Source: Clostridia bacterium (GTDB taxonomy: Bacteria > Bacillota > Clostridia > Oscillospirales > Acutalibacteraceae). Taken from it: a stretch of 64,000 nucleotides of DNA. Below are positions 1 to 64,000 of the stretch, piece after piece. Every line of letters starts with the position of its first letter. The first letter of the stretch is position 1. The position numbers were made by a program, and so were the translations under genes. Under the pieces are notes generated by a model, which was given only the letters and a program-made list of their open reading frames with translations, had not been told where the DNA came from and searched no databases. The stretch lies in NCBI GenBank assembly GCA_017397105.1, contig JAFQKF010000006.1, forward strand, positions 1-64,000, read 5' to 3'.

Positions 1-3000
1 GACGGAACCAAGCTTGATCTGAGCATCTACTACGGCAGAAACACTCATACACTCACCTTTGATGCTAACAGCGGTTACTTCAACGGCGATGTAGACGCAA
101 CTGCTCCTATCGTTGAAACTGTATACTACGGCGCAGCAATCTCTGCTCCCGAAGTAGCAAAGACCGGTTACAGCGGCGGCTTCACAGGCGTTGAAGCAAC
201 AATGCCCGATGCAGACACCACTTATACCGCAACCTGGACTGCTAACGAATATACCGTAACATTCGACGCTAACGGCGGTGTTGCAGGTGACGTAAGCACC
301 AAGAAGGTAGCTTTCGATAAGGCTATTACTTCAATCAACATTTCCAATCCCACCAGAACAGGTTATAAGTTCGAAGGCTGGTCACTCACTGCAGGTGATA
401 ACAACACCGTAGATACTGACCTTGGTATCATGGATAACGTAAACGGCAAGACCGTATACGCAGTATGGACCGCTAACGAATACACCGTAACCTACAACGC
501 AAACACAGGCGCATGGCTTGACGGCGAAAACGTTAAGACCGAAGAAGTACCCTTTGATGCACACATCAACGCTTATGCACAGCCCGCTAAGACAGGTTAC
601 ACCTTCGCAGGTTGGGCAACCGCAGCAGATGCAGAGAGCGGCAGCATGGAAGCTGATCTCGGCAAGATGGATGACATCAACGGCAAGACCTTCTACGCAA
701 CATGGACCGCAAATCCCTACACCGCAACCTTCGATGCAAACACCGGCGTATTTGCTGACGGTGCAACAACATCCAAGCAGGTTGACTTCGATGCTGATAT
801 CACAGTTGACGGCATCACCGAACCCACCAAGACCGGTTACACCTTCCTTGGTTGGTCACTTGACAGTGCAGCTACTACCGGCGTTAAGACCGGCTCCGTA
901 GGCAAGATGGACGACGTAAACGGCAAGACTGTTTACGCTGTATGGGCAGTAAATTCCTATACCGCAACCTTCTACAGCAACGGTGCATACTTCACTGAGG
1001 AATCAGTAGAGTACGGCCAGGAAATCTCCGTTCCCGGCAATCCTCTCAACACCGGTTATGACTTCAAGGGTTGGGATGATGACGAAGCTGCAACTGAAGC
1101 ACTTGACAGCCTCGGCAACATGGATGATGTAAATGGCAAGAAGTTCTACGCAGTATGGACTCCTCACGTTTACACCGTAACATGGAACGTAACAGGCGGA
1201 CCTGACGGAACAATCACCAAGACTACTGACGTAGCTTACCAGGCAGAGATTACTCCTCCTGCAATCGATGTTCCCGAAGGATACACCCTTGGCGACTGGA
1301 GACCCGCAGTAGCAGACTCCATGCCCGCACAGGAAGATCTTACTTACACAGCAAGACTTACCATCAACACTTATACCTTCACAGTTGTTGATGACGAAAC
1401 CGAAACTTCAGAAAGCATCACCTACGGCGGTGCTGTTACAGAGCCCACAGAGCTCGGCAAGCTCGGTCACGACTTCATCGGCTGGAAGTGGTACAACGCT
1501 GATACAAACGAAGAAATCGTTAAGGTAACAGCAATGCCCGCTTACAACGTAAAGGTTGTAGCACAGTATAAGGTTAACAAGTATATCGCAAACTTCTATG
1601 TTGGCGATGCACTTCACGCTTACATTTCCGACATTGAATTCGGTACAGCTATCGACTTCACCAAGGTAGGCGATCCTACAAAGACCGGTTACGAGTTCAT
1701 CGGCTGGGGTCTTGAGAAGGAATCAACTCCTGTTGACGAAGCAACCGAAATCATGGATAAGGAAAACAAGACCTACTACGCACAGTGGGAAGCAAATCTA
1801 TACACTGTAACATTCGATGCTAACAACGGTGTCTATGCTGAAGGCGCAGTAACCTCCAAGCAGGTAGCTTACGATTCAGCAATCAACGCAGAGGGTGTCA
1901 CTCTTCCCACCAGAGAAGGTTATACTCACATCGGTTGGGCAACAACCGCAACCGCAACTGCAGCTGAAGACCTTGGCATCATGGATAACATCAACGGCAA
2001 GACCGTATATGCAGTATGGTCCTCCGAAGCTTACGGAGTAATCTTCGATGCTAACGGCGGTGAATATGCAGAAGGTGCAATCTCCTCCAAGAACGTTGCA
2101 TTCGATGCTCCCATTACCGCAGACGGCATCAGCACTCCCACAAGAGAAGGTTATATGTTCAAGGGTTGGTCACTCACAGCAGGTGAGGGCAACACCGTAG
2201 ACGCTGACCTTGGCACAATGAACAGCACATCCGGCAAGACCGTATACGCTGTTTGGGAAATTGAGACCTACACCGTAACATGGGTAATCGGTGATACAAC
2301 TTCCACCACTACCGAAACTTACGGCAAGGCTCTCCAGGTTCCCCCCGTTCCCGAGAAGGTTGGTTACACAGCAAGTGACTGGGCTCCCGAAGTTCCCGCA
2401 GCAATGCCCGATGCTTCCGACGCTCCTCTCATCTTCACAGTAACCTACACCGCAAATTCCTACACCGTAACCTTCGATGCAAACGCAGGTGAATATGCAG
2501 ACGGCGCAACAACCTCCAAGGAAGTTGCATTCGATGCAGGAATCAACGCTGACGGCATCACCGAGCCCACCAGATACGGTTATGAATTCAAGGGCTGGTC
2601 ACTCACAGCCGGCGAAAACAACTCCGTAGATGCTGACCTCGGCATTATGGACGATGTAAACGGCAAGACCGTATACGCTGTATGGAGCGCACGTTCCTTC
2701 ACAGCAACATTCGATGCAAACACAGGCGTATTTGCTGACGATGCAACAACCTCCAAGGAAGTTGTATTCAACACAGCAATCACTGTTGAAGGCATCACCG
2801 AACCCACCAAGGAAGGCTACACCTTCAACGGTTGGGCACTTGACAGCGCAGCTGAAAGCGGCGTTAAGACCGGCGAAGTAGGAACCATGAACAGCGAAGA
2901 CGGCGTAACCGTTTACGCAACATGGGCAATCAACTCCTACAAGGTAACCTTCACATCAGAAGGCAAAGAGCATGCAACCGAAACCGTAGTTTACGGTGAG

Positions 3001-6000
3001 GAAATCGAGGCTCCCGCACTTCCCGAGAAGGAAGGTTACACCTTCATGGGCTGGAGCACCGATGCTGACGCCGAAACCGGCAGCACTGAAGCTGTTCTCG
3101 GCACCATGGGCGCAGCTCCCGTTGAATACTTCGCAACATGGAAGATCAACAATTACACAGTAACATTCGTAATCCCCGGTAAGGATGTTGCTTACCACAC
3201 AACCACCGCTGATTACGGTAAAGAAGTAACTTACCCCGAAGTTCCCGGCGAAGCTGACCTTCCCGCAGGTAAGTCCTTCAATGCATGGAATCCCGCAGCA
3301 ATCGCTTCAATGCCTGCTGAAAACGTAACTGTAACAGCAGTTCTCGATGATATCGTTTACAACGTAAATCTTTGGGTTGTAAATGATGCAGGCGAAACCG
3401 TTAAGAGCGAAACCTTAACAGGTATCCTCAACGAAAAGATTACTATTCCCGCAGTAAGCTCTGTAATCCGTAAGGGCTACACAGCTACCGGCTGGTACAC
3501 CGCAAACGACATCGTAGTTCCCGAAGGCGAATACACCGTTCAGGGCGATGCAGATCTTTACATGCATTACACCGCAAACGGCGTAGAAGTAACCTTCTAC
3601 ATGGATAAGGAAATGACCGACTCCATCGGAACTACAACCGCAACCTATGAGCAGGCTCTTCAGCTTACAGTTAACGAGCCCTCAAAGACCGGTTATAAGT
3701 TCGCAGGTTGGTACATGGACGGTGTTGGCGAAATCGCATTTGACGAAAACGGCAACGGCCCCGTAGTTACCACCACCGATCCCATCAGCGTTTACGCTCT
3801 TTGGACTGCAAACGAATACACAGTAACTTACGTTAACGGTACAGAGACTACCGAAGAAAAGGTAGCATACGATGCAAACATCGTAGCTCCCGCAGAGCCC
3901 ACCAAGACAGGTTACACCTTCGCAGGTTGGGCAACCGATTCCACCGCAACCTCAGGCAGCAAGGAAGCTGTTCTCGGCAAGATGGATGACGTAAACGGCA
4001 AGACCTTCTACGCAACATGGACTCCCATCAGCGTTGACGTAATCTTCAATGCTCATGGCGGTAAGTGGAGCGACGACTCAACCACAAAGACTGAGGGCTT
4101 CGCATATGACAGCGATATCACAGCTCCCGCTGAGATTCCTGTTAAGGAAGGCCACACTCTCCTCGGTTGGTCAACAGATCCCTTAGCAACTGAGAAGGAA
4201 GACCTCGGCACAGTAGATTTCACTGCTGCAAAGACCTTCTACGCAGTATGGACAATCAACAGCTACACAGCTTCCTTCGATTCAAACGGCGGTACATGGG
4301 AAGACGGCACAACAGTTAAGACCGACTCCTACGTATTCGGCGATACAGTTCTCAAGTATAACGATGTTCACGGCGAAGTTCCCGTAAGAACAGGTTATAC
4401 ATTCAAGGGCTGGGCAGAGACTGCTGATGCTGAAGCAGCACTCGGCGTTCTCGGCAAGATGCCTGCAAGCGACAAGACCTTCTACGCAGTTTGGGATGCT
4501 AACAGCTACACAGTAACATGGGTAGTTGACGGCAAGACCACTGAAGAGCCTTACGATTTCGGTGCAACAATCAACGTTCCCGAAAATCCCATTAAGGAAG
4601 GTCACCGCTTCGTTAAGTGGACACCTGCAGTTCCTGCAACAATGCCTGCTGAAAACATCACCATCGTTGCTCTCTTCGAGACCAACGTATACGATGTAAT
4701 CTACGTTGTAGACGGTAAGGAAGTAAGCAGACTTTCCAACGAGTACGGCACAGAAATCGCAACCGACATCAGCAACGTTTACACAGCTCCTGCAGGCTAT
4801 GTACTCAGCGGTTGGTACTCAGATGCCGGTTATACAACAGAGTTTGCATACGGCGCAACCGTACCCGCAGAGCCCACCACTCTTTATGCATACACCACAG
4901 CAATCAGTTACTCAGTAATATTTGATGCTAACAACGGTGCATTTGCAGATGGTTCCATTACTTACATTGATACAGTTGAGTATCTCGGTGAAATCACCGC
5001 TCCTGCAGATCCCACCAGAGAAGGCTACACCTTCACCGGTTGGAGCCCCGCAGTAGGCGCAGTTCTCGACGTTCCCGCAAACAAGACCTACACAGCAACA
5101 TGGACCGCTCTCACTTACGACATCACATATTATGACGGCGAAGAAGTTTACCAGATTTATGAAGATGTTGAATACGGCACAGAGCTCTTCGTTCCTGCCG
5201 ATCCTTACCGTGACGGCGTAACATTCGTTGGCTGGACTCAGGTTAAGGGCGGCACAGAGGCCGAGAACCTCACCGGCGCAACAATGCCCAATAAGGACGT
5301 TGTTTACTACGCAATCTTCACAACTGACGTTCATACAATTACCTATGTAATTGACGGCACAACCAGCGAGACCGAGGAATATCCCTTCGGCGCAGCTGTA
5401 ACAGTACCCGCTCCTGAAAAGGTCGGTTACACCTTCAGCGGCTGGACCTGGACTTACGTTGACGGCGAGGGCGCAACCCAGACCACAACCGAGCCCGCAA
5501 CAATGCCCGCATATGACCTTACCGCAACAGGTACCTTCGCAAAGAATACCTACACCGTAACCTACATGGTAGATTACGCAGACGGTAACGGCTACGTTCA
5601 GTACGGCGAAGTTGACAGCTACCTCTTCGAGGCAGCGGTTGACGCAGTCCGTGAAGACATCAGCAAGACCGGCTACACCTTCAGTGGCTGGACTTGGGAG
5701 AAGGCTGAAGATTCCAGCGCTATCACCGCTCCCTCACTCATGCCTGCATACGATATCATCGTTCGCGGTACTCTTACCGTAAACACCTATGATATCAGCT
5801 ACAAGGTAGACTATGCAGACGGTAAGGGCTTCGTTGATTACGGCACCGCAGACAGCTATGCCTACGGCGCAGACGTTACCGTTAAGGACGTTCCCGTTCA
5901 GGACGGTTACGCATTCAGCGGCTGGACATTTACAAATGCAGACACAGGTGAAGAGATTGCTGCTCCCACCACAATGCCCGCATACGACGTAAATGTAACA

Positions 6001-7062
6001 GGCTCCTTCTCACGCAGCAGCTTTACAATCACCTACATGGTAGACTATGCTGACGGTGCAGGCTTTGTACAGTACGGCGAAGTAGAAACCAAGAACTATG
6101 GCGATGCTCTCACCGCACCTACACAGCCCACAAAGGACGGCTATGCATTCAGCGGCTGGTACACAGAGGAAACTCTCACCAACGCATTTGAATTCACCAC
6201 CATGGGTGACAGCGATATTACTCTTTACGCTAAGTTCACAATCACCAACAACGCTGTAAACTTCGTTACTCCCGTAAGAATTACAGCAGAAGAAAACTAC
6301 GGTAAGCTTGATTACGCAAACGGCACCACCGAATCGAAAAACGCTGATTACGGCACTGTAGTTTCCACAATCGCTCCCGCAACTGACCCCGAAATCGAGT
6401 ACTACACCTTCAAGGGCTGGTCAACAGCACCTGACGGCGAAGTTATCGATCTCGCAGCAACCACCGTTCCCGAAGGCGGCGCAACTTACTACGCTGTATT
6501 CGACAGAGTAGCAGTTCTCCTTATCCCCAACGCTGACAAGAACTCCACCGCAGTTATCGACAGAGCTGACGGCGGCGACGGCAGCGGAATCGGAACATTC
6601 GATGCTGAAAACTTCTCCGAGAAGACTGCATGGGTTGTTTACGGTCTGAAGTTAGGCTTGAGAAGAGCAACAGACTATTCATCATATCTTGCGGTTCAGG
6701 GCGACGGTAAGTTTGAAGTTATCGCAAACGAAGGCGGATTGTTCAGCACAGGTGCACGAATAGTCGTTACTGACAAAGTAACAGGCGAAGTGGTTGAAGA
6801 ATTCTGGGTAGTAGTTTTTGGTGATATCAATGGTGACGGCAGAATTACAAATCTTGATACTTCGGCTTGCGTTAACGAAGTTGACAGAATTACAAAGTGG
6901 TCAATAACAAGAACAAGAGTTTACTACAAGTATGTTGCAGCAGATGTCAATAACGACCTTGGAAACTCGGACGGTCGTATCACTACACTTGATACTACTG
7001 TAATCAGAAATGCAGCAGACAGAGTTGTTACAATTGATCAGACCACTGGCGGTTGGGCATAA
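1..7062 (+). CDS. Giant InlB B-repeat surface protein with C-terminal dockerin-like module (5' end outside window)
   Basis: The reading frame is open from base 1, so the gene starts upstream and the ATG at 202 is internal. The visible part (about 2350 residues) has at least 28 InlB B-type repeats of 60-80 residues, each with a GYxFxGW core and ending in YAVW or a variant. These small beta-grasp-like repeats are known from listerial internalins and many gut Firmicute adhesins. After the repeats comes a roughly 90-residue module (LLIPNAD to VVVFGDIN), then from base 6820 a dockerin-like pair of calcium loops: GDINGDGRITNLD and, with a short insert, AADVNNDLGNSDGRITTLD. Both loops keep most Asp/Asn ligand positions. 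There is no LPxTG motif, so attachment may be noncovalent through the dockerin-like end (inference). The same C-terminal architecture recurs in the next two genes. The family call is firm; an adhesive role is inferred. Confidence 0.9.
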   Translation, partial: DGTKLDLSIYYGRNTHTLTFDANSGYFNGDVDATAPIVETVYYGAAISAPEVAKTGYSGGFTGVEATMPDADTTYTATWTANEYTVTFDANGGVAGDVSTKKVAFDKAITSINISNPTRTGYKFEGWSLTAGDNNTVDTDLGIMDNVNGKTVYAVWTANEYTVTYNANTGAWLDGENVKTEEVPFDAHINAYAQPAKTGYTFAGWATAADAESGSMEADLGKMDDINGKTFYATWTANPYTATFDANTGVFADGATTSKQVDFDADITVDGITEPTKTGYTFLGWSLDSAATTGVKTGSVGKMDDVNGKTVYAVWAVNSYTATFYSNGAYFTEESVEYGQEISVPGNPLNTGYDFKGWDDDEAATEALDSLGNMDDVNGKKFYAVWTPHVYTVTWNVTGGPDGTITKTTDVAYQAEITPPAIDVPEGYTLGDWRPAVADSMPAQEDLTYTARLTINTYTFTVVDDETETSESITYGGAVTEPTELGKLGHDFIGWKWYNADTNEEIVKVTAMPAYNVKVVAQYKVNKYIANFYVGDALHAYISDIEFGTAIDFTKVGDPTKTGYEFIGWGLEKESTPVDEATEIMDKENKTYYAQWEANLYTVTFDANNGVYAEGAVTSKQVAYDSAINAEGVTLPTREGYTHIGWATTATATAAEDLGIMDNINGKTVYAVWSSEAYGVIFDANGGEYAEGAISSKNVAFDAPITADGISTPTREGYMFKGWSLTAGEGNTVDADLGTMNSTSGKTVYAVWEIETYTVTWVIGDTTSTTTETYGKALQVPPVPEKVGYTASDWAPEVPAAMPDASDAPLIFTVTYTANSYTVTFDANAGEYADGATTSKEVAFDAGINADGITEPTRYGYEFKGWSLTAGENNSVDADLGIMDDVNGKTVYAVWSARSFTATFDANTGVFADDATTSKEVVFNTAITVEGITEPTKEGYTFNGWALDSAAESGVKTGEVGTMNSEDGVTVYATWAINSYKVTFTSEGKEHATETVVYGEEIEAPALPEKEGYTFMGWSTDADAETGSTEAVLGTMGAAPVEYFATWKINNYTVTFVIPGKDVAYHTTTADYGKEVTYPEVPGEADLPAGKSFNAWNPAAIASMPAENVTVTAVLDDIVYNVNLWVVNDAGETVKSETLTGILNEKITIPAVSSVIRKGYTATGWYTANDIVVPEGEYTVQGDADLYMHYTANGVEVTFYMDKEMTDSIGTTTATYEQALQLTVNEPSKTGYKFAGWYMDGVGEIAFDENGNGPVVTTTDPISVYALWTANEYTVTYVNGTETTEEKVAYDANIVAPAEPTKTGYTFAGWATDSTATSGSKEAVLGKMDDVNGKTFYATWTPISVDVIFNAHGGKWSDDSTTKTEGFAYDSDITAPAEIPVKEGHTLLGWSTDPLATEKEDLGTVDFTAAKTFYAVWTINSYTASFDSNGGTWEDGTTVKTDSYVFGDTVLKYNDVHGEVPVRTGYTFKGWAETADAEAALGVLGKMPASDKTFYAVWDANSYTVTWVVDGKTTEEPYDFGATINVPENPIKEGHRFVKWTPAVPATMPAENITIVALFETNVYDVIYVVDGKEVSRLSNEYGTEIATDISNVYTAPAGYVLSGWYSDAGYTTEFAYGATVPAEPTTLYAYTTAISYSVIFDANNGAFADGSITYIDTVEYLGEITAPADPTREGYTFTGWSPAVGAVLDVPANKTYTATWTALTYDITYYDGEEVYQIYEDVEYGTELFVPADPYRDGVTFVGWTQVKGGTEAENLTGATMPNKDVVYYAIFTTDVHTITYVIDGTTSETEEYPFGAAVTVPAPEKVGYTFSGWTWTYVDGEGATQTTTEPATMPAYDLTATGTFAKNTYTVTYMVDYADGNGYVQYGEVDSYLFEAAVDAVREDISKTGYTFSGWTWEKAEDSSAITAPSLMPAYDIIVRGTLTVNTYDISYKVDYADGKGFVDYGTADSYAYGADVTVKDVPVQDGYAFSGWTFTNADTGEEIAAPTTMPAYDVNVTGSFSRSSFTITYMVDYADGAGFVQYGEVETKNYGDALTAPTQPTKDGYAFSGWYTEETLTNAFEFTTMGDSDITLYAKFTITNNAVNFVTPVRITAEENYGKLDYANGTTESKNADYGTVVSTIAPATDPEIEYYTFKGWSTAPDGEVIDLAATTVPEGGATYYAVFDRVAVLLIPNADKNSTAVIDRADGGDGSGIGTFDAENFSEKTAWVVYGLKLGLRRATDYSSYLAVQGDGKFEVIANEGGLFSTGARIVVTDKVTGEVVEEFWVVVFGDINGDGRITNLDTSACVNEVDRITKWSITRTRVYYKYVAADVNNDLGNSDGRITTLDTTVIRNAADRVVTIDQTTGGWA

Positions 7063-7078
7063 TCAAAATTAATTCTCA

Positions 7079-7105
7079 CGGCGGGGGAGTGCTCCTCCTC
7101 CGCCG
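7079..7105 (+). other. Intergenic hairpin without U-tract between the first two giant genes
   Basis: An 11-bp stem (7079-7089 with 7095-7105, one G-U pair, 5-nt loop) lies 16 bases after the stop codon. The following bases (AGGGAAACC) have no T run, so it is not a standard intrinsic terminator. A sequence-related hairpin follows the next giant gene. It could protect or process a polycistronic mRNA. Confidence 0.6.
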
Positions 7106-7204
7106 AGGGAAACCTTCTGAATTAAGGGTAATATTTGCAGTATAAACTGCTGCAATTGATTGCTATACATTTAAAAGCAAAACTTTTAGGAAGGAGTCAT
7201 GTGC

Positions 7205-10200
7205 ATGACAAAAGTAAAAAGATCCCTTGCGGTCTTGCTTGCCTTGATAATGGTGCTTACCATTGCTCCTATCAACTCCTTTGCGTTATCAAGTGATATT
7301 TTCCCGGAAGCTTCACTTGGTGACGGAAACGAATCATCATTGGTAATGACTCCTGTAATTTACAGGAACGTTAATGCCGGTGTTGATGGAGCCGAAGAAG
7401 ATTGGCAGCCCACAACCAAGGTAAAACCCGGCGAAGAAGTACGTGTAAGAATTACAATGAAAACTGACTTCCTTGCGGGCGATTCAGACCTTATTTTTGC
7501 GTTTGACAATAGGATTTTTACCGGCGATTTAACATTAGGTACAACAAACACCGAAACGTTGTCTGTAAATACTGCCGTTGGCAGTTTTGCAGCAAATTAT
7601 TTGTCCGATAACAAGTCACAGTATGCAAGCTATCGAGTTACAGCAATGCCCGTTTGGGATGACTTAGCTTATTATTATAACTGGACAATGTTGGACGAAA
7701 ATGGAGATGTTGTAGGAGTACCTTACATCGACAACTATACTTATGAGAACTATGATTGGCTTACAGTTAAGCTGACATTTAACAGCAGTGAAGCGTATGA
7801 GTGGACCGGCAAAGAGTGGATGTTTGAATTCCCCCTTACCGTTCTTGATAAGCCTGTTGTTACTCCTCTCATTGCTGAGGGTGAAACAGAGGCAAACATC
7901 GCTGCAAATTATTCCGAAGAGGATATCAATGTAGACCCCGCATTTATTACTGTTGTTGATGCTTATTCAGCAGCAGCATATACATATGATGATCCGGAGT
8001 ACGGAGAGTCTTATTATGACTATGAAATGATGGGTTATGCTGGTGTATCCAAAGATGTTGATGGTGATTTACATCAGTTCTTTGTTGGTACTTGGTTGCC
8101 TCAGGTTACCGGTTACGATGCATACGTAACAACCAACGGCAGAGCAATCTTTGATGCTAACGGCGGTTATTACGAAGGCGCAGAAGATGACGAAGATACT
8201 GAGGATATCAACGAAAAAACTCAGGCAGTCAAGGAAGGCTACTACGGCGCTACCAAGACTATCGGCACGAAGGATGATGAAACAACTCTCATCGCTCCTA
8301 CACCCGTACACGAAAAAGGTTACAGATTCCTCGGTTGGGGTACAACCAAAACCGCAACCGCAGCAGATAAGGTTTCCTCTGTTTCTTTCGATTTCGAGGA
8401 TACAACCTACTATGCAATCTGGGAATACTATAACTACACATTCAATGTTAACGGCGGTTCATGGGATGCAGCAGGCACCGATACCGCTGACAGAGTTATC
8501 GACGGTTCCGCAGGCAAGACTGTAGCTTATACTGTTGACGGCACAGAAGTTAAGCCCGTTAAGAACGGCTGTGATTTCGTAGGCTGGGCAACCACATCTG
8601 ACGCTACCTCCGCTAACGCAACCGTAACTCCCGCAGAAAACACAACCTTCTATGCAGTCTATAAGTCACAAGAAGGTACTCCCTATACTGTTAAAACCTA
8701 CACAATGGGTCTCGACGGTACTTATCCCGAAACTCCCTTAACCACTTCCGGTTCAGGCACTTTCGGTGATGACGTTGACGTAACTCCCGAGCTTGGAACA
8801 GGCTTCTATGCTGATACAGCTCACGAAGGTTACAAAGCAACAGGCGTTATCGGCACAGATAATGAATTCGTTATCTACGTTGCCCGTGAAGAATACACAG
8901 TAACCTTCGCTCCTGCAGGCGGTTATCTTGACGGCGATAAGGCCGCAACCACTGACAAGCCGGTTAAGAAGTTCTTTGGCAACGTAATCGACGTTCCCAC
9001 AGTAGCAAGAGACGGCTACACAGGCGGCTGGCCTGAGGGAACAGGTACTACAGTAACAGTTGACGGCAACAAGACCATCACTGCTGTATGGACCGAATCT
9101 ACCACCACTCTCGGCACAATCAGCGCTATCTACACAGATACAGACGGCGTTGAGCAGACCGTAACCGTTCTTGATAAGGAAGAGCTTGCAGCTCTCGTAG
9201 CTGACCTTGGCTACACTCCCAAGACCGGCAGCACCCTCTACATCGCAGCAACTGAGCCTGCAACCATGGCTGAAGGCGATGTATTTATCCCCTTCGAAAA
9301 GCTTCCCGCAGCAGCTATCCACTATAAAGTAGATGCAGATAACACAGCAAACAACATTGCTGTTGAAATCGCTGCTGACGGTTCAACTTCCGCAACTCTT
9401 GCTTATGCTCCCGTAGATTACACCGTAACCTACGAGCTCGGCGCTGACGATGCAACAATCGCTGCTAAGACAGAAGATTTCGCATACGGCACCGAAATCA
9501 ACACTGATGACCTTGCTAAGCCCGAAAGAACGGGTTACACCTTCCTCGGCTGGGCAACCTCCGCTGAAAATGCAGAGGCAGGCACACTTGCTGATACAGC
9601 AGAAGTAAGAGGCAATATGAGCCTTTACGCTGTATGGAAGGCCGATAAGGCAAACGTTGGTGACGTAACCGGTACTTATACCGACGAAGACGGCAACGAA
9701 AAGGAAATTGAAATCCTCACTAAGGAAGAAATTGAAGATATCATCGGCGAAGACGGCGGCACAAGCGATGGCGACATCGTTATCGGCCCCGAGAAGCCTG
9801 ATGATTTCGACGAAGAAAACGACATCTTCATTGATACAGACGATATCTTCCCCACCAAAGACGGCTATATCATTGATCCCGATGCTGAACTTCCCATCGT
9901 AATCCCCGTAACTCCCGGTAAAGACACTGAGATTAATATCCCCGTAGTTCTCGCAACCTACACAGTAACCTACAACGCAAACGCTGAAAATGTTACTGTT
10001 ACTCCTGCAACTGCAGACGTTAAGCACGGCGATACTATCGTTAAGACAAGTGCAACACCCGCTGACAGAGCAGGCTACACCTTCCTCGGCTGGGCAGAGA
10101 CTGCTGATGCTACCGCAGCTGCAGACATCACCGTAACAGGCGATATCGAAGTTTACGCTGTATGGCAGGCTGACAAGGCAAACGTTGGCGGCATCGACGG

Positions 10201-13200
10201 TACTTACACCGATGAAGACGGCAACGAGCAGAAGGTTGAAATCCTTACCAAGGAAGAACTTGAAGACATCATCGGCGAAGACGGCGGCACAAGCGATGGT
10301 AACATCGTTATCGCTCCCGAGAAGCCTGATGATTTCGACGAAGAAAACGACATCTTCATTGATACAGACGATATCTTCCCCACCGAAGACGGCTATATCC
10401 TTGATCCTGAAGCAACTCTTCCCATTGAAATTCCCGTAACTCCCGGTAAAGACACCGACGTTACAATCCCCGTAGTTCTTGCAACCTACACAGTAACCTA
10501 CAATGCAAACGCTGAAAACGTTGCTGTTACACCTGCAACTGCATACGTTAAGCACGGCTATACTATCGTTAAGACCAGTGCAACACCCGCTGACAGAGCA
10601 GGCTACACCTTCCTCGGCTGGGCAACCACAGCTGATGCTGCCGCAGCTGCAGACATCACCGTAAAAGGCAATATCGAAGTTTACGCTGTATGGCAGGCTG
10701 ACAAGGCTGAAATCGGCGACATCAACGGTACTTACACCGATGAAAACGGCGATGAGCAGAAGGTTGAAATCCTTACCAAGGAAGAAATTGAAAACATCAT
10801 CGGCGATGATGACGGCACAAGTGATGGCGAAATCGTTATCGGCCCCGAGAAGCCCGCTGATTTCGACGAAGAAAACGACATCTTCATTGATACAGACGAT
10901 ATCTTCCCCACCAAAGACGGCTATATCCTTGATCCCGATGCTGAGCTTCCCATCAGAGTTTCCGTAACTCCCGGTTCTGAGACAGAGGTTAATATCCCCG
11001 TAGTTCTCGCAACCTACACAGTAACCTACAATGCAAACGCTGAAAACGTTGCTGTTACACCTGCAACTGCATACGTTAAGCACGGCTATACTATCGTTAA
11101 GACCAGTGCAACACCCGCTGACAGAAAAGGCTACACCTTCCTCGGCTGGTCAACAGATGCTAAGGCAACAGCAGCTGAAGATATCACCGTAACAGGCGAT
11201 ATCGAAGTTTACGCTGTATGGCAGGTTCAGTACTTTGACGTTGAGTTCGTAATCCCCGGCGTTGAAGCTCCCTATCATACCGATAAGGTTGCATACGGCA
11301 CAGCTGTTGAGTATCCCGACGATCCCACCGAAGACGATCTTCCCGTAGGCAAGAAGTTTGTTGCATGGATTCCCCAGGCAATCACCTCAATGCCCGCTGA
11401 GAAGACAACCGTTACTGCTCAGCTTGACGATATCCGTTACTTCGTAACCCTTTGGGTTGTAAACGATGACGGCGATCTCGTTGAATACATCCCCAAAAAC
11501 GGTGAACTTGTAGCAACCTACAATAAGACCGTAGAGATTCCCTCTATTGATGATGCAAGCGCGCGCTGCGGCTACGATGCAACAGGCTGGTTCACTGAAG
11601 AAGTAGGCGGCGTAGAAGTTCCTGAAGGAGCATACACCGTAACAGCTGATGCTGATATTTATCTCCAGTATGAACCCAAGACCGTCGGCGTTTACCTCTT
11701 TGCTGAAGAGGCATGTGAAACTGATCTCGGCTATTCCGAGGCAACATACGATGAGTACCTTGTTCTTACCACTGAAACTCAGTTTGACGAAGTTCCCGGC
11801 AAGACCGTTGCTCACTGGGTAGTTTCCGACGGTGATACCACTGTTAAGCTTACTCTTGATGAAAACGGCAAGTCCAATTACCTCGTAAAAACAGAGGAGG
11901 ACATCTTCGTTTACGCAGTATGGAACACCAACGCTTGCACCGTTACCTACAATGTAAACGCTGAAGGTGCTACTATTGCAAACGCAACAGGTTCATTCCC
12001 CTACAACACTACTCTTACCAAGACTAACACCGAAACTCCCGTAAGAAAGGGTTATGAGTTCCTTGGTTGGGCAACCACAGCTGATGCTACCGAAGCTGAA
12101 GAAATCACCGTAACAGGCGATATCGAAATCTTCGCTGTTTGGGCTGCTGAAAAGTACACCATCAACTACGAAGTTGACGGTAAGCCCTACGATTCAGCAG
12201 AATATGCATTCGGCGCTGACGTTACCGTTCTCGAAGTAAACGAGGAAGGTTACGACTTCTCAGGCTGGACCTGGACTTACGTTGACGGCGAGGGTAACAC
12301 CCAGACCACAACCGAGCCCGAAACCATGCCCGCATATGACCTCACTGCAACCGGTACTCTTACCGGCAAGCAGATTACAGTAACCTTCAATGCTAACAGC
12401 GGTTACTTCAACGGCGATAAGGATAATACTGCTGATGCTACTTACACAGCAGCTTGCGGCACAGGCGTTGTAGTTCCTCCTGTTGCAAGGGACGGTTACA
12501 CACTTGTTGGTTGGACTTACGTTGATGCTGACGGCAACACTCAGACCATTGCAGCTCCCGTAACCATGCCTACTAAGGACACAACTTACACTGCTAAGTG
12601 GAGCAGCGGCCAGTCAACCTATGCTGTAGAAATCTACATCATGGATCTTGACGGCGAATACGGCGTTCCCTTCAAGACTGCCGGCATCGTTGCAGCAACA
12701 GATGCAGTTGTAACTCTTACTGCTGAAGAAAGACCCGGCTTCACATTTGTTGAGTCTCTCAGCAAGACCGAAGGCACAGTAACAGCTGACAATGCTCTCG
12801 TTCTTAAGCTTTACTACTCACGCAATGAATACGAAGTAGTATTTGACGGCACTACCTACACCTTCTTCCACGGTGAGTCTCTTGCAGCTCCCGAGGAAAC
12901 TGAGGTTCCCGGTAAGACCTTCCTTGGCTGGACTGATACAGAAGGCTCAACTGCTACAGTTGAACTTCCCAAGAACGTAACAGCTCCCGCTACCTACTAT
13001 CCCGTATACTCAACCAACAACTACACCATCACTTATATGCTTAACGGCGTACAGTACGGTGAGGTTGAAGAGTATGCATTCGACGAAGAAATCTCCATCA
13101 GAGAAGATGTAAAGCAGACAGGATACAGCTTCTCCGGCTGGACTCCCGCAGCTCTTCCCGCAACAATGCCTGCTGAAAACATCGTTGTAAACGGTACTCT

Positions 13201-13879
13201 TACCATCAATACTTACACAGTTAACTACCTCGATGCAGAAGGCAACGTATTTGAAACCTACGAAGTAACCTACGGTGACGCTATCCCCGTTCCCGACGGC
13301 AAGCCCACCAAGGATTACAGCGTATTCGATAGCTGGAACAACGATCTTACCGAAATGCCTGACAGAGACCTTGACATTGAACCCATCTTCAATAAGGTTC
13401 CCGTTAAGCTTATCGCAAGAGAAGGCTCCACTACCGTAATTGATGAAGACCGCAAGATTATCTACGGTCTCCAGAACAGGCTTACACTTGATCTCCTCAA
13501 CACCGTATACCTTGATGTTGAAGGCGACGGTACTATTGTATACGAAACCATCATTGACAATTGGTACGGCACAGGCGCAATCGTCCGTGTACGTGACAAT
13601 GAAACAGGTGAACTTGTTGAAGGTCAGGAATATGTAATCGTTGTATTCGGCGACATCAACGGTGACGGTTGGATTACTTCAGCGGATACTACTCAGATCC
13701 GTGAGGAAATTTCTTACCTCACTGATTGGTCACGCGGCGAAGACAAGGATATCTACAAGGTATATGCAGCTGACGTAACCCGTGACAACAGAATCACAGG
13801 CAGCGATACCACAGTAATCAGAGAGCAGATCGGTTATATCGCTGATATTGATCAGATCGCAGCTCCTGCAACTAACTAA
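7205..13879 (+). CDS. Giant InlB B-repeat protein with N-terminal cohesin-like and C-terminal dockerin-like modules
   Basis: This encodes 2224 residues. I chose the ATG at 7205 (MTKVKRSLAVLL) rather than 7199, because AAGGAG at 7191-7196 is then 8 bases away and the N-terminus matches that of the next giant protein. Residues 1-28 are a signal peptide. Residues about 40-225 form a beta-rich domain opening with VKPGEEVRVRI and a hydrophobic IFAFDNRIF strand, closing with a W-x-FEFPLTV strand; this resembles cohesin-type folds (moderate confidence). About 16 InlB B-repeats follow. Residues 813-1340 are three tandem 176-residue units, each an acidic module (YTDEDGNE, EENDIFIDTDDIFP) plus one B-repeat. 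The end (from residue about 2149) has dockerin-like loops GDINGDGWITSAD and AADVTRDNRITGSD, the second with Thr at a usual Asn position. It is likely exported. Function is inferred to be surface adhesion or assembly. Confidence 0.9.
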   Translation: MTKVKRSLAVLLALIMVLTIAPINSFALSSDIFPEASLGDGNESSLVMTPVIYRNVNAGVDGAEEDWQPTTKVKPGEEVRVRITMKTDFLAGDSDLIFAFDNRIFTGDLTLGTTNTETLSVNTAVGSFAANYLSDNKSQYASYRVTAMPVWDDLAYYYNWTMLDENGDVVGVPYIDNYTYENYDWLTVKLTFNSSEAYEWTGKEWMFEFPLTVLDKPVVTPLIAEGETEANIAANYSEEDINVDPAFITVVDAYSAAAYTYDDPEYGESYYDYEMMGYAGVSKDVDGDLHQFFVGTWLPQVTGYDAYVTTNGRAIFDANGGYYEGAEDDEDTEDINEKTQAVKEGYYGATKTIGTKDDETTLIAPTPVHEKGYRFLGWGTTKTATAADKVSSVSFDFEDTTYYAIWEYYNYTFNVNGGSWDAAGTDTADRVIDGSAGKTVAYTVDGTEVKPVKNGCDFVGWATTSDATSANATVTPAENTTFYAVYKSQEGTPYTVKTYTMGLDGTYPETPLTTSGSGTFGDDVDVTPELGTGFYADTAHEGYKATGVIGTDNEFVIYVAREEYTVTFAPAGGYLDGDKAATTDKPVKKFFGNVIDVPTVARDGYTGGWPEGTGTTVTVDGNKTITAVWTESTTTLGTISAIYTDTDGVEQTVTVLDKEELAALVADLGYTPKTGSTLYIAATEPATMAEGDVFIPFEKLPAAAIHYKVDADNTANNIAVEIAADGSTSATLAYAPVDYTVTYELGADDATIAAKTEDFAYGTEINTDDLAKPERTGYTFLGWATSAENAEAGTLADTAEVRGNMSLYAVWKADKANVGDVTGTYTDEDGNEKEIEILTKEEIEDIIGEDGGTSDGDIVIGPEKPDDFDEENDIFIDTDDIFPTKDGYIIDPDAELPIVIPVTPGKDTEINIPVVLATYTVTYNANAENVTVTPATADVKHGDTIVKTSATPADRAGYTFLGWAETADATAAADITVTGDIEVYAVWQADKANVGGIDGTYTDEDGNEQKVEILTKEELEDIIGEDGGTSDGNIVIAPEKPDDFDEENDIFIDTDDIFPTEDGYILDPEATLPIEIPVTPGKDTDVTIPVVLATYTVTYNANAENVAVTPATAYVKHGYTIVKTSATPADRAGYTFLGWATTADAAAAADITVKGNIEVYAVWQADKAEIGDINGTYTDENGDEQKVEILTKEEIENIIGDDDGTSDGEIVIGPEKPADFDEENDIFIDTDDIFPTKDGYILDPDAELPIRVSVTPGSETEVNIPVVLATYTVTYNANAENVAVTPATAYVKHGYTIVKTSATPADRKGYTFLGWSTDAKATAAEDITVTGDIEVYAVWQVQYFDVEFVIPGVEAPYHTDKVAYGTAVEYPDDPTEDDLPVGKKFVAWIPQAITSMPAEKTTVTAQLDDIRYFVTLWVVNDDGDLVEYIPKNGELVATYNKTVEIPSIDDASARCGYDATGWFTEEVGGVEVPEGAYTVTADADIYLQYEPKTVGVYLFAEEACETDLGYSEATYDEYLVLTTETQFDEVPGKTVAHWVVSDGDTTVKLTLDENGKSNYLVKTEEDIFVYAVWNTNACTVTYNVNAEGATIANATGSFPYNTTLTKTNTETPVRKGYEFLGWATTADATEAEEITVTGDIEIFAVWAAEKYTINYEVDGKPYDSAEYAFGADVTVLEVNEEGYDFSGWTWTYVDGEGNTQTTTEPETMPAYDLTATGTLTGKQITVTFNANSGYFNGDKDNTADATYTAACGTGVVVPPVARDGYTLVGWTYVDADGNTQTIAAPVTMPTKDTTYTAKWSSGQSTYAVEIYIMDLDGEYGVPFKTAGIVAATDAVVTLTAEERPGFTFVESLSKTEGTVTADNALVLKLYYSRNEYEVVFDGTTYTFFHGESLAAPEETEVPGKTFLGWTDTEGSTATVELPKNVTAPATYYPVYSTNNYTITYMLNGVQYGEVEEYAFDEEISIREDVKQTGYSFSGWTPAALPATMPAENIVVNGTLTINTYTVNYLDAEGNVFETYEVTYGDAIPVPDGKPTKDYSVFDSWNNDLTEMPDRDLDIEPIFNKVPVKLIAREGSTTVIDEDRKIIYGLQNRLTLDLLNTVYLDVEGDGTIVYETIIDNWYGTGAIVRVRDNETGELVEGQEYVIVVFGDINGDGWITSADTTQIREEISYLTDWSRGEDKDIYKVYAADVTRDNRITGSDTTVIREQIGYIADIDQIAAPATN
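9641..11224 (+). repeat. Three in-frame tandem copies of a 528-bp unit
   Basis: Copies lie at 9641-10168, 10169-10696 and 10697-11224. Each is exactly 528 bp (176 codons) and encodes an acidic linker-like module plus one InlB B-repeat. Copies two and three share long identical DNA stretches in their second halves, pointing to recent duplication or gene conversion. A more diverged relative precedes them at about 9110-9640. Confidence 0.9.
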
Positions 13880-13891
13880 ACCTATAATTCA

Positions 13892-13922
13892 CTCAGCGGG
13901 GGAGTAATCCTCCTCCGCTGAG
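13892..13922 (+). other. Intergenic hairpin without U-tract between the second and third giant genes
   Basis: A 13-bp stem (13892-13904 with 13910-13922, one G-U pair, 5-nt loop) is followed by AAAAAGTC rather than a T run. The GCGGGGGAG / CTCCTCCGC core is the same as in the hairpin at 7079-7105. Confidence 0.6.
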
Positions 13923-13940
13923 AAAAAGTCAAAGAATTCC

Positions 13941-13970
13941 AATATCAAAGCAGTTGATATTAATGTTTTT
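13941..13970 (+). other. AT-rich inverted repeat followed by six T
   Basis: AATATCAA (13941-13948) and TTGATATT (13954-13961) are perfect complements around a 5-nt spacer, with six T at 13965-13970. It could be a weak or partial terminator, or an operator for the following giant gene. The stem is only 8 AT-rich base pairs, so the call is tentative. Confidence 0.4.
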
Positions 13971-14025
13971 TCATCGGCGATGTGTTCGGTAACGAATACA
14001 TTATTATATAAGGAGGAATTAATTC

Positions 14026-17000
14026 ATGACTAAAGTTAAAAGGTTAGTTGCTTTATTGCTGTCATTGGTTATGATTTTGGGCACGTTCTCTGTTATGGGA
14101 TATGCTTACAGTGTGTCAGAAGACACAAACAATTCCTTTGTGCTTGATATCAATATTCTTAAGCAAATCAACGGAGAATGGAAAGAAAGCGACTACGTTG
14201 TACCTGGAGAAGAGGTAAAGGTACAGGTTGATATAAGCACGGATTTCCATGCAGGCAGCGGTGAATTCCTTTTCTTCTACGATTCGGATTTCTTCACTGA
14301 CTCCCTTGAAGCAGGCTCATCTGTTCTTACCAACAAATACACATTACCTCCCCACAGCTTTTCCAGCATGATTACCACAGAATCAGCCGGAAACAATCGC
14401 TTGGAAAACGCACTCGTTTCTTCACAGCTTCTTACTCAGGCAGAGGCAGATGCTTATAACTATATTTTCGTTGCAGTTGACGGCACCGAAACTTTGAACA
14501 AGCAGTATTCAGGAACAATGTTTGAGTTTGATCTCAAAGTTAAGGACGATGCAACAGGTTCAGGCGATTTCAAAGTTTTTGAAAGCACAGTTCTCTCAAA
14601 AGAAAATCAGGATGGTATTTTCAATATAAGCAAGGGTGCTGAGGGTGAAAAGACCCAGTATCACATGGCTTTATGGAAAGAAGTAAACAAAACAATCAAC
14701 AACGATCAGGTTGCTGTTTACAACAATCCTTCAACCGTTACCTTTGAGGCAGGCGAGGGCACATTTGCCGCTTCAAAGAAGACCCTTTCTTTCACAGGCG
14801 AAGCAAACACTGTATTTGAAGATCTCCCCGCAAACCCCACCAGAGGCGGTTATACCTTCGGTGGCTGGGCAACAGTAGCAGATCCCACTGAGGCTGACGT
14901 AGTTGCTAACCCCGCTTCATATCCTGAAGGCGGCGCAACCTACTATGCTTACTGGGTAAGCAACGCAGGCGCAGCAGGCACCAACTTTGCAATCAACACC
15001 AAATTCTTCAGAGAAGTTGACGGCGAATGGGTTGAAACCGAAAAGGTTAAGCGCGGCGAAACCGTAAAGGCAAGAGTTTATCTTGCAACCGATTATTACA
15101 CCAACGGCGGTGAAATGATCCTTTTCTATGACAAGGCTTTCTTTAACGATGAGTATTCAGTAGGCTCCAATGTTCTTACAGTAAACTCCAACCCCGAAAG
15201 CTTTGCAGCAATCAACGGCGTAGAAGGTTTGTTCTATACTGATGCTTCCGCATCCAAGGCAGAGAGCAGCCTTATTTCCGGTGGCCATATCACAGCTGAT
15301 TATGCTGAAGACCATAACTTCATCCATATTCAGTATACTTTCAACGGAGACACTGAGAGCGCTGTCAATGCGATTGCATTTGATGACGAGCAGTATCTTG
15401 TTGACACCGAAGTAGATAATGACCTTTGGTTTGCTGAGTTTACCTTTACGGTAGCTGATTCGGCAGCAGGCGAGGGCGACATAGTTATGCTTCCCTCAAC
15501 AGTGCTTGCTCCCGGTAATCAGAATACTGCAATCGTAAACATCCCCAAGGGAACTGAAAACGGCATTGCCAAGAACATTCAGGGTATGTGGCTTTGGGAA
15601 GCAACACCCATCACAAGCTCACAGCCCGTAAGAATTACAAGCACCGTTTCCTTTGATGCAAACGGCGGCGTATTCCCCGGCTATGTTGATGATGAATCAA
15701 CAACTGAAATCGATGAAACCGTAATGTACGTTATTGAGGACGACATCGGTTCCGCTATCGACGCAAGAAACATTCCCACTCCTGAAAAGTCAGGTTCAAC
15801 CTTCCTTGGTTGGGTTGATGCTTCACTCACCGATCCCACCCAGGCAGACATAGTTGAAATCCCCTCAGAGATCGATTATGAAGACAAGGCATTCAAGGCT
15901 CTCTGGGCAACAACCGTTACCGTCAGCTTTGAAACCTATGGCGGCACTGAAATTGCTGACCGTGTAGTAGCAGCAGGCACAGATTTCGAAGAAGTAGCTG
16001 ATCCTGAAAAGACCGGTCACAGATTTGTTGGCTGGTCACTTACAGGCGGTACAGATAACGGCGTTTCTCCCGTTATTACACTTCCTGACAAGTATCCCGA
16101 GACAGACGCTGTTTACTATGCAATCTGGGAAGCAAAGACCTATACTATCGATTACTATGTAACCGATACAAAGGGTAACACCACTAAGGTTGCTTCTCCC
16201 GTTATTGAATTTGAAAAGACTATCCCCACAACAGTTCCCACCTATCAGGTTCCTGCAGGCTTTGAGCTTAACGGCTGGTACTGGGATGCAGCACTTACCG
16301 ATAAGGTAGATGCTGACGAAACAATGCCTGCAAAGAACATCGTTCTTTACGGCAAGCTTAACGCTCTTAAGATTGATGCTATCTTCAATGCAAATGAAGG
16401 TGCTTGGGAAGATGGCACAACCACCAAGAACGTTCCTACCGAACTGTTTGATACAATCCAGGCTCCCGCTGACCCCTCTCGTGAAGATTTCATATTCACA
16501 GGCTGGAACCCCGCAGTAGGCGTTATGGATAACGCAAACGGCAAGACCTTTACCGCAACATGGACTCCCGTTGAACACACCATCTCCTATTATGTTGAGG
16601 GTGAAGAGTATCAGGTATATGAAGGTCTCGTTACCGGTGACGATCTTGAAGTTCCTGCAGATCCCGACGTTGAGGGCAAGAAGTTCCTCGGCTGGGCAGA
16701 AACTGAAAACGGCACTCCCGTAAATCCCCTTACCGGCACAATCGACGGCAAGGATTATGAGTTCTATGCAATCTTCGAAGATATAGTTTACACAATCGAC
16801 TATATCTCAGAAGGCGCTACTATCGACACTGACGAATACCTCTTCGGTGAAGAAGTTACCGTTATTGCTGACCCCGCATATTCAAATGAGTTCTATTCAT
16901 TTGTAGAGTGGGAGTGGAAGGCATACAACGATGAAACAGGTCTCTTTGATATCGAAGTTGAAGAGCCCGCAACCATGCCTTCAAACAACCTTCAGGCAAC

Positions 17001-20000
17001 CGCAGTATTTGAGCCTAACAGCTACGAGGTAGTATTTGATGCCAACACCGGCACAATCAACGGTGAAGAAACCTATGTTACCGAAACTGTTTACGGTGAA
17101 GCTATTGACGGTCCTGATTCCGATCCCGTAAAGCCCGGCTACACATTTGACGGCTGGACTCCCGAATTCGTTGACGGTACTACAACTCTCATCACTGCAG
17201 GCGCTACCTATGAGGCAGTATGGACTGCGGATGATCAGACTGTAACTTACGATCCCAACGGCGGCGAGCTTGATATTGACGGTCTCAAGTACACAACAGC
17301 AACACCTTATGTTGAAACCTATAAGACTGATGCTGATGTAACTGCTCTTGCAGCTGAGCCCACACTTACAGGCTACGACTTCGGCGGCTGGGAATACACC
17401 TATGAAGACGAAAACGGTGAAACAAAGACTCTTGCAGCTCTTCCCTCAAAGATGCCCGCATACGGTATTACCGCAACAGCTATCTGGAATCCCAGAAACG
17501 ATACCAAGTACACTGTTGAAACCTACATCATGGGCACTGACGGTGAGTATGACAAGACCACACCTAACAACACCAAGGAATACGCAGGCACCACCGGTGC
17601 TGAGATAAACCTTGTTGCAACTCCTCTTGACGGATATTTCTTCGATGAAGATGAAAGCAAAATGAGTGGCGTTATCGCTCCCGATGGCTCTCTTGTTCTC
17701 AAGATTTTCTACGGCAGAAATCCCGTTGAAATCACTTGGGATGCAGCTGAAGGTTACTTCGACGGCGACGAAACCAAGGTTGACGACATTGTTGAAGACA
17801 CATATTTCGGCGCAACAGTAGTTCCTCCTCAGGTTGACAGAGACGGCTACACCTTCACAGGTTGGGATCCCGTTGTAAACGCAACAGCTCCCAATGAAGA
17901 GAAGATCACCTACACAGCAACATGGGAAATCAACGAGTATGATATCAGCTATGTTGTTGAAGATGTTACCACCCGTGTAGACAGCTATGATTTCGGAGAG
18001 GATGTTACCGTAGCAGCAGATCCTTCCAAGACCGGTCACAAGTTTGACGGTTGGGTATGGACTTACGTTGATGAAAACGGCGATACCGTTGTAACAACCG
18101 AGCCCGCAACAATGCCCGCTTACGATCTTACAGCTACCGCAGCTTTCTCCCCCAACAAGTACAAGGCTTCCTTCTACACTGATAAGGATACCACAGTAGA
18201 AGAAAACCTCTATGAAGAAAATGAAGTTGATTTCGGCTCAAGCGTTACTGCTCCTGCAGGTACTCCCAGCAAGGAAGGCTACACCTTTGGCGGCTGGGTA
18301 GATGCTGACGGTAACGAAGTTGATTTCTCAACCGAAACTATGGATTCCGATAAGGGTCAGAACTACTTTGCTTCCTGGGATGCAGTTGATTGCACCGTAA
18401 CATGGGATGCAAACAACGGTATCTTTGACGATGACAACACCAAGACTACCGATACAACAACAGTAGCTTTTGATGATGTTATCAGCGCAAGAACTCCTGC
18501 TCCTACCCGCGGCGGTTACACCTTCGCAGGTTGGGCACTTGAGGCAGACGCAAAGACTCCTCTTACAGACCTTGGCACTATGGATGACGTAAACGGCAAG
18601 ACCTTCTATGCTGTTTGGGCTCCTTCAACAGGCCTTGGTTACACAGTTGAGATTTATAAGATGGGTACTGACGGTGAATATTCCGACACTCCCACAGAGA
18701 CTATCGAGCATAATGACGGTGTTACCGGTGAAGCACGCAGTGTAGATTATACTGCTCCTGACGGCTTCGTTCTTGACGAGGACCATGAAGGCTATGCTGA
18801 CAGCGGTATCATCCCCGTAGCTCCCGATAAGCTCGTTCTTAAGATTTATCTTGAGCGTAACGCTTATAATCTCATCGCATGCATTGTAGAAGAAGACGGC
18901 ACTGAAACAGAGTACGCTAACGAGGAATATCTCTATGGCGAAACCGTTGAAGCTCTCAGTGATCCCACCGCTCCTGAAGGCTATGTATTCAAGGGCTGGT
19001 CAACCGTTAAGGGCGATGCAAGCGCAATAGCTGCTCTTCCCGCAACAATGCCTGCAAACGATTACGTTGTATACGCAATCTTTGAGAAGGACACCTTCAC
19101 CGTAACATTTGATTCCGGTGACGGTTACTTCAACAACAATCCTGACGATAAGGAAGAAACTCAGGACGTAGAATTCGAAGGCGAAATCCAGCTTCCCGTT
19201 GAGCCCACTCTTCCCGGTTATGAGTTCAAGGGCTGGTCAACAGACGGCACAGAAGCCGGCATCGTTCCCGAGTCCGAATGGCCTCAGGAAATGGGTCCAG
19301 AGGATGTAACCTATACTGCAGTATGGGCTCCCAAGTCATTCACTGTAACTTACTATGTACCCGTTCGTGATGCTGATGAAAGCAGCTCCACCTACGGTAA
19401 GCTTAAGGCTGATACATGGGAAGTATACGGCGAAGTAAAGACCCTTGAAGCTGGTGCTCCCTTCACCGATGCTATTGTTTCCGGAACACCTGAAGTTCTT
19501 TACTACGAGTTCTGCTGCTGGCAGGATGAGGAAGGCAACGAAGTAACTGAGTGGCCCGAAACAATGCCCACAAAGAATCTCAAGTACTATGCTCACTTTG
19601 AGAGACTTCCCGTTTACCTTATCCCCATGGACGGTTCAACCACAGTTATTGACCGTGGTGAAGGCTACTATGGCAAGGCAGGCGCTTACACTACAGAGCT
19701 TACAGGTGAATTAACACGTAACGTAACCCAGACCTATGATCAGTATGATGCTGCTTCAGGTAACGTATGGTACGTATATGGCTTAGAATTCTACCTCTTT
19801 GAGGATATTCTTCGCGATAAGTACTGTGACGTTCACGGTGACGGTTACTACACCGTAACTCCCTACAATGCAGACTTCGGCTCAGAAATCGGCAGAGTAG
19901 TTGTAGGTACAGGCTCCAAGATTACTGTTTACGATAAGGTTACCAACGAAATCGTTGAAGAATTCTACGTAGTAGTCTTTGGTGACGTAAACGGCGACGC

Positions 20001-20223
20001 TGCTGTTAAGACCTCTGATACTACAGAGATGAAAAACGAAATCGGCTACATTACCTCATGGAGTGTTGACGGATTCGATGATTTCGACAGTGCACGCTTC
20101 ATGGCAGGCGATATCGTAAGAGATAACAGGATTTTAATGTCTGACGTTACACGCACAAAAGAATATATAGGTTATCTTCTTGATATCGATCAGGTAACAA
20201 GTGGATGGATTTCTTACATCTGA
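14026..20223 (+). CDS. Giant InlB B-repeat protein with two N-terminal cohesin-like domains and a degenerate dockerin-like end
   Basis: This encodes 2065 residues. AGGAGG (14011-14016) lies 9 bases before the ATG, and the signal peptide (MTKVKRLVALLLSLVMIL) parallels that of the preceding gene. Two related beta domains occur at about residues 30-240 and 325-545. Each has a VxxGExVKxxV opening, an FLFFYDSDFF-like strand and a closing LPSTVL/FESTVL-like strand. About 16 InlB B-repeats follow, with MucBP-like inserts (YTVEIYKMGTDGEY and relatives). The C-terminus has the shared pre-dockerin module and calcium-loop-like segments from residue about 1986. Here GDVNGDAAVKTSD and GDIVRDNRILMSD have lost several ligand residues, so calcium binding may be weaker than in the two upstream proteins. 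A strong terminator follows, so this is probably the last gene of a three-gene unit. Confidence 0.9.
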   Translation: MTKVKRLVALLLSLVMILGTFSVMGYAYSVSEDTNNSFVLDINILKQINGEWKESDYVVPGEEVKVQVDISTDFHAGSGEFLFFYDSDFFTDSLEAGSSVLTNKYTLPPHSFSSMITTESAGNNRLENALVSSQLLTQAEADAYNYIFVAVDGTETLNKQYSGTMFEFDLKVKDDATGSGDFKVFESTVLSKENQDGIFNISKGAEGEKTQYHMALWKEVNKTINNDQVAVYNNPSTVTFEAGEGTFAASKKTLSFTGEANTVFEDLPANPTRGGYTFGGWATVADPTEADVVANPASYPEGGATYYAYWVSNAGAAGTNFAINTKFFREVDGEWVETEKVKRGETVKARVYLATDYYTNGGEMILFYDKAFFNDEYSVGSNVLTVNSNPESFAAINGVEGLFYTDASASKAESSLISGGHITADYAEDHNFIHIQYTFNGDTESAVNAIAFDDEQYLVDTEVDNDLWFAEFTFTVADSAAGEGDIVMLPSTVLAPGNQNTAIVNIPKGTENGIAKNIQGMWLWEATPITSSQPVRITSTVSFDANGGVFPGYVDDESTTEIDETVMYVIEDDIGSAIDARNIPTPEKSGSTFLGWVDASLTDPTQADIVEIPSEIDYEDKAFKALWATTVTVSFETYGGTEIADRVVAAGTDFEEVADPEKTGHRFVGWSLTGGTDNGVSPVITLPDKYPETDAVYYAIWEAKTYTIDYYVTDTKGNTTKVASPVIEFEKTIPTTVPTYQVPAGFELNGWYWDAALTDKVDADETMPAKNIVLYGKLNALKIDAIFNANEGAWEDGTTTKNVPTELFDTIQAPADPSREDFIFTGWNPAVGVMDNANGKTFTATWTPVEHTISYYVEGEEYQVYEGLVTGDDLEVPADPDVEGKKFLGWAETENGTPVNPLTGTIDGKDYEFYAIFEDIVYTIDYISEGATIDTDEYLFGEEVTVIADPAYSNEFYSFVEWEWKAYNDETGLFDIEVEEPATMPSNNLQATAVFEPNSYEVVFDANTGTINGEETYVTETVYGEAIDGPDSDPVKPGYTFDGWTPEFVDGTTTLITAGATYEAVWTADDQTVTYDPNGGELDIDGLKYTTATPYVETYKTDADVTALAAEPTLTGYDFGGWEYTYEDENGETKTLAALPSKMPAYGITATAIWNPRNDTKYTVETYIMGTDGEYDKTTPNNTKEYAGTTGAEINLVATPLDGYFFDEDESKMSGVIAPDGSLVLKIFYGRNPVEITWDAAEGYFDGDETKVDDIVEDTYFGATVVPPQVDRDGYTFTGWDPVVNATAPNEEKITYTATWEINEYDISYVVEDVTTRVDSYDFGEDVTVAADPSKTGHKFDGWVWTYVDENGDTVVTTEPATMPAYDLTATAAFSPNKYKASFYTDKDTTVEENLYEENEVDFGSSVTAPAGTPSKEGYTFGGWVDADGNEVDFSTETMDSDKGQNYFASWDAVDCTVTWDANNGIFDDDNTKTTDTTTVAFDDVISARTPAPTRGGYTFAGWALEADAKTPLTDLGTMDDVNGKTFYAVWAPSTGLGYTVEIYKMGTDGEYSDTPTETIEHNDGVTGEARSVDYTAPDGFVLDEDHEGYADSGIIPVAPDKLVLKIYLERNAYNLIACIVEEDGTETEYANEEYLYGETVEALSDPTAPEGYVFKGWSTVKGDASAIAALPATMPANDYVVYAIFEKDTFTVTFDSGDGYFNNNPDDKEETQDVEFEGEIQLPVEPTLPGYEFKGWSTDGTEAGIVPESEWPQEMGPEDVTYTAVWAPKSFTVTYYVPVRDADESSSTYGKLKADTWEVYGEVKTLEAGAPFTDAIVSGTPEVLYYEFCCWQDEEGNEVTEWPETMPTKNLKYYAHFERLPVYLIPMDGSTTVIDRGEGYYGKAGAYTTELTGELTRNVTQTYDQYDAASGNVWYVYGLEFYLFEDILRDKYCDVHGDGYYTVTPYNADFGSEIGRVVVGTGSKITVYDKVTNEIVEEFYVVVFGDVNGDAAVKTSDTTEMKNEIGYITSWSVDGFDDFDSARFMAGDIVRDNRILMSDVTRTKEYIGYLLDIDQVTSGWISYI

Positions 20224-20239
20224 TTTAATTTAACCCGCG

Positions 20240-20270
20240 GCCTGCGGAGGGAAACCTCCGCAGGCTTTTT
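20240..20270 (+). terminator. Intrinsic terminator after the third giant gene
   Basis: An 11-bp G+C-rich stem (20240-20250 with 20255-20265) with a GAAA tetraloop is followed by five T, then CTTTTTT. Confidence 0.95.
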
Positions 20271-20281
20271 CTTTTTTCAAG

Positions 20282-20310
20282 TTGATTTAAATTGCATAAT
20301 ATGTTAAAGT
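20282..20310 (+). promoter_or_regulatory. Candidate promoter for the ABC-F/HAD/luxS genes
   Basis: TTGATT (20282-20287), a 17-bp spacer and TAAAGT (20305-20310) lie 24 bases before the ABC-F start. The match to the vegetative consensus is moderate. Confidence 0.4.
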
Positions 20311-20334
20311 TATAAAAAAAAACGGAGCGATAAA

Positions 20335-21951
20335 ATGATAGCAGCAATTGACGTTGACCTTCAGTACAGCGGCAGAGCCTTGTTCAGGCACGCCGACGTT
20401 ACCTTCACCAGAGGAAACTGCTACGGGCTTATTGGTGCCAACGGAGCGGGTAAATCAACTTTTCTTAAAATCCTTGCAGGTGAGCTTGAGCCTACGGGCG
20501 GCAGAGTAAGCGTTACCCCGGGCGAGCGTATTTCCGTGCTCAGGCAGGACCATTTCGCATTTGATGAATATACGGTTGTAAAAACCGTGCTTTTGGGCAA
20601 CAAAAAGCTCTGCGAAATCATGGATGCCAAGGAGGAGCTCTATTCTAAAGAGGAGTTTACCGAAGAGGACGGAATGAGAATCAGCGAGCTTGAGGAAGAG
20701 TTTGCCGAGATGGACGGATGGAGCGCAGAGAGTGATGCTCAGATACTGTTGAACGGCCTTGGTGTTACAAACGAGTGGCATGAGAGACTTATGAGCGAGC
20801 TTCCCAACGATCTCAAGGTCAAGGTGTTGCTTGCGCAGGCACTTTTCGGCTCGCCTGATATTCTTCTTATGGACGAGCCTACCAACCACCTTGATATTGA
20901 TGCAATTATATGGCTTGAGGATTTTTTACTCGATTTAGAGAGTACAGTCATTGTAGTGTCGCATGACCGTCACTTCCTCAATAAAGTCTGCACTCACACG
21001 GTTGATATTGATTTCGGCAAAATCACCGTTTATGCAGGCAACTACGATTTCTGGTACGAATATACTCAGATGCGTCAGCGTCAGCTCAGGGAGCAGAATA
21101 AGAAGGATGAGGCAAAGGCTAAAGAACTCAAGGAGTTCATTGCCAGATTCAGCGCCAACGCCTCCAAATCAAAGCAGGCTACAAGCCGTAAGAAGCTGCT
21201 TGAAAGCCTTGATTTAAGTGAACTTCCCGTTTCCTCAAGGCGCTTTCCTTACGTGGGCTTCAAGCCTGACAGAGAGGTGGGCAACGACGTGCTCACCGTC
21301 AGCGGCATCTCAAAAACAGTAGGTGGAAGAAAGGTTCTGGATAACGTCAGCTTTACCGTTCTTCCCCGCGAAAAGGTTGCTTTTGTGGGCACGGATGCCG
21401 TGGCAAAAACCACTCTGTTTAAAATTCTGGCAGGCGAAACAGAGCCTGATGAAGGTACCGTAAAATGGGGAGTAACAACAAGCACCTCGTATTTTCCGTC
21501 AGACAATTCAGCGTATTTTGACGGCTGTGAGGATTCTCTCATTGACTGGCTTCGCAGTTATTCTGACCTTGTGTTTGAAAGCGACGTGCGAAGCTGGCTT
21601 GGCAGAATGATGTTCTCGGGCGATGAAGCGCTGAAAAAAGCAAAGGTGCTTTCTGGCGGCGAAAGAGTGCGCTGCATGCTGTGCAAGATGATGCTTTCGG
21701 GTGCCAACGTTCTTATTTTTGACGAACCCACCAATCATCTTGACCTTGAATCAATAGCTTCCCTTAATGATGGAATTATAAAATATCCCGAAACCGTTCT
21801 GTTTACCTCGCACGACCATCAGTTTGTGCAGACCATTGCAGACAGAGTCATTGACGTTACAACGGGTAATCATTACGATAAGAAAATAACCTTTGATGAA
21901 TATCTTGCAGAGCTTGCCGAGAAGAGGGAAGCGGAAAAGGCAGGTAAATAA
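20335..21951 (+). CDS. ABC-F family ATPase (YbiT/YkpA-like)
   Basis: This is a 538-residue cytoplasmic protein with two ABC ATPase domains in one chain and no membrane segment, as in ABC-F proteins that act on ribosomes. The first Walker A is GANGAGKST (residues 34-42), and each half has a MDEPTNHLD or FDEPTNHLD Walker B segment. The linker between the domains is charged (RQRQLREQNKKDEAKAKELKEF). Two sites are degenerate. The first domain has SELPNDLKVK where LSGGxxxR is expected, while the second keeps LSGGERVR. The second Walker A reads GTDAVAKTT (residues 352-360), with Ala for the last conserved Gly. Such asymmetry suggests the two sites hydrolyse ATP unequally. It begins a closely spaced run with the HAD and luxS genes. 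The physiological role (translation factor or antibiotic protection) cannot be told from sequence. Confidence 0.9.
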   Translation: MIAAIDVDLQYSGRALFRHADVTFTRGNCYGLIGANGAGKSTFLKILAGELEPTGGRVSVTPGERISVLRQDHFAFDEYTVVKTVLLGNKKLCEIMDAKEELYSKEEFTEEDGMRISELEEEFAEMDGWSAESDAQILLNGLGVTNEWHERLMSELPNDLKVKVLLAQALFGSPDILLMDEPTNHLDIDAIIWLEDFLLDLESTVIVVSHDRHFLNKVCTHTVDIDFGKITVYAGNYDFWYEYTQMRQRQLREQNKKDEAKAKELKEFIARFSANASKSKQATSRKKLLESLDLSELPVSSRRFPYVGFKPDREVGNDVLTVSGISKTVGGRKVLDNVSFTVLPREKVAFVGTDAVAKTTLFKILAGETEPDEGTVKWGVTTSTSYFPSDNSAYFDGCEDSLIDWLRSYSDLVFESDVRSWLGRMMFSGDEALKKAKVLSGGERVRCMLCKMMLSGANVLIFDEPTNHLDLESIASLNDGIIKYPETVLFTSHDHQFVQTIADRVIDVTTGNHYDKKITFDEYLAELAEKREAEKAGK

Positions 21952-21953
21952 CA

Positions 21954-22781
21954 GTGGCAAAAACTCTGTATATCAGTGACCTTGACGGCACCCTGCTCAA
22001 CCGCAATGCCGAGCTTTCGCCCTTTGCGGTTGAAGGTTTAAGAGCGCTGTGCAGCAAGGGGATTTATTTGAGCGTTGCAACCGCAAGAACCGCCGCAACC
22101 GTAGCGGCAATGCTTGCGCCCGTAGGAGTCAACACTCCCGTTGTGCTTATGAACGGGGTGTGCACCTATGATTTGTCAAAGGAAGAATACGTAAGCGTAG
22201 AATATATAAGCTCTTTTGCCAAATCTCAGGCTATGCAGATTATTGCCGACCACGGTCTGTCGGGTTTCTGGTACTGCATAGAAGACGGAAAGCTTTCCAC
22301 TTACTATGAAAATACCGATTCGCCCGATGCGAAGCTGTTTATTGAGGAGCGGCAGAGAAAATACAATAAGCCCTTTTTCAAGGTTGATTCATTTTCAAGT
22401 CTTTCAGAAAGAGGTCTGGTATATTATTCGATTTCAGACGTAACGGCAAAGCTTGAGCCTGCGGCAAGTCAGCTTAAAGAAGTGCAGGGGCTCAGGGTGG
22501 AATATTACCGTGACGTTTATAATCCCCGTCACAGCTATCTCGAGCTGTGCTCATCAAATGCTTCAAAGAAAAACGCCGTCAGCAATATCAGGAAAACGTA
22601 CGGCTTTGAAAAAGCCGTGGGCTTCGGCGATAATTATAACGATATTCCGCTGCTTGAGGCGTGCGATGAATTTTATGCTGTTTCAAATGCGGTGGAGGAG
22701 CTTAAAAAGCGTTCAACCGCGGTCATCGGTGCAAATACCGGGGATGCCGTGGTGCGGTGGCTTCTTGAAAATGCAGAATAG
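21954..22781 (+). CDS. Cof-type HAD-superfamily phosphatase
   Basis: This encodes 275 residues. It starts with GTG two bases after the ABC-F stop codon, which suggests translational coupling. HAD motif I is SDLDGTLL near the N-terminus, with the catalytic Asp pair, and motif IV is GFGDNYNDIPLL near residue 222. The long middle region fits the type IIB cap of Cof/YidA proteins, which dephosphorylate sugar phosphates, flavin phosphates and similar small molecules in the cytoplasm. The substrate cannot be assigned. Confidence 0.88.
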   Translation: MAKTLYISDLDGTLLNRNAELSPFAVEGLRALCSKGIYLSVATARTAATVAAMLAPVGVNTPVVLMNGVCTYDLSKEEYVSVEYISSFAKSQAMQIIADHGLSGFWYCIEDGKLSTYYENTDSPDAKLFIEERQRKYNKPFFKVDSFSSLSERGLVYYSISDVTAKLEPAASQLKEVQGLRVEYYRDVYNPRHSYLELCSSNASKKNAVSNIRKTYGFEKAVGFGDNYNDIPLLEACDEFYAVSNAVEELKKRSTAVIGANTGDAVVRWLLENAE

Positions 22782-22790
22782 GAGAGTATT

Positions 22791-23243
22791 ATGGAAAGAA
22801 TAACAAGCTTTAACGTGGATCATGATTTATTAGAGCCCGGCATTTACGTTTCAAGAATTGACGGTGATATCACAACCTACGATTTAAGAACTCGCAAGCC
22901 CAATGCAGGCAGCTTTATGGATACCACAACCGCACATACCGTTGAGCATATGTTTGCAACTTTTGTGCGTAATTCTGAAATAAAAGATAGCGTTATTTAT
23001 TTCGGACCCATGGGATGCCGTACGGGTTTTTATCTGCTAGTCAGAAATGCCGATAATGAAAAGGTGCTCGAAATAACCCGTTCAATCCTTAAAAGCATCG
23101 TGGAGTATGAAGGGGAGGTATTCGGGGCATCGCAGAAGGAATGCGGCAACTGGCTTGATCTGGAGCTCGGCTGTGCAAAGGAAGAATGCGCCCGTTACCT
23201 TAAAATTCTCGAAAAGAAGCAAACGTTCAAGTATAATTCTTGA
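22791..23243 (+). CDS. luxS: S-ribosylhomocysteine lyase LuxS
   Basis: This 150-residue protein has the whole LuxS signature: HTVEH (His49, Glu52, His53), the PMGCRTGFY loop with the catalytic Cys76, and KECGNW with the zinc-binding Cys118. The enzyme cleaves S-ribosylhomocysteine to homocysteine and DPD, the precursor of autoinducer-2, within the activated methyl cycle. It follows the HAD gene by 9 bases and is probably co-transcribed with it. Pfs and other cycle genes are not in the window. Its place between two giant adhesin genes invites a link to community behaviour, but nothing in the sequence proves one. Confidence 0.95.
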   Translation: MERITSFNVDHDLLEPGIYVSRIDGDITTYDLRTRKPNAGSFMDTTTAHTVEHMFATFVRNSEIKDSVIYFGPMGCRTGFYLLVRNADNEKVLEITRSILKSIVEYEGEVFGASQKECGNWLDLELGCAKEECARYLKILEKKQTFKYNS

Positions 23244-23391
23244 TAAGAATAATTAACAAAAAGTTCACAAATTATACAAGATTTATTAATATATTCACAC
23301 AAGCAGTAACAAAATGAGTAAATATAATTTTGATATCAGATAATGGTAATTATAAATGTGAACACTTCTTTTTTATTTTCTCTTTCCCCAT

Positions 23392-23431
23392 ATATCGGCG
23401 GACGTTTCGGCGTCCGCCGATATCCCTTTTT
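23392..23431 (+). terminator. Intrinsic terminator after luxS
   Basis: A perfect 13-bp stem (23392-23404 with 23411-23423) with a 6-nt loop is followed by CCC and five T. It ends the ABC-F/HAD/luxS unit 150 bases after the luxS stop; the AT-rich stretch in between shows nothing else. Confidence 0.9.
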
Positions 23432-23440
23432 ACAGAAGAA

Positions 23441-23472
23441 ATTCATGTAAAGCACTATGGCTTTACATGAAT
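23441..23472. promoter_or_regulatory. 12-bp perfect inverted repeat in the luxS-adhesin gap
   Basis: ATTCATGTAAAG (23441-23452) and its exact complement CTTTACATGAAT (23461-23472) flank 8 bases. No T run follows directly on either strand. It lies upstream of the promoter of the wall-anchored giant gene and could be a repressor or activator site. This function is inferred. Confidence 0.45.
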
Positions 23473-23575
23473 GTTTTGTTTACAGAATACGGCAACTTTT
23501 CCTTATATATTATAATTAGTAAAAAAATAATTATAAAATATCCCAAAAAATGTGCTTGTTTTGGCAATTAAGCAC

Positions 23576-23604
23576 TTGCAAAATCAAACAGCTTGTGGTA
23601 AAAT
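23576..23604 (+). promoter_or_regulatory. Sigma-A-type promoter of the wall-anchored giant gene
   Basis: TTGCAA (23576-23581), a 17-bp spacer and TAAAAT (23599-23604) lie 61 bases before the ATG. A 6-bp inverted repeat, GTGCTT (23552-23557) with AAGCAC (23570-23575), ends right before the -35 box and may be an operator. Confidence 0.65.
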
Positions 23605-23665
23605 GACTTGTAAAATACGCTAACTATGTATGTGTCGTAAAGCGTAAAGTTCAAGGAGGTTTCTT

Positions 23666-26600
23666 ATGACTACTTTAAAGAAAGCGCTTGCGCTTCTGGT
23701 TGCCTTTATTATGGCATTCAGTTGCGTATCGGTAATGGCATCTGCTGATGAACCGGATACTCTTACCATCAAGACTTCCGGCCTTGCCAACCCCACTGAG
23801 GATACAGACGTGGCAAAGGCTAAAAGAGGCAGCACTGTTAATGTGTATATTTCAATCGGTACCAATTACGATACCCGCGACGGCGGCGAGCTTATCTTTG
23901 CTTATAACAGAGATTTTGCTATTTATCAGCATCAGGCGAGACATACTCTCAACAATAATAACCCGGCGGTTAAAAATGGATATGTTGACTATATTGGTAC
24001 AGATAGTGAGCTCTCAGTTGGTCACTATAAAAGGGATAGTGAAGGCAACAAGACCGACGAGTGGAATCACGGCTTTGTTGCTACCAGACTGAACAAGCAG
24101 GGGCTACTTACAGACAGCGATCTGGAACAGTACGGATTCTTTATTGTTCAGCTTAATGATGTGCTTGGCGCCGGCAAGCGTCAGTATGATGGCAGCACCT
24201 GGCTTTTTGCTGCTGAGTTTGAAATCAGTAAGGATGCGGACCCCAACATGATTGGCGAGATGCTCAAGGTTCAGGTTCTTCCTTCAACTATTCAGTCTCC
24301 CACCAATCAGCAGGGTATAGTAAACATTCCAAAGTACATGCCCAGTTCCAACGCTGTTAACGGTATGCAGAATTTGCCCAACCACGTTGTTTCCCCCACA
24401 GCAGCCGGCATCCAGGTAATCAACGACGTTTATTTCTTCGAGGGCGATAAGGGTGAGTTTGATTCCAAGGTAGAGCTTGACGATGCAACCGGCGCTTACA
24501 AGGCAGTAAGCTACGTTGGCGAAGAGGTTGCGTTCTCCGCTCTCAACGTTCCCACACCCGTAGGCAAGCAGGACGTTCCTGATCCTGATGACAATGATAC
24601 CCTCAAGGATTATGTCTTCAGCAACTGGCTTCCTGCTGACTCAAGCGGAAAGGCTACAAGTTCTGAGCCTGCTACCTCAGTAACTGTTCCTGCAGGTGAT
24701 CCTGCTTATTTCGTAGCAAACTACACAGAAGGCGACACATACAAAATCACATATAAAGTTGTAGACGAAAACGGTAACGCGATTGATGAAGAAGAATCAT
24801 CAGCAAGCTATGCAGAAGGCGATGAAATCGCAGCAACTGATCTTCCTGCAGGTGAAGGCTATGAGTACAGCGATTGGACCTATACTAAGGAAGACGGAAC
24901 TGTAATTGATACTCTTCCCGATGAAATGCCCGCATATAACATCATTGCTACCACCACCAAGACACCTATTGACTGCTATGTAACCTTTGATGCAAACGGC
25001 GGTACCGCAGGCGCTAAGTCTGAAAAGACTGTTAAGTATGGCGCTCCCATCACATCTGACGGTATTGACGTTCCCACCAGAACCGGTTATAAGCATATCG
25101 GTTGGTCAGTTAACGCAGGCGAGAACAACAGCGTAACTTCTCTTGGTACTATGGACAATGTTCAGGGCAAAACCGTTTATGCTGTATGGCAGATAAAGAC
25201 CTACACAGTAACATGGCAGGTTGGTGACAAAACTTACACAACCGAAGCTACTTACGGTCAGGAAATCCCTGAGCCTCCCGTTTCCGACGAACTCGGCTAT
25301 GAACTCAGCGATTGGTCACCCGAAGTTCCCAAGGCAATGCCTGATAAGGAAGACCTCAAGTTTACAGCAACTCAGAATCCCAAGGATTATTATGTAACCT
25401 TCGATGCAAACGACGGTGTTTTTTCAGATGATACCACTTCAAAGAAAGTAGCATCAACGTTCGATCAGAAGATCAATCTTCCCGAAAAGCCCGCAAATGA
25501 AGGTCACACCTTCCTCGGCTGGTCACTTCAGTCTAATGCGAAGACAGGCTCCGAGAATCTCGGCGAGCTCAAAACAACCGAGCCTCTTACCTACTACGCA
25601 ATCTGGGAAGCAAAGACCTATACCGTAATATGGACCATCGACGGTGAAATCACCACTACAACAGAAACTTACGGCGAAGCTCTTCATCCTCCCGTAATCC
25701 CCAATAAGCCCGGCTATGATTCCGGCGCTTGGACTCCCGGTGTTCCCGGAACAATGCCCGATGTTGAAGATCTCGAATTCAAATCAGTTTCCACTCCTAA
25801 AGTTTACAACATTACCTTTGATGCAAACGACGGTGCTTTTTCAGATAACACTACTTCAAAGGGAGTAGAATCAACCTTCGGTCAGAAGATCAATCTTCCC
25901 GAAGAGCCCGCGAATGAAGGACATACTTTCCTCGGCTGGGCACTTGAGTCCAATTCAAAGGTAGGCTCCAAGAATCTCGGCGAGCTTAAAACAACCGAGC
26001 CTCTTACCTATTATGCTGTTTGGTCTCCCAACAATAACGCGGTAAGAATTGAGTATTACTCCAAGGGAACAGACGGAGAATACGTCAGCACCGGAACGGG
26101 AACCACAAGCGGAGAAACCGGAACAACCGTTAACATCACAAAGCAGGCAACAGATGAAACTCCCGAAGGCTTTGTTCTTGATACAACCATGAGTAAACTT
26201 TCGGACACTGTTCCCGCAACAGGAACTCTTACTCTTAAGGTTTACTATGACCGCAACAAGTATAACGTAACATTTGATCCCAATGGCGGTTACCTCGACG
26301 GTGATACAAGCAAAGAAGCAGAAGTAGTAGAGAACCTTTACTTTGGTGCAACAATAACTTCCCATACTGCCAACAAGGAAGGCTGTGAGGAAGGCACATG
26401 GACTGTAACCAATACCAATACAGGCGCAACAATTACAGAAATCCCCACCAAGGTTCCTGCGTATAACATCACATTCACAGCAAACTACGAAGCAATAAAG
26501 ACCACCGTAACCTTCGATCCCAACGGCGGTAACTTCCCTGAAGGCGCAACAACCTCTAAGACTCTTGAATACAACGATGCAATCAATGCAGACGGCATTA

Positions 26601-28921
26601 CAACTCCCGTGCTTGAAGGTTATAAGCACATCGGCTGGGCAAAGACTGCTGATGCAAAGACTCCCGAAGACCTTGGTACAGTTAAGGATCAGCCTATAAC
26701 CGTATATGCGGTTTGGGAAGCCAACAAGTATAAGGTAATCTTCGATGCAAATAACGGCTCATTCCCCGAAGGCGCAACATCTTCCAAGGACGTTCCTTAC
26801 GGTGAAAGGATTGATGCTGATTCAATCACCGAGCCCGGCAGAACAGGCTATAAGTTCCTTGGTTGGTCAACCGATGCAAACGCAAAGATACCCGGTGACC
26901 TCGGAACAATGGGCAGCGGCGCTAAGACTGTTTACGCAGTTTGGGAGCTTCAGGAGTACGTAGCAAACTTCGATCCCAACGGCGGAACATTTGAAGAAGG
27001 CGCTCAGACAACAAAGAACGTTAAGTACGGTAAGGAAATCACAACTGACGGTATCGCAACTCCCACTGCTCCTGCAGGTAAGGAGTTTGCAGGCTGGGCT
27101 CTCAGCAAGAACGCAACCCAGGCTGATGCTTCTCTCGGCAACATGACTGAAGAAGGCGTAACCGTTTACGCAGTATGGAAGACCAAGAGCTATCCCGCAA
27201 CCTTTGATGCAAACGGCGGTAAGTTTGACGGTGATGCAACAACCGAGATAAAGTACGTTGAATACGGCACTGAAATCAACTCCGATTCAATTTCAACTCC
27301 TGCAAACGAAGGATTTGAACTTCTCGGCTGGTCAACCAATAAAGATGCAACAACTCCCGATACTTCTCTCGGCAACATGACCGAAAACGGCGCAACTGTT
27401 TACGCTGTATGGAAGGGAATCGAGAAAACCGTAACCTTCGATGCAAACGGCGGTGAATTCGCTGACGGCGCTACAACAGAAAAGACTTATGCTTACGACA
27501 AAGAAATGGATGTTGCAGGCGTATCCGTTCCCGAGAAGGAAGGCTACGAATTCCTCGGCTGGTCATTTGATAAGGATGCAGAAACAGCTGATACCGATAA
27601 GGGCAGCGGCTCTCTCGGCAAGGTAACCGATAAGGAAGCCAAAACGGCTTATGCAGTCTGGAAGGCAGTAGACGTTGACGTAACGTTTGATGCAAACGGC
27701 GGTGAATTCGCTGACGGTTCTGACAAGAAGGATGCAACAGCTCCTTACGGCAGCGATCCTTCCGAAGTATATCCCACCGAAAATCCCACCAAGCCCGGTA
27801 AGTCCTTCATTGGTTGGGTTGATGAAAACGGCAACACTGTTGATAAGATTGACGATGTTGACGGACTCAAGCTCTTTGCAAAATGGGGCGACGTTAAGTA
27901 CACCGTAACCTATTATTATGACAGAGATAATGATGGCGAGCCTGACGAGTACAAGACTCAGGAATATAATTACGGCGATACAATCACCCTTCCTGCAAAC
28001 CCCGATATCGACGGTTTCGAATTCGTAGGTTGGGAATGGTATACTTCCAACAATGAGGAATCCAAGATTTCCAAGCCCGAAACAATGCCCGAGCAGAACC
28101 TCATTGTTCTTGCAACATGGGAAGCAAAGACTTACAAAGTAACCTTTACTCTTAACGGCGGTAAGTGGTCTGACGGTTCAACTGCAGACAAGGTAATCGA
28201 AGTTAAGTTCGGCGATGAAATTGCCCGTCCCGAAACTCCTGAGAAGTCTGAGGAAGAACTCTTCAGCCATTGGAAGCAGACCAAGGGTAAGGACGCTGAA
28301 GTAGGCGGCAAGATGCCTGCGAGCGACGTAACCTTTGAAGCTCAGTGGGGCGATCCCAAGGAATACACCATCACTTACGTAATCTACGGCGATATCATTG
28401 AAACATCAGGTTATTATAAAGGCGAAACAATCTTCGAAAAGGAAGATCCCACAAGATTCGGCTTCACCTTCAAGGGCTGGAAGTGGTACAATTCAGACGG
28501 TGATCACATCGCTGAACCCAGCGAAATGCCCGGTGAAGACCTCAGAGCAGAGGCACAGTGGGAGTTCGGATTTGACGAAGTTCCCGAAATCGACCTTCCC
28601 AATATCGATATCAATACCCTCGTTATTGATCCTCAGCTCTACGTTGACCTCGTAGATGCTATCATCGGTGTTCTTCCCGACAAGCTTCCCGAAATTGATT
28701 TCGGCGGTGACGGTGAAGGCGAAGGCGAAACAACCGATAAGCCCGACGGCGACGGTAAGGATGACGGCAAGGATGACGGTAAGGGCAACGAAGGCTCAAC
28801 TAACGTTCCTTCAGTAGATATTCCCGACACCGGCTCAGCAGCAGGCATTGCAGTATTTGCAATCATATCCGGCGCAGCAGCAACAGCATACGTTATCAAG
28901 AGAAAAAAGGATAACGACTAA
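23666..28921 (+). CDS. Giant InlB B-repeat protein with N-terminal cohesin-like domain and sortase-type wall anchor
   Basis: This encodes 1751 residues; AAGGAGG (23653-23659) sits 6 bases before the ATG. A signal peptide (MTTLKKALALLVAFIMAFS) is followed by a beta domain at residues about 30-235. It has a VAKAKRGSTVNVYISI opening and an ELIFAYNRDF strand, the same layout as the N-terminal domains of the two preceding giant proteins. About 16 InlB B-repeats and one MucBP-like insert fill residues about 270-1650. An Asp/Gly/Lys-rich linker leads to IPDTG (1719-1723), a hydrophobic stretch and a KRKKDND tail, a typical sortase cell-wall sorting signal with Ile in place of Leu. It has no dockerin-like end. 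It may be the wall-bound partner of the dockerin-ended proteins (inference). No sortase gene is in the window. The gene has its own promoter and terminator. Confidence 0.92.
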   Translation: MTTLKKALALLVAFIMAFSCVSVMASADEPDTLTIKTSGLANPTEDTDVAKAKRGSTVNVYISIGTNYDTRDGGELIFAYNRDFAIYQHQARHTLNNNNPAVKNGYVDYIGTDSELSVGHYKRDSEGNKTDEWNHGFVATRLNKQGLLTDSDLEQYGFFIVQLNDVLGAGKRQYDGSTWLFAAEFEISKDADPNMIGEMLKVQVLPSTIQSPTNQQGIVNIPKYMPSSNAVNGMQNLPNHVVSPTAAGIQVINDVYFFEGDKGEFDSKVELDDATGAYKAVSYVGEEVAFSALNVPTPVGKQDVPDPDDNDTLKDYVFSNWLPADSSGKATSSEPATSVTVPAGDPAYFVANYTEGDTYKITYKVVDENGNAIDEEESSASYAEGDEIAATDLPAGEGYEYSDWTYTKEDGTVIDTLPDEMPAYNIIATTTKTPIDCYVTFDANGGTAGAKSEKTVKYGAPITSDGIDVPTRTGYKHIGWSVNAGENNSVTSLGTMDNVQGKTVYAVWQIKTYTVTWQVGDKTYTTEATYGQEIPEPPVSDELGYELSDWSPEVPKAMPDKEDLKFTATQNPKDYYVTFDANDGVFSDDTTSKKVASTFDQKINLPEKPANEGHTFLGWSLQSNAKTGSENLGELKTTEPLTYYAIWEAKTYTVIWTIDGEITTTTETYGEALHPPVIPNKPGYDSGAWTPGVPGTMPDVEDLEFKSVSTPKVYNITFDANDGAFSDNTTSKGVESTFGQKINLPEEPANEGHTFLGWALESNSKVGSKNLGELKTTEPLTYYAVWSPNNNAVRIEYYSKGTDGEYVSTGTGTTSGETGTTVNITKQATDETPEGFVLDTTMSKLSDTVPATGTLTLKVYYDRNKYNVTFDPNGGYLDGDTSKEAEVVENLYFGATITSHTANKEGCEEGTWTVTNTNTGATITEIPTKVPAYNITFTANYEAIKTTVTFDPNGGNFPEGATTSKTLEYNDAINADGITTPVLEGYKHIGWAKTADAKTPEDLGTVKDQPITVYAVWEANKYKVIFDANNGSFPEGATSSKDVPYGERIDADSITEPGRTGYKFLGWSTDANAKIPGDLGTMGSGAKTVYAVWELQEYVANFDPNGGTFEEGAQTTKNVKYGKEITTDGIATPTAPAGKEFAGWALSKNATQADASLGNMTEEGVTVYAVWKTKSYPATFDANGGKFDGDATTEIKYVEYGTEINSDSISTPANEGFELLGWSTNKDATTPDTSLGNMTENGATVYAVWKGIEKTVTFDANGGEFADGATTEKTYAYDKEMDVAGVSVPEKEGYEFLGWSFDKDAETADTDKGSGSLGKVTDKEAKTAYAVWKAVDVDVTFDANGGEFADGSDKKDATAPYGSDPSEVYPTENPTKPGKSFIGWVDENGNTVDKIDDVDGLKLFAKWGDVKYTVTYYYDRDNDGEPDEYKTQEYNYGDTITLPANPDIDGFEFVGWEWYTSNNEESKISKPETMPEQNLIVLATWEAKTYKVTFTLNGGKWSDGSTADKVIEVKFGDEIARPETPEKSEEELFSHWKQTKGKDAEVGGKMPASDVTFEAQWGDPKEYTITYVIYGDIIETSGYYKGETIFEKEDPTRFGFTFKGWKWYNSDGDHIAEPSEMPGEDLRAEAQWEFGFDEVPEIDLPNIDINTLVIDPQLYVDLVDAIIGVLPDKLPEIDFGGDGEGEGETTDKPDGDGKDDGKDDGKGNEGSTNVPSVDIPDTGSAAGIAVFAIISGAAATAYVIKRKKDND

Positions 28922-28935
28922 TAAACCAACCCTTT

Positions 28936-28965
28936 AGCGGCACGCGAAAGCGTGCCGCTTTTTTT
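28936..28965 (+). terminator. Intrinsic terminator after the wall-anchored giant gene
   Basis: A 10-bp stem (28936-28945 with 28950-28959) and GAAA loop run into seven T (28959-28965). Confidence 0.95.
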
Positions 28966-28968
28966 GTA

Positions 28969-28996
28969 ACACAGTGCCTCGCTTATGCATATAATG
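28969..28996 (+). promoter_or_regulatory. Possible late-sporulation (sigma-K/E-like) promoter
   Basis: AC (28969-28970), 17 bases, then CATATAATG (28988-28996) loosely fits the mother-cell AC-N16/17-CATAnnnTA pattern and lies 51 bases before the spore operon's first ATG. The match is incomplete, so this is only a candidate. Confidence 0.25.
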
Positions 28997-29047
28997 AAGC
29001 GAAAGCCGAGCGTCTTTTCTCGGCAAACAAAGAAGGAGGCATGCAAA

Positions 29048-29857
29048 ATGAACGCTAAAAACCTTCAGGAAATGATTGAACAATATAAGCGTGAAATGCT
29101 CACCTACAACAAAAGCAGCACTTTCCGTGAAGAAAGAGGAAGTACGGAGGAATTACGCTGGGGTGAAAAAGAAGAACAGACCGCAGAAAGGGTTAAAACT
29201 GTGGCTACTGAACCTGTGGCTACTGAACCTGCGGCTACTGAACCTGCGGTGAAAGAGGCTGAATATCCTGCAGCCGTACCTGCTGTTGCAACACCTGTGC
29301 AGCCTGAAGCTGTTGAACAAACTGCAACGTCACCTGTACCCACAATGGAAGAGGCGGAGGGGACGCGTGAATTCGATGAGCTTAGAGAGGGATGTACAAG
29401 ACTTACTCCTGAGCAGCAGCAATCGTCACTCGGAACGCTCTGTAACGATCTTGAGGAGTTTTTGCAGCTCAATTCTGCGAACGGTTCTATGGGGGTCAAC
29501 GTATCGGTGTGGAACAGCAATTTCGGCGTAAGCAATGCCAGGGTGATTGTGCTTGCTCCGCTTGAAAGCGGAAATGTCGTTATATTCAAGGGACTTACGG
29601 ACACGGTTGGCAGAACGCCTGTTTTTGATTTGCCTGCGCCGCCAAGGCAGAGTTCACTTACGAGCGACCCCGATACTGCATTGCCTTACGCAGGGTACAC
29701 GGTGCTCGTGGAACACCCTGATTACGCGCGTGCGGTTTTTACCAACGTGCCTGTTTTTGAAGGCACTCAATCTGTTCAGCCCGTAAGTCTTTTTCCCAAA
29801 AATCCGCCCAATCAGAGAGATTCTCAGATAAACGTGATAGAGCCCAATTTGAAATAA
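29048..29857 (+). CDS. Uncharacterised spore-operon protein with carboxypeptidase-regulatory-like domain
   Basis: This encodes 269 residues from the ATG at 29048, which AAGGAGG (29033-29039) precedes by 8 bases; the upstream in-frame ATG at 28985 has no such site. There is no signal peptide. Residues 1-25 are probably helical (LQEMIEQYKREMLTY). A Pro/Ala/Glu/Thr-rich linker with VATEP repeats spans about 50-100. Residues about 110-265 form a beta-rich region (VNVSVWNSNFGVSNARVIVL, VIFKGLTDTVGRTPVFDLPAP, YTVLVEHPDYARAVFTNVPVFEG, each within one region) that looks like the regulatory-like beta-sandwich found beside peptidoglycan-binding proteins in spore formers. It lies 19 bases upstream of the SleC-like gene, so a role in spore cortex or coat is likely. 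No enzymatic motif was seen. Confidence 0.75.
   Translation: MNAKNLQEMIEQYKREMLTYNKSSTFREERGSTEELRWGEKEEQTAERVKTVATEPVATEPAATEPAVKEAEYPAAVPAVATPVQPEAVEQTATSPVPTMEEAEGTREFDELREGCTRLTPEQQQSSLGTLCNDLEEFLQLNSANGSMGVNVSVWNSNFGVSNARVIVLAPLESGNVVIFKGLTDTVGRTPVFDLPAPPRQSSLTSDPDTALPYAGYTVLVEHPDYARAVFTNVPVFEGTQSVQPVSLFPKNPPNQRDSQINVIEPNLK
29201..29245 (+). repeat. Three 15-bp tandem repeats encoding VATEP
   Basis: GTGGCTACTGAACCT occurs at 29201-29215 and 29216-29230, and with one change (GCGG) at 29231-29245. It encodes part of the flexible linker of the unknown spore protein. Copy number may vary by slippage. Confidence 0.85.
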
Positions 29858-29876
29858 CCGAAAAGGAGGAAATACT

Positions 29877-31205
29877 ATGCCGAATCCTGTAGTTCCCGAT
29901 TATATAACCGTTCACCTCGGTCCGCCGGATTCCAACGCAAGAAACGTAACTGTTCCATTTGCGGACTATATTAAAAACGTCGCCTCAAGCGAGGTGTATC
30001 CAACCTGGCCTGAAAATGCTCTGAGGGCAAATATTTACGCTCAGATTTCTTTGGCTCTCAACAGGGTTTACAGTGAGTTTTACCGCAGCCGCGGATATGA
30101 TTTTGACATCACAAGCTCTACTTCATATGATCAGGCTTATTATGATGGCAGAACGATTTTTCAGAATATCAGCGAGCTTGTGGATGAGCTCTTTAACGAT
30201 TACATTACCAAGGGTAATCAGATTCAGCCGCTCTTTGCGCAGTATTGCAGCGGCACCACGGTTACCTGTAACGGTTTGTCGCAATGGGGTACCGTAACTC
30301 TGGCAAATCAAGGGCGTACACCTTATCAGATATTACAGAATTACTACGGTAACGATATAAACATAGTTCGCAATGCACCGGTTAAAAACGTAGTGGAATC
30401 TTACCCCGGAGTGCTACTGAGGCTCGGAAGCGTGGGGGAGGATGTACGCACAATTCAGCGTCAGCTTAACAGAATATCGACCAATTATCCGCTTATTCCC
30501 AAAATCCCCAATGTAAACGGAATTTTTGATGCCACTACACAGGCGTCGGTGAGAACGTTTCAGCAGGTTTTCGGGCTCGCAGTTGACGGAATTGTGGGCA
30601 AGGCAACGTGGTACAAAATCAAGCAGATTTTCAATGCGGTTAAGCGGATTTCCGAGCTTTACTCAGAGGGTATAACGCTTTCTGAAGTCCAAAGACAGTT
30701 CAGCAAAGTGATAAAACAAGGCGACAGAGGTATAGAAGTAAGCACAATTCAGTATTATCTGGCCTTTATTTCAGCGTTTGATGATTCGATACCGCAGATA
30801 TCAATTGACGGCATTTTCGGCCCTGCAACACGCAGTGCGGTAACTGCTTTTCAGCAGGAATACGGCTTGAGTCAGGATGGAATTGTAGGCAGAGCAACGT
30901 GGAATAAGCTACAGGATGTGTATAACAGCATCATTCGTGATTTGCCTGACGTTTATAACGTTTATCCGGGATATTTCCTTACTACGGGAACAAGAGGAAA
31001 TGCTGTAAGGGAGCTTCAGAATATGCTGCGCACCATCGCCAGGAATGACGGGTCGATACCTCTTATCGAAGCAGACGGCATATACGGCAACAGAACCCGT
31101 GATGCGGTAAGTGCATTCCAGAGAACGGCAGGTCTGCCTGTGAACGGGGCAGTGGGACCTATCACATGGAACGCCATTATGGAAAGATACAATGAATATC
31201 GCTGA
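29877..31205 (+). CDS. SleC-like spore cortex hydrolase: SpoIID-type domain plus three peptidoglycan-binding domains
   Basis: This encodes 442 residues; AAGGAGG (29863-29869) precedes the ATG. Residues about 8-175 resemble the SpoIID/SleC catalytic region: the DYIKNVASSEVYPTWP segment carries the candidate catalytic Glu39, and GLSQWG with ILQNYYG matches the family's end motif. Three PG_binding_1 domains follow at about 185-255, 275-345 and 365-440, each with the xDGIxGxxTxxAVxxFQ core (VNGIFDATTQASVRTFQ, IDGIFGPATRSAVTAFQ, ADGIYGNRTRDAVSAFQ). SleC enzymes of clostridia are lytic transglycosylases that degrade spore cortex during germination and share this pairing, though with fewer binding domains. 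The downstream GerA-family gene supports a germination role. No signal peptide or propeptide is obvious. Confidence 0.8.
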   Translation: MPNPVVPDYITVHLGPPDSNARNVTVPFADYIKNVASSEVYPTWPENALRANIYAQISLALNRVYSEFYRSRGYDFDITSSTSYDQAYYDGRTIFQNISELVDELFNDYITKGNQIQPLFAQYCSGTTVTCNGLSQWGTVTLANQGRTPYQILQNYYGNDINIVRNAPVKNVVESYPGVLLRLGSVGEDVRTIQRQLNRISTNYPLIPKIPNVNGIFDATTQASVRTFQQVFGLAVDGIVGKATWYKIKQIFNAVKRISELYSEGITLSEVQRQFSKVIKQGDRGIEVSTIQYYLAFISAFDDSIPQISIDGIFGPATRSAVTAFQQEYGLSQDGIVGRATWNKLQDVYNSIIRDLPDVYNVYPGYFLTTGTRGNAVRELQNMLRTIARNDGSIPLIEADGIYGNRTRDAVSAFQRTAGLPVNGAVGPITWNAIMERYNEYR

Positions 31206-31226
31206 AAAAACAGGATAAAACTAACA

Positions 31227-31245
31227 CCGAATAATATTTATTCGG
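31227..31245 (+). promoter_or_regulatory. 19-base palindrome overlapping the ribosome binding site of the gerA-like gene
   Basis: CCGAATAA (31227-31234), TAT, TTATTCGG (31238-31245) is a perfect inverted repeat. Its right arm takes in the first bases of the G-run (CGGGGG, 31243-31248) that serves as ribosome binding site. It could act as an RNA hairpin limiting translation or as a DNA operator. Confidence 0.5.
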
Positions 31246-31253
31246 GGGATGCT

Positions 31254-32690
31254 ATGGAAAACAAAAGCTTTAACGGTGATTACAACGGCAACGTGAAGCT
31301 GTTGTCAGAGTTTCTGCGTGTGGACAGCAGCTTTGATTTAATAACACGGCGCATAACTTTTGCGGGCAGAAATGCGAGCGTTTTTTACGTTGACGGACTC
31401 TGCAAGGATGAGGTGGTTGAAAAAATCTCATGGGTTTTGCTAAACGCAAAGCCCGAAACGCTCGGGACAAACAATGTGGGCGATTTTATGCGCACTCTTG
31501 TTACGTTTGCGGAGAATTTTACAGTTACGCAGGTTGCTCAGGCGGCAAGGGCGGTGCTTTCGGGCTCGGTTGTGCTGGTGGTGCAGGGGCTTGAGCAAGT
31601 GATTGTTATCGACGTGCGCCTTGCACCTGCACGCTCTGTTGACGAGCCGCAGAGTGACAGGGTTTTAAGAGGACCGCATGACGGATTTGTGGAATCGCTT
31701 ATGGTAAACTGTGCCCTTATACGCAGACGGATACGGGATACCAGACTGACTATGGAGCAGTATATAGTGGGGCGAGAATCCAAAAGCGACGTTGTGCTTT
31801 GCTATATGCAGGGCAAGGTGAACGCAAAGGCGTTGAAGAATCTGCGCAAAAAGCTTGAAAGCATTGATGTTGAAGCACTCACGATGAGTCAGCAGAGCCT
31901 TATGGAATGCTTGCAGCCAAAGCAGGCATTCAATCCTTTTCCAAAAGCGAGATATTCTGAAAGACCTGACTGCGCAGCCGCCGCAATACAGGAGGGCTCA
32001 ATAATAATTCTGTGTGAGAATTCGCCGGTTTCCATTGTGGTGCCAACGGGAGTCTTTGACTTTTTGCAGGATACGAACGATTACTATCTTTCACCTTTTG
32101 TGGGTTCATACCTGAGAACGGTCAGGCTTATCGTTATTCTTCTTACCGTTCTTCTTACTCCCGTGTGGTTCTGGCTTGTGAGCAATCCGGAAATAATCCC
32201 CGATTGGCTGAGCTTTATAAAGATTGAAAAGCCGAATACCGTGCCTGTTTTTGCTCAGCTAATCATAGTCGAACTCGTGATTGATGCGCTGAAGCTTGCA
32301 TCAATAAATACGCCGTCTGCGTTGAGCGGTTCATTCAGTATTGTGGGTGCGCTTGTGCTCGGAGAGTTTGCGGTGCAGTCAGGCTGGTTCGTTTCGGAGG
32401 TCGTGCTGTATATGGCGTTCGTTGCGATTACGGACTTTGCTCAGCCGAGCGTTGAATTCGGATATTCCTTAAAGCTGATAAGGCTTCTGATGCTTGTGCT
32501 GACCCGATTGCTCTCTTTTTGGGGATTGCTTGCAGGGCTTGCTGTGGCGGCAGTTACGGTGGCATCAACAAAAACTCTTGCAGGCACGTCTTATCTTTAT
32601 CCGCTCATTCCTTTTAATGCGAAAGCGCTTTCAAACCTGCTTATACGCAAGCCGATCAAAGTCAATATAAAAAAAGAATCCCGTCCGTGA
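31254..32690 (+). CDS. GerA/SpoVAF-family spore germination membrane protein
   Basis: This encodes 478 residues. The N-terminal soluble half (1-275) has the family segments RGPHDGFVESL, NCALIRRRIRD and SDVVLCYMQGKVN. The C-terminal half has about five hydrophobic segments, from LRTVRLIVILLTVLLTPVWF near residue 290 to LLAGLAVAAVTVAS near 435, separated by SGSFSIVGALVLGEFAVQSG. GerA A-subunits and SpoVAF sit in the spore inner membrane and take part in nutrient sensing and ion/DPA release. No B or C germinant-receptor subunit follows, which favours a SpoVAF-like or orphan role. Its position after the SleC-like gene couples germinant response to cortex lysis. The stop codon lies in the loop of a terminator hairpin serving the opposite gene. 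Confidence 0.88.
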   Translation: MENKSFNGDYNGNVKLLSEFLRVDSSFDLITRRITFAGRNASVFYVDGLCKDEVVEKISWVLLNAKPETLGTNNVGDFMRTLVTFAENFTVTQVAQAARAVLSGSVVLVVQGLEQVIVIDVRLAPARSVDEPQSDRVLRGPHDGFVESLMVNCALIRRRIRDTRLTMEQYIVGRESKSDVVLCYMQGKVNAKALKNLRKKLESIDVEALTMSQQSLMECLQPKQAFNPFPKARYSERPDCAAAAIQEGSIIILCENSPVSIVVPTGVFDFLQDTNDYYLSPFVGSYLRTVRLIVILLTVLLTPVWFWLVSNPEIIPDWLSFIKIEKPNTVPVFAQLIIVELVIDALKLASINTPSALSGSFSIVGALVLGEFAVQSGWFVSEVVLYMAFVAITDFAQPSVEFGYSLKLIRLLMLVLTRLLSFWGLLAGLAVAAVTVASTKTLAGTSYLYPLIPFNAKALSNLLIRKPIKVNIKKESRP

Positions 32691-32701
32691 GGGCGGGATT
32701 C
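32669..32701 (-). terminator. Intrinsic terminator of the GH89 gene, overlapping the gerA-like 3' end
   Basis: An 11-bp stem (32676-32686 with 32691-32701, one G-U pair) has a 4-base loop that holds the gerA-like stop codon. Read on the minus strand it is followed by seven T (A run at 32669-32675). On the plus strand no T run follows. Confidence 0.85.
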
Positions 32702-32708
32702 CGTTCGT

Positions 32709-34823
32709 TTAATCAACAATGAATCTTTTATATTTTTCAAGGAGCTTTCTTGCTGTTTCAACAGTGTCAGCGTTGGACGGCTCTTCGGGAGAAACGTTCT
32801 GAAGCCAGCTTTTGTCAAACTTTTCGAAGTTTCTGTAAAACTTGCTTCCGAGGTATTCGTTTCTTTCGCAATGCTGTTTTTTGGTTTCGGTTTTGAAGTG
32901 CTTTTTGTGGAAGAACTCGGCGAGCTGCTCAAAGAAGGAGTGCCAGCGCTGTAAATAATAAGTTTTTATCAGTCCGCCCCATTCTTTCCACGCATAGTCG
33001 TAATTTACGGTGCGACCCATGGGACCCCACACCGTGAGCTGGCTGAGCAGATTAAGCTCAAAATTGTTCTGATCTTTTTCAACCGTAGCAAGCGCGGAAG
33101 CGTCGGCAAGATTTTTGTAAAGAGTCAGCTCGGGTCTGGTCTGGAGGAGAGAATCCATATCCTCAAGGATTTTAAGGAAAAGGTTTGCCGACTGTTCGAA
33201 CTCAACCTTGTCTTTGGCGTAAAAGGCATCCATTACCTTGCGGTAGAGTGCATTTTCGTGATTGCTGAGCACCTGGCGTACCACGTCGCATACGTCAAAC
33301 TCATATCCGTCGCCGCTTGCTTTTTCAGCGCTGAGGAGAAGCTCTGCGGCTTCAAGCAGCTTTGCGTTTGAATATCTTACGGTGAGTGTGTCGTTTGGAG
33401 CGGTGTGCTGAAGATTGGTTGAGGGTCTTGCGCAGATTATGGAGCCCGTTTCTCTGCCGGTGCAGTTTTTACTGTAACAGCTTTCACGCAGAGCCTGCAT
33501 TGCATCAACAAGGCACTTTTCGTCGCTTGAGTATCTTCTTTTTGCATAGTCCTTGAGCCACTCATCAAGCTGTACTTTTTCGCTTTGTGTGAGCATTTCA
33601 AAAGCAAGGTCATAATAGAGAGGATTCTGCCTTATTCCCTCCATGAAAAGGCCTGTTCCGCAGACATTGGGATACTCGCTTTTTATTGATATATAAGGAT
33701 TTGCGGCGATTGCATCAATGCTTCCGTGCAGGGTGTTACGGTCGCCGAAATTGTGGATGTGGCCTGCTACGAAATCGTGGCCCCAGAAGCCTTCGGTTTC
33801 CTTATATTTTTCGCTGTTTATGTCGAGCATAAGGAGTCTGCCGTGAGGTACGGATTTAACAATCGGCTCATAGAGCGACCATGCCTGCATTACCCATACG
33901 GACTCGGCATCAAACTCCTGGTACAGAGTATCAATCGTTCTGCCTACGTTCCAGAGATAATTCTTGAGCTTTGAAGCAGGCTTGTTCTCATGGAACGGGT
34001 CGCAGGCGTAATAATGGAAAGCACCGAAAAGCTGACGCTGTTTTTCAAGAAAAGCTCTGCCGAATTTTTTGAACAGAGGATCAAGAGGGTCAACAATATA
34101 AGTAACAGGGAAATTGCACCAGGGCTTTACCATGTTGAGCCTTGATTTGTGGTAAGCCTTGAGCCTTGTTATTGATTTGGGAATAAGACCTGAGTAGCCC
34201 TGCTGAATGGGAGTCATTCCGAGCTCAACCTCACGGTCTATTATTTTTTTACCCAGTTCAAGTCGGGAATCGATATATGATTTATCGGTAAGCGGAAAAT
34301 ATCCGTAAATATTGCCCATGAGCTGCCATGCCCAGAAAGCAGGACCTGAAAGGAATTCGAGCGCACCCGTATCGCTGTACTTGAAATCACGCAGGGTATA
34401 ATACCATACAGCTTCGGTGCCTACAACGCTCAGAGGCATATTGATACCGTTCATTGCCATGTAGTCAATTTCACGCTCCCAGCGCTCCCAGTCCCACCAG
34501 GCGCAGGAATATCCGAACGTGCAGTAATTCATGTAAACACGCTTATCCTGCTCTATTATGAAGCGTACCTCTTTTACGGGCAGAGGGGCATTGTCAACGG
34601 CGGGCATTTTTTCGTTGCCGCAGTGTGAAAGATTGATATTGCAGTAATCTTTAAGATAACGGTAGTACGCCATGGCCTGACTTATTTTACAGTCGCCGCC
34701 GAGCACGATTTTTCCGCTTTCTTCTCTTACAGTATAAACGGATTTGCCGTTCTCTTTTTCTATCTCTTCAAGAATAAAGCAAGAGGCAATGTCGGGGGTG
34801 TTTCGTTTGATGAGGTTGAGCAT
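32709..34823 (-). CDS. Alpha-N-acetylglucosaminidase, GH89 (NAGLU-like)
   Basis: This encodes 704 residues and matches NAGLU-type enzymes along its length. The N-terminal alpha/beta domain is followed by the barrel with YMNYCTFGYSCAWWDWERWE, a DWExxxDxMAMNGxN stretch, PIQQGYSGLIP, CDPFHE (candidate acid/base Glu) and MEGIRQNPLYYDL (candidate nucleophile Glu), then a helical C-terminal domain. GH89 enzymes remove terminal alpha-linked GlcNAc from mucin glycans and heparan-type chains. There is no signal peptide, so it probably acts inside the cell on imported oligosaccharides. The ATG at 34823 is preceded by AGGAAGGT on the minus strand. The gene stands alone, with its own promoter and terminator. 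Confidence 0.93.
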   Translation of the reverse strand: MLNLIKRNTPDIASCFILEEIEKENGKSVYTVREESGKIVLGGDCKISQAMAYYRYLKDYCNINLSHCGNEKMPAVDNAPLPVKEVRFIIEQDKRVYMNYCTFGYSCAWWDWERWEREIDYMAMNGINMPLSVVGTEAVWYYTLRDFKYSDTGALEFLSGPAFWAWQLMGNIYGYFPLTDKSYIDSRLELGKKIIDREVELGMTPIQQGYSGLIPKSITRLKAYHKSRLNMVKPWCNFPVTYIVDPLDPLFKKFGRAFLEKQRQLFGAFHYYACDPFHENKPASKLKNYLWNVGRTIDTLYQEFDAESVWVMQAWSLYEPIVKSVPHGRLLMLDINSEKYKETEGFWGHDFVAGHIHNFGDRNTLHGSIDAIAANPYISIKSEYPNVCGTGLFMEGIRQNPLYYDLAFEMLTQSEKVQLDEWLKDYAKRRYSSDEKCLVDAMQALRESCYSKNCTGRETGSIICARPSTNLQHTAPNDTLTVRYSNAKLLEAAELLLSAEKASGDGYEFDVCDVVRQVLSNHENALYRKVMDAFYAKDKVEFEQSANLFLKILEDMDSLLQTRPELTLYKNLADASALATVEKDQNNFELNLLSQLTVWGPMGRTVNYDYAWKEWGGLIKTYYLQRWHSFFEQLAEFFHKKHFKTETKKQHCERNEYLGSKFYRNFEKFDKSWLQNVSPEEPSNADTVETARKLLEKYKRFIVD

Positions 34824-34849
34824 TTAATCGACCTTCCTGTACTTTTTAA

Positions 34850-34877
34850 AGTATAATAAATTAATAATACTAAACAA
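34850..34877 (-). promoter_or_regulatory. Promoter of the GH89 gene
   Basis: On the minus strand TTGTTT (34877-34872), a 16-bp spacer and TATACT (34855-34850) lie 26 bases before the ATG. Confidence 0.55.
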
Positions 34878-35017
34878 TGAGAAAAGAAGCAAGCCTTTAA
34901 CAGAAACTTTATCCGAAAAGTCTGTTATTTGTTATAATAACGCAAGAAATGAGCGGCAAATCAACCCATTTACGCCTTTTTCTTAATAAAAAGTTGTATA
35001 AAAATTTACTTTTTATC

Positions 35018-35046
35018 TTTACATAAAGCCGAAAATAAAGTATTAT
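35018..35046 (+). promoter_or_regulatory. Promoter of the pyrH-frr-uppS operon
   Basis: TTTACA (35018-35023), 17 bp and TATTAT (35041-35046) lie 49 bases before the pyrH start, with no terminator seen until after the M20 gene. Confidence 0.7.
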
Positions 35047-35095
35047 GTAACATAGGGCAAATAGGAGCTTTAATTCATTTTGAGAGGTGTTTGTT

Positions 35096-35806
35096 ATGCA
35101 ACCTGTTTATAAAAGAATTCTTCTTAAAATAAGCGGCGAAGTGCTTGCAGGTGAAAAGGGTAGCGGATTTGATTTTGAAGTTGTTGAATCCATCTGCTCA
35201 GCAATCAAAAGTGTAAGCGAAATGGGTGTTGAAGTTGGCCTTGTAGTAGGCGGCGGCAATTTCTGGAGAGGACGCTCAAGCGGCTCAATGAACAGAGCAA
35301 GGGCTGACCATATCGGCATGCTTGCAACTGTTATGAATTCAATCATGCTTGAGGAAACTCTTCGCCAGATGGGCGTAAAGGCAACCGCGCAGACTGCTGT
35401 ACCCATGATGTCCCTTGCGGAGCCTTATTCACAGCGTGAGGCTTGCAGACGCCTTGATAACGGTGAAATAGTAATCTTCGGCGCAGGCACAGGCAGTCCT
35501 TTCTTTACAACAGATACCTGTGCAGCTCTCAGAGCGGCTGAAATCGGAGCGGATATTTTCTTTAAGGCAACCAACGTTGACGGTGTTTACGATAAGGACC
35601 CCAACAAGTTTGCGGATGCCGTAAAGTACGACGTTCTTACCCAGAGTGAGGTTCTTGAGAAGAATCTTAAAGTAATGGACGCAACGGCAGCGTCTCTCTG
35701 CCGTGACAATAAACTTCCCATTCTTGTCTTCAATCTTTCTGACCCTCAAAATATAGTCAGAGCGGTTGCAGGCGAAAATGTAGGCACAATAGTTAAGGAG
35801 GACTAA
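35096..35806 (+). CDS. pyrH: UMP kinase
   Basis: This encodes 236 residues from the ATG at 35096 (GAGAGG at 35082-35087 is 8 bases upstream). An in-frame GTG at 35087 overlaps that site and is less likely. The bacterial UMP kinase fold of the amino-acid kinase family is clear: KISGEVLAG at the N-terminus, the glycine-rich VVGGGNFWRG loop, RADHIGMLATVMN, and ATNVDGVYDKDP near the C-terminus. It phosphorylates UMP to UDP for pyrimidine nucleotide and cell-wall precursor supply. It heads the conserved pyrH-frr-uppS-cdsA-dxr-rseP-ispG-polC series. Confidence 0.97.
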   Translation: MQPVYKRILLKISGEVLAGEKGSGFDFEVVESICSAIKSVSEMGVEVGLVVGGGNFWRGRSSGSMNRARADHIGMLATVMNSIMLEETLRQMGVKATAQTAVPMMSLAEPYSQREACRRLDNGEIVIFGAGTGSPFFTTDTCAALRAAEIGADIFFKATNVDGVYDKDPNKFADAVKYDVLTQSEVLEKNLKVMDATAASLCRDNKLPILVFNLSDPQNIVRAVAGENVGTIVKED

Positions 35807-35809
35807 TTA

Positions 35810-36364
35810 ATGGAAACCGTATACACAACAGTTAAAGAAAAAATGGGCAAAACCGTAAGTGTTCTTAATTCAGAATATTCAGCAATCAGAGCAGGCAGAG
35901 CAAACCCTGCTGTTCTTGATAAAATCAGAGTAGATTATTACGGCACTCCCACACCCATCAATCAGATGGCTGCAGTATCCGTTGCAGAGGCAAGAATTCT
36001 TACAATTCAGCCCTGGGATACTTCCACTCTTCACACTATTGAGAAGGCAATCCTTGCTTCCGATCTTGGCATCAATCCTCAGAACGACGGCAGAATTATC
36101 CGCCTCATGTTCCCCCAGCCCACAGAGGAAAGAAGACGCGAGCTTGTTAAGGATATCAACAAGATGGCAGAGGATTCAAGAGTAGCTATCCGCTCAATCA
36201 GAAGAGACGGTATTGATAAGCTCAAGAAGATGGAAAAGGCTTCCGAAATCACAGAGGATGATCTTAAGATCGGCGAAAAGAAGCTTCAGGAGTTTACCGA
36301 TAAATATATCAAAGAAATTGATGCAGCTGCTTCCGAAAAGGAAAAGGAAGTTATGTCCGTTTAA
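35810..36364 (+). CDS. frr: Ribosome recycling factor
   Basis: This encodes 184 residues, the usual family length. Signature segments are SEYSAIRAGRANPAVLDKI, VDYYGTPTPINQMA, PWDTSTLHTIEKAI and IRSIRRDGIDKLKK. With EF-G it splits post-termination ribosomes. Its ribosome binding site (AAGGAG, 35795-35800) lies inside the end of pyrH and the genes are 3 bases apart, so the two are co-transcribed. Confidence 0.97.
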   Translation: METVYTTVKEKMGKTVSVLNSEYSAIRAGRANPAVLDKIRVDYYGTPTPINQMAAVSVAEARILTIQPWDTSTLHTIEKAILASDLGINPQNDGRIIRLMFPQPTEERRRELVKDINKMAEDSRVAIRSIRRDGIDKLKKMEKASEITEDDLKIGEKKLQEFTDKYIKEIDAAASEKEKEVMSV

Positions 36365-36378
36365 TTTCGGGTGAACAA

Positions 36379-37110
36379 ATGGATAAAGAAATTCTTAAAG
36401 AGCTTGTGCTGCCCCGTCACATAGGCTTTATTATGGACGGTAACGGCAGATGGGCTCAGAAACGGAATCTTGAGCGCTCCGAGGGTCATAAGGCAGGGGC
36501 GCAGGCTTTTCGCAGGATATGCGATTACGCTTCCGAGCTTGGAATAGAGGCGGTAACCTTCTATGCTTTTTCAACCGAGAATTGGAAAAGACCGCAGAAA
36601 GAGGTTGACGCTATCATGAATCTTTTCCGTGAGTTTCTTGAAGAAGCGCAGCAACGGAGCGATGAGAATGAAGAACGCGGGGTGAGCATACGCTTTATCG
36701 GTGATAAAAGCGTGCTTGCACCTGACCTTCAGGCTTTGTTTGAAAGATGCGAAAAGCAGACTTCATCAAAAAACAGAACAATTGTAAACCTTGCTGTCAA
36801 CTACGGCGGCAGGGCAGAGATAGTGCGTGCGGCAAAGCGACTTGCCGAAAAGGTTGCCGCAGGCGAAATTGAACCCGACGGTATAACCGAGCAGAGCATT
36901 TCCGAAGAGCTTTATACCGCAGGGCAGCCTGACCCTGATTTGATTATCAGACCGGGCGGAGAAAACAGGATTTCAAACTTCCTTATCTGGCAGTCGGCTT
37001 ATTCTGAGTTTTTGTTTACTCAGACTCTCTGGCCTGATTTCTATGAAAAGGATCTGGATGAAGCAATAATCGAATTTTGTAAGCGAAACCGTCGCTTTGG
37101 CGGAATTTAA
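36379..37110 (+). CDS. uppS: Isoprenyl transferase (undecaprenyl diphosphate synthase)
   Basis: This encodes 243 residues. HIGFIMDGNGRWA with catalytic Asp20 and the phosphate-binding loop, FYAFSTENWKRP, and the C-terminal LIIRPGGENRISNFLIWQ block identify a cis-prenyltransferase. It makes the C55 lipid carrier for peptidoglycan precursors. The start lies 14 bases after frr. The RPGGE form (rather than RTSGE) is an ordinary family variant. Confidence 0.96.
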   Translation: MDKEILKELVLPRHIGFIMDGNGRWAQKRNLERSEGHKAGAQAFRRICDYASELGIEAVTFYAFSTENWKRPQKEVDAIMNLFREFLEEAQQRSDENEERGVSIRFIGDKSVLAPDLQALFERCEKQTSSKNRTIVNLAVNYGGRAEIVRAAKRLAEKVAAGEIEPDGITEQSISEELYTAGQPDPDLIIRPGGENRISNFLIWQSAYSEFLFTQTLWPDFYEKDLDEAIIEFCKRNRRFGGI

Positions 37111-37130
37111 GAGAAAAGAGTGTACCCCAT

Positions 37131-38024
37131 ATGAAAACAAGAATAATAACGGGAGTCAGTGCGGCACTTGTTGCGATAGCGGCCATTATCTTTATGCAGT
37201 ATCCGCTGGTAATGGGCATTCTCGGTGCGTTTTTTGCAGGAGTTTCCGTATATGAAATACTCCATGTTATCAAGTGTGAAAACAAGGTTATAATGGGCAT
37301 AAGCGTTGCTTTCGGTGCAATTGTACCTTTATATAACGACATAAAGGCGTATGTTACCTATCACACTGAAAGCGATTTCTTTGACGGATTCAAGATGCCT
37401 GTATGGATTGTACTTGCCGTTTATACTTTTGTTATTCTTCTTGTTATGCTCAGAATGTATGAAAAAACAAAGTTTGAGCACGCGGCAATGGCAATTTTTT
37501 CCTCGGTTGCGATAGGTTTTTCCTACTCAACCCTTGTTTTTCTCAGAGATCTTGACCATGTGTATCCCGAGCATTTGCAGCAGGCTCAGAGCTTCTTTAT
37601 TGTTCTCGGCTCTCTTTACTGTGCCTGGATTTCTGATACTTTTGCGTATTTCTTCGGAAGAAAGCTCGGCAAGCATAAGCTTGCTCCCAGAATCAGCCCC
37701 AAGAAATCCGTTGAGGGTGCAGTTGCAGGTGTTTTAGGCACTGTTGTTGTTGCTCTTATCACCTTCTTTGTTGCAAGCCACTGGTTTGACAGATATCCTG
37801 ACACAATCAAATGGTGGATGGTTGCTCTCGTAACTGCAGCGGGTGTAATAATGGGAATGTGCGGCGACCTTTCAGCTTCTGTTATCAAAAGAAACTACGG
37901 TGAAAAGGATTTCGGCACCATTTTCCCCGGTCACGGCGGTGTAATGGACAGATTTGACAGTTTCCTTTTCGCACTTCCTACCGTCTATATCATTATCACT
38001 TTAGTTATGAGCTTTGTTTCATAA
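37131..38024 (+). CDS. cdsA: Phosphatidate cytidylyltransferase
   Basis: This 297-residue membrane protein has about seven or eight hydrophobic segments. The C-terminal signature GDLSASVIKRNYGEKDFG...FPGHGGVMDRFDS is complete. The enzyme makes CDP-diacylglycerol from phosphatidate and CTP for phospholipid synthesis. It follows uppS by 20 bases in the conserved envelope-lipid operon. Confidence 0.96.
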   Translation: MKTRIITGVSAALVAIAAIIFMQYPLVMGILGAFFAGVSVYEILHVIKCENKVIMGISVAFGAIVPLYNDIKAYVTYHTESDFFDGFKMPVWIVLAVYTFVILLVMLRMYEKTKFEHAAMAIFSSVAIGFSYSTLVFLRDLDHVYPEHLQQAQSFFIVLGSLYCAWISDTFAYFFGRKLGKHKLAPRISPKKSVEGAVAGVLGTVVVALITFFVASHWFDRYPDTIKWWMVALVTAAGVIMGMCGDLSASVIKRNYGEKDFGTIFPGHGGVMDRFDSFLFALPTVYIIITLVMSFVS

Positions 38025-38036
38025 GGAGAAATTCTT

Positions 38037-39188
38037 ATGGGTAAATCCATTGTTATTCTCGGTTCAACAGGTTCAATAGGTACGCAGGCTCTTGAGGTTG
38101 CCGAATTCGGCGGCTACAAGGTGCGTGCGGTTACTGCCAACAGTGCAGTATCTGTGCTTGAAGAACAGGTAAGAAAATTCAAACCCGAATTTGCAGCGGC
38201 TGCCGATGAAAAGGCGGCCGCAGATTTAAAAATAAGGATAGCCGATACCTCAACAAAGGTGCTTGCAGGTACTGAGGGTGTTTGCGAATGTGCGGCTTGT
38301 GAGGCGGATACGGTTCTCAACAGTGTTGTGGGAATTGCTGGCCTTGCGCCGACTTTGGCGGCGATTTCGGCTAAAAACACGCTTGCTCTTGCAAACAAGG
38401 AATCCCTTGTTACAGGGGGCGAGCTTGTTATTTCTATGGCAAAAAACAGCGGTGTTGACATTTTGCCCGTAGACAGTGAACACTCGGCAATTTTTCAGTC
38501 AATGCAGGGCTGTGCAGATAAAAAAGAGATAAAGCGTCTTATTCTTACCGCATCCGGCGGTCCGTTTTTCGGTAAAACAAAGCAGGAGCTTGAGAATGTT
38601 ACTCTCGAGCAGGCGCTCAATCATCCTAATTGGAGCATGGGCGCAAAAATCACCGTAGATTCAGCTACCATGATGAATAAGGGCCTTGAGCTTATCGAGG
38701 CTGTGTGGCTTTTTGATATGAAGCCTGAGGATATTGACATAGTTGTTCACCGTCAGAGTATTATTCATTCTCTTGTTGAGTTTTGCGATAATTCCGTTAT
38801 CGCTCAGCTTGGTGTACCTGATATGCGCATACCTATTCAGTATGCTCTTACCTACCCCAACAGAGTTGAAAGCCCCGTGCGGCAGCTGAGTCTTGCCGAA
38901 ATCGGAACTCTTACCTTCTCTGAGCCGGATTATAATACTTTTTCCTGCATAAACTTATGCAAAAGGGCGATTTCACTCGGCGGTCTTTATCCTGCTGCTC
39001 TCAATGCTGCAAACGAGCAGGCAAACGAGATGTTCAGAAAAGGACTTATACGCTTTGCTCAGATTGCTGAGAGCGTTGAATGCGTACTTGACAATATCAG
39101 CCTGCCTGAGCTTAAGACGGCTGATGATATTTTTGAAGCTGACCGTGCCGCAAGAGAGATGGTGCTGCGTCAGCAGAAAGGCAACTGA
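38037..39188 (+). CDS. dxr: 1-deoxy-D-xylulose 5-phosphate reductoisomerase
   Basis: This encodes 383 residues. The NADPH-binding ILGSTGSIGTQALEV stretch, LANKESLVTGG, PVDSEHSAIFQ and NHPNWSMGAKITVDSATMMNKG are all present. Dxr catalyses the first committed MEP-pathway step. ispG two genes downstream catalyses a late step, so isoprenoid synthesis is split across one operon with uppS as the user. Confidence 0.97.
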   Translation: MGKSIVILGSTGSIGTQALEVAEFGGYKVRAVTANSAVSVLEEQVRKFKPEFAAAADEKAAADLKIRIADTSTKVLAGTEGVCECAACEADTVLNSVVGIAGLAPTLAAISAKNTLALANKESLVTGGELVISMAKNSGVDILPVDSEHSAIFQSMQGCADKKEIKRLILTASGGPFFGKTKQELENVTLEQALNHPNWSMGAKITVDSATMMNKGLELIEAVWLFDMKPEDIDIVVHRQSIIHSLVEFCDNSVIAQLGVPDMRIPIQYALTYPNRVESPVRQLSLAEIGTLTFSEPDYNTFSCINLCKRAISLGGLYPAALNAANEQANEMFRKGLIRFAQIAESVECVLDNISLPELKTADDIFEADRAAREMVLRQQKGN

Positions 39189-40289
39189 ATGGCTTTTTTT
39201 GATTTTTTAACTGACCCCGCATTTTGGAGCAAGGCAGGCACTGTGGCGCTTGCCGTGCTGTTTTTCGGCGTGATTATTATGTCCCACGAATTCGGTCATT
39301 TTATCTTTGCCAAGCTTTTCAAGGTAAAGGTAAATGAATTTGCTTTCGGTATGGGCCCTACAATCCTTTCGCGCAGAAAAGGCGAAACAAAATATGCGTG
39401 GCGTCTGCTTCCCATTGGCGGCTTTGTAAGCATGGAAGGGGAGGATGAAGAGAGCGAGAGCGAGGGCGCTTTCTGCTCCAAGCCCGTGTGGCAGAGATTC
39501 ATAATCGTTGCCGCGGGTGCAACGGTTAATATAATAATGGGATTTCTTATTGTGGTAATAATGCTTGCGGTAACAACTACACCCGAAAGCGGAATAGGAA
39601 CTCCCGAAATTTTATATTTTGATGAAAACGCCGTCAGCTCATCCTACGGCTTGCAGGAGGGCGACGTTATTAAAGAAATCGGCGGTAAGCGAGTGTTTTC
39701 CGTTTTTGACGTAAGCTTTCTTATGTCGCGCGACGATGACGGTGTTATGGATATCACAGTTAAAAGAGACGGCGAAAAGCAAGAGCTTAAAAACGTTAAA
39801 TTCCAGAGCATGGCAGGCGAAACGGGTAACACGATTATTTTCGATTTTGTTTTAAGAGGCGTTGACGCCAATTTCGTAAACGTTATCAAATATTCAGCTT
39901 TGCAGACTGCAACGCTCGCAAGAATGGTGTGGCTTAGTCTGTTTGACCTGGTTACGGGCAGATACGGACTGAGTGATTTGTCCGGCCCTATAGGCACCGT
40001 TGCGATTGTTGCTCAGGCGGCAGGCTCCGTAGCGGCAGGGATTGACTGGGAATACCTTCTTCTCATAATGGCGCTCATAGCGGTGAATATCGGCGTGTTC
40101 AACCTTTTGCCCGTTCCCGCTCTTGACGGCGGCAGGCTGTTCTTTATGGTTATTGAAATGATAATCCGCAGACCCGTACCCCAGAAATATGAAAGATTCA
40201 TCCATGCAGCAGGGCTTGTGCTTCTGCTTGGATTTATGGCTGTTGTTTCCATGAGCGACGTGCTAAAACTCGTTAGAGGAGAATTCTGA
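39189..40289 (+). CDS. rseP: Site-2 intramembrane protease RseP/RasP
   Basis: This encodes 366 residues, starting directly after the dxr stop. HEFGHF near residue 35 gives the zinc-binding HExxH motif in the first membrane segment. A PDZ region lies at about 130-215, and NLLPVPALDGGRL supplies the third zinc-ligand Asp. The enzyme cuts anti-sigma factors and signal-peptide remnants within the membrane. Linkage to dxr and ispG is standard in Firmicutes. Confidence 0.95.
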   Translation: MAFFDFLTDPAFWSKAGTVALAVLFFGVIIMSHEFGHFIFAKLFKVKVNEFAFGMGPTILSRRKGETKYAWRLLPIGGFVSMEGEDEESESEGAFCSKPVWQRFIIVAAGATVNIIMGFLIVVIMLAVTTTPESGIGTPEILYFDENAVSSSYGLQEGDVIKEIGGKRVFSVFDVSFLMSRDDDGVMDITVKRDGEKQELKNVKFQSMAGETGNTIIFDFVLRGVDANFVNVIKYSALQTATLARMVWLSLFDLVTGRYGLSDLSGPIGTVAIVAQAAGSVAAGIDWEYLLLIMALIAVNIGVFNLLPVPALDGGRLFFMVIEMIIRRPVPQKYERFIHAAGLVLLLGFMAVVSMSDVLKLVRGEF

Positions 40290-40305
40290 AAGGCAGGAAT
40301 TTAAA

Positions 40306-41355
40306 ATGCAAAGACGCAGGTGCAGAGGTGTTAATATCGGCGGCATTCCTATGGGAAACGGTGCGCCCGTAACCGTTCAGTCAATGCTCAGCACTCCCGC
40401 TCACGATATTGAGGCAAGTGTAAGGCAGGCAAAGGCACTTGAAGAGGCAGGCTGCCAGATTATAAGAGCGGCTGTGCCTGATATGCAGGCGGTGAAGCTG
40501 ATAAGCGCACTCAAGGAGAACGTCAGCGTTCCGATTGTTGCCGATATTCATTTTGATTACCGTCTTGCTCTTGAAAGTGCGGCGGCAGGGGTTGACAAAA
40601 TCAGGATTAACCCCGGCAATATCGGCTCTGATGAGCGCGTGAAAGCCGTTGCAGTAACCTGCGCAAACAAGGGGATTCCCATCAGAATCGGAGTGAATTC
40701 CGGCTCTGTTGAAAAGGAGATGCTTGCATTCTACGGCGGACCTACCGCAGATGCGCTTGTTGCAAGTGCGCTTAAGCACGCGTCACTTCTTGAAAAATTC
40801 GATTTTTACGATACGGTTATTTCAATTAAGTCGTCCGACGTTGAAACTATGATTGAAGCCTATGAGTTAGCGGCTGAAAAGTGCGATTATCCCTTGCATC
40901 TCGGTGTAACGGAAGCAGGAACTCAGCGTATGGCTCTTATAAAATCAAGCATAGGAATCGGTTCGCTTTTACTCAAGGGAATAGGTGACACAATAAGAGT
41001 TTCTATGACTGCCGACCCCGTCGAGGAGGTCAGGGCAGGCTTTGATATTCTTAAGGCGGCAGGCATTAAAAAGGATTGTGTTCAGATTGTATCCTGCCCC
41101 ACCTGTGGCAGAACAAGAATCAATCTTATTGCCCTTGCCAATGAAATTGAAAGCAGACTCGCTTCCTGTAAAAAGCCGATAAAGGTTGCCGTTATGGGCT
41201 GTGCCGTAAACGGACCGGGTGAGGCGCGAGAGGCGGATATAGGAATAGCAGGCGGCGACTCTTGCGCTCTGCTGTTCAAAAAAGGTGAAATTCTCCGTAA
41301 AGTCAGCGAAGAATGCGCCGTGGAAGAACTTTTGAGAGAGATTGAAAATATGTAA
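40306..41355 (+). CDS. ispG: 4-hydroxy-3-methylbut-2-enyl diphosphate synthase
   Basis: This 349-residue protein is the compact bacterial form. The N-terminal TIM barrel has MQRRRCRGVNIGGIPMG and VADIHFDYRLAL. The C-terminal iron-sulfur domain has cysteines in SCPTCGRT and GCAVNGPGEA. It converts MEcPP to HMBPP in the MEP pathway using a 4Fe-4S cluster. Confidence 0.97.
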   Translation: MQRRRCRGVNIGGIPMGNGAPVTVQSMLSTPAHDIEASVRQAKALEEAGCQIIRAAVPDMQAVKLISALKENVSVPIVADIHFDYRLALESAAAGVDKIRINPGNIGSDERVKAVAVTCANKGIPIRIGVNSGSVEKEMLAFYGGPTADALVASALKHASLLEKFDFYDTVISIKSSDVETMIEAYELAAEKCDYPLHLGVTEAGTQRMALIKSSIGIGSLLLKGIGDTIRVSMTADPVEEVRAGFDILKAAGIKKDCVQIVSCPTCGRTRINLIALANEIESRLASCKKPIKVAVMGCAVNGPGEAREADIGIAGGDSCALLFKKGEILRKVSEECAVEELLREIENM

Positions 41356-41363
41356 GGAGAAAT

Positions 41364-44300
41364 ATGGAAAAGAGTTTACTCTATTACATAGGGGAATTCC
41401 TTGATGATAAGCAAAGAGCGGATTTTGCCAAGGCCGAGGTCAGGAGCATATCGCTTGTTGAGAATGATTCAAGGCTCATTATTGAGGCTTACTTCCCTGA
41501 ATATACAGGCTACCGTAAGGTGCGCCATGCGGCAAGGAATGTCAGGGTTGGTCTCGGAATTTCCGACGTTGTTATCACTGAAAGATACGAGCCGCAGATG
41601 CTGGTAAGCTCCTGTATAGCGGACCTGACTGCCGCTGCCAAGGATCTGAAGGCGGTTGCAAACGGTTTCCTTGATGAAGCTGAGGTTGAGCTTACTTCAA
41701 CTGAGCTTGTTTACCGTCTTAAGAACGGAGCGGATATAATCAATTCAAACGATACCGCGCCCGCTCTTGAGCGTTATATATCCGATGCTTTTTCCGTAAG
41801 GCGCAAGGTAAGTTTTACGGGTGACACAAAGGTGAGCATCGACAATCCCGAATATCTTAAAATGCAGCACGATGCTGTGGACCCTATAAACTTTATGGCT
41901 CTTGAGGATGCCAAAAAGAAAGAACCCAAGCAGGAGTATGAGGATTTACCCATCACTTTGCATAATGCCAGACCGCTTTACGGCAACAAAGTAAGGCAGA
42001 AGCCTATCCCGATTAATACCATAACGGGTGAGGATCAGGGTAACGTGGTTGTGTGGGGCGATGTTTTCGGCATTGCCGTCAAAGAAACGAAGGACGGCAA
42101 GAAGAATATAATTACCTTTAACGTTACCGATTATACCGATTCGTATACGGTTAAAATATTCGGTGAAAAGGAAGAATGCGAATCTCTTGTTGATTCGCTT
42201 GCGGAGAATATGACCGTGCTTGTTCGCGGTTACGTAACGCAGGATACTTTCCTCAAATGCAATCTGATAATGGCAAGAGCCGTTACGAAGATTGATAAAA
42301 TGCCCGAAACTGATGACGAGCCCGAAAAACGAGTCGAGCTTCATATGCATACCAATATGTCCGCAATGGACGGTATGACCAGTGCTAAGGATCTTGTAAA
42401 AAGGGCGATTTCGTGGGGGCATAAGGCTATTGCCATTACCGACCACGGTGTAGTTCAGGCATTCCCTGAAGCGGCAGGAGCGGCGGGCGGAAAAATCAAA
42501 ATCCTTTACGGGATGGAAGGCTACTATGTTGATGACAGTGTTACTATAGTCAACGGCAATTCCGATGTTGATTTTGAGGGCGAATTCGTTGTTTTTGACG
42601 TTGAAACAACGGGCTTGCGTACGGGCGTTGACCGCCTTACCGAAATAGGCGCGGTAAAGATGAAAAACGGCCTGGTAACCCAGAGTTTTTCAACCTTTGT
42701 TGACCCTGAAAGGCATATTCCCGAGAATATAACCGAGCTTACGGGCATCAGCAATTCCATGACCGCGGGAGCACCCAAGGAGGGCGAGGCGGTGCGTAAT
42801 TTCCTCGAATTCTGTGGCGACGCAGTGCTTGTTGCTCATAATGCAGGCTTTGATACTGCGGTTATCTCCGCGGCGTGTGCGAGGAACTCCATTGAATTCA
42901 ACAACACTTACATAGACACCCTTCTTATGGCTCAGAGCCTTATAGACGGCGTTAAGAACTACAAGCTTGACACTCTTGCTTCTTATTTCAAAATGCCAAA
43001 ATTCAACCATCACAGAGCAATGGATGATGCGGCGGTGCTTGCCGATATATTCGGTCAGCTTCTCAATCTTGCGAAGGCAAAGGGTGCTGAGCGTGTAAGC
43101 GAGCTTGATGAAAAGCTTGATAAAATAAGCCCGAAAAAATTACCTTCGTATCATATTATAATCCTTGCAAAGAATACCGTAGGGCTCAAGAATCTTTATA
43201 AGCTCATAACAAAATCAAATCTTGAGTATTTTTACCGCAGACCCAGAGTACCCAGAAGTGAAATTCTCAAGCACAGGGAAGGGCTTATAATCGGTTCAGC
43301 CTGTGAAGCCGGAGAGCTTTACAGAGCCGTATTTGAAGGCAGACCTGCCGAAGAGCTTGTAAAGATAGCCGAATTTTACGATTACCTTGAAATTCAGCCT
43401 TCGGGCAACAATATGTTTATGGTAAGAAACGGCAGTCTGAGCGGTGTTGAAGAAGTTGAACAGATTAACAAAAACATCGTTCACCTCGCAGATAAGCTTT
43501 CAATGCCTGTTGTTGCTACGGGTGACGTACACTTTATCAATAAGGATGACAGTGTATTCAGAGAGATTATAATGTCGGGTCAGGGCTTCTCCGATGCCTC
43601 GGAGCAGGCGCCTCTTTATTTCAGAAAAACGGCGGATATGCTTGCTGAATTTGCATATCTCGGCGAAGAAACAGCAAGGGAAGTTGTAATTGAAAATCCC
43701 AATAAAATTGCGGATTTGTGTGATAACCTCATTCCCTTCCCCAACGGTACCTTCCCGCCTGATATTCCGGGCTCCGATATGGAGCTGAGAAGAATATGTC
43801 ACGAGCGCATGACCGATCTTTACGGCGACCCGTTGCCTGAGGTTGTTGCCTCAAGGCTTGATAAGGAGCTTGATTCTATCATCAAGCACGGCTTTGCCGT
43901 TTTGTATATCATTGCGCAGAAGCTTGTTAAAAACTCCATGGATAACGGCTATTACGTAGGCTCACGAGGCTCGGTAGGCTCATCCTTTGTAGCTTTTGCG
44001 GCAGGCATTTCGGAGGTTAATCCGCTTTATCCCCATTACCTTTGTGAGGATTGTAAGATAAGCGAATTCTTCAGCAAAGGTGAATACGGCTCGGGCTTCG
44101 ATATGCCGCCAAGGAATTGTCCGCAGTGCGGCAAGCTTATGCACCGGGACGGTCACAATATTCCTTTTGAAACTTTCCTTGGCTTTAAGGGTGATAAATC
44201 CCCTGATATCGACCTTAACTTCTCAGGTGAGTATCAGGCAAGAGCACACCGTTATACGGAAGAGCTTTTCGGCTCGGATTTCGTTTTCAAAGCAGGTACA

Positions 44301-45644
44301 ATCGGCACCGTTGCCGAAAAAACCGCTTACGGCTTTGTTAAGAAATGGGCGGAGGAAAAGGGTCTGTTCCTTTCACGTGCGGAGGAGGACAGGCTTACCA
44401 GAGGCTGCGTAGGCATAAAGCGTACAACCGGTCAGCATCCCGGCGGAATGGTTGTTGTGCCCAACAACAGGCAGGCGGAGGATTTCACTCCCATTCAGCA
44501 TCCTGCGGATGACGTTGATAAGGGACTGAGAACAACACACTTCGATTTCAACTCCCTGCACGATACTATTCTTAAGCTTGATAACCTCGGTCACGATGTG
44601 CCGACGCTGTATAAGCACCTTGAGGATATGACGGGAGTGCTCGTAACGGATGCCGACGTCTGCGACCCCAAGCTTTATGAATTGCTTCAGAGTCCCGAGC
44701 CTCTCGGCGTAACGAGCGAGGATATAGGCTGCCCCACGGGCACGTTATCCCTGCCCGAGCTCGGTACTCCCTTTGTTCTTCAGATGCTTGTTGATGCAAA
44801 GCCGAAGAATTTCTCGGATATGCTTCAGATTTCGGGCCTTTCCCACGGCACGGACGTTTGGATAGGCAACGCAAAGGATCTTATTGCCGAGGGTGTGTGT
44901 ACGATTTCCGACGTTATCGGTACTCGTGACAGTATCATGGTTTATCTTATTCAAAAGGGTCTTGACCCGAGTATGGCGTTCAAGATTATGGAAATCACCC
45001 GTAAGGGTAAGGCAACCAAGCTTCTCACAGATGAACATAAAAAGGCGATGCTTGACCATGACGTGCCGCAATGGTATCTTGATTCGTGCCTTAAAATCAA
45101 GTATATGTTCCCCAAGGCTCATGCGGCGGCTTACGTTATTGCGGCAATAAGGCTTGCGTGGTATAAGCTTTATTACCCCAGAGAGTATTATGCAACGTAT
45201 ATGACCGTGCGAGGTGAGGACCTTGATATGGTTTCCATCCTCGGCGGCAGAGAAGCGGTCAAGGCCAAGATGAAAGAGCTTGATGCAAAAATCAAGGCGA
45301 AAGAGTCAACAGCCAAAGAGGAAGGTACTTATACGTCCCTGCAGGTTGTTAACGAAATGATGGCAAGAGGAATTGAATTCCTCCCCGTAGATATCTATAA
45401 ATCCACGGCTCATACCTATGTTATAGAGGACGGTAAAATCCGTCTGCCCTTCTCGGCGATTTCGGGAGCGGGCGGTGCGGCTGCGGCTGCGCTTGAGGCG
45501 GCAAGGGATGACGGCAACGGCGAATTCTTGTCCGTTGAGGATTTACATATGCGCTCAGGTGTTTCAAAAACGCTTATTTCAAATCTTGAGGAATTGGGCG
45601 CACTCGATTCTTTACCCAAAACAACTCAATTGAGCTTCTTTTAA
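41364..45644 (+). CDS. polC: DNA polymerase III alpha subunit, PolC type
   Basis: This encodes 1426 residues, close to the Bacillus length. In order come an N-terminal domain, an OB-fold region (about 215-315), the PHP domain beginning VELHMHTNMSAMDGM (about 330) that is split by a DnaQ-like exonuclease (VVFDVETTGL, about 408; HHRAMDDAAVLADIF), and the polymerase core with a zinc-type CEDC...CPQC motif and PDIDLNFSGEY (about 950). It is the replicative polymerase of low-G+C Gram-positives. It closes the pyrH-to-ispG run, 8 bases after ispG. Confidence 0.97.
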   Translation: MEKSLLYYIGEFLDDKQRADFAKAEVRSISLVENDSRLIIEAYFPEYTGYRKVRHAARNVRVGLGISDVVITERYEPQMLVSSCIADLTAAAKDLKAVANGFLDEAEVELTSTELVYRLKNGADIINSNDTAPALERYISDAFSVRRKVSFTGDTKVSIDNPEYLKMQHDAVDPINFMALEDAKKKEPKQEYEDLPITLHNARPLYGNKVRQKPIPINTITGEDQGNVVVWGDVFGIAVKETKDGKKNIITFNVTDYTDSYTVKIFGEKEECESLVDSLAENMTVLVRGYVTQDTFLKCNLIMARAVTKIDKMPETDDEPEKRVELHMHTNMSAMDGMTSAKDLVKRAISWGHKAIAITDHGVVQAFPEAAGAAGGKIKILYGMEGYYVDDSVTIVNGNSDVDFEGEFVVFDVETTGLRTGVDRLTEIGAVKMKNGLVTQSFSTFVDPERHIPENITELTGISNSMTAGAPKEGEAVRNFLEFCGDAVLVAHNAGFDTAVISAACARNSIEFNNTYIDTLLMAQSLIDGVKNYKLDTLASYFKMPKFNHHRAMDDAAVLADIFGQLLNLAKAKGAERVSELDEKLDKISPKKLPSYHIIILAKNTVGLKNLYKLITKSNLEYFYRRPRVPRSEILKHREGLIIGSACEAGELYRAVFEGRPAEELVKIAEFYDYLEIQPSGNNMFMVRNGSLSGVEEVEQINKNIVHLADKLSMPVVATGDVHFINKDDSVFREIIMSGQGFSDASEQAPLYFRKTADMLAEFAYLGEETAREVVIENPNKIADLCDNLIPFPNGTFPPDIPGSDMELRRICHERMTDLYGDPLPEVVASRLDKELDSIIKHGFAVLYIIAQKLVKNSMDNGYYVGSRGSVGSSFVAFAAGISEVNPLYPHYLCEDCKISEFFSKGEYGSGFDMPPRNCPQCGKLMHRDGHNIPFETFLGFKGDKSPDIDLNFSGEYQARAHRYTEELFGSDFVFKAGTIGTVAEKTAYGFVKKWAEEKGLFLSRAEEDRLTRGCVGIKRTTGQHPGGMVVVPNNRQAEDFTPIQHPADDVDKGLRTTHFDFNSLHDTILKLDNLGHDVPTLYKHLEDMTGVLVTDADVCDPKLYELLQSPEPLGVTSEDIGCPTGTLSLPELGTPFVLQMLVDAKPKNFSDMLQISGLSHGTDVWIGNAKDLIAEGVCTISDVIGTRDSIMVYLIQKGLDPSMAFKIMEITRKGKATKLLTDEHKKAMLDHDVPQWYLDSCLKIKYMFPKAHAAAYVIAAIRLAWYKLYYPREYYATYMTVRGEDLDMVSILGGREAVKAKMKELDAKIKAKESTAKEEGTYTSLQVVNEMMARGIEFLPVDIYKSTAHTYVIEDGKIRLPFSAISGAGGAAAAALEAARDDGNGEFLSVEDLHMRSGVSKTLISNLEELGALDSLPKTTQLSFF

Positions 45645-45669
45645 ACTGTAAATTGAAGGAGGAAAAGGT

Positions 45670-47157
45670 ATGTTTGGTATAACGGTAGGTCAGGTGGGCT
45701 ATGCGGTGCTTGCGCTGGTAGTGGCTTTTCTTGTTATCACGGCAATCAGAGCGATATTCTTTAAGCCGAAGAAGAAGGAATATCCTGCTCTTGAGCCCGA
45801 AAAGGTTGATGCGAAGAGAGCTGCCGAGCATCTCAGCGGTGCAATACAAATCAAAACCGTAAGCAATCCCGATAAAGCACTTGTTGATTGGAATGAATTT
45901 GAAAAATTTCACAGATTCCTTGAGGAATCCTATCCCCTTATTCACAAAACAATGACCCGTGAAGTAGTGGAAGAGGCAAGTCTTATCTATCATTGGAAGG
46001 GCAAAAATCCCGAGCTTGAGCCTATGGCAATGCTTGCTCATCAGGACGTTGTACCTGTAGAGGAAGGTACTGAGAATGATTGGACTCACCCTGCATTCAG
46101 CGGCAAAAATGACGGCGAATTCATCTGGGGCAGAGGCGCTCTGGATATGAAGAATCACCTTATCTGCGTAATGGAAGCGTGTGAAACTCTTATAGAAGAG
46201 GGTTTTGTGCCTGAGAGAGACGTTTATCTTTGCTTTGGTCAGAATGAAGAGGTTGTTGCCTCTGAGGATTCAGGAGCCACAATGATAATGCAGACCCTTA
46301 AAGACAGAGGCGTTCACCTTGACAGTGTGCTTGACGAGGGCGGCGCAATTCTTTCCCTTGATATCAAGGGAATAATCGAGGGTAAGAGCCTTATCGGTGT
46401 CGGTATTGCCGAAAAGGGCTATTGCGATTATGAAATCTCCGTTCGTTCAAAGGGCGGTCACTCCTCTCAGCCCCCCAACCACAGCGCGATCGGCGAGCTT
46501 GCCGAGGTGGTAAGGGATCTTGAAAAGCATCAGTTCAAGGCAAAGCTTATGCCTTTCATTATCGATCTTTTCTCGGGCATAGGCAGAAACTGTTCATACC
46601 CTGCAAGGCTTATTATGTGCAATCTCCCCATTCTCAAGCCCCTTGTTAAGGCTGTTATGAAGAAAATTCCACCTGCAGCCTGCCTTATAAGAACAACAAC
46701 CGCCGTCACCATGTGCAGCGGCAGCCCTGCGGCAAACGTTCTTGCGCAGAAGGCTTCCGTAACGGTCAACTTCCGTCAGATGCCCGGCGTTACAGTAAAG
46801 GATGTTGAAAAACATATCCGTAAGGTTGTAAGAAACAAGGATATTGATGTGAAGGTGCTTAAAGCCAAGGAAGCATCCAGCTTTTCACCCACCGATTCCA
46901 GATCCTTCAAAATTCTTGAAGAGATATGCATGAGCGAGAATCCTCAGAGCATAGTTGCTCCTTACCTTGTAATGGGCGGCACGGATGCCTGCTATTATGA
47001 GCCTATTTGCGATAATATTTACCGCTATGCTCCTTTTAACGTAACTATTGAAATGCTGCGCTGCACTCACGCTACAAACGAGCGTATTCCCTTGAGCACT
47101 ATCGAGCCCGCAGTAGCTTTCTTTAAGAGATACGTAAAGAGAGTGTCTCAAAAATAA
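45670..47157 (+). CDS. M20-family metallopeptidase (PM20D1/carboxypeptidase S-like)
   Basis: This encodes 495 residues. An N-terminal membrane segment (residues 8-30) is followed by a cytosolic-type M20 domain. Metal-binding and catalytic segments are MLAHQDVVPV, GRGALDMKNHL, GQNEEV and, near the end, CTHATNER. The dimerisation domain lies in between (KGGHSSQPP). Relatives hydrolyse or form N-acyl amino acids and dipeptides; the substrate here is unknown. It follows polC by 25 bases and shares its transcript, ending at a terminator. Confidence 0.88.
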   Translation: MFGITVGQVGYAVLALVVAFLVITAIRAIFFKPKKKEYPALEPEKVDAKRAAEHLSGAIQIKTVSNPDKALVDWNEFEKFHRFLEESYPLIHKTMTREVVEEASLIYHWKGKNPELEPMAMLAHQDVVPVEEGTENDWTHPAFSGKNDGEFIWGRGALDMKNHLICVMEACETLIEEGFVPERDVYLCFGQNEEVVASEDSGATMIMQTLKDRGVHLDSVLDEGGAILSLDIKGIIEGKSLIGVGIAEKGYCDYEISVRSKGGHSSQPPNHSAIGELAEVVRDLEKHQFKAKLMPFIIDLFSGIGRNCSYPARLIMCNLPILKPLVKAVMKKIPPAACLIRTTTAVTMCSGSPAANVLAQKASVTVNFRQMPGVTVKDVEKHIRKVVRNKDIDVKVLKAKEASSFSPTDSRSFKILEEICMSENPQSIVAPYLVMGGTDACYYEPICDNIYRYAPFNVTIEMLRCTHATNERIPLSTIEPAVAFFKRYVKRVSQK

Positions 47158-47168
47158 AAAATGAAAAA

Positions 47169-47212
47169 ATCACCGCCTGCGGCAAATTAGTGCACGGCGG
47201 TGATATTTTTTT
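47169..47212 (+). terminator. Intrinsic terminator after the M20 peptidase gene
   Basis: ATCACCGCC (47169-47177) pairs with GGCGGTGAT (47196-47204), with extra pairing inside the loop, and is followed by A and seven T (47206-47212). It probably ends the long pyrH-polC transcript. Confidence 0.85.
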
Positions 47213-47225
47213 GCTTGTTTGCTTT

Positions 47226-47322
47226 ACTTTTTCCTGCAATATCGGCAACGAAAACGGAAAAAGTAATATTGCCGCAGAAAAAGCGGCAAAAGAGCAGCTT
47301 TGGAATTCTTTTTCTGCTCTTT
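47226..47322 (+). promoter_or_regulatory. Overlapping inverted repeats in the spoIVB upstream region
   Basis: Four pairings compete in about 100 bases: 47226-47234 with 47256-47264 (9 bp), 47236-47242 with 47266-47272 (7 bp, interleaved with the first, so pseudoknot-like), 47269-47275 with 47283-47289 (7 bp), and 47289-47297 with 47314-47322 (9 bp). The last ends 17 bases before the start codon. No clear sigma-F or sigma-G promoter was found. Confidence 0.4.
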
Positions 47323-47339
47323 AGAAAGGCAGGTGAAGA

Positions 47340-48524
47340 ATGAAACGGTTTTTTAAAAATCTTACCGCAGGCTTTGCCGTTTACTGTGTGCTGATTTTCA
47401 GCGTTGTGAGCTACGGCGCAAGCTCTCTGCCGGATGAATATACGGTTGCCGATAATGGAAGAATCGAGCTTGGCAACGTCTATTCGGTTGATACGGCAAT
47501 CGGTGAAAGCGCCGCAGCATCAACGGGTCAGTCGGAATATACTGCCGAAATAAAAGCACTGGGCACAATACCCGTAAAAGATATTAAAGTCAGCTTTACA
47601 CGGCGGCAGTATGTGAATCTCGGCGGCAATATAATAGGTATAAAGATGTATACTGACGGAGTAATTGTTGTTAACGTGGATAAAGTGTCCGTTAAAAAAG
47701 GAAGTGTTTCTCCCGGCTCAGACGCAGGTCTGCGCGAGGGCGATATAATAACAGCCGTGGAAAACACTCCTGTCAACAGCTCCAAGGAATTTTCGTCAAT
47801 GATTGAAAAATCGCAGGGCAAAGCCCTTCAACTGTCTGTTTTGCGAGGAACAAAGGAGTACGGCATGCAGCTTATTCCTGCATTAAGTACGGGCGGAAAA
47901 TATAAAGCAGGCATCTGGGTGCGTGACAGTTCTGCAGGGGTCGGCACGGTCACTTATACCTTGCCGGACGGCAGCTTCGTCGCTTTGGGTCATGCGGTGT
48001 GTGACGTTGACACGGGCGAACTGATGCCACTGTCGCAGGGCGAAGCGGTTGAGGCAGGAATAAAAGGAATTTATAAAGGCTCGAGTGATTTGCCCGGTGA
48101 GCTTTGCGGAATGTTTACGGGTGTTTCGGTAGGCAGACTTACGGGTAATTTTTCAACGGGCATCTACGGCGTATTTGACGGCGAAGAATATGTCACGGGC
48201 AAAACCGTTGCCGTTGCCCGTCCGCAGGAAATCAAAGAGGGCAAAGCGCAGATACTGTGTACGGTTGATGACAGCGGCCCTCAGTATTATGATATTGAAA
48301 TTACAAGGCTTTATTCACCGTCAGATACCGCAAACCGAAATATGATAATAAAAGTTACCGATGAAAGGCTGATTGAAAAGACGGGCGGAATAGTGCAGGG
48401 GATGTCGGGCTCGCCGATTATTCAGAATTCCATGCTGGCGGGAGCGGTTACCCACGTCTTTATCAGCGACCCCACCCAGGGTTACGGAGTTTTTGCAACC
48501 AATATGCTCGAAGCCGCACAGTAA
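47340..48524 (+). CDS. spoIVB: SpoIVB serine peptidase
   Basis: This encodes 394 residues. A hydrophobic N-terminal segment (about 9-28) exports it to the space between forespore and mother cell. A PDZ domain covers about 105-175 (GSDAGLREGDIITAV). The S55 peptidase domain has the His motif ALGHAVCDVDTGE and the Ser motif GMSGSPI (Ser356). In Bacillus SpoIVB cuts SpoIVFA to switch on pro-sigma-K processing. Normally spo0A follows directly; here two metabolic genes lie in between. Confidence 0.95.
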   Translation: MKRFFKNLTAGFAVYCVLIFSVVSYGASSLPDEYTVADNGRIELGNVYSVDTAIGESAAASTGQSEYTAEIKALGTIPVKDIKVSFTRRQYVNLGGNIIGIKMYTDGVIVVNVDKVSVKKGSVSPGSDAGLREGDIITAVENTPVNSSKEFSSMIEKSQGKALQLSVLRGTKEYGMQLIPALSTGGKYKAGIWVRDSSAGVGTVTYTLPDGSFVALGHAVCDVDTGELMPLSQGEAVEAGIKGIYKGSSDLPGELCGMFTGVSVGRLTGNFSTGIYGVFDGEEYVTGKTVAVARPQEIKEGKAQILCTVDDSGPQYYDIEITRLYSPSDTANRNMIIKVTDERLIEKTGGIVQGMSGSPIIQNSMLAGAVTHVFISDPTQGYGVFATNMLEAAQ

Positions 48525-48606
48525 CAAAAAGCTGTTCCGTAATGCTTTAAACTCATTACGGGCAGCTTTAAACTCAGAAAAAACGTTATAAGTTTTATTT
48601 GCGGTG

Positions 48607-48635
48607 TTGACAAATAAAAATGACGGGAGTATAAT
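48607..48635 (+). promoter_or_regulatory. Consensus sigma-A promoter of the paaK-ACT pair
   Basis: TTGACA (48607-48612), 17 bp and TATAAT (48630-48635) match the vegetative consensus exactly. In the leader an imperfect hairpin (48650-48658 with 48668-48676, one G-U pair) stands just before the ribosome binding site AGGAGGAG. Confidence 0.92.
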
Positions 48636-48695
48636 GTAAAAGAAATTTAGCTGTTTACAGTGTCAAAGTGAACAGCTTCAGGAGGAGAGATTTAT

Positions 48696-50003
48696 ATGTC
48701 CAATTATTATCAGCCTGAAATAGAGTGCGCAAGTGTTGAAGAACTTAAAAAAATTCAGAGCGAAAAGCTTGTAGCTCAGGTAAAAAGAGTATATGAAAAC
48801 GTTAAATATTACCGTGACCTTATGGATGAAAAGGGTGTAACTCCCGATGATATCAAATCTATCGACGATTTACATAAGCTTCCTTTCCTCACCAAGGCGG
48901 ATTTGCGTGATGCTTATCCTTACGGTCTTCTCGGTACTGACCTCAAGAATTGCGTACGTATCCAGTCCACCAGCGGTACCACCGGCCGCCGTGTTGTTGC
49001 TTTCTACACTCAGAAGGACGTTGATATGTGGGAAGAATGCTGCGCAAGAGCGGTTATGGCAGTCGGCGGTACTAACGAGGACGTTTGCCAGGTTGCATAC
49101 GGCTACGGCCTTTTTACAGGCGGTCCCGGCCTCAACGGCGGCTCTCATAAGGTAGGCTGCCTTACACTCCCCATGTCCTCCGGTAACACTGAGCGCCAGA
49201 TTCAGTTTATGCGGGACCTTCATGCAACCATTCTTTGCTGCACTCCTTCATATGCTGCATACATCGGCGAAACACTTAAAGATATGGGTCTTACTCCCGA
49301 TGATATCGACCTTAAGGCAGGTATCTTCGGTGCAGAGCCCTGGACTGAAGCAATGCGCAGAGATATTGAGAAATCCCTCGGCATCAAGGCTTATGATATT
49401 TACGGTCTTACCGAAACCAGCGGCCCCGGCGTTTCCTTCGAATGTGAAGAGCAGACCGGTATGCATATCAATGAGGACCATTTCCTCCCCGAAATCATCG
49501 ACCCCGAAACAGGCGAAGTTCTTCCCGAAGGCAGCAAGGGCGAGCTTGTATTCACAAGCCTTGATAAGGAAGGCTTCCCGCTTCTCAGATACCGCACCAG
49601 AGATATCTGCGTGCTTTCAAGGAAAAAGTGCTCCTGCGGCAGAACTCTTATCAAGATGAGCAAGCCCATGGGCAGAAGCGACGATATGCTTATTATCCGC
49701 GGCGTAAACGTATTCCCCTCACAGATTGAAACCGTTCTCCTCAACGAAGGTTACTCCGCAAACTACCTTATTGAGGTTGACAGAGCAAATAATACCGATA
49801 CCCTCGACGTTTCCGTTGAGCTTACTCCCGAGCAGTTCTCAGATACGGTCAAGGATCTTTCTGCTAAGGAAAAGTCACTTGCAAATGCTATCAAGACTAT
49901 GCTCGGTATCAATCCCAAGGTTCACCTTGTAGCACCTAAGACCATCACAAGAAGTGAAGGCAAGGCAGTAAGAGTTGTTGATAAGAGAAAGCTTCACGAT
50001 TAA
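48696..50003 (+). CDS. Phenylacetate-CoA ligase family protein
   Basis: This 435-residue AMP-forming ligase is of the short PaaK type. Motifs are QSTSGTTGRR (phosphate loop), YGLTETSGPG, LLRYRTRDIC and IIRGVNVFPSQIE, with a CSCG pair in between. PaaK enzymes make aryl-acyl-CoA (phenylacetyl-CoA and relatives). In anaerobes they commonly accompany ACT proteins and indolepyruvate oxidoreductase in aromatic amino-acid fermentation; no oxidoreductase gene is in this window. It is transcribed from a perfect promoter together with the ACT gene. Confidence 0.92.
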   Translation: MSNYYQPEIECASVEELKKIQSEKLVAQVKRVYENVKYYRDLMDEKGVTPDDIKSIDDLHKLPFLTKADLRDAYPYGLLGTDLKNCVRIQSTSGTTGRRVVAFYTQKDVDMWEECCARAVMAVGGTNEDVCQVAYGYGLFTGGPGLNGGSHKVGCLTLPMSSGNTERQIQFMRDLHATILCCTPSYAAYIGETLKDMGLTPDDIDLKAGIFGAEPWTEAMRRDIEKSLGIKAYDIYGLTETSGPGVSFECEEQTGMHINEDHFLPEIIDPETGEVLPEGSKGELVFTSLDKEGFPLLRYRTRDICVLSRKKCSCGRTLIKMSKPMGRSDDMLIIRGVNVFPSQIETVLLNEGYSANYLIEVDRANNTDTLDVSVELTPEQFSDTVKDLSAKEKSLANAIKTMLGINPKVHLVAPKTITRSEGKAVRVVDKRKLHD

Positions 50004-50026
50004 GAGATTGAAAGGAGAGTAACACA

Positions 50027-50449
50027 ATGAGCGTAAAGCAGATTTCAGTTTTTATTGAGAATAAAAAGGGTAAGCTTGCAGAAGCAACAAGATACATTGC
50101 TGACCACAACATAAACCTCAAGGCTCTTTCCATTGCCGATACACAGGATTTCGGCATTCTCCGCATTATCTGCGATGAACCCGCAGCAGCAAAAGAAGCG
50201 CTTATGAACGGCGGATATATCACCACCGTCACTGACGTTCTTGCCGCCGCGATTTCGGATACTCCCGGCAGCCTTGCTTCAATCCTTGAAGTGCTGTCAG
50301 AGGCAAACGTTGTGGTTGAATATACCTACGCATTCAATTCCTCCAAGGCAGGCGCATATATGATTTTCAGAGTTGACGATAATCAGGCCGCCGCAGCAGC
50401 ACTTGCGGGTGCAGGTATCAAAACTGCAAATCAGGAAGATCTTTTCTGA
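50027..50449 (+). CDS. Tandem ACT-domain protein
   Basis: This 140-residue protein consists of two ACT domains (about 1-68 and 70-137), beginning ISVFIENKKGKLAEAT and SDTPGSLASILEVL, each with the GxL turn that binds amino acids. It has no enzyme domain. Similar stand-alone ACT proteins are found next to paaK and probably sense an aromatic or other amino acid. It lies 23 bases after the ligase gene. Confidence 0.9.
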   Translation: MSVKQISVFIENKKGKLAEATRYIADHNINLKALSIADTQDFGILRIICDEPAAAKEALMNGGYITTVTDVLAAAISDTPGSLASILEVLSEANVVVEYTYAFNSSKAGAYMIFRVDDNQAAAAALAGAGIKTANQEDLF

Positions 50450-50465
50450 TAATTTAAAACAAAAC

Positions 50466-50511
50466 AAAGCTCTGTATTGCAAGAAATTGCAACTCAGGGC
50501 TTTATTTTTTT
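50466..50511 (+). terminator. Intrinsic terminator after the ACT gene
   Basis: AAAGCTCTG (50466-50474) pairs with CAGGGCTTT (50495-50503). Inside it TTGCAA-GAAA-TTGCAA forms a second stem, and seven T follow at 50505-50511. Confidence 0.9.
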
Positions 50512-50597
50512 GCGCATTTTTGTCGCCGTGTGTCATTAATTCAGGGAATGTACGACTATAAAAGTGATTTTTGTTTGAAAAAGGGTGTAAAAAAATG

Positions 50598-50626
50598 TTG
50601 ACATAATTACCAATTAATGGTAAAAT
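50598..50626 (+). promoter_or_regulatory. Promoter of spo0A
   Basis: TTGACA (50598-50603), 17 bp and TAAAAT (50621-50626). The spacer contains the inverted repeat TACCA-ATTAA-TGGTA, a possible operator. I saw no clear TTTGTCGAA-type 0A box. Confidence 0.75.
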
Positions 50627-50658
50627 CAGCCTGAAGTTAATCAACAGGAGGTTAAATC

Positions 50659-51426
50659 ATGGGAAATTTGTTGAAGGTTATGCTTACGGAGGATGCAAGT
50701 GAGTTTTCTCACGAGCTTGCAGGCGTGCTTCGTCAATCGGGCTGTGAGGTTACCACGGTTGTAAAGGACGGCACTCAGATAATAAGGCGGCTTTCCTGCG
50801 GTGAGGTGCCTGACGTGATAGTAATTGAGGCGTTTATGCCGCGCCTTGATGCATTGGGTGTTCTCAGGCAGATTAATTCGCTCAGGCTGTCAAAAAGGCC
50901 GAAGGTTATGATTCTTTCGGGCGCTGATAATACCCGCCTTGAAAGCGAACTGATTCAGAATGGGGCGGATTATTATTTCCTCAAGCCGTTTGAGCCTGCC
51001 ATGCTTGCGGAAAGGATTATTGATTTTTCTTCAGAAAAGTCATCGCCGCAGGTTGAACAGGGGAACGACCTTGAATTTGTTATTTCTGAGATTATGCATC
51101 AGATTGGTGTACCTGCCCATATAAAAGGGTATCAATATCTGAGGGAAGCTATTATTCTTTCCGTTAACAGCAACGAAATGATGAGCTCTGTTACAAAGGT
51201 GCTGTATCCTACTGTTGCCAAAACCTTTAAGACAACCGCATCAAGGGTAGAGCGTGCAATACGCCATGCAATTGAAGTTGCGTGGGACAGGGGAGACGTT
51301 GACGTGCTCAGCTCCTATTTCGGATACACGATTCAAAATGACCGTGGAAAGCCAACAAACAGCGAGTTTATTGCAATGATAAGCGACAAATTGAAGCTTC
51401 AGATGCGTTGCGCAAAGCAGCATTGA
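50659..51426 (+). CDS. spo0A: Spo0A, sporulation master regulator, with Glu at the phosphoacceptor position
   Basis: This encodes 255 residues. The C-terminal DNA-binding domain is unmistakably Spo0[29 protein letters not shown], then [18 protein letters not shown] and [15 protein letters not shown]. The N-terminal receiver domain aligns with Bacillus Spo0A ([16 protein letters not shown] against PDVLVLDIIMPHLDGL), but the phosphorylated Asp is Glu57 (GAG, 50827-50829). The acidic pair is Glu11-Asp12, the switch Thr is Ser (LSGAD) and the Lys is kept (LKPF). In other response regulators Asp-to-Glu can mimic phosphorylation or abolish it, so this Spo0A may be regulated without phosphotransfer. 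It is monocistronic. The identity is firm; the consequence is inferred. Confidence 0.96.
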
Positions 51427-51454
51427 TAAAAATGCGAAATTTTTTTGATGCCGA

Positions 51455-51483
51455 TTGACTATACTGCCTTTGTTTGATATAAT
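51455..51483 (+). promoter_or_regulatory. Promoter of the exported NlpC/P60-like gene
   Basis: TTGACT (51455-51460), 17 bp and TATAAT (51478-51483) lie 29 bases after the spo0A stop. Confidence 0.8.
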
Positions 51484-51526
51484 TTAACAAGTACTTTTTT
51501 TGCAGCAAACGAAGGAGAGAAAAAAT

Positions 51527-52171
51527 ATGAAAAACCTTTTTAAAAGAGTCACGGCAGTGCTGCTTGTTTTGTCAATACTTTTTGTGCCGACAGTTTTTGC
51601 TTATGCTGAGGACGGTTCGGACGAAGCGGTTGCAACGGTTTCGCTTGGTTCATGCATCTATGTATGGCCTGTTTCGGGTCATACCTGGATTTACGTTGAG
51701 AATCTTACGCAAGAAACTCTTCAGGTGGGCGCATACGAGCTGCCTGCAGGTCAGGGTGTTTCAATAGGCTGTTTTTCTTTTACTGTCAAAGACGGTTGGG
51801 GTCTTTACTACAACGTTGAAGCTCACAGAGAGAATAAGCACGACCGATTTGACACTCATTGGACCAAAACCAGAACAGTTAACAGAGCTGAGCTTGAAGA
51901 ACTCAGCCGGAATCTTCTCAACTTCCCCAATACGTGGAATCCGGTAATTAACTGCTCAACCTTTGCTTTTTCCATGTGGAACAGCGTTTCCGGAGATGTG
52001 TTTATCTCGCTGCTTATTCCCGCCATTTCTCAGTTTGAGGTTATTATAGGCGGGGGCAAAAAAGGCGTTATGGATATGTACTGCCCCACAAGGGATCAGG
52101 TGCTCAGACAGCGCGGTATGGGAGAAAACGCATATCTTGAACCTGTATGTGACGCAACGTACGACAGATAA
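51527..52171 (+). CDS. Exported protein of unknown function, possibly a permuted papain/NlpC-like fold
   Basis: This encodes 214 residues from the ATG at 51527; AAGGAG at 51512-51517 is 9 bases upstream, while the in-frame TTG at 51500 lies before that site and was rejected. Residues 1-26 are a signal peptide (VLLVLSILFVPTVFAYA). In the mature part a conserved-looking His (GHTWIYVEN, His52) precedes a Cys at a helix start (INCSTFAFSMWN, Cys143). This His-before-Cys order is seen in circularly permuted NlpC/P60 peptidases, so a cell-wall or amide hydrolase is possible. The match is by pattern only. It has its own promoter and a shared terminator. Confidence 0.6.
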   Translation: MKNLFKRVTAVLLVLSILFVPTVFAYAEDGSDEAVATVSLGSCIYVWPVSGHTWIYVENLTQETLQVGAYELPAGQGVSIGCFSFTVKDGWGLYYNVEAHRENKHDRFDTHWTKTRTVNRAELEELSRNLLNFPNTWNPVINCSTFAFSMWNSVSGDVFISLLIPAISQFEVIIGGGKKGVMDMYCPTRDQVLRQRGMGENAYLEPVCDATYDR

Positions 52172-52177
52172 AAAAAC

Positions 52178-52208
52178 ACCGTCGGCCTTTTCGGTCGGCG
52201 GTATTTTT
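52178..52208. terminator. Bidirectional terminator
   Basis: A 10-bp stem (52178-52187 with 52193-52202, two wobble pairs) is followed by ATTTTT on the plus strand. An A run on its left gives a T run on the minus strand. It serves both converging genes. Confidence 0.85.
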
Positions 52209-52222
52209 ATAGCTTTTCTGTT

Positions 52223-54451
52223 TTATGCTTTTGTTATTCTCAATTCACAAAGAGTTACGCCTGCAAGCTTTTCGCCTATTTCAAGCTCGATGCAGCCGTT
52301 TACAAGCAGCTCCTTCGGGATGAAGTAGCATCCGCTTGTGAAGCCGTCTGCCAGCATTTCACGGTTGAATTGCTCGTCGGTTTCGTCCGCAAATTGTGCG
52401 CCGTCGTAAATAACCGTGCCGTTTACCTTTACGGTGTGGTGCTTGATTAACGGGTCAGGCTTGCCGAGATAGGTTACCGTGAGCTTGTAATCCGTGTTTT
52501 CTTTAAAGCCGCCCGTTTTGCAGCGGAAGGTGTAATTATCGTAAACTTTAAACATACAGGTGGGTATTGAGCCGTTGTTTACGTTGGGTCTGTCGCCCTG
52601 GAAATTCATATAGAATTCGCCGTCCTGCATGGGCACGCCTGTGAGTTCAAGCCCGTGATGCGCAAAGGAGAAGTAGTATTCGTCGGTATCTACCTTGTTG
52701 CGGTTTGCAACTCTCTGCATGAATGCGCACCGTTCATCCTCGGGCAGTGCAGCGGCATATTCAAAGCGGTTGAGAAGCCAGGCTCTGTCAGTTACGGGCA
52801 GGTCGATGGTGTCAAGCACAGCGCCTCTTTCCCAATTGTCGGCACAGTATTTTTCAACGCTTGACTGTAATCCGATTTGCTGGAAAAGAACCTCTGCAAG
52901 GCGGGTGATATCTTCGCGTATCGCCTTGTATTCATCGCTGAAATCTTCGTTAAGTACAGCCTGAGCCTCTTTGCAATTGCCATCAAGTATAAGCTTTTTC
53001 GCTTTTTCAACAAGCTTGTTTTCAAAAATACGGCGGTGGCGGATTACCCAGTCACATTCTGCTCTGAAAAGAAGCTGATTGAATCTCCAGAGATTTGAAA
53101 GGAAGGGATAATCGGCAAGAAGCTCATTGAAAACGCTGAGGGTTGAATCGATTGTGGGATTTTCGGCGGGGTCGCAAACCCAGTTCAATTCAAGGCGGAG
53201 GATAGCGTCTGCAATTTTTTTGCAGTCCGCTCCGTAGAAGAAGAGCCTTGCGTAGTCAAGCAATGAATCGTAAAGGTCAACGTCGGGGTCGAAATCCATA
53301 TCGCTCCATACGAATTTATTTACGTCATCCGTTATTCCCTCGGAGTAGCTGACACTGCCGCAGATATAGCGACGGGTCAGACGGTGGATTCTTCTGTATT
53401 CGGTGGGGCGGGGGTTGGTACATTCACGGCTGAGACCCGTTGTGAGAGCAAAATGCCAATCATCACGGTCAAAGTGAACGGGGTATTCGCAGCGTACGTT
53501 GTGAGTTATATCGGGATAAAGTCTTATAGGGTATTTTGAAGGAAGTCTGCGGCGCAGCTCATCAAGAGGGAATGCTCTGTTGGGTCCCGTGATGATTCCG
53601 TCAATCTCCTCGGGGAGCTTTTCCATTTCCTCAATGAAATCTTCACCCCAGCTTGCTATAGAATGGGGTGCCTGGGCGGAGGGCCACATTTCGATATCAG
53701 GGAAAACTTCCTTTGTTGCAAGCTTTATCGCTCTGCAGCGTCTTATAAAATCATCGGCATACATATCACCGGGGTCTCCTCCGGGAGGGAAGATGACGTT
53801 TACTCTGTCAAGCGTTTCAAGCAGTTTCTTGCGTCTTTGAGCGGCTTGAGAATCGTTATCCTCTTTCTGGTTGGGATACCAGAGTGAAACGTCCAGGTCG
53901 TAATCCTGAGCCATTTTGGCAGCTTTAATGAGGAATTCCTGCTCATCGTATTTCATAAGGCGGTTGCGTCTGGATTTTATGCCTTCATACGGAATATGCT
54001 CCACGATGTTACAACCCATGTACATTAAATCAAGGTAATACCTTCTGTAATCCTCATAATCCCACGCATCGTAGGTGTTGGGGGTGGTGCGGTAGCCAAT
54101 CTGATGGCCTCTGATGCTTTTGTCGGGTGAATAAACACCGCTGATATCCTCAATAAGAGTGATTCTGCCGTTTTCATAAAGGGTCTTTCGAAGGAATCGG
54201 CCGTAGCCGAAAATAAGCCCTCTGATACCCTTTGCACTTACGGTGAAAACTCCGTTATCGAGCGAAAGGATGAAGGAGTCCTTGTCGAGAGAGTCGTCGG
54301 TTTCAAAAATAAAATTTGCCTTTTCTGCATTCACGGCAAACTCAGCGGGCTTGCCTGTACGCAGTAAAATTTCATGCGAAAACAGCTTTGCTGCTTTTTC
54401 ACACTCTTCATTACGGGAAAAAATGCTGATAAATGAAAATTCAGTTTTCAT
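52223..54451 (-). CDS. Cytoplasmic TIM-barrel glycosidase-like protein (hexosaminidase/alpha-glucuronidase-like architecture)
   Basis: This encodes 742 residues from the ATG at 54451. An in-frame GTG at 54460 abuts the AAAGGA site and is less likely. There is no signal peptide. Residues about 1-105 resemble the small alpha/beta domain preceding the barrel in GH20/GH67/GH84 enzymes (GIRGLIFGYGRFLR). The barrel begins SIRGHQIGYR and contains YMGCNIVEHIPYEG, DVSLWYPNQ, DIEMWPSAQAPH and RLYPDITHN. A helical region and a beta-rich C-terminal domain (YTFRCKTGG...VKVNGTVIYDG) follow. The catalytic pair cannot be named with confidence. With the GH89 gene 18 kb away it suggests intracellular processing of host-type glycans, but the substrate is unknown. 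Confidence 0.6.
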   Translation of the reverse strand: MKTEFSFISIFSRNEECEKAAKLFSHEILLRTGKPAEFAVNAEKANFIFETDDSLDKDSFILSLDNGVFTVSAKGIRGLIFGYGRFLRKTLYENGRITLIEDISGVYSPDKSIRGHQIGYRTTPNTYDAWDYEDYRRYYLDLMYMGCNIVEHIPYEGIKSRRNRLMKYDEQEFLIKAAKMAQDYDLDVSLWYPNQKEDNDSQAAQRRKKLLETLDRVNVIFPPGGDPGDMYADDFIRRCRAIKLATKEVFPDIEMWPSAQAPHSIASWGEDFIEEMEKLPEEIDGIITGPNRAFPLDELRRRLPSKYPIRLYPDITHNVRCEYPVHFDRDDWHFALTTGLSRECTNPRPTEYRRIHRLTRRYICGSVSYSEGITDDVNKFVWSDMDFDPDVDLYDSLLDYARLFFYGADCKKIADAILRLELNWVCDPAENPTIDSTLSVFNELLADYPFLSNLWRFNQLLFRAECDWVIRHRRIFENKLVEKAKKLILDGNCKEAQAVLNEDFSDEYKAIREDITRLAEVLFQQIGLQSSVEKYCADNWERGAVLDTIDLPVTDRAWLLNRFEYAAALPEDERCAFMQRVANRNKVDTDEYYFSFAHHGLELTGVPMQDGEFYMNFQGDRPNVNNGSIPTCMFKVYDNYTFRCKTGGFKENTDYKLTVTYLGKPDPLIKHHTVKVNGTVIYDGAQFADETDEQFNREMLADGFTSGCYFIPKELLVNGCIELEIGEKLAGVTLCELRITKA

Positions 54452-54476
54452 AAAAATCACATCCTTTACGTATAAA

Positions 54477-54505
54477 ACAATATCATAAGATTAAAATAGT
54501 GTCAA
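54477..54505 (-). promoter_or_regulatory. Promoter of the glycosidase-like gene
   Basis: On the minus strand TTGACA (54505-54500), 17 bp and TATTGT (54482-54477) lie 25 bases before the ATG at 54451. The opposite, EEP side of this 186-bp divergent gap shows no equally clear promoter. Confidence 0.7.
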
Positions 54506-54637
54506 ACATAAAATACGAAAGCAATTATTATGAATGTGTAAATAAACTATTAAGACTATTGTTTTTTTAAAGCAATAATATTACAATTAATTCAACTTTA
54601 AAATGGGGGAAGGGCAGATAAGCTGTCCGAAAGAATT

Positions 54638-56347
54638 ATGAAGAATTTAAAGAAAGTGCTGGCGCTCGTGATAGCGCTGTGCACGGTGCTGTCTGCAGTT
54701 GTGATTTCGGGTCCGGAATCCTTTGCGGCACAGTCTGTGTCATCCGTTTTTATTTCAGAGGTGTGTTTTGACCCTGCTTACGAAACAGAGGATGCAAGGG
54801 TAACAAGCTACAACGATTATCTTGAGTTTATCGAAATCAAAAACGTTGGCTCAACTGCCGTTGATTTATCAAAAATGACGGTCAATTATTCAACCAAGGG
54901 TTTGGAATCCGATTCATGGTTTGTGAATTCTCTTGTGTTCGAGAGCTCCAACGATAAGATTATGGACCCGGGAGAAACTTGGATTATCGGTATTTATAAT
55001 ATCCTCACGCCGCGCCTTAACGTAGGCTATTCTGGCGATGAAGAGCTCAGGCAATTCTGGAATGTTTTCAACAGCTTCTATTCCTGCTCAACAAAGGCTG
55101 CAAGGCGAGTTTTGTGCGCCACGGCAAAGAACAGAGAGGAAAAGTGGCTCAGCGGTTGCTCGAGCCTTTCAAATACCGGCTCTGTTGGTGCAGTCAAGCT
55201 TGTAAGCGGCAAAGAAACACTCGCTCAGGTTGAGTATTCTCCCGATAAATACGGGCACGACGGCTACTCTCTCAACTTTATTCTTAAGGATTCAACCGCC
55301 AGAATTTTCGGCACGGCAGGTTGCTCACCGCTGACTCTTTATGATTATCAGTTCCCAAACAGTGACAGCCGTAATGAGCCCGAAGGTGAGGATGTGGACC
55401 TTGTTTCGATGAACGTCTGCTATGAAATCGGCAAAACTCCCGCAACGGGCGCAACGGCTGATTATTCGGTTGACAAGCGAATCGGCAGAGTGCTTGATAT
55501 AATTGATTCTTCATCACCTGACGTCATCTGCCTTCAGGAGATAACTGCGGCATGGTGGAGCGGAATAATGGCAGGGCTTCCCGATTACGGCTGGGTTGGT
55601 GAAAGCTGTTACGGTACGGTAAACGGTGAAGCATCGTCAAAAACCGATTCCTATAACCTTGTGTTTTATGATAAAGATAAATATGAGCTTGCTGACAGCG
55701 GCAACACCTGGTTGCTTGACAGCACGCCTTCAAAGGGTAACAAGGTCTGTACGTGGGCATTCCTTAAGGATAAATCCACTTCAACATCCTTTGCGGTGTT
55801 CAACACACACCTGTCAACGGATGACAGCAGCGGCGGATTTGCAAACAGAGCAAAGGAGCTCAATAATTTACAGTCCTGCATCAAAAGCGTGCTCTCAGGT
55901 ATTGCGAACGAATACGGCGTAAATAAAAACGATATCCCCGTAATCCTGTGCGGCGATTTCAATATTGATGAAGGCTCGCCGCTTTATAACAAAATTACGG
56001 ATGATATCGGATTTGCAGATTCAAAATATATGGCAAGAAAGACTGAAAACTGCGCCACGTTCAACTATTGGGGCAATTGGACCGATTATAACGGCACAAT
56101 CATTGATTATTGCTTTGTTTCAAACGGAGCGGACGTTTACCGCTACAGTGTCAACACAGCTTCGGGTGAGGACGGTTACCTTGCCTCAGACCATTACGCC
56201 ATTGAGGTTGAGCTTACTGTGCCTTCAAATTCTTTTGCACAGCCAACCTCTGAGCCCAACATATTCCAAAGAATAATAAACGCTATAGTTTCTTTCCTGC
56301 AGGGGATTATAGATTCCATTAATTCAATTATTGCAGGCCTTGGTTAA
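54638..56347 (+). CDS. Secreted lamin-tail (LTD) plus endonuclease/exonuclease/phosphatase protein
   Basis: This encodes 569 residues. It has a signal peptide (about 1-31), an LTD-type beta domain (about 35-235: FISEVCFDP, YLEFIEIKNVG, MDPGETWIIG) and an EEP-family domain (about 255-530). The EEP catalytic signature is present: Glu301 in CLQE, Asp440/Asn442 in GDFN and Asp518-His519 in SDHYA. A C-terminal hydrophobic/amphipathic tail (IINAIVSFLQGIIDSINSIIAGLG, within residues 545-569) may contact the membrane. Such secreted proteins are metal-dependent nucleases or phosphodiesterases. No strong ribosome binding site precedes the ATG (only GAAAGA). The last 20 bases overlap the end of the convergent gene. 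Confidence 0.85.
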   Translation: MKNLKKVLALVIALCTVLSAVVISGPESFAAQSVSSVFISEVCFDPAYETEDARVTSYNDYLEFIEIKNVGSTAVDLSKMTVNYSTKGLESDSWFVNSLVFESSNDKIMDPGETWIIGIYNILTPRLNVGYSGDEELRQFWNVFNSFYSCSTKAARRVLCATAKNREEKWLSGCSSLSNTGSVGAVKLVSGKETLAQVEYSPDKYGHDGYSLNFILKDSTARIFGTAGCSPLTLYDYQFPNSDSRNEPEGEDVDLVSMNVCYEIGKTPATGATADYSVDKRIGRVLDIIDSSSPDVICLQEITAAWWSGIMAGLPDYGWVGESCYGTVNGEASSKTDSYNLVFYDKDKYELADSGNTWLLDSTPSKGNKVCTWAFLKDKSTSTSFAVFNTHLSTDDSSGGFANRAKELNNLQSCIKSVLSGIANEYGVNKNDIPVILCGDFNIDEGSPLYNKITDDIGFADSKYMARKTENCATFNYWGNWTDYNGTIIDYCFVSNGADVYRYSVNTASGEDGYLASDHYAIEVELTVPSNSFAQPTSEPNIFQRIINAIVSFLQGIIDSINSIIAGLG

Positions 56348-57392
56348 TACTTAAAGCGGCACTGAGCTCGGGGTTAAAGCATTCCCTGCAGTTCTCTGCC
56401 GTTTTTTTATGCTCGGAATTAAGTTCTCTGCGCTCGGAGATAAGGCTGCTCTGACGGCGGCGGCAGGCAAGGTAAGCAGGGTTGCGCTCCCACTCGCTCA
56501 TATCCTTGGCGTTTGCCATATATCCCTGACACAGATTTATAACCTCGAGAGCAGCCTGAGAATCATAGGTGCTGAATGTGAGCGCTTCATAATACGCTTT
56601 TTCAGCCTGTTCATAAGCCTTGAGGGCGAAAGCGTGGCTTTTATCACGGTTGCCTGCGTATGAAAGAGCAAGATTGAACTGCTCCTGCGCTTCATCAAGG
56701 TAACTTTCGCATTTCCTGAGTGCGCAATAAACTATGCAGCTTTTGCCGTATTTTTCGCAGCAGTCAATGTAATAGGTAAGAAATTCGCAAAGGGCTGAGT
56801 TTTCCTCAGGCAAAAAATCCTTTGAGAAATCAAGAATCCCTTCAAGCTCTGATTTGAGGCTTGCTGAGAGTAGGGGGATTGAATCCTGCTCAGAGAAAAC
56901 AGTATTTATTTTTAAGAGGGAAAGCTCTTCGAGCGTTGAAAGAACGGCAGAGGAATTGAGCAGGGATTGCTCTGTAAGGAAAGAGCCTGTGACACGGGCA
57001 TTCTCAAAATCCTCCAGCTCAATGCTTTTGTATAATTCTTCTGTTACACGCTCGCAGAAATTCTCCGATTTATACTCAGGGAAAACGCTGACAAGCTCTG
57101 AGTAAATCTCGCAGGCCTGTTTGTAATGAGCTGAGTCGAGTGCCGCCGACGCTTCGCTGAGCCTTGCCGTAAGCATTGAACTGAGCTTTGAAGAATACTT
57201 CTTTTTAAAAAGCGAGCCCGATTCCCCATATAACACTTCGGCAGAGGAGTAATCGCCGCTGTGAACAAGGCTTTCAAGGCGTGAATACCTGTTCGTAAAG
57301 CTGATGCTTACTGCGCAAAGTGTTGCTGCTGCGGCAATAACGGCAACAGAAACTGCCGTGATTATAATTGCTTTAAAACTTTTTCTTTTCAT
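56328..57392 (-). CDS. Membrane-anchored helical (TPR-like) protein of unknown function
   Basis: This encodes 354 residues. One N-terminal transmembrane segment (about 9-31: IIITAVSVAVIAAAATLCAV) is followed by an almost wholly helical outer part. It has TPR-like helix pairs such as SGDYSSAEVLYGESG, SAHYKQACEIYSELVSVFP and AFALKAYEQAEKAYYEALTF. It is Cys-containing and strongly charged. No enzyme motif was seen and I do not recognise the family. It probably stands as an extracytoplasmic scaffold. Its ribosome binding site (GGGGAA on the minus strand) lies in the divergent gap shared with the cyclophilin gene. Confidence 0.7.
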   Translation of the reverse strand: MKRKSFKAIIITAVSVAVIAAAATLCAVSISFTNRYSRLESLVHSGDYSSAEVLYGESGSLFKKKYSSKLSSMLTARLSEASAALDSAHYKQACEIYSELVSVFPEYKSENFCERVTEELYKSIELEDFENARVTGSFLTEQSLLNSSAVLSTLEELSLLKINTVFSEQDSIPLLSASLKSELEGILDFSKDFLPEENSALCEFLTYYIDCCEKYGKSCIVYCALRKCESYLDEAQEQFNLALSYAGNRDKSHAFALKAYEQAEKAYYEALTFSTYDSQAALEVINLCQGYMANAKDMSEWERNPAYLACRRRQSSLISERRELNSEHKKTAENCRECFNPELSAALSINQGLQ

Positions 57393-57408
57393 ATCATTAA
57401 ATTCCCCG

Positions 57409-57436
57409 TTGAAATTTTACGGATATATGGTATCAT
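57409..57436 (+). promoter_or_regulatory. Candidate promoter of the cyclophilin gene
   Basis: TTGAAA (57409-57414), 16 bp and TATCAT (57431-57436) lie 47 bases before the ATG, inside the 91-bp divergent gap. Confidence 0.5.
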
Positions 57437-57483
57437 ATATTATAAAGATAAACAATATTAAAAAAGTTAAGGAATGATGAACA

Positions 57484-58155
57484 ATGAAAAAAAGTATCTT
57501 TTTTAAAATTATCTGCGCAGTGCTTTGCATAAGCCTTGTGGGATTTGTATTTGCCTCATGCGGCAAGCAGGGCGAAGTTGAGCCGGCAACCTCCGCAGCG
57601 CAGACTACAACCTCCTCGGAGCTCATTTCGGCAGACCCCACTGCAGTTGATGCTCCCGAAGTAATCGGCGATCATCCTCAGGTTTTGTTTACCATGGAAA
57701 ACGGTGGCAGTTTCTTAATGGAGCTTTATCCCGAATATGCGCCCGAATCGGTTGAAAATTTCCTTTCTCTCGTAAATTCAGGCTTTTATGAGGGGCTCGA
57801 ATTCCACAGAGTAATGGACGGCTTCATGGCTCAGGGCGGTGCTTCCGATAAGAAGACACCTTCAATTTACGGCGAGTTTGCCTCAAACGGTTTTGCTCAG
57901 AATACTCTCAAGCACACCAGAGGCGTTGTATCAATGGCACGCACCAATGAACCCAACTCCGCATCTTCCCAGTTCTTTATCTGCTACGGTGATGCCGAGT
58001 GGCTTGACGGTGACTATGCCGCATTCGGCAAGGTAATAGAAGGAATGGAAACCGTTGATGCTTTCCTTGAAATCCCCAGAGCGTATTCTATGACGGGCGA
58101 GCTTTCCGTACCCACTCAGCCCATAGTAATTGAAAGTGCAGAACAGGTTGATTAA
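57484..58155 (+). CDS. Cyclophilin-type peptidyl-prolyl isomerase lipoprotein
   Basis: This encodes 223 residues. The signal peptide ends in a lipobox (FVFASC, Cys26) and a Thr/Ser/Ala-rich spacer. The cyclophilin domain runs from about 60: YPEYAPESVENFLSLV, FHRVMDGFMAQGG, GVVSMARTNEPNSASSQFFI, DGDYAAFGKVIEGM. The active-site Arg in FHRV and the QFFI motif are present. It should act outside the membrane on proline bonds of secreted proteins, which would suit a cell exporting giant repeat proteins. The 23-base spacing to the YdjC gene suggests co-transcription. Confidence 0.93.
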   Translation: MKKSIFFKIICAVLCISLVGFVFASCGKQGEVEPATSAAQTTTSSELISADPTAVDAPEVIGDHPQVLFTMENGGSFLMELYPEYAPESVENFLSLVNSGFYEGLEFHRVMDGFMAQGGASDKKTPSIYGEFASNGFAQNTLKHTRGVVSMARTNEPNSASSQFFICYGDAEWLDGDYAAFGKVIEGMETVDAFLEIPRAYSMTGELSVPTQPIVIESAEQVD

Positions 58156-58178
58156 TTTCATATAAAGGAGAATAAAAA

Positions 58179-59075
58179 ATGGACAGATATTTAATCATCA
58201 ATGCTGACGATTTCGGTATGTGCAGAGCTTCAGTTGAAGCAGTTTCAAATCTTTTCAAAAACGAAAAAAGCGCCCTTACCTCTTCCACCATTATGATGCC
58301 CTGCTCCTGGGCTCCTGCTGCCTGCAGGTTTGCAAGGGAAAATCCTCAGTTTGCAATCGGCACTCACCTTACCCTTACAAGCGAATGGGGCGATTACCGC
58401 TGGGCACCCGTCAGCGTAACGGAAACAACCTCTCTTGTTGACGAGGAGGGCTATATGTGGCACGAAAGCGATCAGGTTGAGAATAACGTAGATATTGATG
58501 AAGTTGAGGCGGAAATCCGCGCTCAGATTGAAAAGTGCAAGGCTTTCGGCGTTAATCCTTCTCACCTTGATAATCACATGGGCTCTCTCTACGGCATTGA
58601 AACAGGACGTTTCGAGCTTCTTAATCTCACTATTGATATAGCAGGCGAATACGGTCTTCCCTTCAGATTCCCTGCAGGCTTCGGTGAGGCTCATTTTGAC
58701 AACACTATGCTTGATATAAAGATTGACCATAATCTCATCAAGATGCTCATCGGCAAGGTTGTTTCATATGCAAATGAAAAGGGCGTTGCAATGCCTGACA
58801 ATCTTATTCCCAATGAATGGACCGGCCCTCAGTGCGACAGCTACGAGAATTTCAAAGAGTATATTTACGAGCTTTATAAGTCCTTCCCTGCGGGAGTAAC
58901 CGAAACTTATATGCATCCCAGTGTTGAATGCCCCGAGCTTAAGGCTATTACGGGCAGCTGGCAGCGCAGAGTTTGGGAATACGAGCTTCTCAATGATCCT
59001 GCAACAAGGCAGCACATTGAGGCAAACGGCATAAAGCTTATTACTTACAGAGACCTTGCTGCAATGAAGAAATAA
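58179..59075 (+). CDS. YdjC/ChbG-family carbohydrate deacetylase
   Basis: This encodes 298 residues. The family's metal site is visible: NADDFG (Asp10/Asp11) at the N-terminus, GTHLTL (His63) and HLDNHMG (His129, His133). TYMHPSVE gives the late conserved His. ChbG removes an acetyl group from chitooligosaccharides; relatives act on other N-acetyl sugars. It is cytoplasmic. It could serve GlcNAc-containing glycans released with the GH89 enzyme (inference). Confidence 0.9.
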   Translation: MDRYLIINADDFGMCRASVEAVSNLFKNEKSALTSSTIMMPCSWAPAACRFARENPQFAIGTHLTLTSEWGDYRWAPVSVTETTSLVDEEGYMWHESDQVENNVDIDEVEAEIRAQIEKCKAFGVNPSHLDNHMGSLYGIETGRFELLNLTIDIAGEYGLPFRFPAGFGEAHFDNTMLDIKIDHNLIKMLIGKVVSYANEKGVAMPDNLIPNEWTGPQCDSYENFKEYIYELYKSFPAGVTETYMHPSVECPELKAITGSWQRRVWEYELLNDPATRQHIEANGIKLITYRDLAAMKK

Positions 59076-59087
59076 AAATTCATCAAA

Positions 59088-59131
59088 AACGGCACACTGC
59101 TGAATTTTCAACAGTGTGCCGTTAATTTTTT
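59088..59131. terminator. Bidirectional terminator between the YdjC gene and the acyl-CoA synthetase fusion gene
   Basis: A 12-bp stem (59088-59099 with 59112-59123) is followed by AATTTTTT. On the left five A give a T run for the minus-strand gene. Confidence 0.88.
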
Positions 59132-61448
59132 ATTTACCTGCTCTCAGGTCAACTCTCTTGATTTTGCCGCTGATTGTTTTGGGCAGTTCATCAAGGAATT
59201 CAACGATTCTGGGGTATTTGTAGGGAGCGGTCTTTTCTTTAACGTATTTCTGGATTTCCTTTTTGAGCTCGTCTGTGCCAACGGTGCCCTTGGTGAGGAC
59301 TATGGATGCCTTTACAACCTGACCTCTGATTTCATCGGGTGCCGCAGTAACGCCGCATTCGAGAACGTAGGGAAGCTCCATGATAACGCTTTCAATCTCA
59401 AACGGTCCGATACGGTAGCCGGAGGATTTGATAAGATCGTCAACTCTGCCTACGTACCAGAAGAAACCGTCCTCATCACGCCATGCGGTATCGCCGGTGT
59501 GGTAGATATCATCATGCCATGCTTCAGCGGTCTTTTCTTCGTCACGGTAGTATTCCATAAACAGACCGCAGGGTGAGCCCTTGTCTGTTCTTACTACGAT
59601 TTCGCCTACCTCGCCAACCTTTGCGGGAGTGCCGTCAGAGGTGATAAGGTCAACGTTGAACAGAGGGCTGGGCTTGCCCATTGAGCCTACCTTTATTGAA
59701 GAACCGACGAAGTTGCCGATTGCAAGGGTTGTTTCGGTCTGACCGAAGCCTTCCATAAGTCTTATGCCTGTTGCCTTGAGGAACTGCTGGAAAACCTCAG
59801 GGTTGAGAGCTTCACCGGCGGTAGTGGCATATTTTATGGACTTAAGGTCATAATTTGACAAATCTTCTTTGATGAAGAAACGGTACATGGTGGGAGGGGC
59901 GCAGAATGTGGTTATCTTGTGCTTGCCGATAAGCTTGAGGATGTCGTCGGCAACGAATCTGTCAAAGTCATAAGTGAAAACGCCTGCCTCGCAGAGCCAC
60001 TGACCGTAAAGCTTACCCCAGAGAGCCTTGCCCCAGCCTGTATCGGAAATGGTGAAATGAAGACCGTTGGGGTCAACGTTGTGCCAGTATTTCGCGGTGA
60101 TGAAGTGACCGAGGGGGTATCTGTGGCTGTGCATTGCGATTTTGGGATAGCCGGTTGTTCCCGAGGTGAAGAACATAAGCATGGGGTCATAACCGAAAGC
60201 GCCTTCCTCGCGGGAGGGTCTTTCAAACACCTCTCCGAAGTTGCAGTATTCTTCATTGAAGTTGTGCCAGCCTTCACGTGTGCCGTTTACGATAACCTTT
60301 GTTTTAAGAATATCACACTTAGCTGCGGCAAGCTCAACCTGATGAGCAACATCACCGTCAGCGGTGCAAACGATAGCGCTTATCTGACCTGCGTTGAATC
60401 TGTATTCAAAGTCGTGCTCAACGAGCTGATTTGTTGCAGGAACAACTATCGCGCCGATTTTGTGAAGAGCGAGGATTGAGAACCAGAACTGATAATGACG
60501 CTTGAGAACGAGCATTACTCTGTCGCCCTTCTTGATGCCGAGGGATTTGAAGTAATTGGCAGTCATTGCGGAGTGGCGGCTCATATCACCGAAGGTGAAG
60601 CGTCTTTCTGTGCCGTCGTTTGAGATGTGGAGCATTGCGGTTTTATCGGGGCATTTTTTTGCAAGCTCGTCAACAACGTCAAAAGCGAAGTTGAACTGAT
60701 CGTCGTTCTTAAAGGAAATTCCGTTAAGAACACCGTTTTCGTCAACTGTGGTTTCAATGAATTTTGAATAAACGGGATTTGTGAGGTTTGCAAGGTCTAC
60801 GTTTGTGGTGCTGGGAGTTTTGATTTCCTCAACATATTCGCTCATTTCGGATGAACCGTCGGGGGAGATTACGATAGCGTAAAACTCGCATTCCTCGCCG
60901 CCTACTGCGATTTCGTTGTGAGGAACGGAGGAATCAAAATAGATGCAGTCGCCCTCGTTGAGAGTTTCCGTTCTGTCGCCTATAATCATTTTAAGAGCGC
61001 CGCGGATAACGATGTTGATTTCCTGACCCGCATGGCAGACACAATGGTAGGGGGGATTGAGAGCTTCCTCAGAGTAGGGGATAACAACTCTGAAAGGCTC
61101 AGCCATTTTACCCTTGAAGAAGGGAGCGAGGCGGTTGTAAACAAAGCCCTCTCTTCTTGTTATGGGCATTCCCTCACCCTTTCTGGTGAGCGTATATTCG
61201 GTAAGGCTGGGGCTGCTGCCCTCCATGATATCGGTAATTTCAACCGAGCATACCTGCGCAAGCTTATAAATAAAGGTGAAGCTGAAATCTCTGCTGCCTG
61301 ATTCGTAATAGCAGTATTCTTCCTCGCTCATGCCGATTTTTGCAGCCATTTCCGCCTGGGTATAGCCCATATCCAGACGAAGCGCAATAATTCGCTGAGC
61401 AACCTCCATGATTTTGTTTTCTACAGAACCCTGACTGAAAGTTATCAT
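59130..61448 (-). CDS. XRE-HTH / cupin / AMP-binding acyl-CoA synthetase fusion
   Basis: This encodes 772 residues from the ATG at 61448; AAAGGAG (61463-61457 on the minus strand) is 8 bases upstream, while the in-frame ATG at 61466 precedes that site. Residues about 10-65 are an XRE helix-turn-helix (GYTQAEMAAKIGMSEEEY). Residues about 110-190 are a cupin (HAGQEINIVIRG, GDCIYFDSSVPHNEI). Residues about 225-772 are an AMP-forming acyl-CoA synthetase of the medium-chain type, with FFTSGTTGYPK, EGFGQTETT, YHTGDTAWRDEDG, GRVDDLIKSSGYRIGPFEIE and the terminal catalytic Lys in PKTISGKIKR. The enzyme may sense its ligand by the cupin and bind DNA, or simply be held as a complex (inference). It is preceded by a T-box leader, which is unusual for this enzyme class. 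Confidence 0.92.
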   Translation of the reverse strand: MITFSQGSVENKIMEVAQRIIALRLDMGYTQAEMAAKIGMSEEEYCYYESGSRDFSFTFIYKLAQVCSVEITDIMEGSSPSLTEYTLTRKGEGMPITRREGFVYNRLAPFFKGKMAEPFRVVIPYSEEALNPPYHCVCHAGQEINIVIRGALKMIIGDRTETLNEGDCIYFDSSVPHNEIAVGGEECEFYAIVISPDGSSEMSEYVEEIKTPSTTNVDLANLTNPVYSKFIETTVDENGVLNGISFKNDDQFNFAFDVVDELAKKCPDKTAMLHISNDGTERRFTFGDMSRHSAMTANYFKSLGIKKGDRVMLVLKRHYQFWFSILALHKIGAIVVPATNQLVEHDFEYRFNAGQISAIVCTADGDVAHQVELAAAKCDILKTKVIVNGTREGWHNFNEEYCNFGEVFERPSREEGAFGYDPMLMFFTSGTTGYPKIAMHSHRYPLGHFITAKYWHNVDPNGLHFTISDTGWGKALWGKLYGQWLCEAGVFTYDFDRFVADDILKLIGKHKITTFCAPPTMYRFFIKEDLSNYDLKSIKYATTAGEALNPEVFQQFLKATGIRLMEGFGQTETTLAIGNFVGSSIKVGSMGKPSPLFNVDLITSDGTPAKVGEVGEIVVRTDKGSPCGLFMEYYRDEEKTAEAWHDDIYHTGDTAWRDEDGFFWYVGRVDDLIKSSGYRIGPFEIESVIMELPYVLECGVTAAPDEIRGQVVKASIVLTKGTVGTDELKKEIQKYVKEKTAPYKYPRIVEFLDELPKTISGKIKRVDLRAGK

Positions 61449-61502
61449 TGTGCATTCTCCTTTCATAATACTAATTGCACGTTATGCCTCTTGGCGATTA
61501 AA

Positions 61503-61541
61503 AACAAAAAACGCCTCAAAGCACTTTTGGCTTTGAGACGA
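61503..61541 (-). terminator. T-box-controlled terminator
   Basis: Read on the minus strand, CGTCTCAAAGC (61541-61531) pairs with GCTTTGAGGCG (61522-61512, one G-U pair), followed by TTTTTTG and TTTT. It lies just after the T-box sequence and 55 bases before the fusion gene's start, as expected for a transcription-attenuating T-box. Confidence 0.9.
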
Positions 61542-61772
61542 ATTAAAAATCCGCGGTACCACTCAAATTGCGTTAATAACGCCACCTCTGCAGGCTCTAA
61601 CAAGCCCTAAGCCTTAACGCGGCCACACGGAAGCAGTCTACTTATCATAAAGATGTTGGGTGCTTCGGCTCGGAAGGGATAGCTTGGGAAAACCTCAATA
61701 CCGGCTCACAGCAACCGCCGGCTCTCTGAAAAATCGGAAGACCTGCCTTCTTCGTCATCGCCTTTTATTGCA
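61503..61772 (-). ncRNA. T-box riboswitch leader
   Basis: On the minus strand the diagnostic T-box GAGTGGTACCGCGG lies at 61564-61551. Upstream are the stem I distal elements (CAGAGAG, then GGTTGCTGTGAGCCGG around 61728-61700) and a GATGA segment near the leader start. The UGGU bulge would pair with a tRNA ending ACCA, so the discriminator is A; this excludes tRNAs for Gly, Ser, Asp, Asn, His, Cys and Trp. The specifier triplet is not certain: ATC (Ile) and GCT (Ala), both just before CCCTTCC near 61680, are candidates. It controls the acyl-CoA synthetase fusion directly. Confidence 0.9.
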
Positions 61773-61776
61773 ATAA

Positions 61777-61805
61777 ATGATAACACCGAAAAAAGGATTT
61801 GTCAA
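61777..61805 (-). promoter_or_regulatory. Promoter of the T-box leader
   Basis: On the minus strand TTGACA (61805-61800), 17 bp and TATCAT (61782-61777) lie just before the riboswitch. Confidence 0.8.
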
Positions 61806-61874
61806 TAAATTTTTTGAAAAAGTCAAATTTTTCACAAATATGTAGCATTTGCAACAGATTATACGGTTTTGCTG

Positions 61875-61883
61875 TGTTATACT
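61875..61883 (+). promoter_or_regulatory. Extended -10 promoter of the thioredoxin gene
   Basis: TGT followed by TATACT (61878-61883) forms an extended -10 element. No good -35 box sits at the right distance. It is 45 bases before the start. Confidence 0.5.
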
Positions 61884-61927
61884 AAAACCACAAAAGAAAA
61901 AACTTTTACAAAGAAAGGATGATATAT

Positions 61928-62239
61928 ATGTCGTCAGCATTGGCAGTAAATAAAGAAAGTTTCCGTAAAGAAGTGCTCGAAAGCGAAAAAACCGTGTTGG
62001 TTGATTTTTGGGCAGCGTGGTGCGGTCCGTGCAGAATGCTCTCACCCGTGATTGATGAAATAGCCGCTGAGAATTCTGATATAAAGGTTGTAAAAATCAA
62101 TGTGGACGAGCAGCCTGAATTGGCGCAGGAATTCAATATTATGACAATTCCTTCGCTTCTCGTTTTTAAAAACGGAGAACTTGTAAATCAGAGTGCAGGA
62201 GTAAAGCCAAAGCCGCTGATTCTTCAGATGATAAAATAA
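61928..62239 (+). CDS. trxA: Thioredoxin
   Basis: This encodes 103 residues from the ATG at 61928; AAAGGA (61914-61919) is 8 bases upstream, and the in-frame ATG at 61919 overlaps that site. The active site is WCGPC (Cys32, Cys35) in VDFWAAWCGPCR, and the cis-Pro is in MTIPSLLVFKNGE. It is a general cytoplasmic disulfide reductant. No thioredoxin reductase gene is nearby. A hairpin after it overlaps the sigG start region. Confidence 0.95.
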   Translation: MSSALAVNKESFRKEVLESEKTVLVDFWAAWCGPCRMLSPVIDEIAAENSDIKVVKINVDEQPELAQEFNIMTIPSLLVFKNGELVNQSAGVKPKPLILQMIK

Positions 62240-62265
62240 ATTTTTATACCGTGAATAAAAAATAA

Positions 62266-62323
62266 CCCGTCGTTTATGGGGCAATACTTAATTTGCAACC
62301 AATAAATGACGGGGTGATTTTTT
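62266..62323 (+). terminator. Terminator-like hairpin covering the sigG ribosome binding site
   Basis: A 15-base arm (62266-62280) pairs with 62299-62313 with one G-U pair and one mismatch, and an inner GCAA/TTGC stem; six T follow at 62318-62323. The right arm contains the first G's of the sigG Shine-Dalgarno GGGGTGAT (62311-62318), and the T run runs into the sigG TTG start codon. Confidence 0.8.
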
Positions 62324-63095
62324 GCAGTTTAATAAAGTAGAAATATGCGGCGTAAACACGTCGAAAATAAGAGTGCTCAAGGAAAGCGAAAAAATGCAGC
62401 TGCTTGAAAGGACGAGAGCGGGGGATATGCTGGCGCGTGAAGAGCTCATAAAAGGCAATCTGCGCCTTGTGCTCAGCGTTATTCAGCGCTTTGCAAACAG
62501 AAGCGAAAATCCTGACGACCTGTTTCAGGTGGGCTGTATAGGGCTTATAAAAGCGATTGATAACTTTGATATAACTCTTCAGGTCAGATTCAGCACCTAT
62601 GCCGTGCCGATGATAATCGGTGAAATCCGCCGATATCTCAGGGATAACAATCCGATAAGAGTCAGCCGCTCGGTGCGTGATACCGCTTACCACGCCATGC
62701 AGGCGCGTGAAAAGCTCATGAATGAGCTTGAGAGAGAGCCCACAGCGCAGGAGTTAGCAGATGAACTTGACTGTTCGAGGGAGGAGGTTGTTCTTGCGCT
62801 TGAGGCAATAGTTGAGCCCGTTTCTTTGCACGAGCCCGTGTATTCCGACGGCGGTGATACAATTTATATAATGGACCAGCTTGGCAGTAATGAGAGTGAT
62901 GAAAGCTGGCTTGATGAAATCCTGTTCAGGCAGTCGCTTAAAGAATTGAGCGACAGGGAAAAAAGAATACTCCACCTGCGTTTCCTTAAAGGGAAAACAC
63001 AGATGGAGGTTGCAAAAGAAATCGGTATTTCGCAAGCTCAGGTTTCCCGCCTCGAGAAGGGGGCAATCGAGCAGATAAAAAGCAAAAACCGTTAA
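62322..63095 (+). CDS. sigG: RNA polymerase sporulation sigma factor SigG
   Basis: This encodes 257 residues with a TTG start, chosen because GGGGTGAT lies just upstream and the translated N-terminus (NKVEICGVNTSKI) matches the sigma-G-specific opening. Sigma region 2 is GNLRLVLSVIQRF...DDLFQVGCIGLIKAIDNFD and FSTYAVPMIIGEIRRYLRD. Region 3 follows with PTAQELADELDC, and region 4 ends KTQMEVAKEIGISQAQVSRLEK. Sigma-G directs late forespore genes. In many spore formers it sits beside spoIIGA and sigE; neither is here, and thioredoxin and a YhhN protein flank it instead. Its last 4 bases overlap the convergent gene. Confidence 0.95.
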   Translation: MQFNKVEICGVNTSKIRVLKESEKMQLLERTRAGDMLAREELIKGNLRLVLSVIQRFANRSENPDDLFQVGCIGLIKAIDNFDITLQVRFSTYAVPMIIGEIRRYLRDNNPIRVSRSVRDTAYHAMQAREKLMNELEREPTAQELADELDCSREEVVLALEAIVEPVSLHEPVYSDGGDTIYIMDQLGSNESDESWLDEILFRQSLKELSDREKRILHLRFLKGKTQMEVAKEIGISQAQVSRLEKGAIEQIKSKNR

Positions 63096-63781
63096 TAAAC
63101 AGCGATTGTAAGAGCAAACAGAGTCTGTGCTATATAATAAGTTGAAAGCTCTACGGCAACAAGTCTGTTTTTGCTTTTGGTGGGGGTAAAATAGAGGAAG
63201 GCGAGGCAGGTGTCGCTTATAATGAACAGTGCACTTGCGATTAATCCGAGAAGAGAGGCGAGGGTGCCGGTCTGAATATAAAGCTGAAGTGCAACGGCTG
63301 CTTTGTACCATAAGAAGGCGTAGTAAACTCCTGCCAATGCCGCCATGGGGGTGTTGATTTTGAATTTTAAAACCCTCATGAGAACGGCGGCAACTACAGC
63401 TACCGCAATCGAAAAAACAACGGGAATAAAGCTGAATGAGCCGATGCGCAGGAATGCCGAAAGGAAAAAGATATGCCCTATAAGGAAAGAAAGTGTACCC
63501 ATTGCAATGAGTTTCATTTTGAATTTGGGCGCAATCTCTTTGATACCCAGCAACACGTCGCCCTCAAGGCCGAACATCAGACCGAAAACAACAAGGCAGA
63601 AATAGTAATGGTCAATCCCTGTGTTATAGCCGTAGCCTACTATTGATATAGACATAAAGGCGAAGCTTGACAGGAATTTGAAAATCATTCCGTCAAAGGA
63701 GCGGCCTTTTCTGCGCATTACAACCGTTAAAACGGCGAAAACCAAGGTTGCGAAGGCGAGAAAATAAAGAAGAACCGGCAT
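63092..63781 (-). CDS. YhhN/TMEM86-family membrane protein (lysoplasmalogenase-like)
   Basis: This 229-residue integral membrane protein has about seven or eight hydrophobic helices. The conserved polar residues of the YhhN family are visible: FGLEGDVLLGI with the Asp, then FLIGHIFFLSAF with the His, and ALFIISDTCLAFLYF with the second Asp. Members hydrolyse the vinyl-ether bond of lysoplasmalogens. Plasmalogens are common in anaerobic clostridia, so the role fits, but it is inferred from family only. Confidence 0.8.
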   Translation of the reverse strand: MPVLLYFLAFATLVFAVLTVVMRRKGRSFDGMIFKFLSSFAFMSISIVGYGYNTGIDHYYFCLVVFGLMFGLEGDVLLGIKEIAPKFKMKLIAMGTLSFLIGHIFFLSAFLRIGSFSFIPVVFSIAVAVVAAVLMRVLKFKINTPMAALAGVYYAFLWYKAAVALQLYIQTGTLASLLGLIASALFIISDTCLAFLYFTPTKSKNRLVAVELSTYYIAQTLFALTIAVY

Positions 63782-63794
63782 GAGTTAACCTCCT

Positions 63795-64000
63795 TTATAA
63801 TATTCCGAGATGTTCAATAAGGGTTTTTGCGCCTATAAGAATTAAAATTGCACCGCCGGCGATTTCGGATTTACGTTTGAATTTAGCTCCGAAAACGTTG
63901 CCGATTTTTACGCCTGCCATACAGAGGACAAGTGTGACAACTCCGATAATTGCAACAGCGGCAAGAATGTGGATTTCCATTTTTGCGCACGCCATGGAAA
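63795..64000 (-). CDS. MntP-like manganese efflux pump, C-terminal part (5' end outside window)
   Basis: The minus-strand frame is still open at the right window edge, so only about the last 68 residues are seen. They show two membrane helices with AGVKIGNVFGAKFKRKSEIAGGAILILIGAKTLIEHLGIL (positions 63795-63920), typical of the MntP/YebN end. The gene ends 13 bases before the YhhN-family gene, so both are probably co-transcribed. Confidence 0.75.
   Translation of the reverse strand, partial: SMACAKMEIHILAAVAIIGVVTLVLCMAGVKIGNVFGAKFKRKSEIAGGAILILIGAKTLIEHLGIL

Follow-up and report, generated by a model that had tools for sequence, protein, structure and literature searches.

What could be built from giant repeat proteins of which three end in dockerin-like modules, while two of these three and a fourth protein, which ends in a sortase-type tail, begin with related cohesin-like domains? 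Cohesin–dockerin pairs are best known as joints of enzyme complexes. Comparing the sequences of this locus and its relatives, we put at roughly two in three the probability that it encodes a non-catalytic, calcium-dependent, wall-anchored cohesin–dockerin surface scaffold.

Layout of the locus

The window, the whole stretch of DNA analysed here, covers the opening 64 kb of contig C37, which is 92 kb long and belongs to a host genome of 1.85 Mb rated 76% complete. Its four giant genes, together with the modules given for them below, lie on the + strand. Gene A (1–7062) shows by its ORF and Pfam matches a giant InlB-repeat protein of at least 2353 aa with an open 5′ end; because the window starts where the contig starts, gene A is truncated 5′ and its N-terminus falls outside the sequence, which corrects the sequence-only reading made earlier. 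Gene B (7199–13879; 2226 aa) carries one N-terminal cohesin-like domain, InlB repeats and an end made of an X-module plus dockerin (X-dockerin); the start at 7205 chosen earlier is the second ATG within the ORF that opens at 7199. Gene C (14026–20223; 2065 aa) has two cohesin-like domains ahead of its InlB repeats and X-dockerin end, and gene 4 (23666–28921; 1751 aa), the candidate anchor, combines one cohesin-like domain, InlB repeats and a sortase-type tail. Pfam recognises 28, 12, 15 and 15 InlB/Flg_new repeat stretches in proteins 1, 2, 3 and 4 (the products of genes A, B, C and 4), respectively.

Three ordinary genes (20335–23243, +), for an ABC-F-like ATPase, a HAD hydrolase and LuxS, separate genes C and 4. 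Gene 4 is followed by P0008 (28985–29857, +), which has no Pfam family; in 7 further fetched loci, a relative of P0008 comes directly after the gene with the sortase tail. Further 3′ of the anchor gene (29877–34823) come genes for a peptidoglycan-binding protein that matches SpoIID and for a GerA germination protein, with an alpha-N-acetylglucosaminidase gene on the opposite strand. In 13 of 20 related loci (L045–L064), the contig end falls inside the dockerin-ended gene upstream of the cohesin-like genes, as if repeats in that gene broke the assembly. The 16 titled loci returned by a search with the N-terminal domain are MAGs labelled Clostridia (one of them Clostridiaceae), 15 of which come from goat, sheep, deer or water-buffalo gut.

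Dockerin-like ends and cohesin-like heads

The ends of genes A (6457–7056), B (13346–13870) and C (19555–20208) each consist of an X-module, common to them all, followed by two dockerin-like calcium loops. Their Dockerin_1 scores are 23.1, 26.9 and 20.0 bits, so that proteins 1 and 2 pass the Pfam cut-off for this family (PF00404, 22.9 bits) and protein 3 misses it; Dockerin_1 was not listed for protein 4 in the Pfam scan. The gene A end also scores 192 bits with our X-dockerin alignment A5, of which it is a member. A profile of 35 X-dockerin ends retrieves solved dockerins (best E 4.6e-7), and matches the scaffoldin dockerin 4uyp at E 5.3e-7. On Pfam scores and this profile match, the C-terminal module can be called a dockerin, as judged by sequence; the proposal that three giant InlB-repeat proteins end in dockerin-like calcium loops agrees with both the ORFs and the Dockerin_1 scores.

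The tail of gene 4 (28820–28918) reads as a sorting signal: the motif IPDTG, a hydrophobic stretch and the basic tail KRKKDND, in keeping with the usual pattern of an LPxTG-like motif, hydrophobic stretch and basic tail. The NCBIfam model Rumino_NPXTG (NF033846) gives it 20.0 bits, below its cut-off of 23.5. Sequence and Pfam listing thus bear out that such a tail occurs only in the fourth protein, where no dockerin was found. Sortase (PF04203), a class C form of which would mark a sortase-built pilus, had 0 matches in the sequence of the host genome, 76% complete; 22 of the 24 other same-genus genomes searched have 1–7 each. Elsewhere in the host genome, L107:8002-11958 (G000:C41), cut 5′ by the contig end, encodes an InlB protein that closes in an amphipathic tail; this tail resembles the one on a protein of L113 that carries the N-terminal domain (51% across the final 116 aa), and the L107 protein is possibly a second anchor.

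The N-terminal domain (hereafter N-domain; about 220 aa) is found once in gene B (7325–8179; BLAST relatedness, and contained in our alignment A4), twice in gene C (14104–14772 and 14950–15678) and once in the anchor protein (23729–24466; BLAST relatedness). In BLAST within a 4-sequence set, the two gene C copies are 34% identical (E 1.7e-27), and the domain of protein 3 is matched by that of protein 4 (E 7e-10) and, across 78 residues, by that of protein 2 (E 7e-11), which agrees with the earlier view that proteins 2, 3 (twice) and 4 start with a related domain.

That this domain is cohesin-like is a claim on which Pfam and profile comparison differ. With Pfam Cohesin (PF00963; cut-off 24.1 bits), the first gene C domain reaches 18.6 bits (E 0.0019), the best match of the host genome, and the second 11.4 and 15.2 bits in two scans, all below the cut-off; the N-domains of genes B and 4 have no match. 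Among 41 N-domains, Cohesin is listed for 6, with a best E of 0.0018 that implies a score below the cut-off, and is the Pfam family matching most of them, the other 35 having no listed Cohesin match. A first hhalign comparison of the 41 N-domains with 31 Pfam cohesins of relatives gave a probability of 45.7 (E 2e-4, 40 columns). With 95 N-domains against the same 31 cohesins, the probability was 86.7 (E 4.4e-6 as a single comparison; score 39.4), and the alignment covered 47 columns at default settings or, under a relaxed threshold, 119 colinear ones; the controls scored far lower, at most 18.5 for 200 column-shuffled decoys, 11.2 for a reversed control and 15.2 for the X-module. The alignment of the 31 cohesins retrieves solved cohesins, and the cohesin profile matches 8 of 80 N-domain proteins, always within the N-domain; no cohesin was found among the PDB sequences searched with N-domain profiles. 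Two sortase-tailed intermediates exceed the cohesin cut-off only when taken with neighbours and are unlisted by hmmscan of the whole proteins. We take the N-domain as a probable divergent cohesin and not a member of PF00963: profile comparison upholds the likeness, and within the window the Pfam cut-off is not reached.

A cohesin over the cut-off is also present in the genus. L090:176-5616 (G015) has a Pfam Cohesin match of 51.1 bits on InlB repeats with an amphipathic tail, and similar genes occur in L089 and L091. Next to the L090 gene lies one for an InlB protein with a faint dockerin likeness at its end (12 bits by our own profile; no Pfam Dockerin listed), and the pair may represent this scheme again on a smaller scale.

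Plug segments, tails and co-occurrence across the genus

In known dockerins, the recognition residues lie in the end of the calcium loop and the helix that follows. We therefore compared 16-residue segments, each covering the end of one calcium loop and the following helix, within and between genomes. With all classes of dockerin lumped, similarity within versus between genomes was 0.352 versus 0.252 for segment 1 (0 of 1000 shuffles) and 0.274 versus 0.219 for segment 2 (5 of 1000), a result that survives thinning, and 0.403 versus 0.399 for the X-module (357 of 1000). Between B and C dockerins (11 genomes), the segments gave 0.534 versus 0.283 and 0.386 versus 0.244 (0 of 2000 shuffles each) and the X-module 0.433 versus 0.410 (95 of 2000), with classes assigned by position and 7 of the 15 ‘B’ ends, contig-cut, assigned solely as lying directly upstream of a two-domain gene. 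For segment 1, A–B similarity was 0.273 versus 0.268 (694 of 2000; 8 genomes, the window’s included) and A–C similarity 0.260 versus 0.242 (793 of 2000). As gene A’s segment 1 is unlike B’s while B and C agree, there seem to be at least two dockerin codes; this would fit a partner that B and C have in common and a different one for A.

These comparisons bear on the suggestion that any dockerin docks on any N-domain, B chaining, C branching and the anchor rooting an open-ended head-to-tail fibre. Such a fibre would make use of the socket and plug that genes B and C each carry on one chain, and within the host genome the first segments of all three dockerins do read D-T-[TS], while the second segment of A resembles B’s at 9 of 16 residues. 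A compact version might be seen in G245, from another genus of the family (L173, L174), where a 372-aa protein joins an N-domain, an X-module and a dockerin-like tail (35.4 bits with the X-dockerin alignment, no match by the dockerin part alone). The disagreement of A with B (8 genomes) and the agreement of B with C (11 genomes) nevertheless speak against free docking, as does the higher-order scaffoldin assembly of R. flavefaciens, which uses discrete interactions (PMC5934362). We regard docking of this indiscriminate kind as rather unlikely; an unlimited head-to-tail fibre is possible, and would need the B dockerin to dock on B-type sockets. Another N-domain protein of G245 carries FIVAR repeats.

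Correlation across genomes was also considered as a guide to partners. Dockerin similarity still correlates with N-domain similarity once the X-module is controlled for (partial r 0.50; 0 of 500), and the same is true of X-module similarity once the dockerin is controlled for (partial r 0.59); since the X-module tracks the N-domain as well as the dockerin does, the similarity test does not discriminate partners. By N-domain class, no dockerin partner stood out, and the gene A dockerin tracked none. A segment scan of the N-domain gave a slightly higher agreement within genomes than between them overall (0.234 versus 0.220; 1 of 500 shuffles) and, uncorrected, a few local hits among 39 segment windows, from which we draw nothing.

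Architecture was read from 100 fetched regions, picked from match lists with the later-appearing, weaker N-domain matches left out. At a threshold of at least 40 bits by iterated profile, these held 80 N-domain proteins from 30 genomes, of which 12 are cut C-terminally and 68 have readable tails. Dockerins end 27 of the 68 (two are cut within the dockerin by region borders, with fuller copies from another fetch), 22 have sortase-like tails (20 [LIVM]PxTG and 2 NPxTG, with the usual tail after), 16 have short amphipathic or WWQ-type ends, by a pattern defined after the tails were seen, 3 have neither, and none has both a dockerin and an anchoring tail. The split between dockerin-ended proteins and anchored, dockerin-less partners that the sequence-only reading noticed in one locus is thus a genus-wide rule (0 of 68 with both). 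In two relatives (L053, L055), two-domain heads like gene C’s are joined to a sortase tail, and in a tree the second N-domain of gene C groups with those of two sortase-tailed proteins (99/95), the first copy weakly so (80/58). From these heads and their grouping, docking and anchoring tails seem interchangeable on one head.

A head shared in this way, and the tail division itself, would also suit separate adhesins, in which the N-domain is a cohesin-fold ligand binder, the dockerin hangs the adhesin on another, anchored cohesin, and sortase and amphipathic tails are alternative modes of display. Candidates for that other cohesin exist in some relatives, where small proteins whose tails are amphipathic or resemble membrane segments carry Pfam-like cohesins. 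The distribution of sockets and plugs was examined in this light. A Pfam dockerin match is present in all 37 genomes of the genus, yet Pfam Cohesin at E ≤ 0.001 is absent from 25, the host’s included, and in these 25 any adhesin-holding socket must be unrecognised or unassembled. Twenty of the 25 have the N-domain as their sole recognised socket. The other five (G004, G007, G018, G034 and G035) have dockerins, yet at the thresholds applied they showed no socket of either kind, Pfam Cohesin or N-domain; they may thus have a socket that escapes recognition, which would favour separate adhesins.

Strong X-dockerins, defined as at least 70 bits with A5 (a threshold picked after viewing the list), mostly co-occur with the N-domain (E ≤ 1e-5 with A4), which counts against separate adhesins. 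Of the 37 genomes, 27 have both, 1 (G035) the X-dockerin only, 4 the N-domain only and 5 neither (Fisher p 0.0016, a test that ignores phylogeny and genome incompleteness). Other thresholds gave p 0.0003–0.06, and since G018 has an N-domain by iterated profile, recounting it so gave p 0.008 at 70 bits and 0.13 at 50. Order-wide, among the best candidates (at most 11 each) of 295 genomes, the N-domain was found in 2 (the host genome and G245), whereas the X-dockerin alignment matched 59 at E ≤ 1e-5; at 70 bits or more, again only the host genome and G245 remained, followed by G273 with 67 bits. The earlier coupling of C-terminal module and N-domain therefore holds for strong X-dockerins, with 27 of 28 genus genomes having the N-domain and G035 as the exception, and is looser for weaker dockerins, which are common in genomes that lack it. 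Overall we consider separate adhesins unlikely. The exception, G035 (86% complete), has seven X-dockerin copies and no N-domain that we could find; some of its small, secreted-looking proteins consist of two or three tandem X-dockerins (L188:8121-9806, L189:6291-8676).

A cellulosome-like arrangement, with sockets that take up dockerin-bearing enzymes from other loci of the genome, was weighed against the domain content. Of the 80 N-domain proteins, 48 were scanned with Pfam, which lists a catalytic domain for none of them, be they dockerin-tailed (22; only InlB repeats, dockerin, MucBP and Muc_B2) or anchored (26; only InlB repeats, Big_3, Muc_B2, MucBP, SHIRT, SH3_5 and a weak AMPK1_CBM), and the idea that InlB repeats stand in the place of catalytic enzymes gains from this. 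The host genome (76% complete) does encode two dockerin-like proteins beyond the locus, but none of the five found in it, these two included, has a catalytic Pfam domain. In G245, one X-dockerin protein (L173, L174 loci) carries a phosphoesterase domain. Dockerin_1 matches number 1–9 per genome in this genus, against 19–64 in 4 of the 23 other-family genomes searched. Enzyme recruitment is accordingly improbable in our estimate. Proteins of about 1550–1990 aa with a C-terminal dockerin-like end, for which Pfam lists almost nothing besides in the four scanned, occur repeatedly across the genus (L177:6586-11277 and L178:5327-10456, both of G000, as well as L115, L164 and others) and are possible cargo.

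Least probable of all, and very improbable, is that the dockerin ends are partnerless relics or intramolecular calcium clasps: some calcium loops are degenerate in relatives and G035 has its tandem X-dockerins without N-domains, but B and C segments agree within a genome far beyond the X-module, which is not expected of relics.

A proposed surface scaffold and its known counterparts

For the anchored, non-catalytic scaffold that we favour, what we infer is that the modules bind, that calcium is needed for it, which ends pair, that sortase does the anchoring and that the structure serves adhesion. The N-domains would act as divergent cohesin sockets, and the X-module with its pair of calcium loops as dockerin plugs. 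InlB repeats would form long shafts that hold the sockets off the wall, to which some relatives add mucin-binding repeats. The protein encoded at 23666, with its socket and sortase-type tail, would be the wall-fixed base. The B and C dockerins would have one kind of socket in common, in the simplest case the anchor’s, or would bind each other’s; with one further socket supplied by gene B and two by gene C, this could give an extended, possibly branched, non-covalent array, while the gene A product would dock by a code of its own. Comparison with relatives points to an ordered assembly that uses two dockerin codes. A role toward mucin or a host surface is hinted at by the MucBP and Muc_B2 repeats of some relatives, of which the window has none. 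The fullest version of this picture, a non-covalent, calcium-held fibre or branched mesh made only of giant cohesin- and dockerin-ended repeat proteins, with a genome-specific plug code and serving adhesion and not digestion, would be a new kind of surface appendage, and we consider it less likely than not. If the scaffold reading is right, the same cohesin–dockerin joint would be used for surface structure, with repeat shafts replacing enzymes; the locus would then supply natural plug codes, specific to each genome, on which docking could be tested, and a candidate apparatus for adhesion in Clostridia of the ruminant gut.

Several described systems share parts of this layout. In R. flavefaciens, the C-terminal dockerin of a scaffoldin docks on ScaE, a sortase-anchored protein with a single cohesin (PMC2930009, PMC11557425), so that ScaA/ScaB/ScaC with ScaE resemble the locus in having a single-cohesin anchored base and dockerin-tailed partners. 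That array serves dockerin-bearing enzymes, whereas the locus has giant repeat shafts in which no catalytic domain was found, and its N-domain lies under the Pfam Cohesin cut-off. The R. flavefaciens authors do suggest a possible part for some dockerins in organising the cell surface. The mucinolysome of Limousia, likewise from a gut bacterium, has an N-terminal cohesin on a sortase-anchored scaffoldin, the dockerins of cSca1 and cSca2 being predicted to dock on LPxTG-anchored cSca5; it displays mucin-degrading enzymes, and ‘InlB’ is absent from the main text (PMC12997984). The R. bromii amylosome has sortase-tailed scaffoldins (Sca2, Sca5) and, in Amy4, a cohesin and a dockerin on one chain, both likenesses to the locus, as well as calcium-dependent cell binding and MucBP modules on dockerin proteins (PMC5814915, PMC9112005); unlike the locus, it is described there as a starch-enzyme complex. 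Listeria internalins with InlB B-repeats share the use of InlB/Flg_new repeats as a shaft, whereas the locus has no Pfam-listed leucine-rich repeats and joins its repeats to cohesin-like and dockerin ends.

By sequence, the locus would fit the layout of cellulosome, amylosome and mucinolysome, with a cohesin-bearing scaffoldin whose dockerin is predicted to reach an anchored base, although its sockets are not Pfam cohesins. Sortase-anchored cohesin bases with dockerin-tailed scaffoldins are already known from R. flavefaciens, R. bromii and Limousia. In the literature searched, mainly open-access, we recognised no description of cohesin–dockerin ends on InlB-repeat proteins, and within it the combination of InlB shafts, an array lacking recognised enzyme domains and a plug code that B and C share in a genome-specific way appears new. 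The N-domain further points to a divergent cohesin-like family below Pfam’s cut-off, which also appears new and which, among the genomes searched, is confined to this genus and one other of the family.
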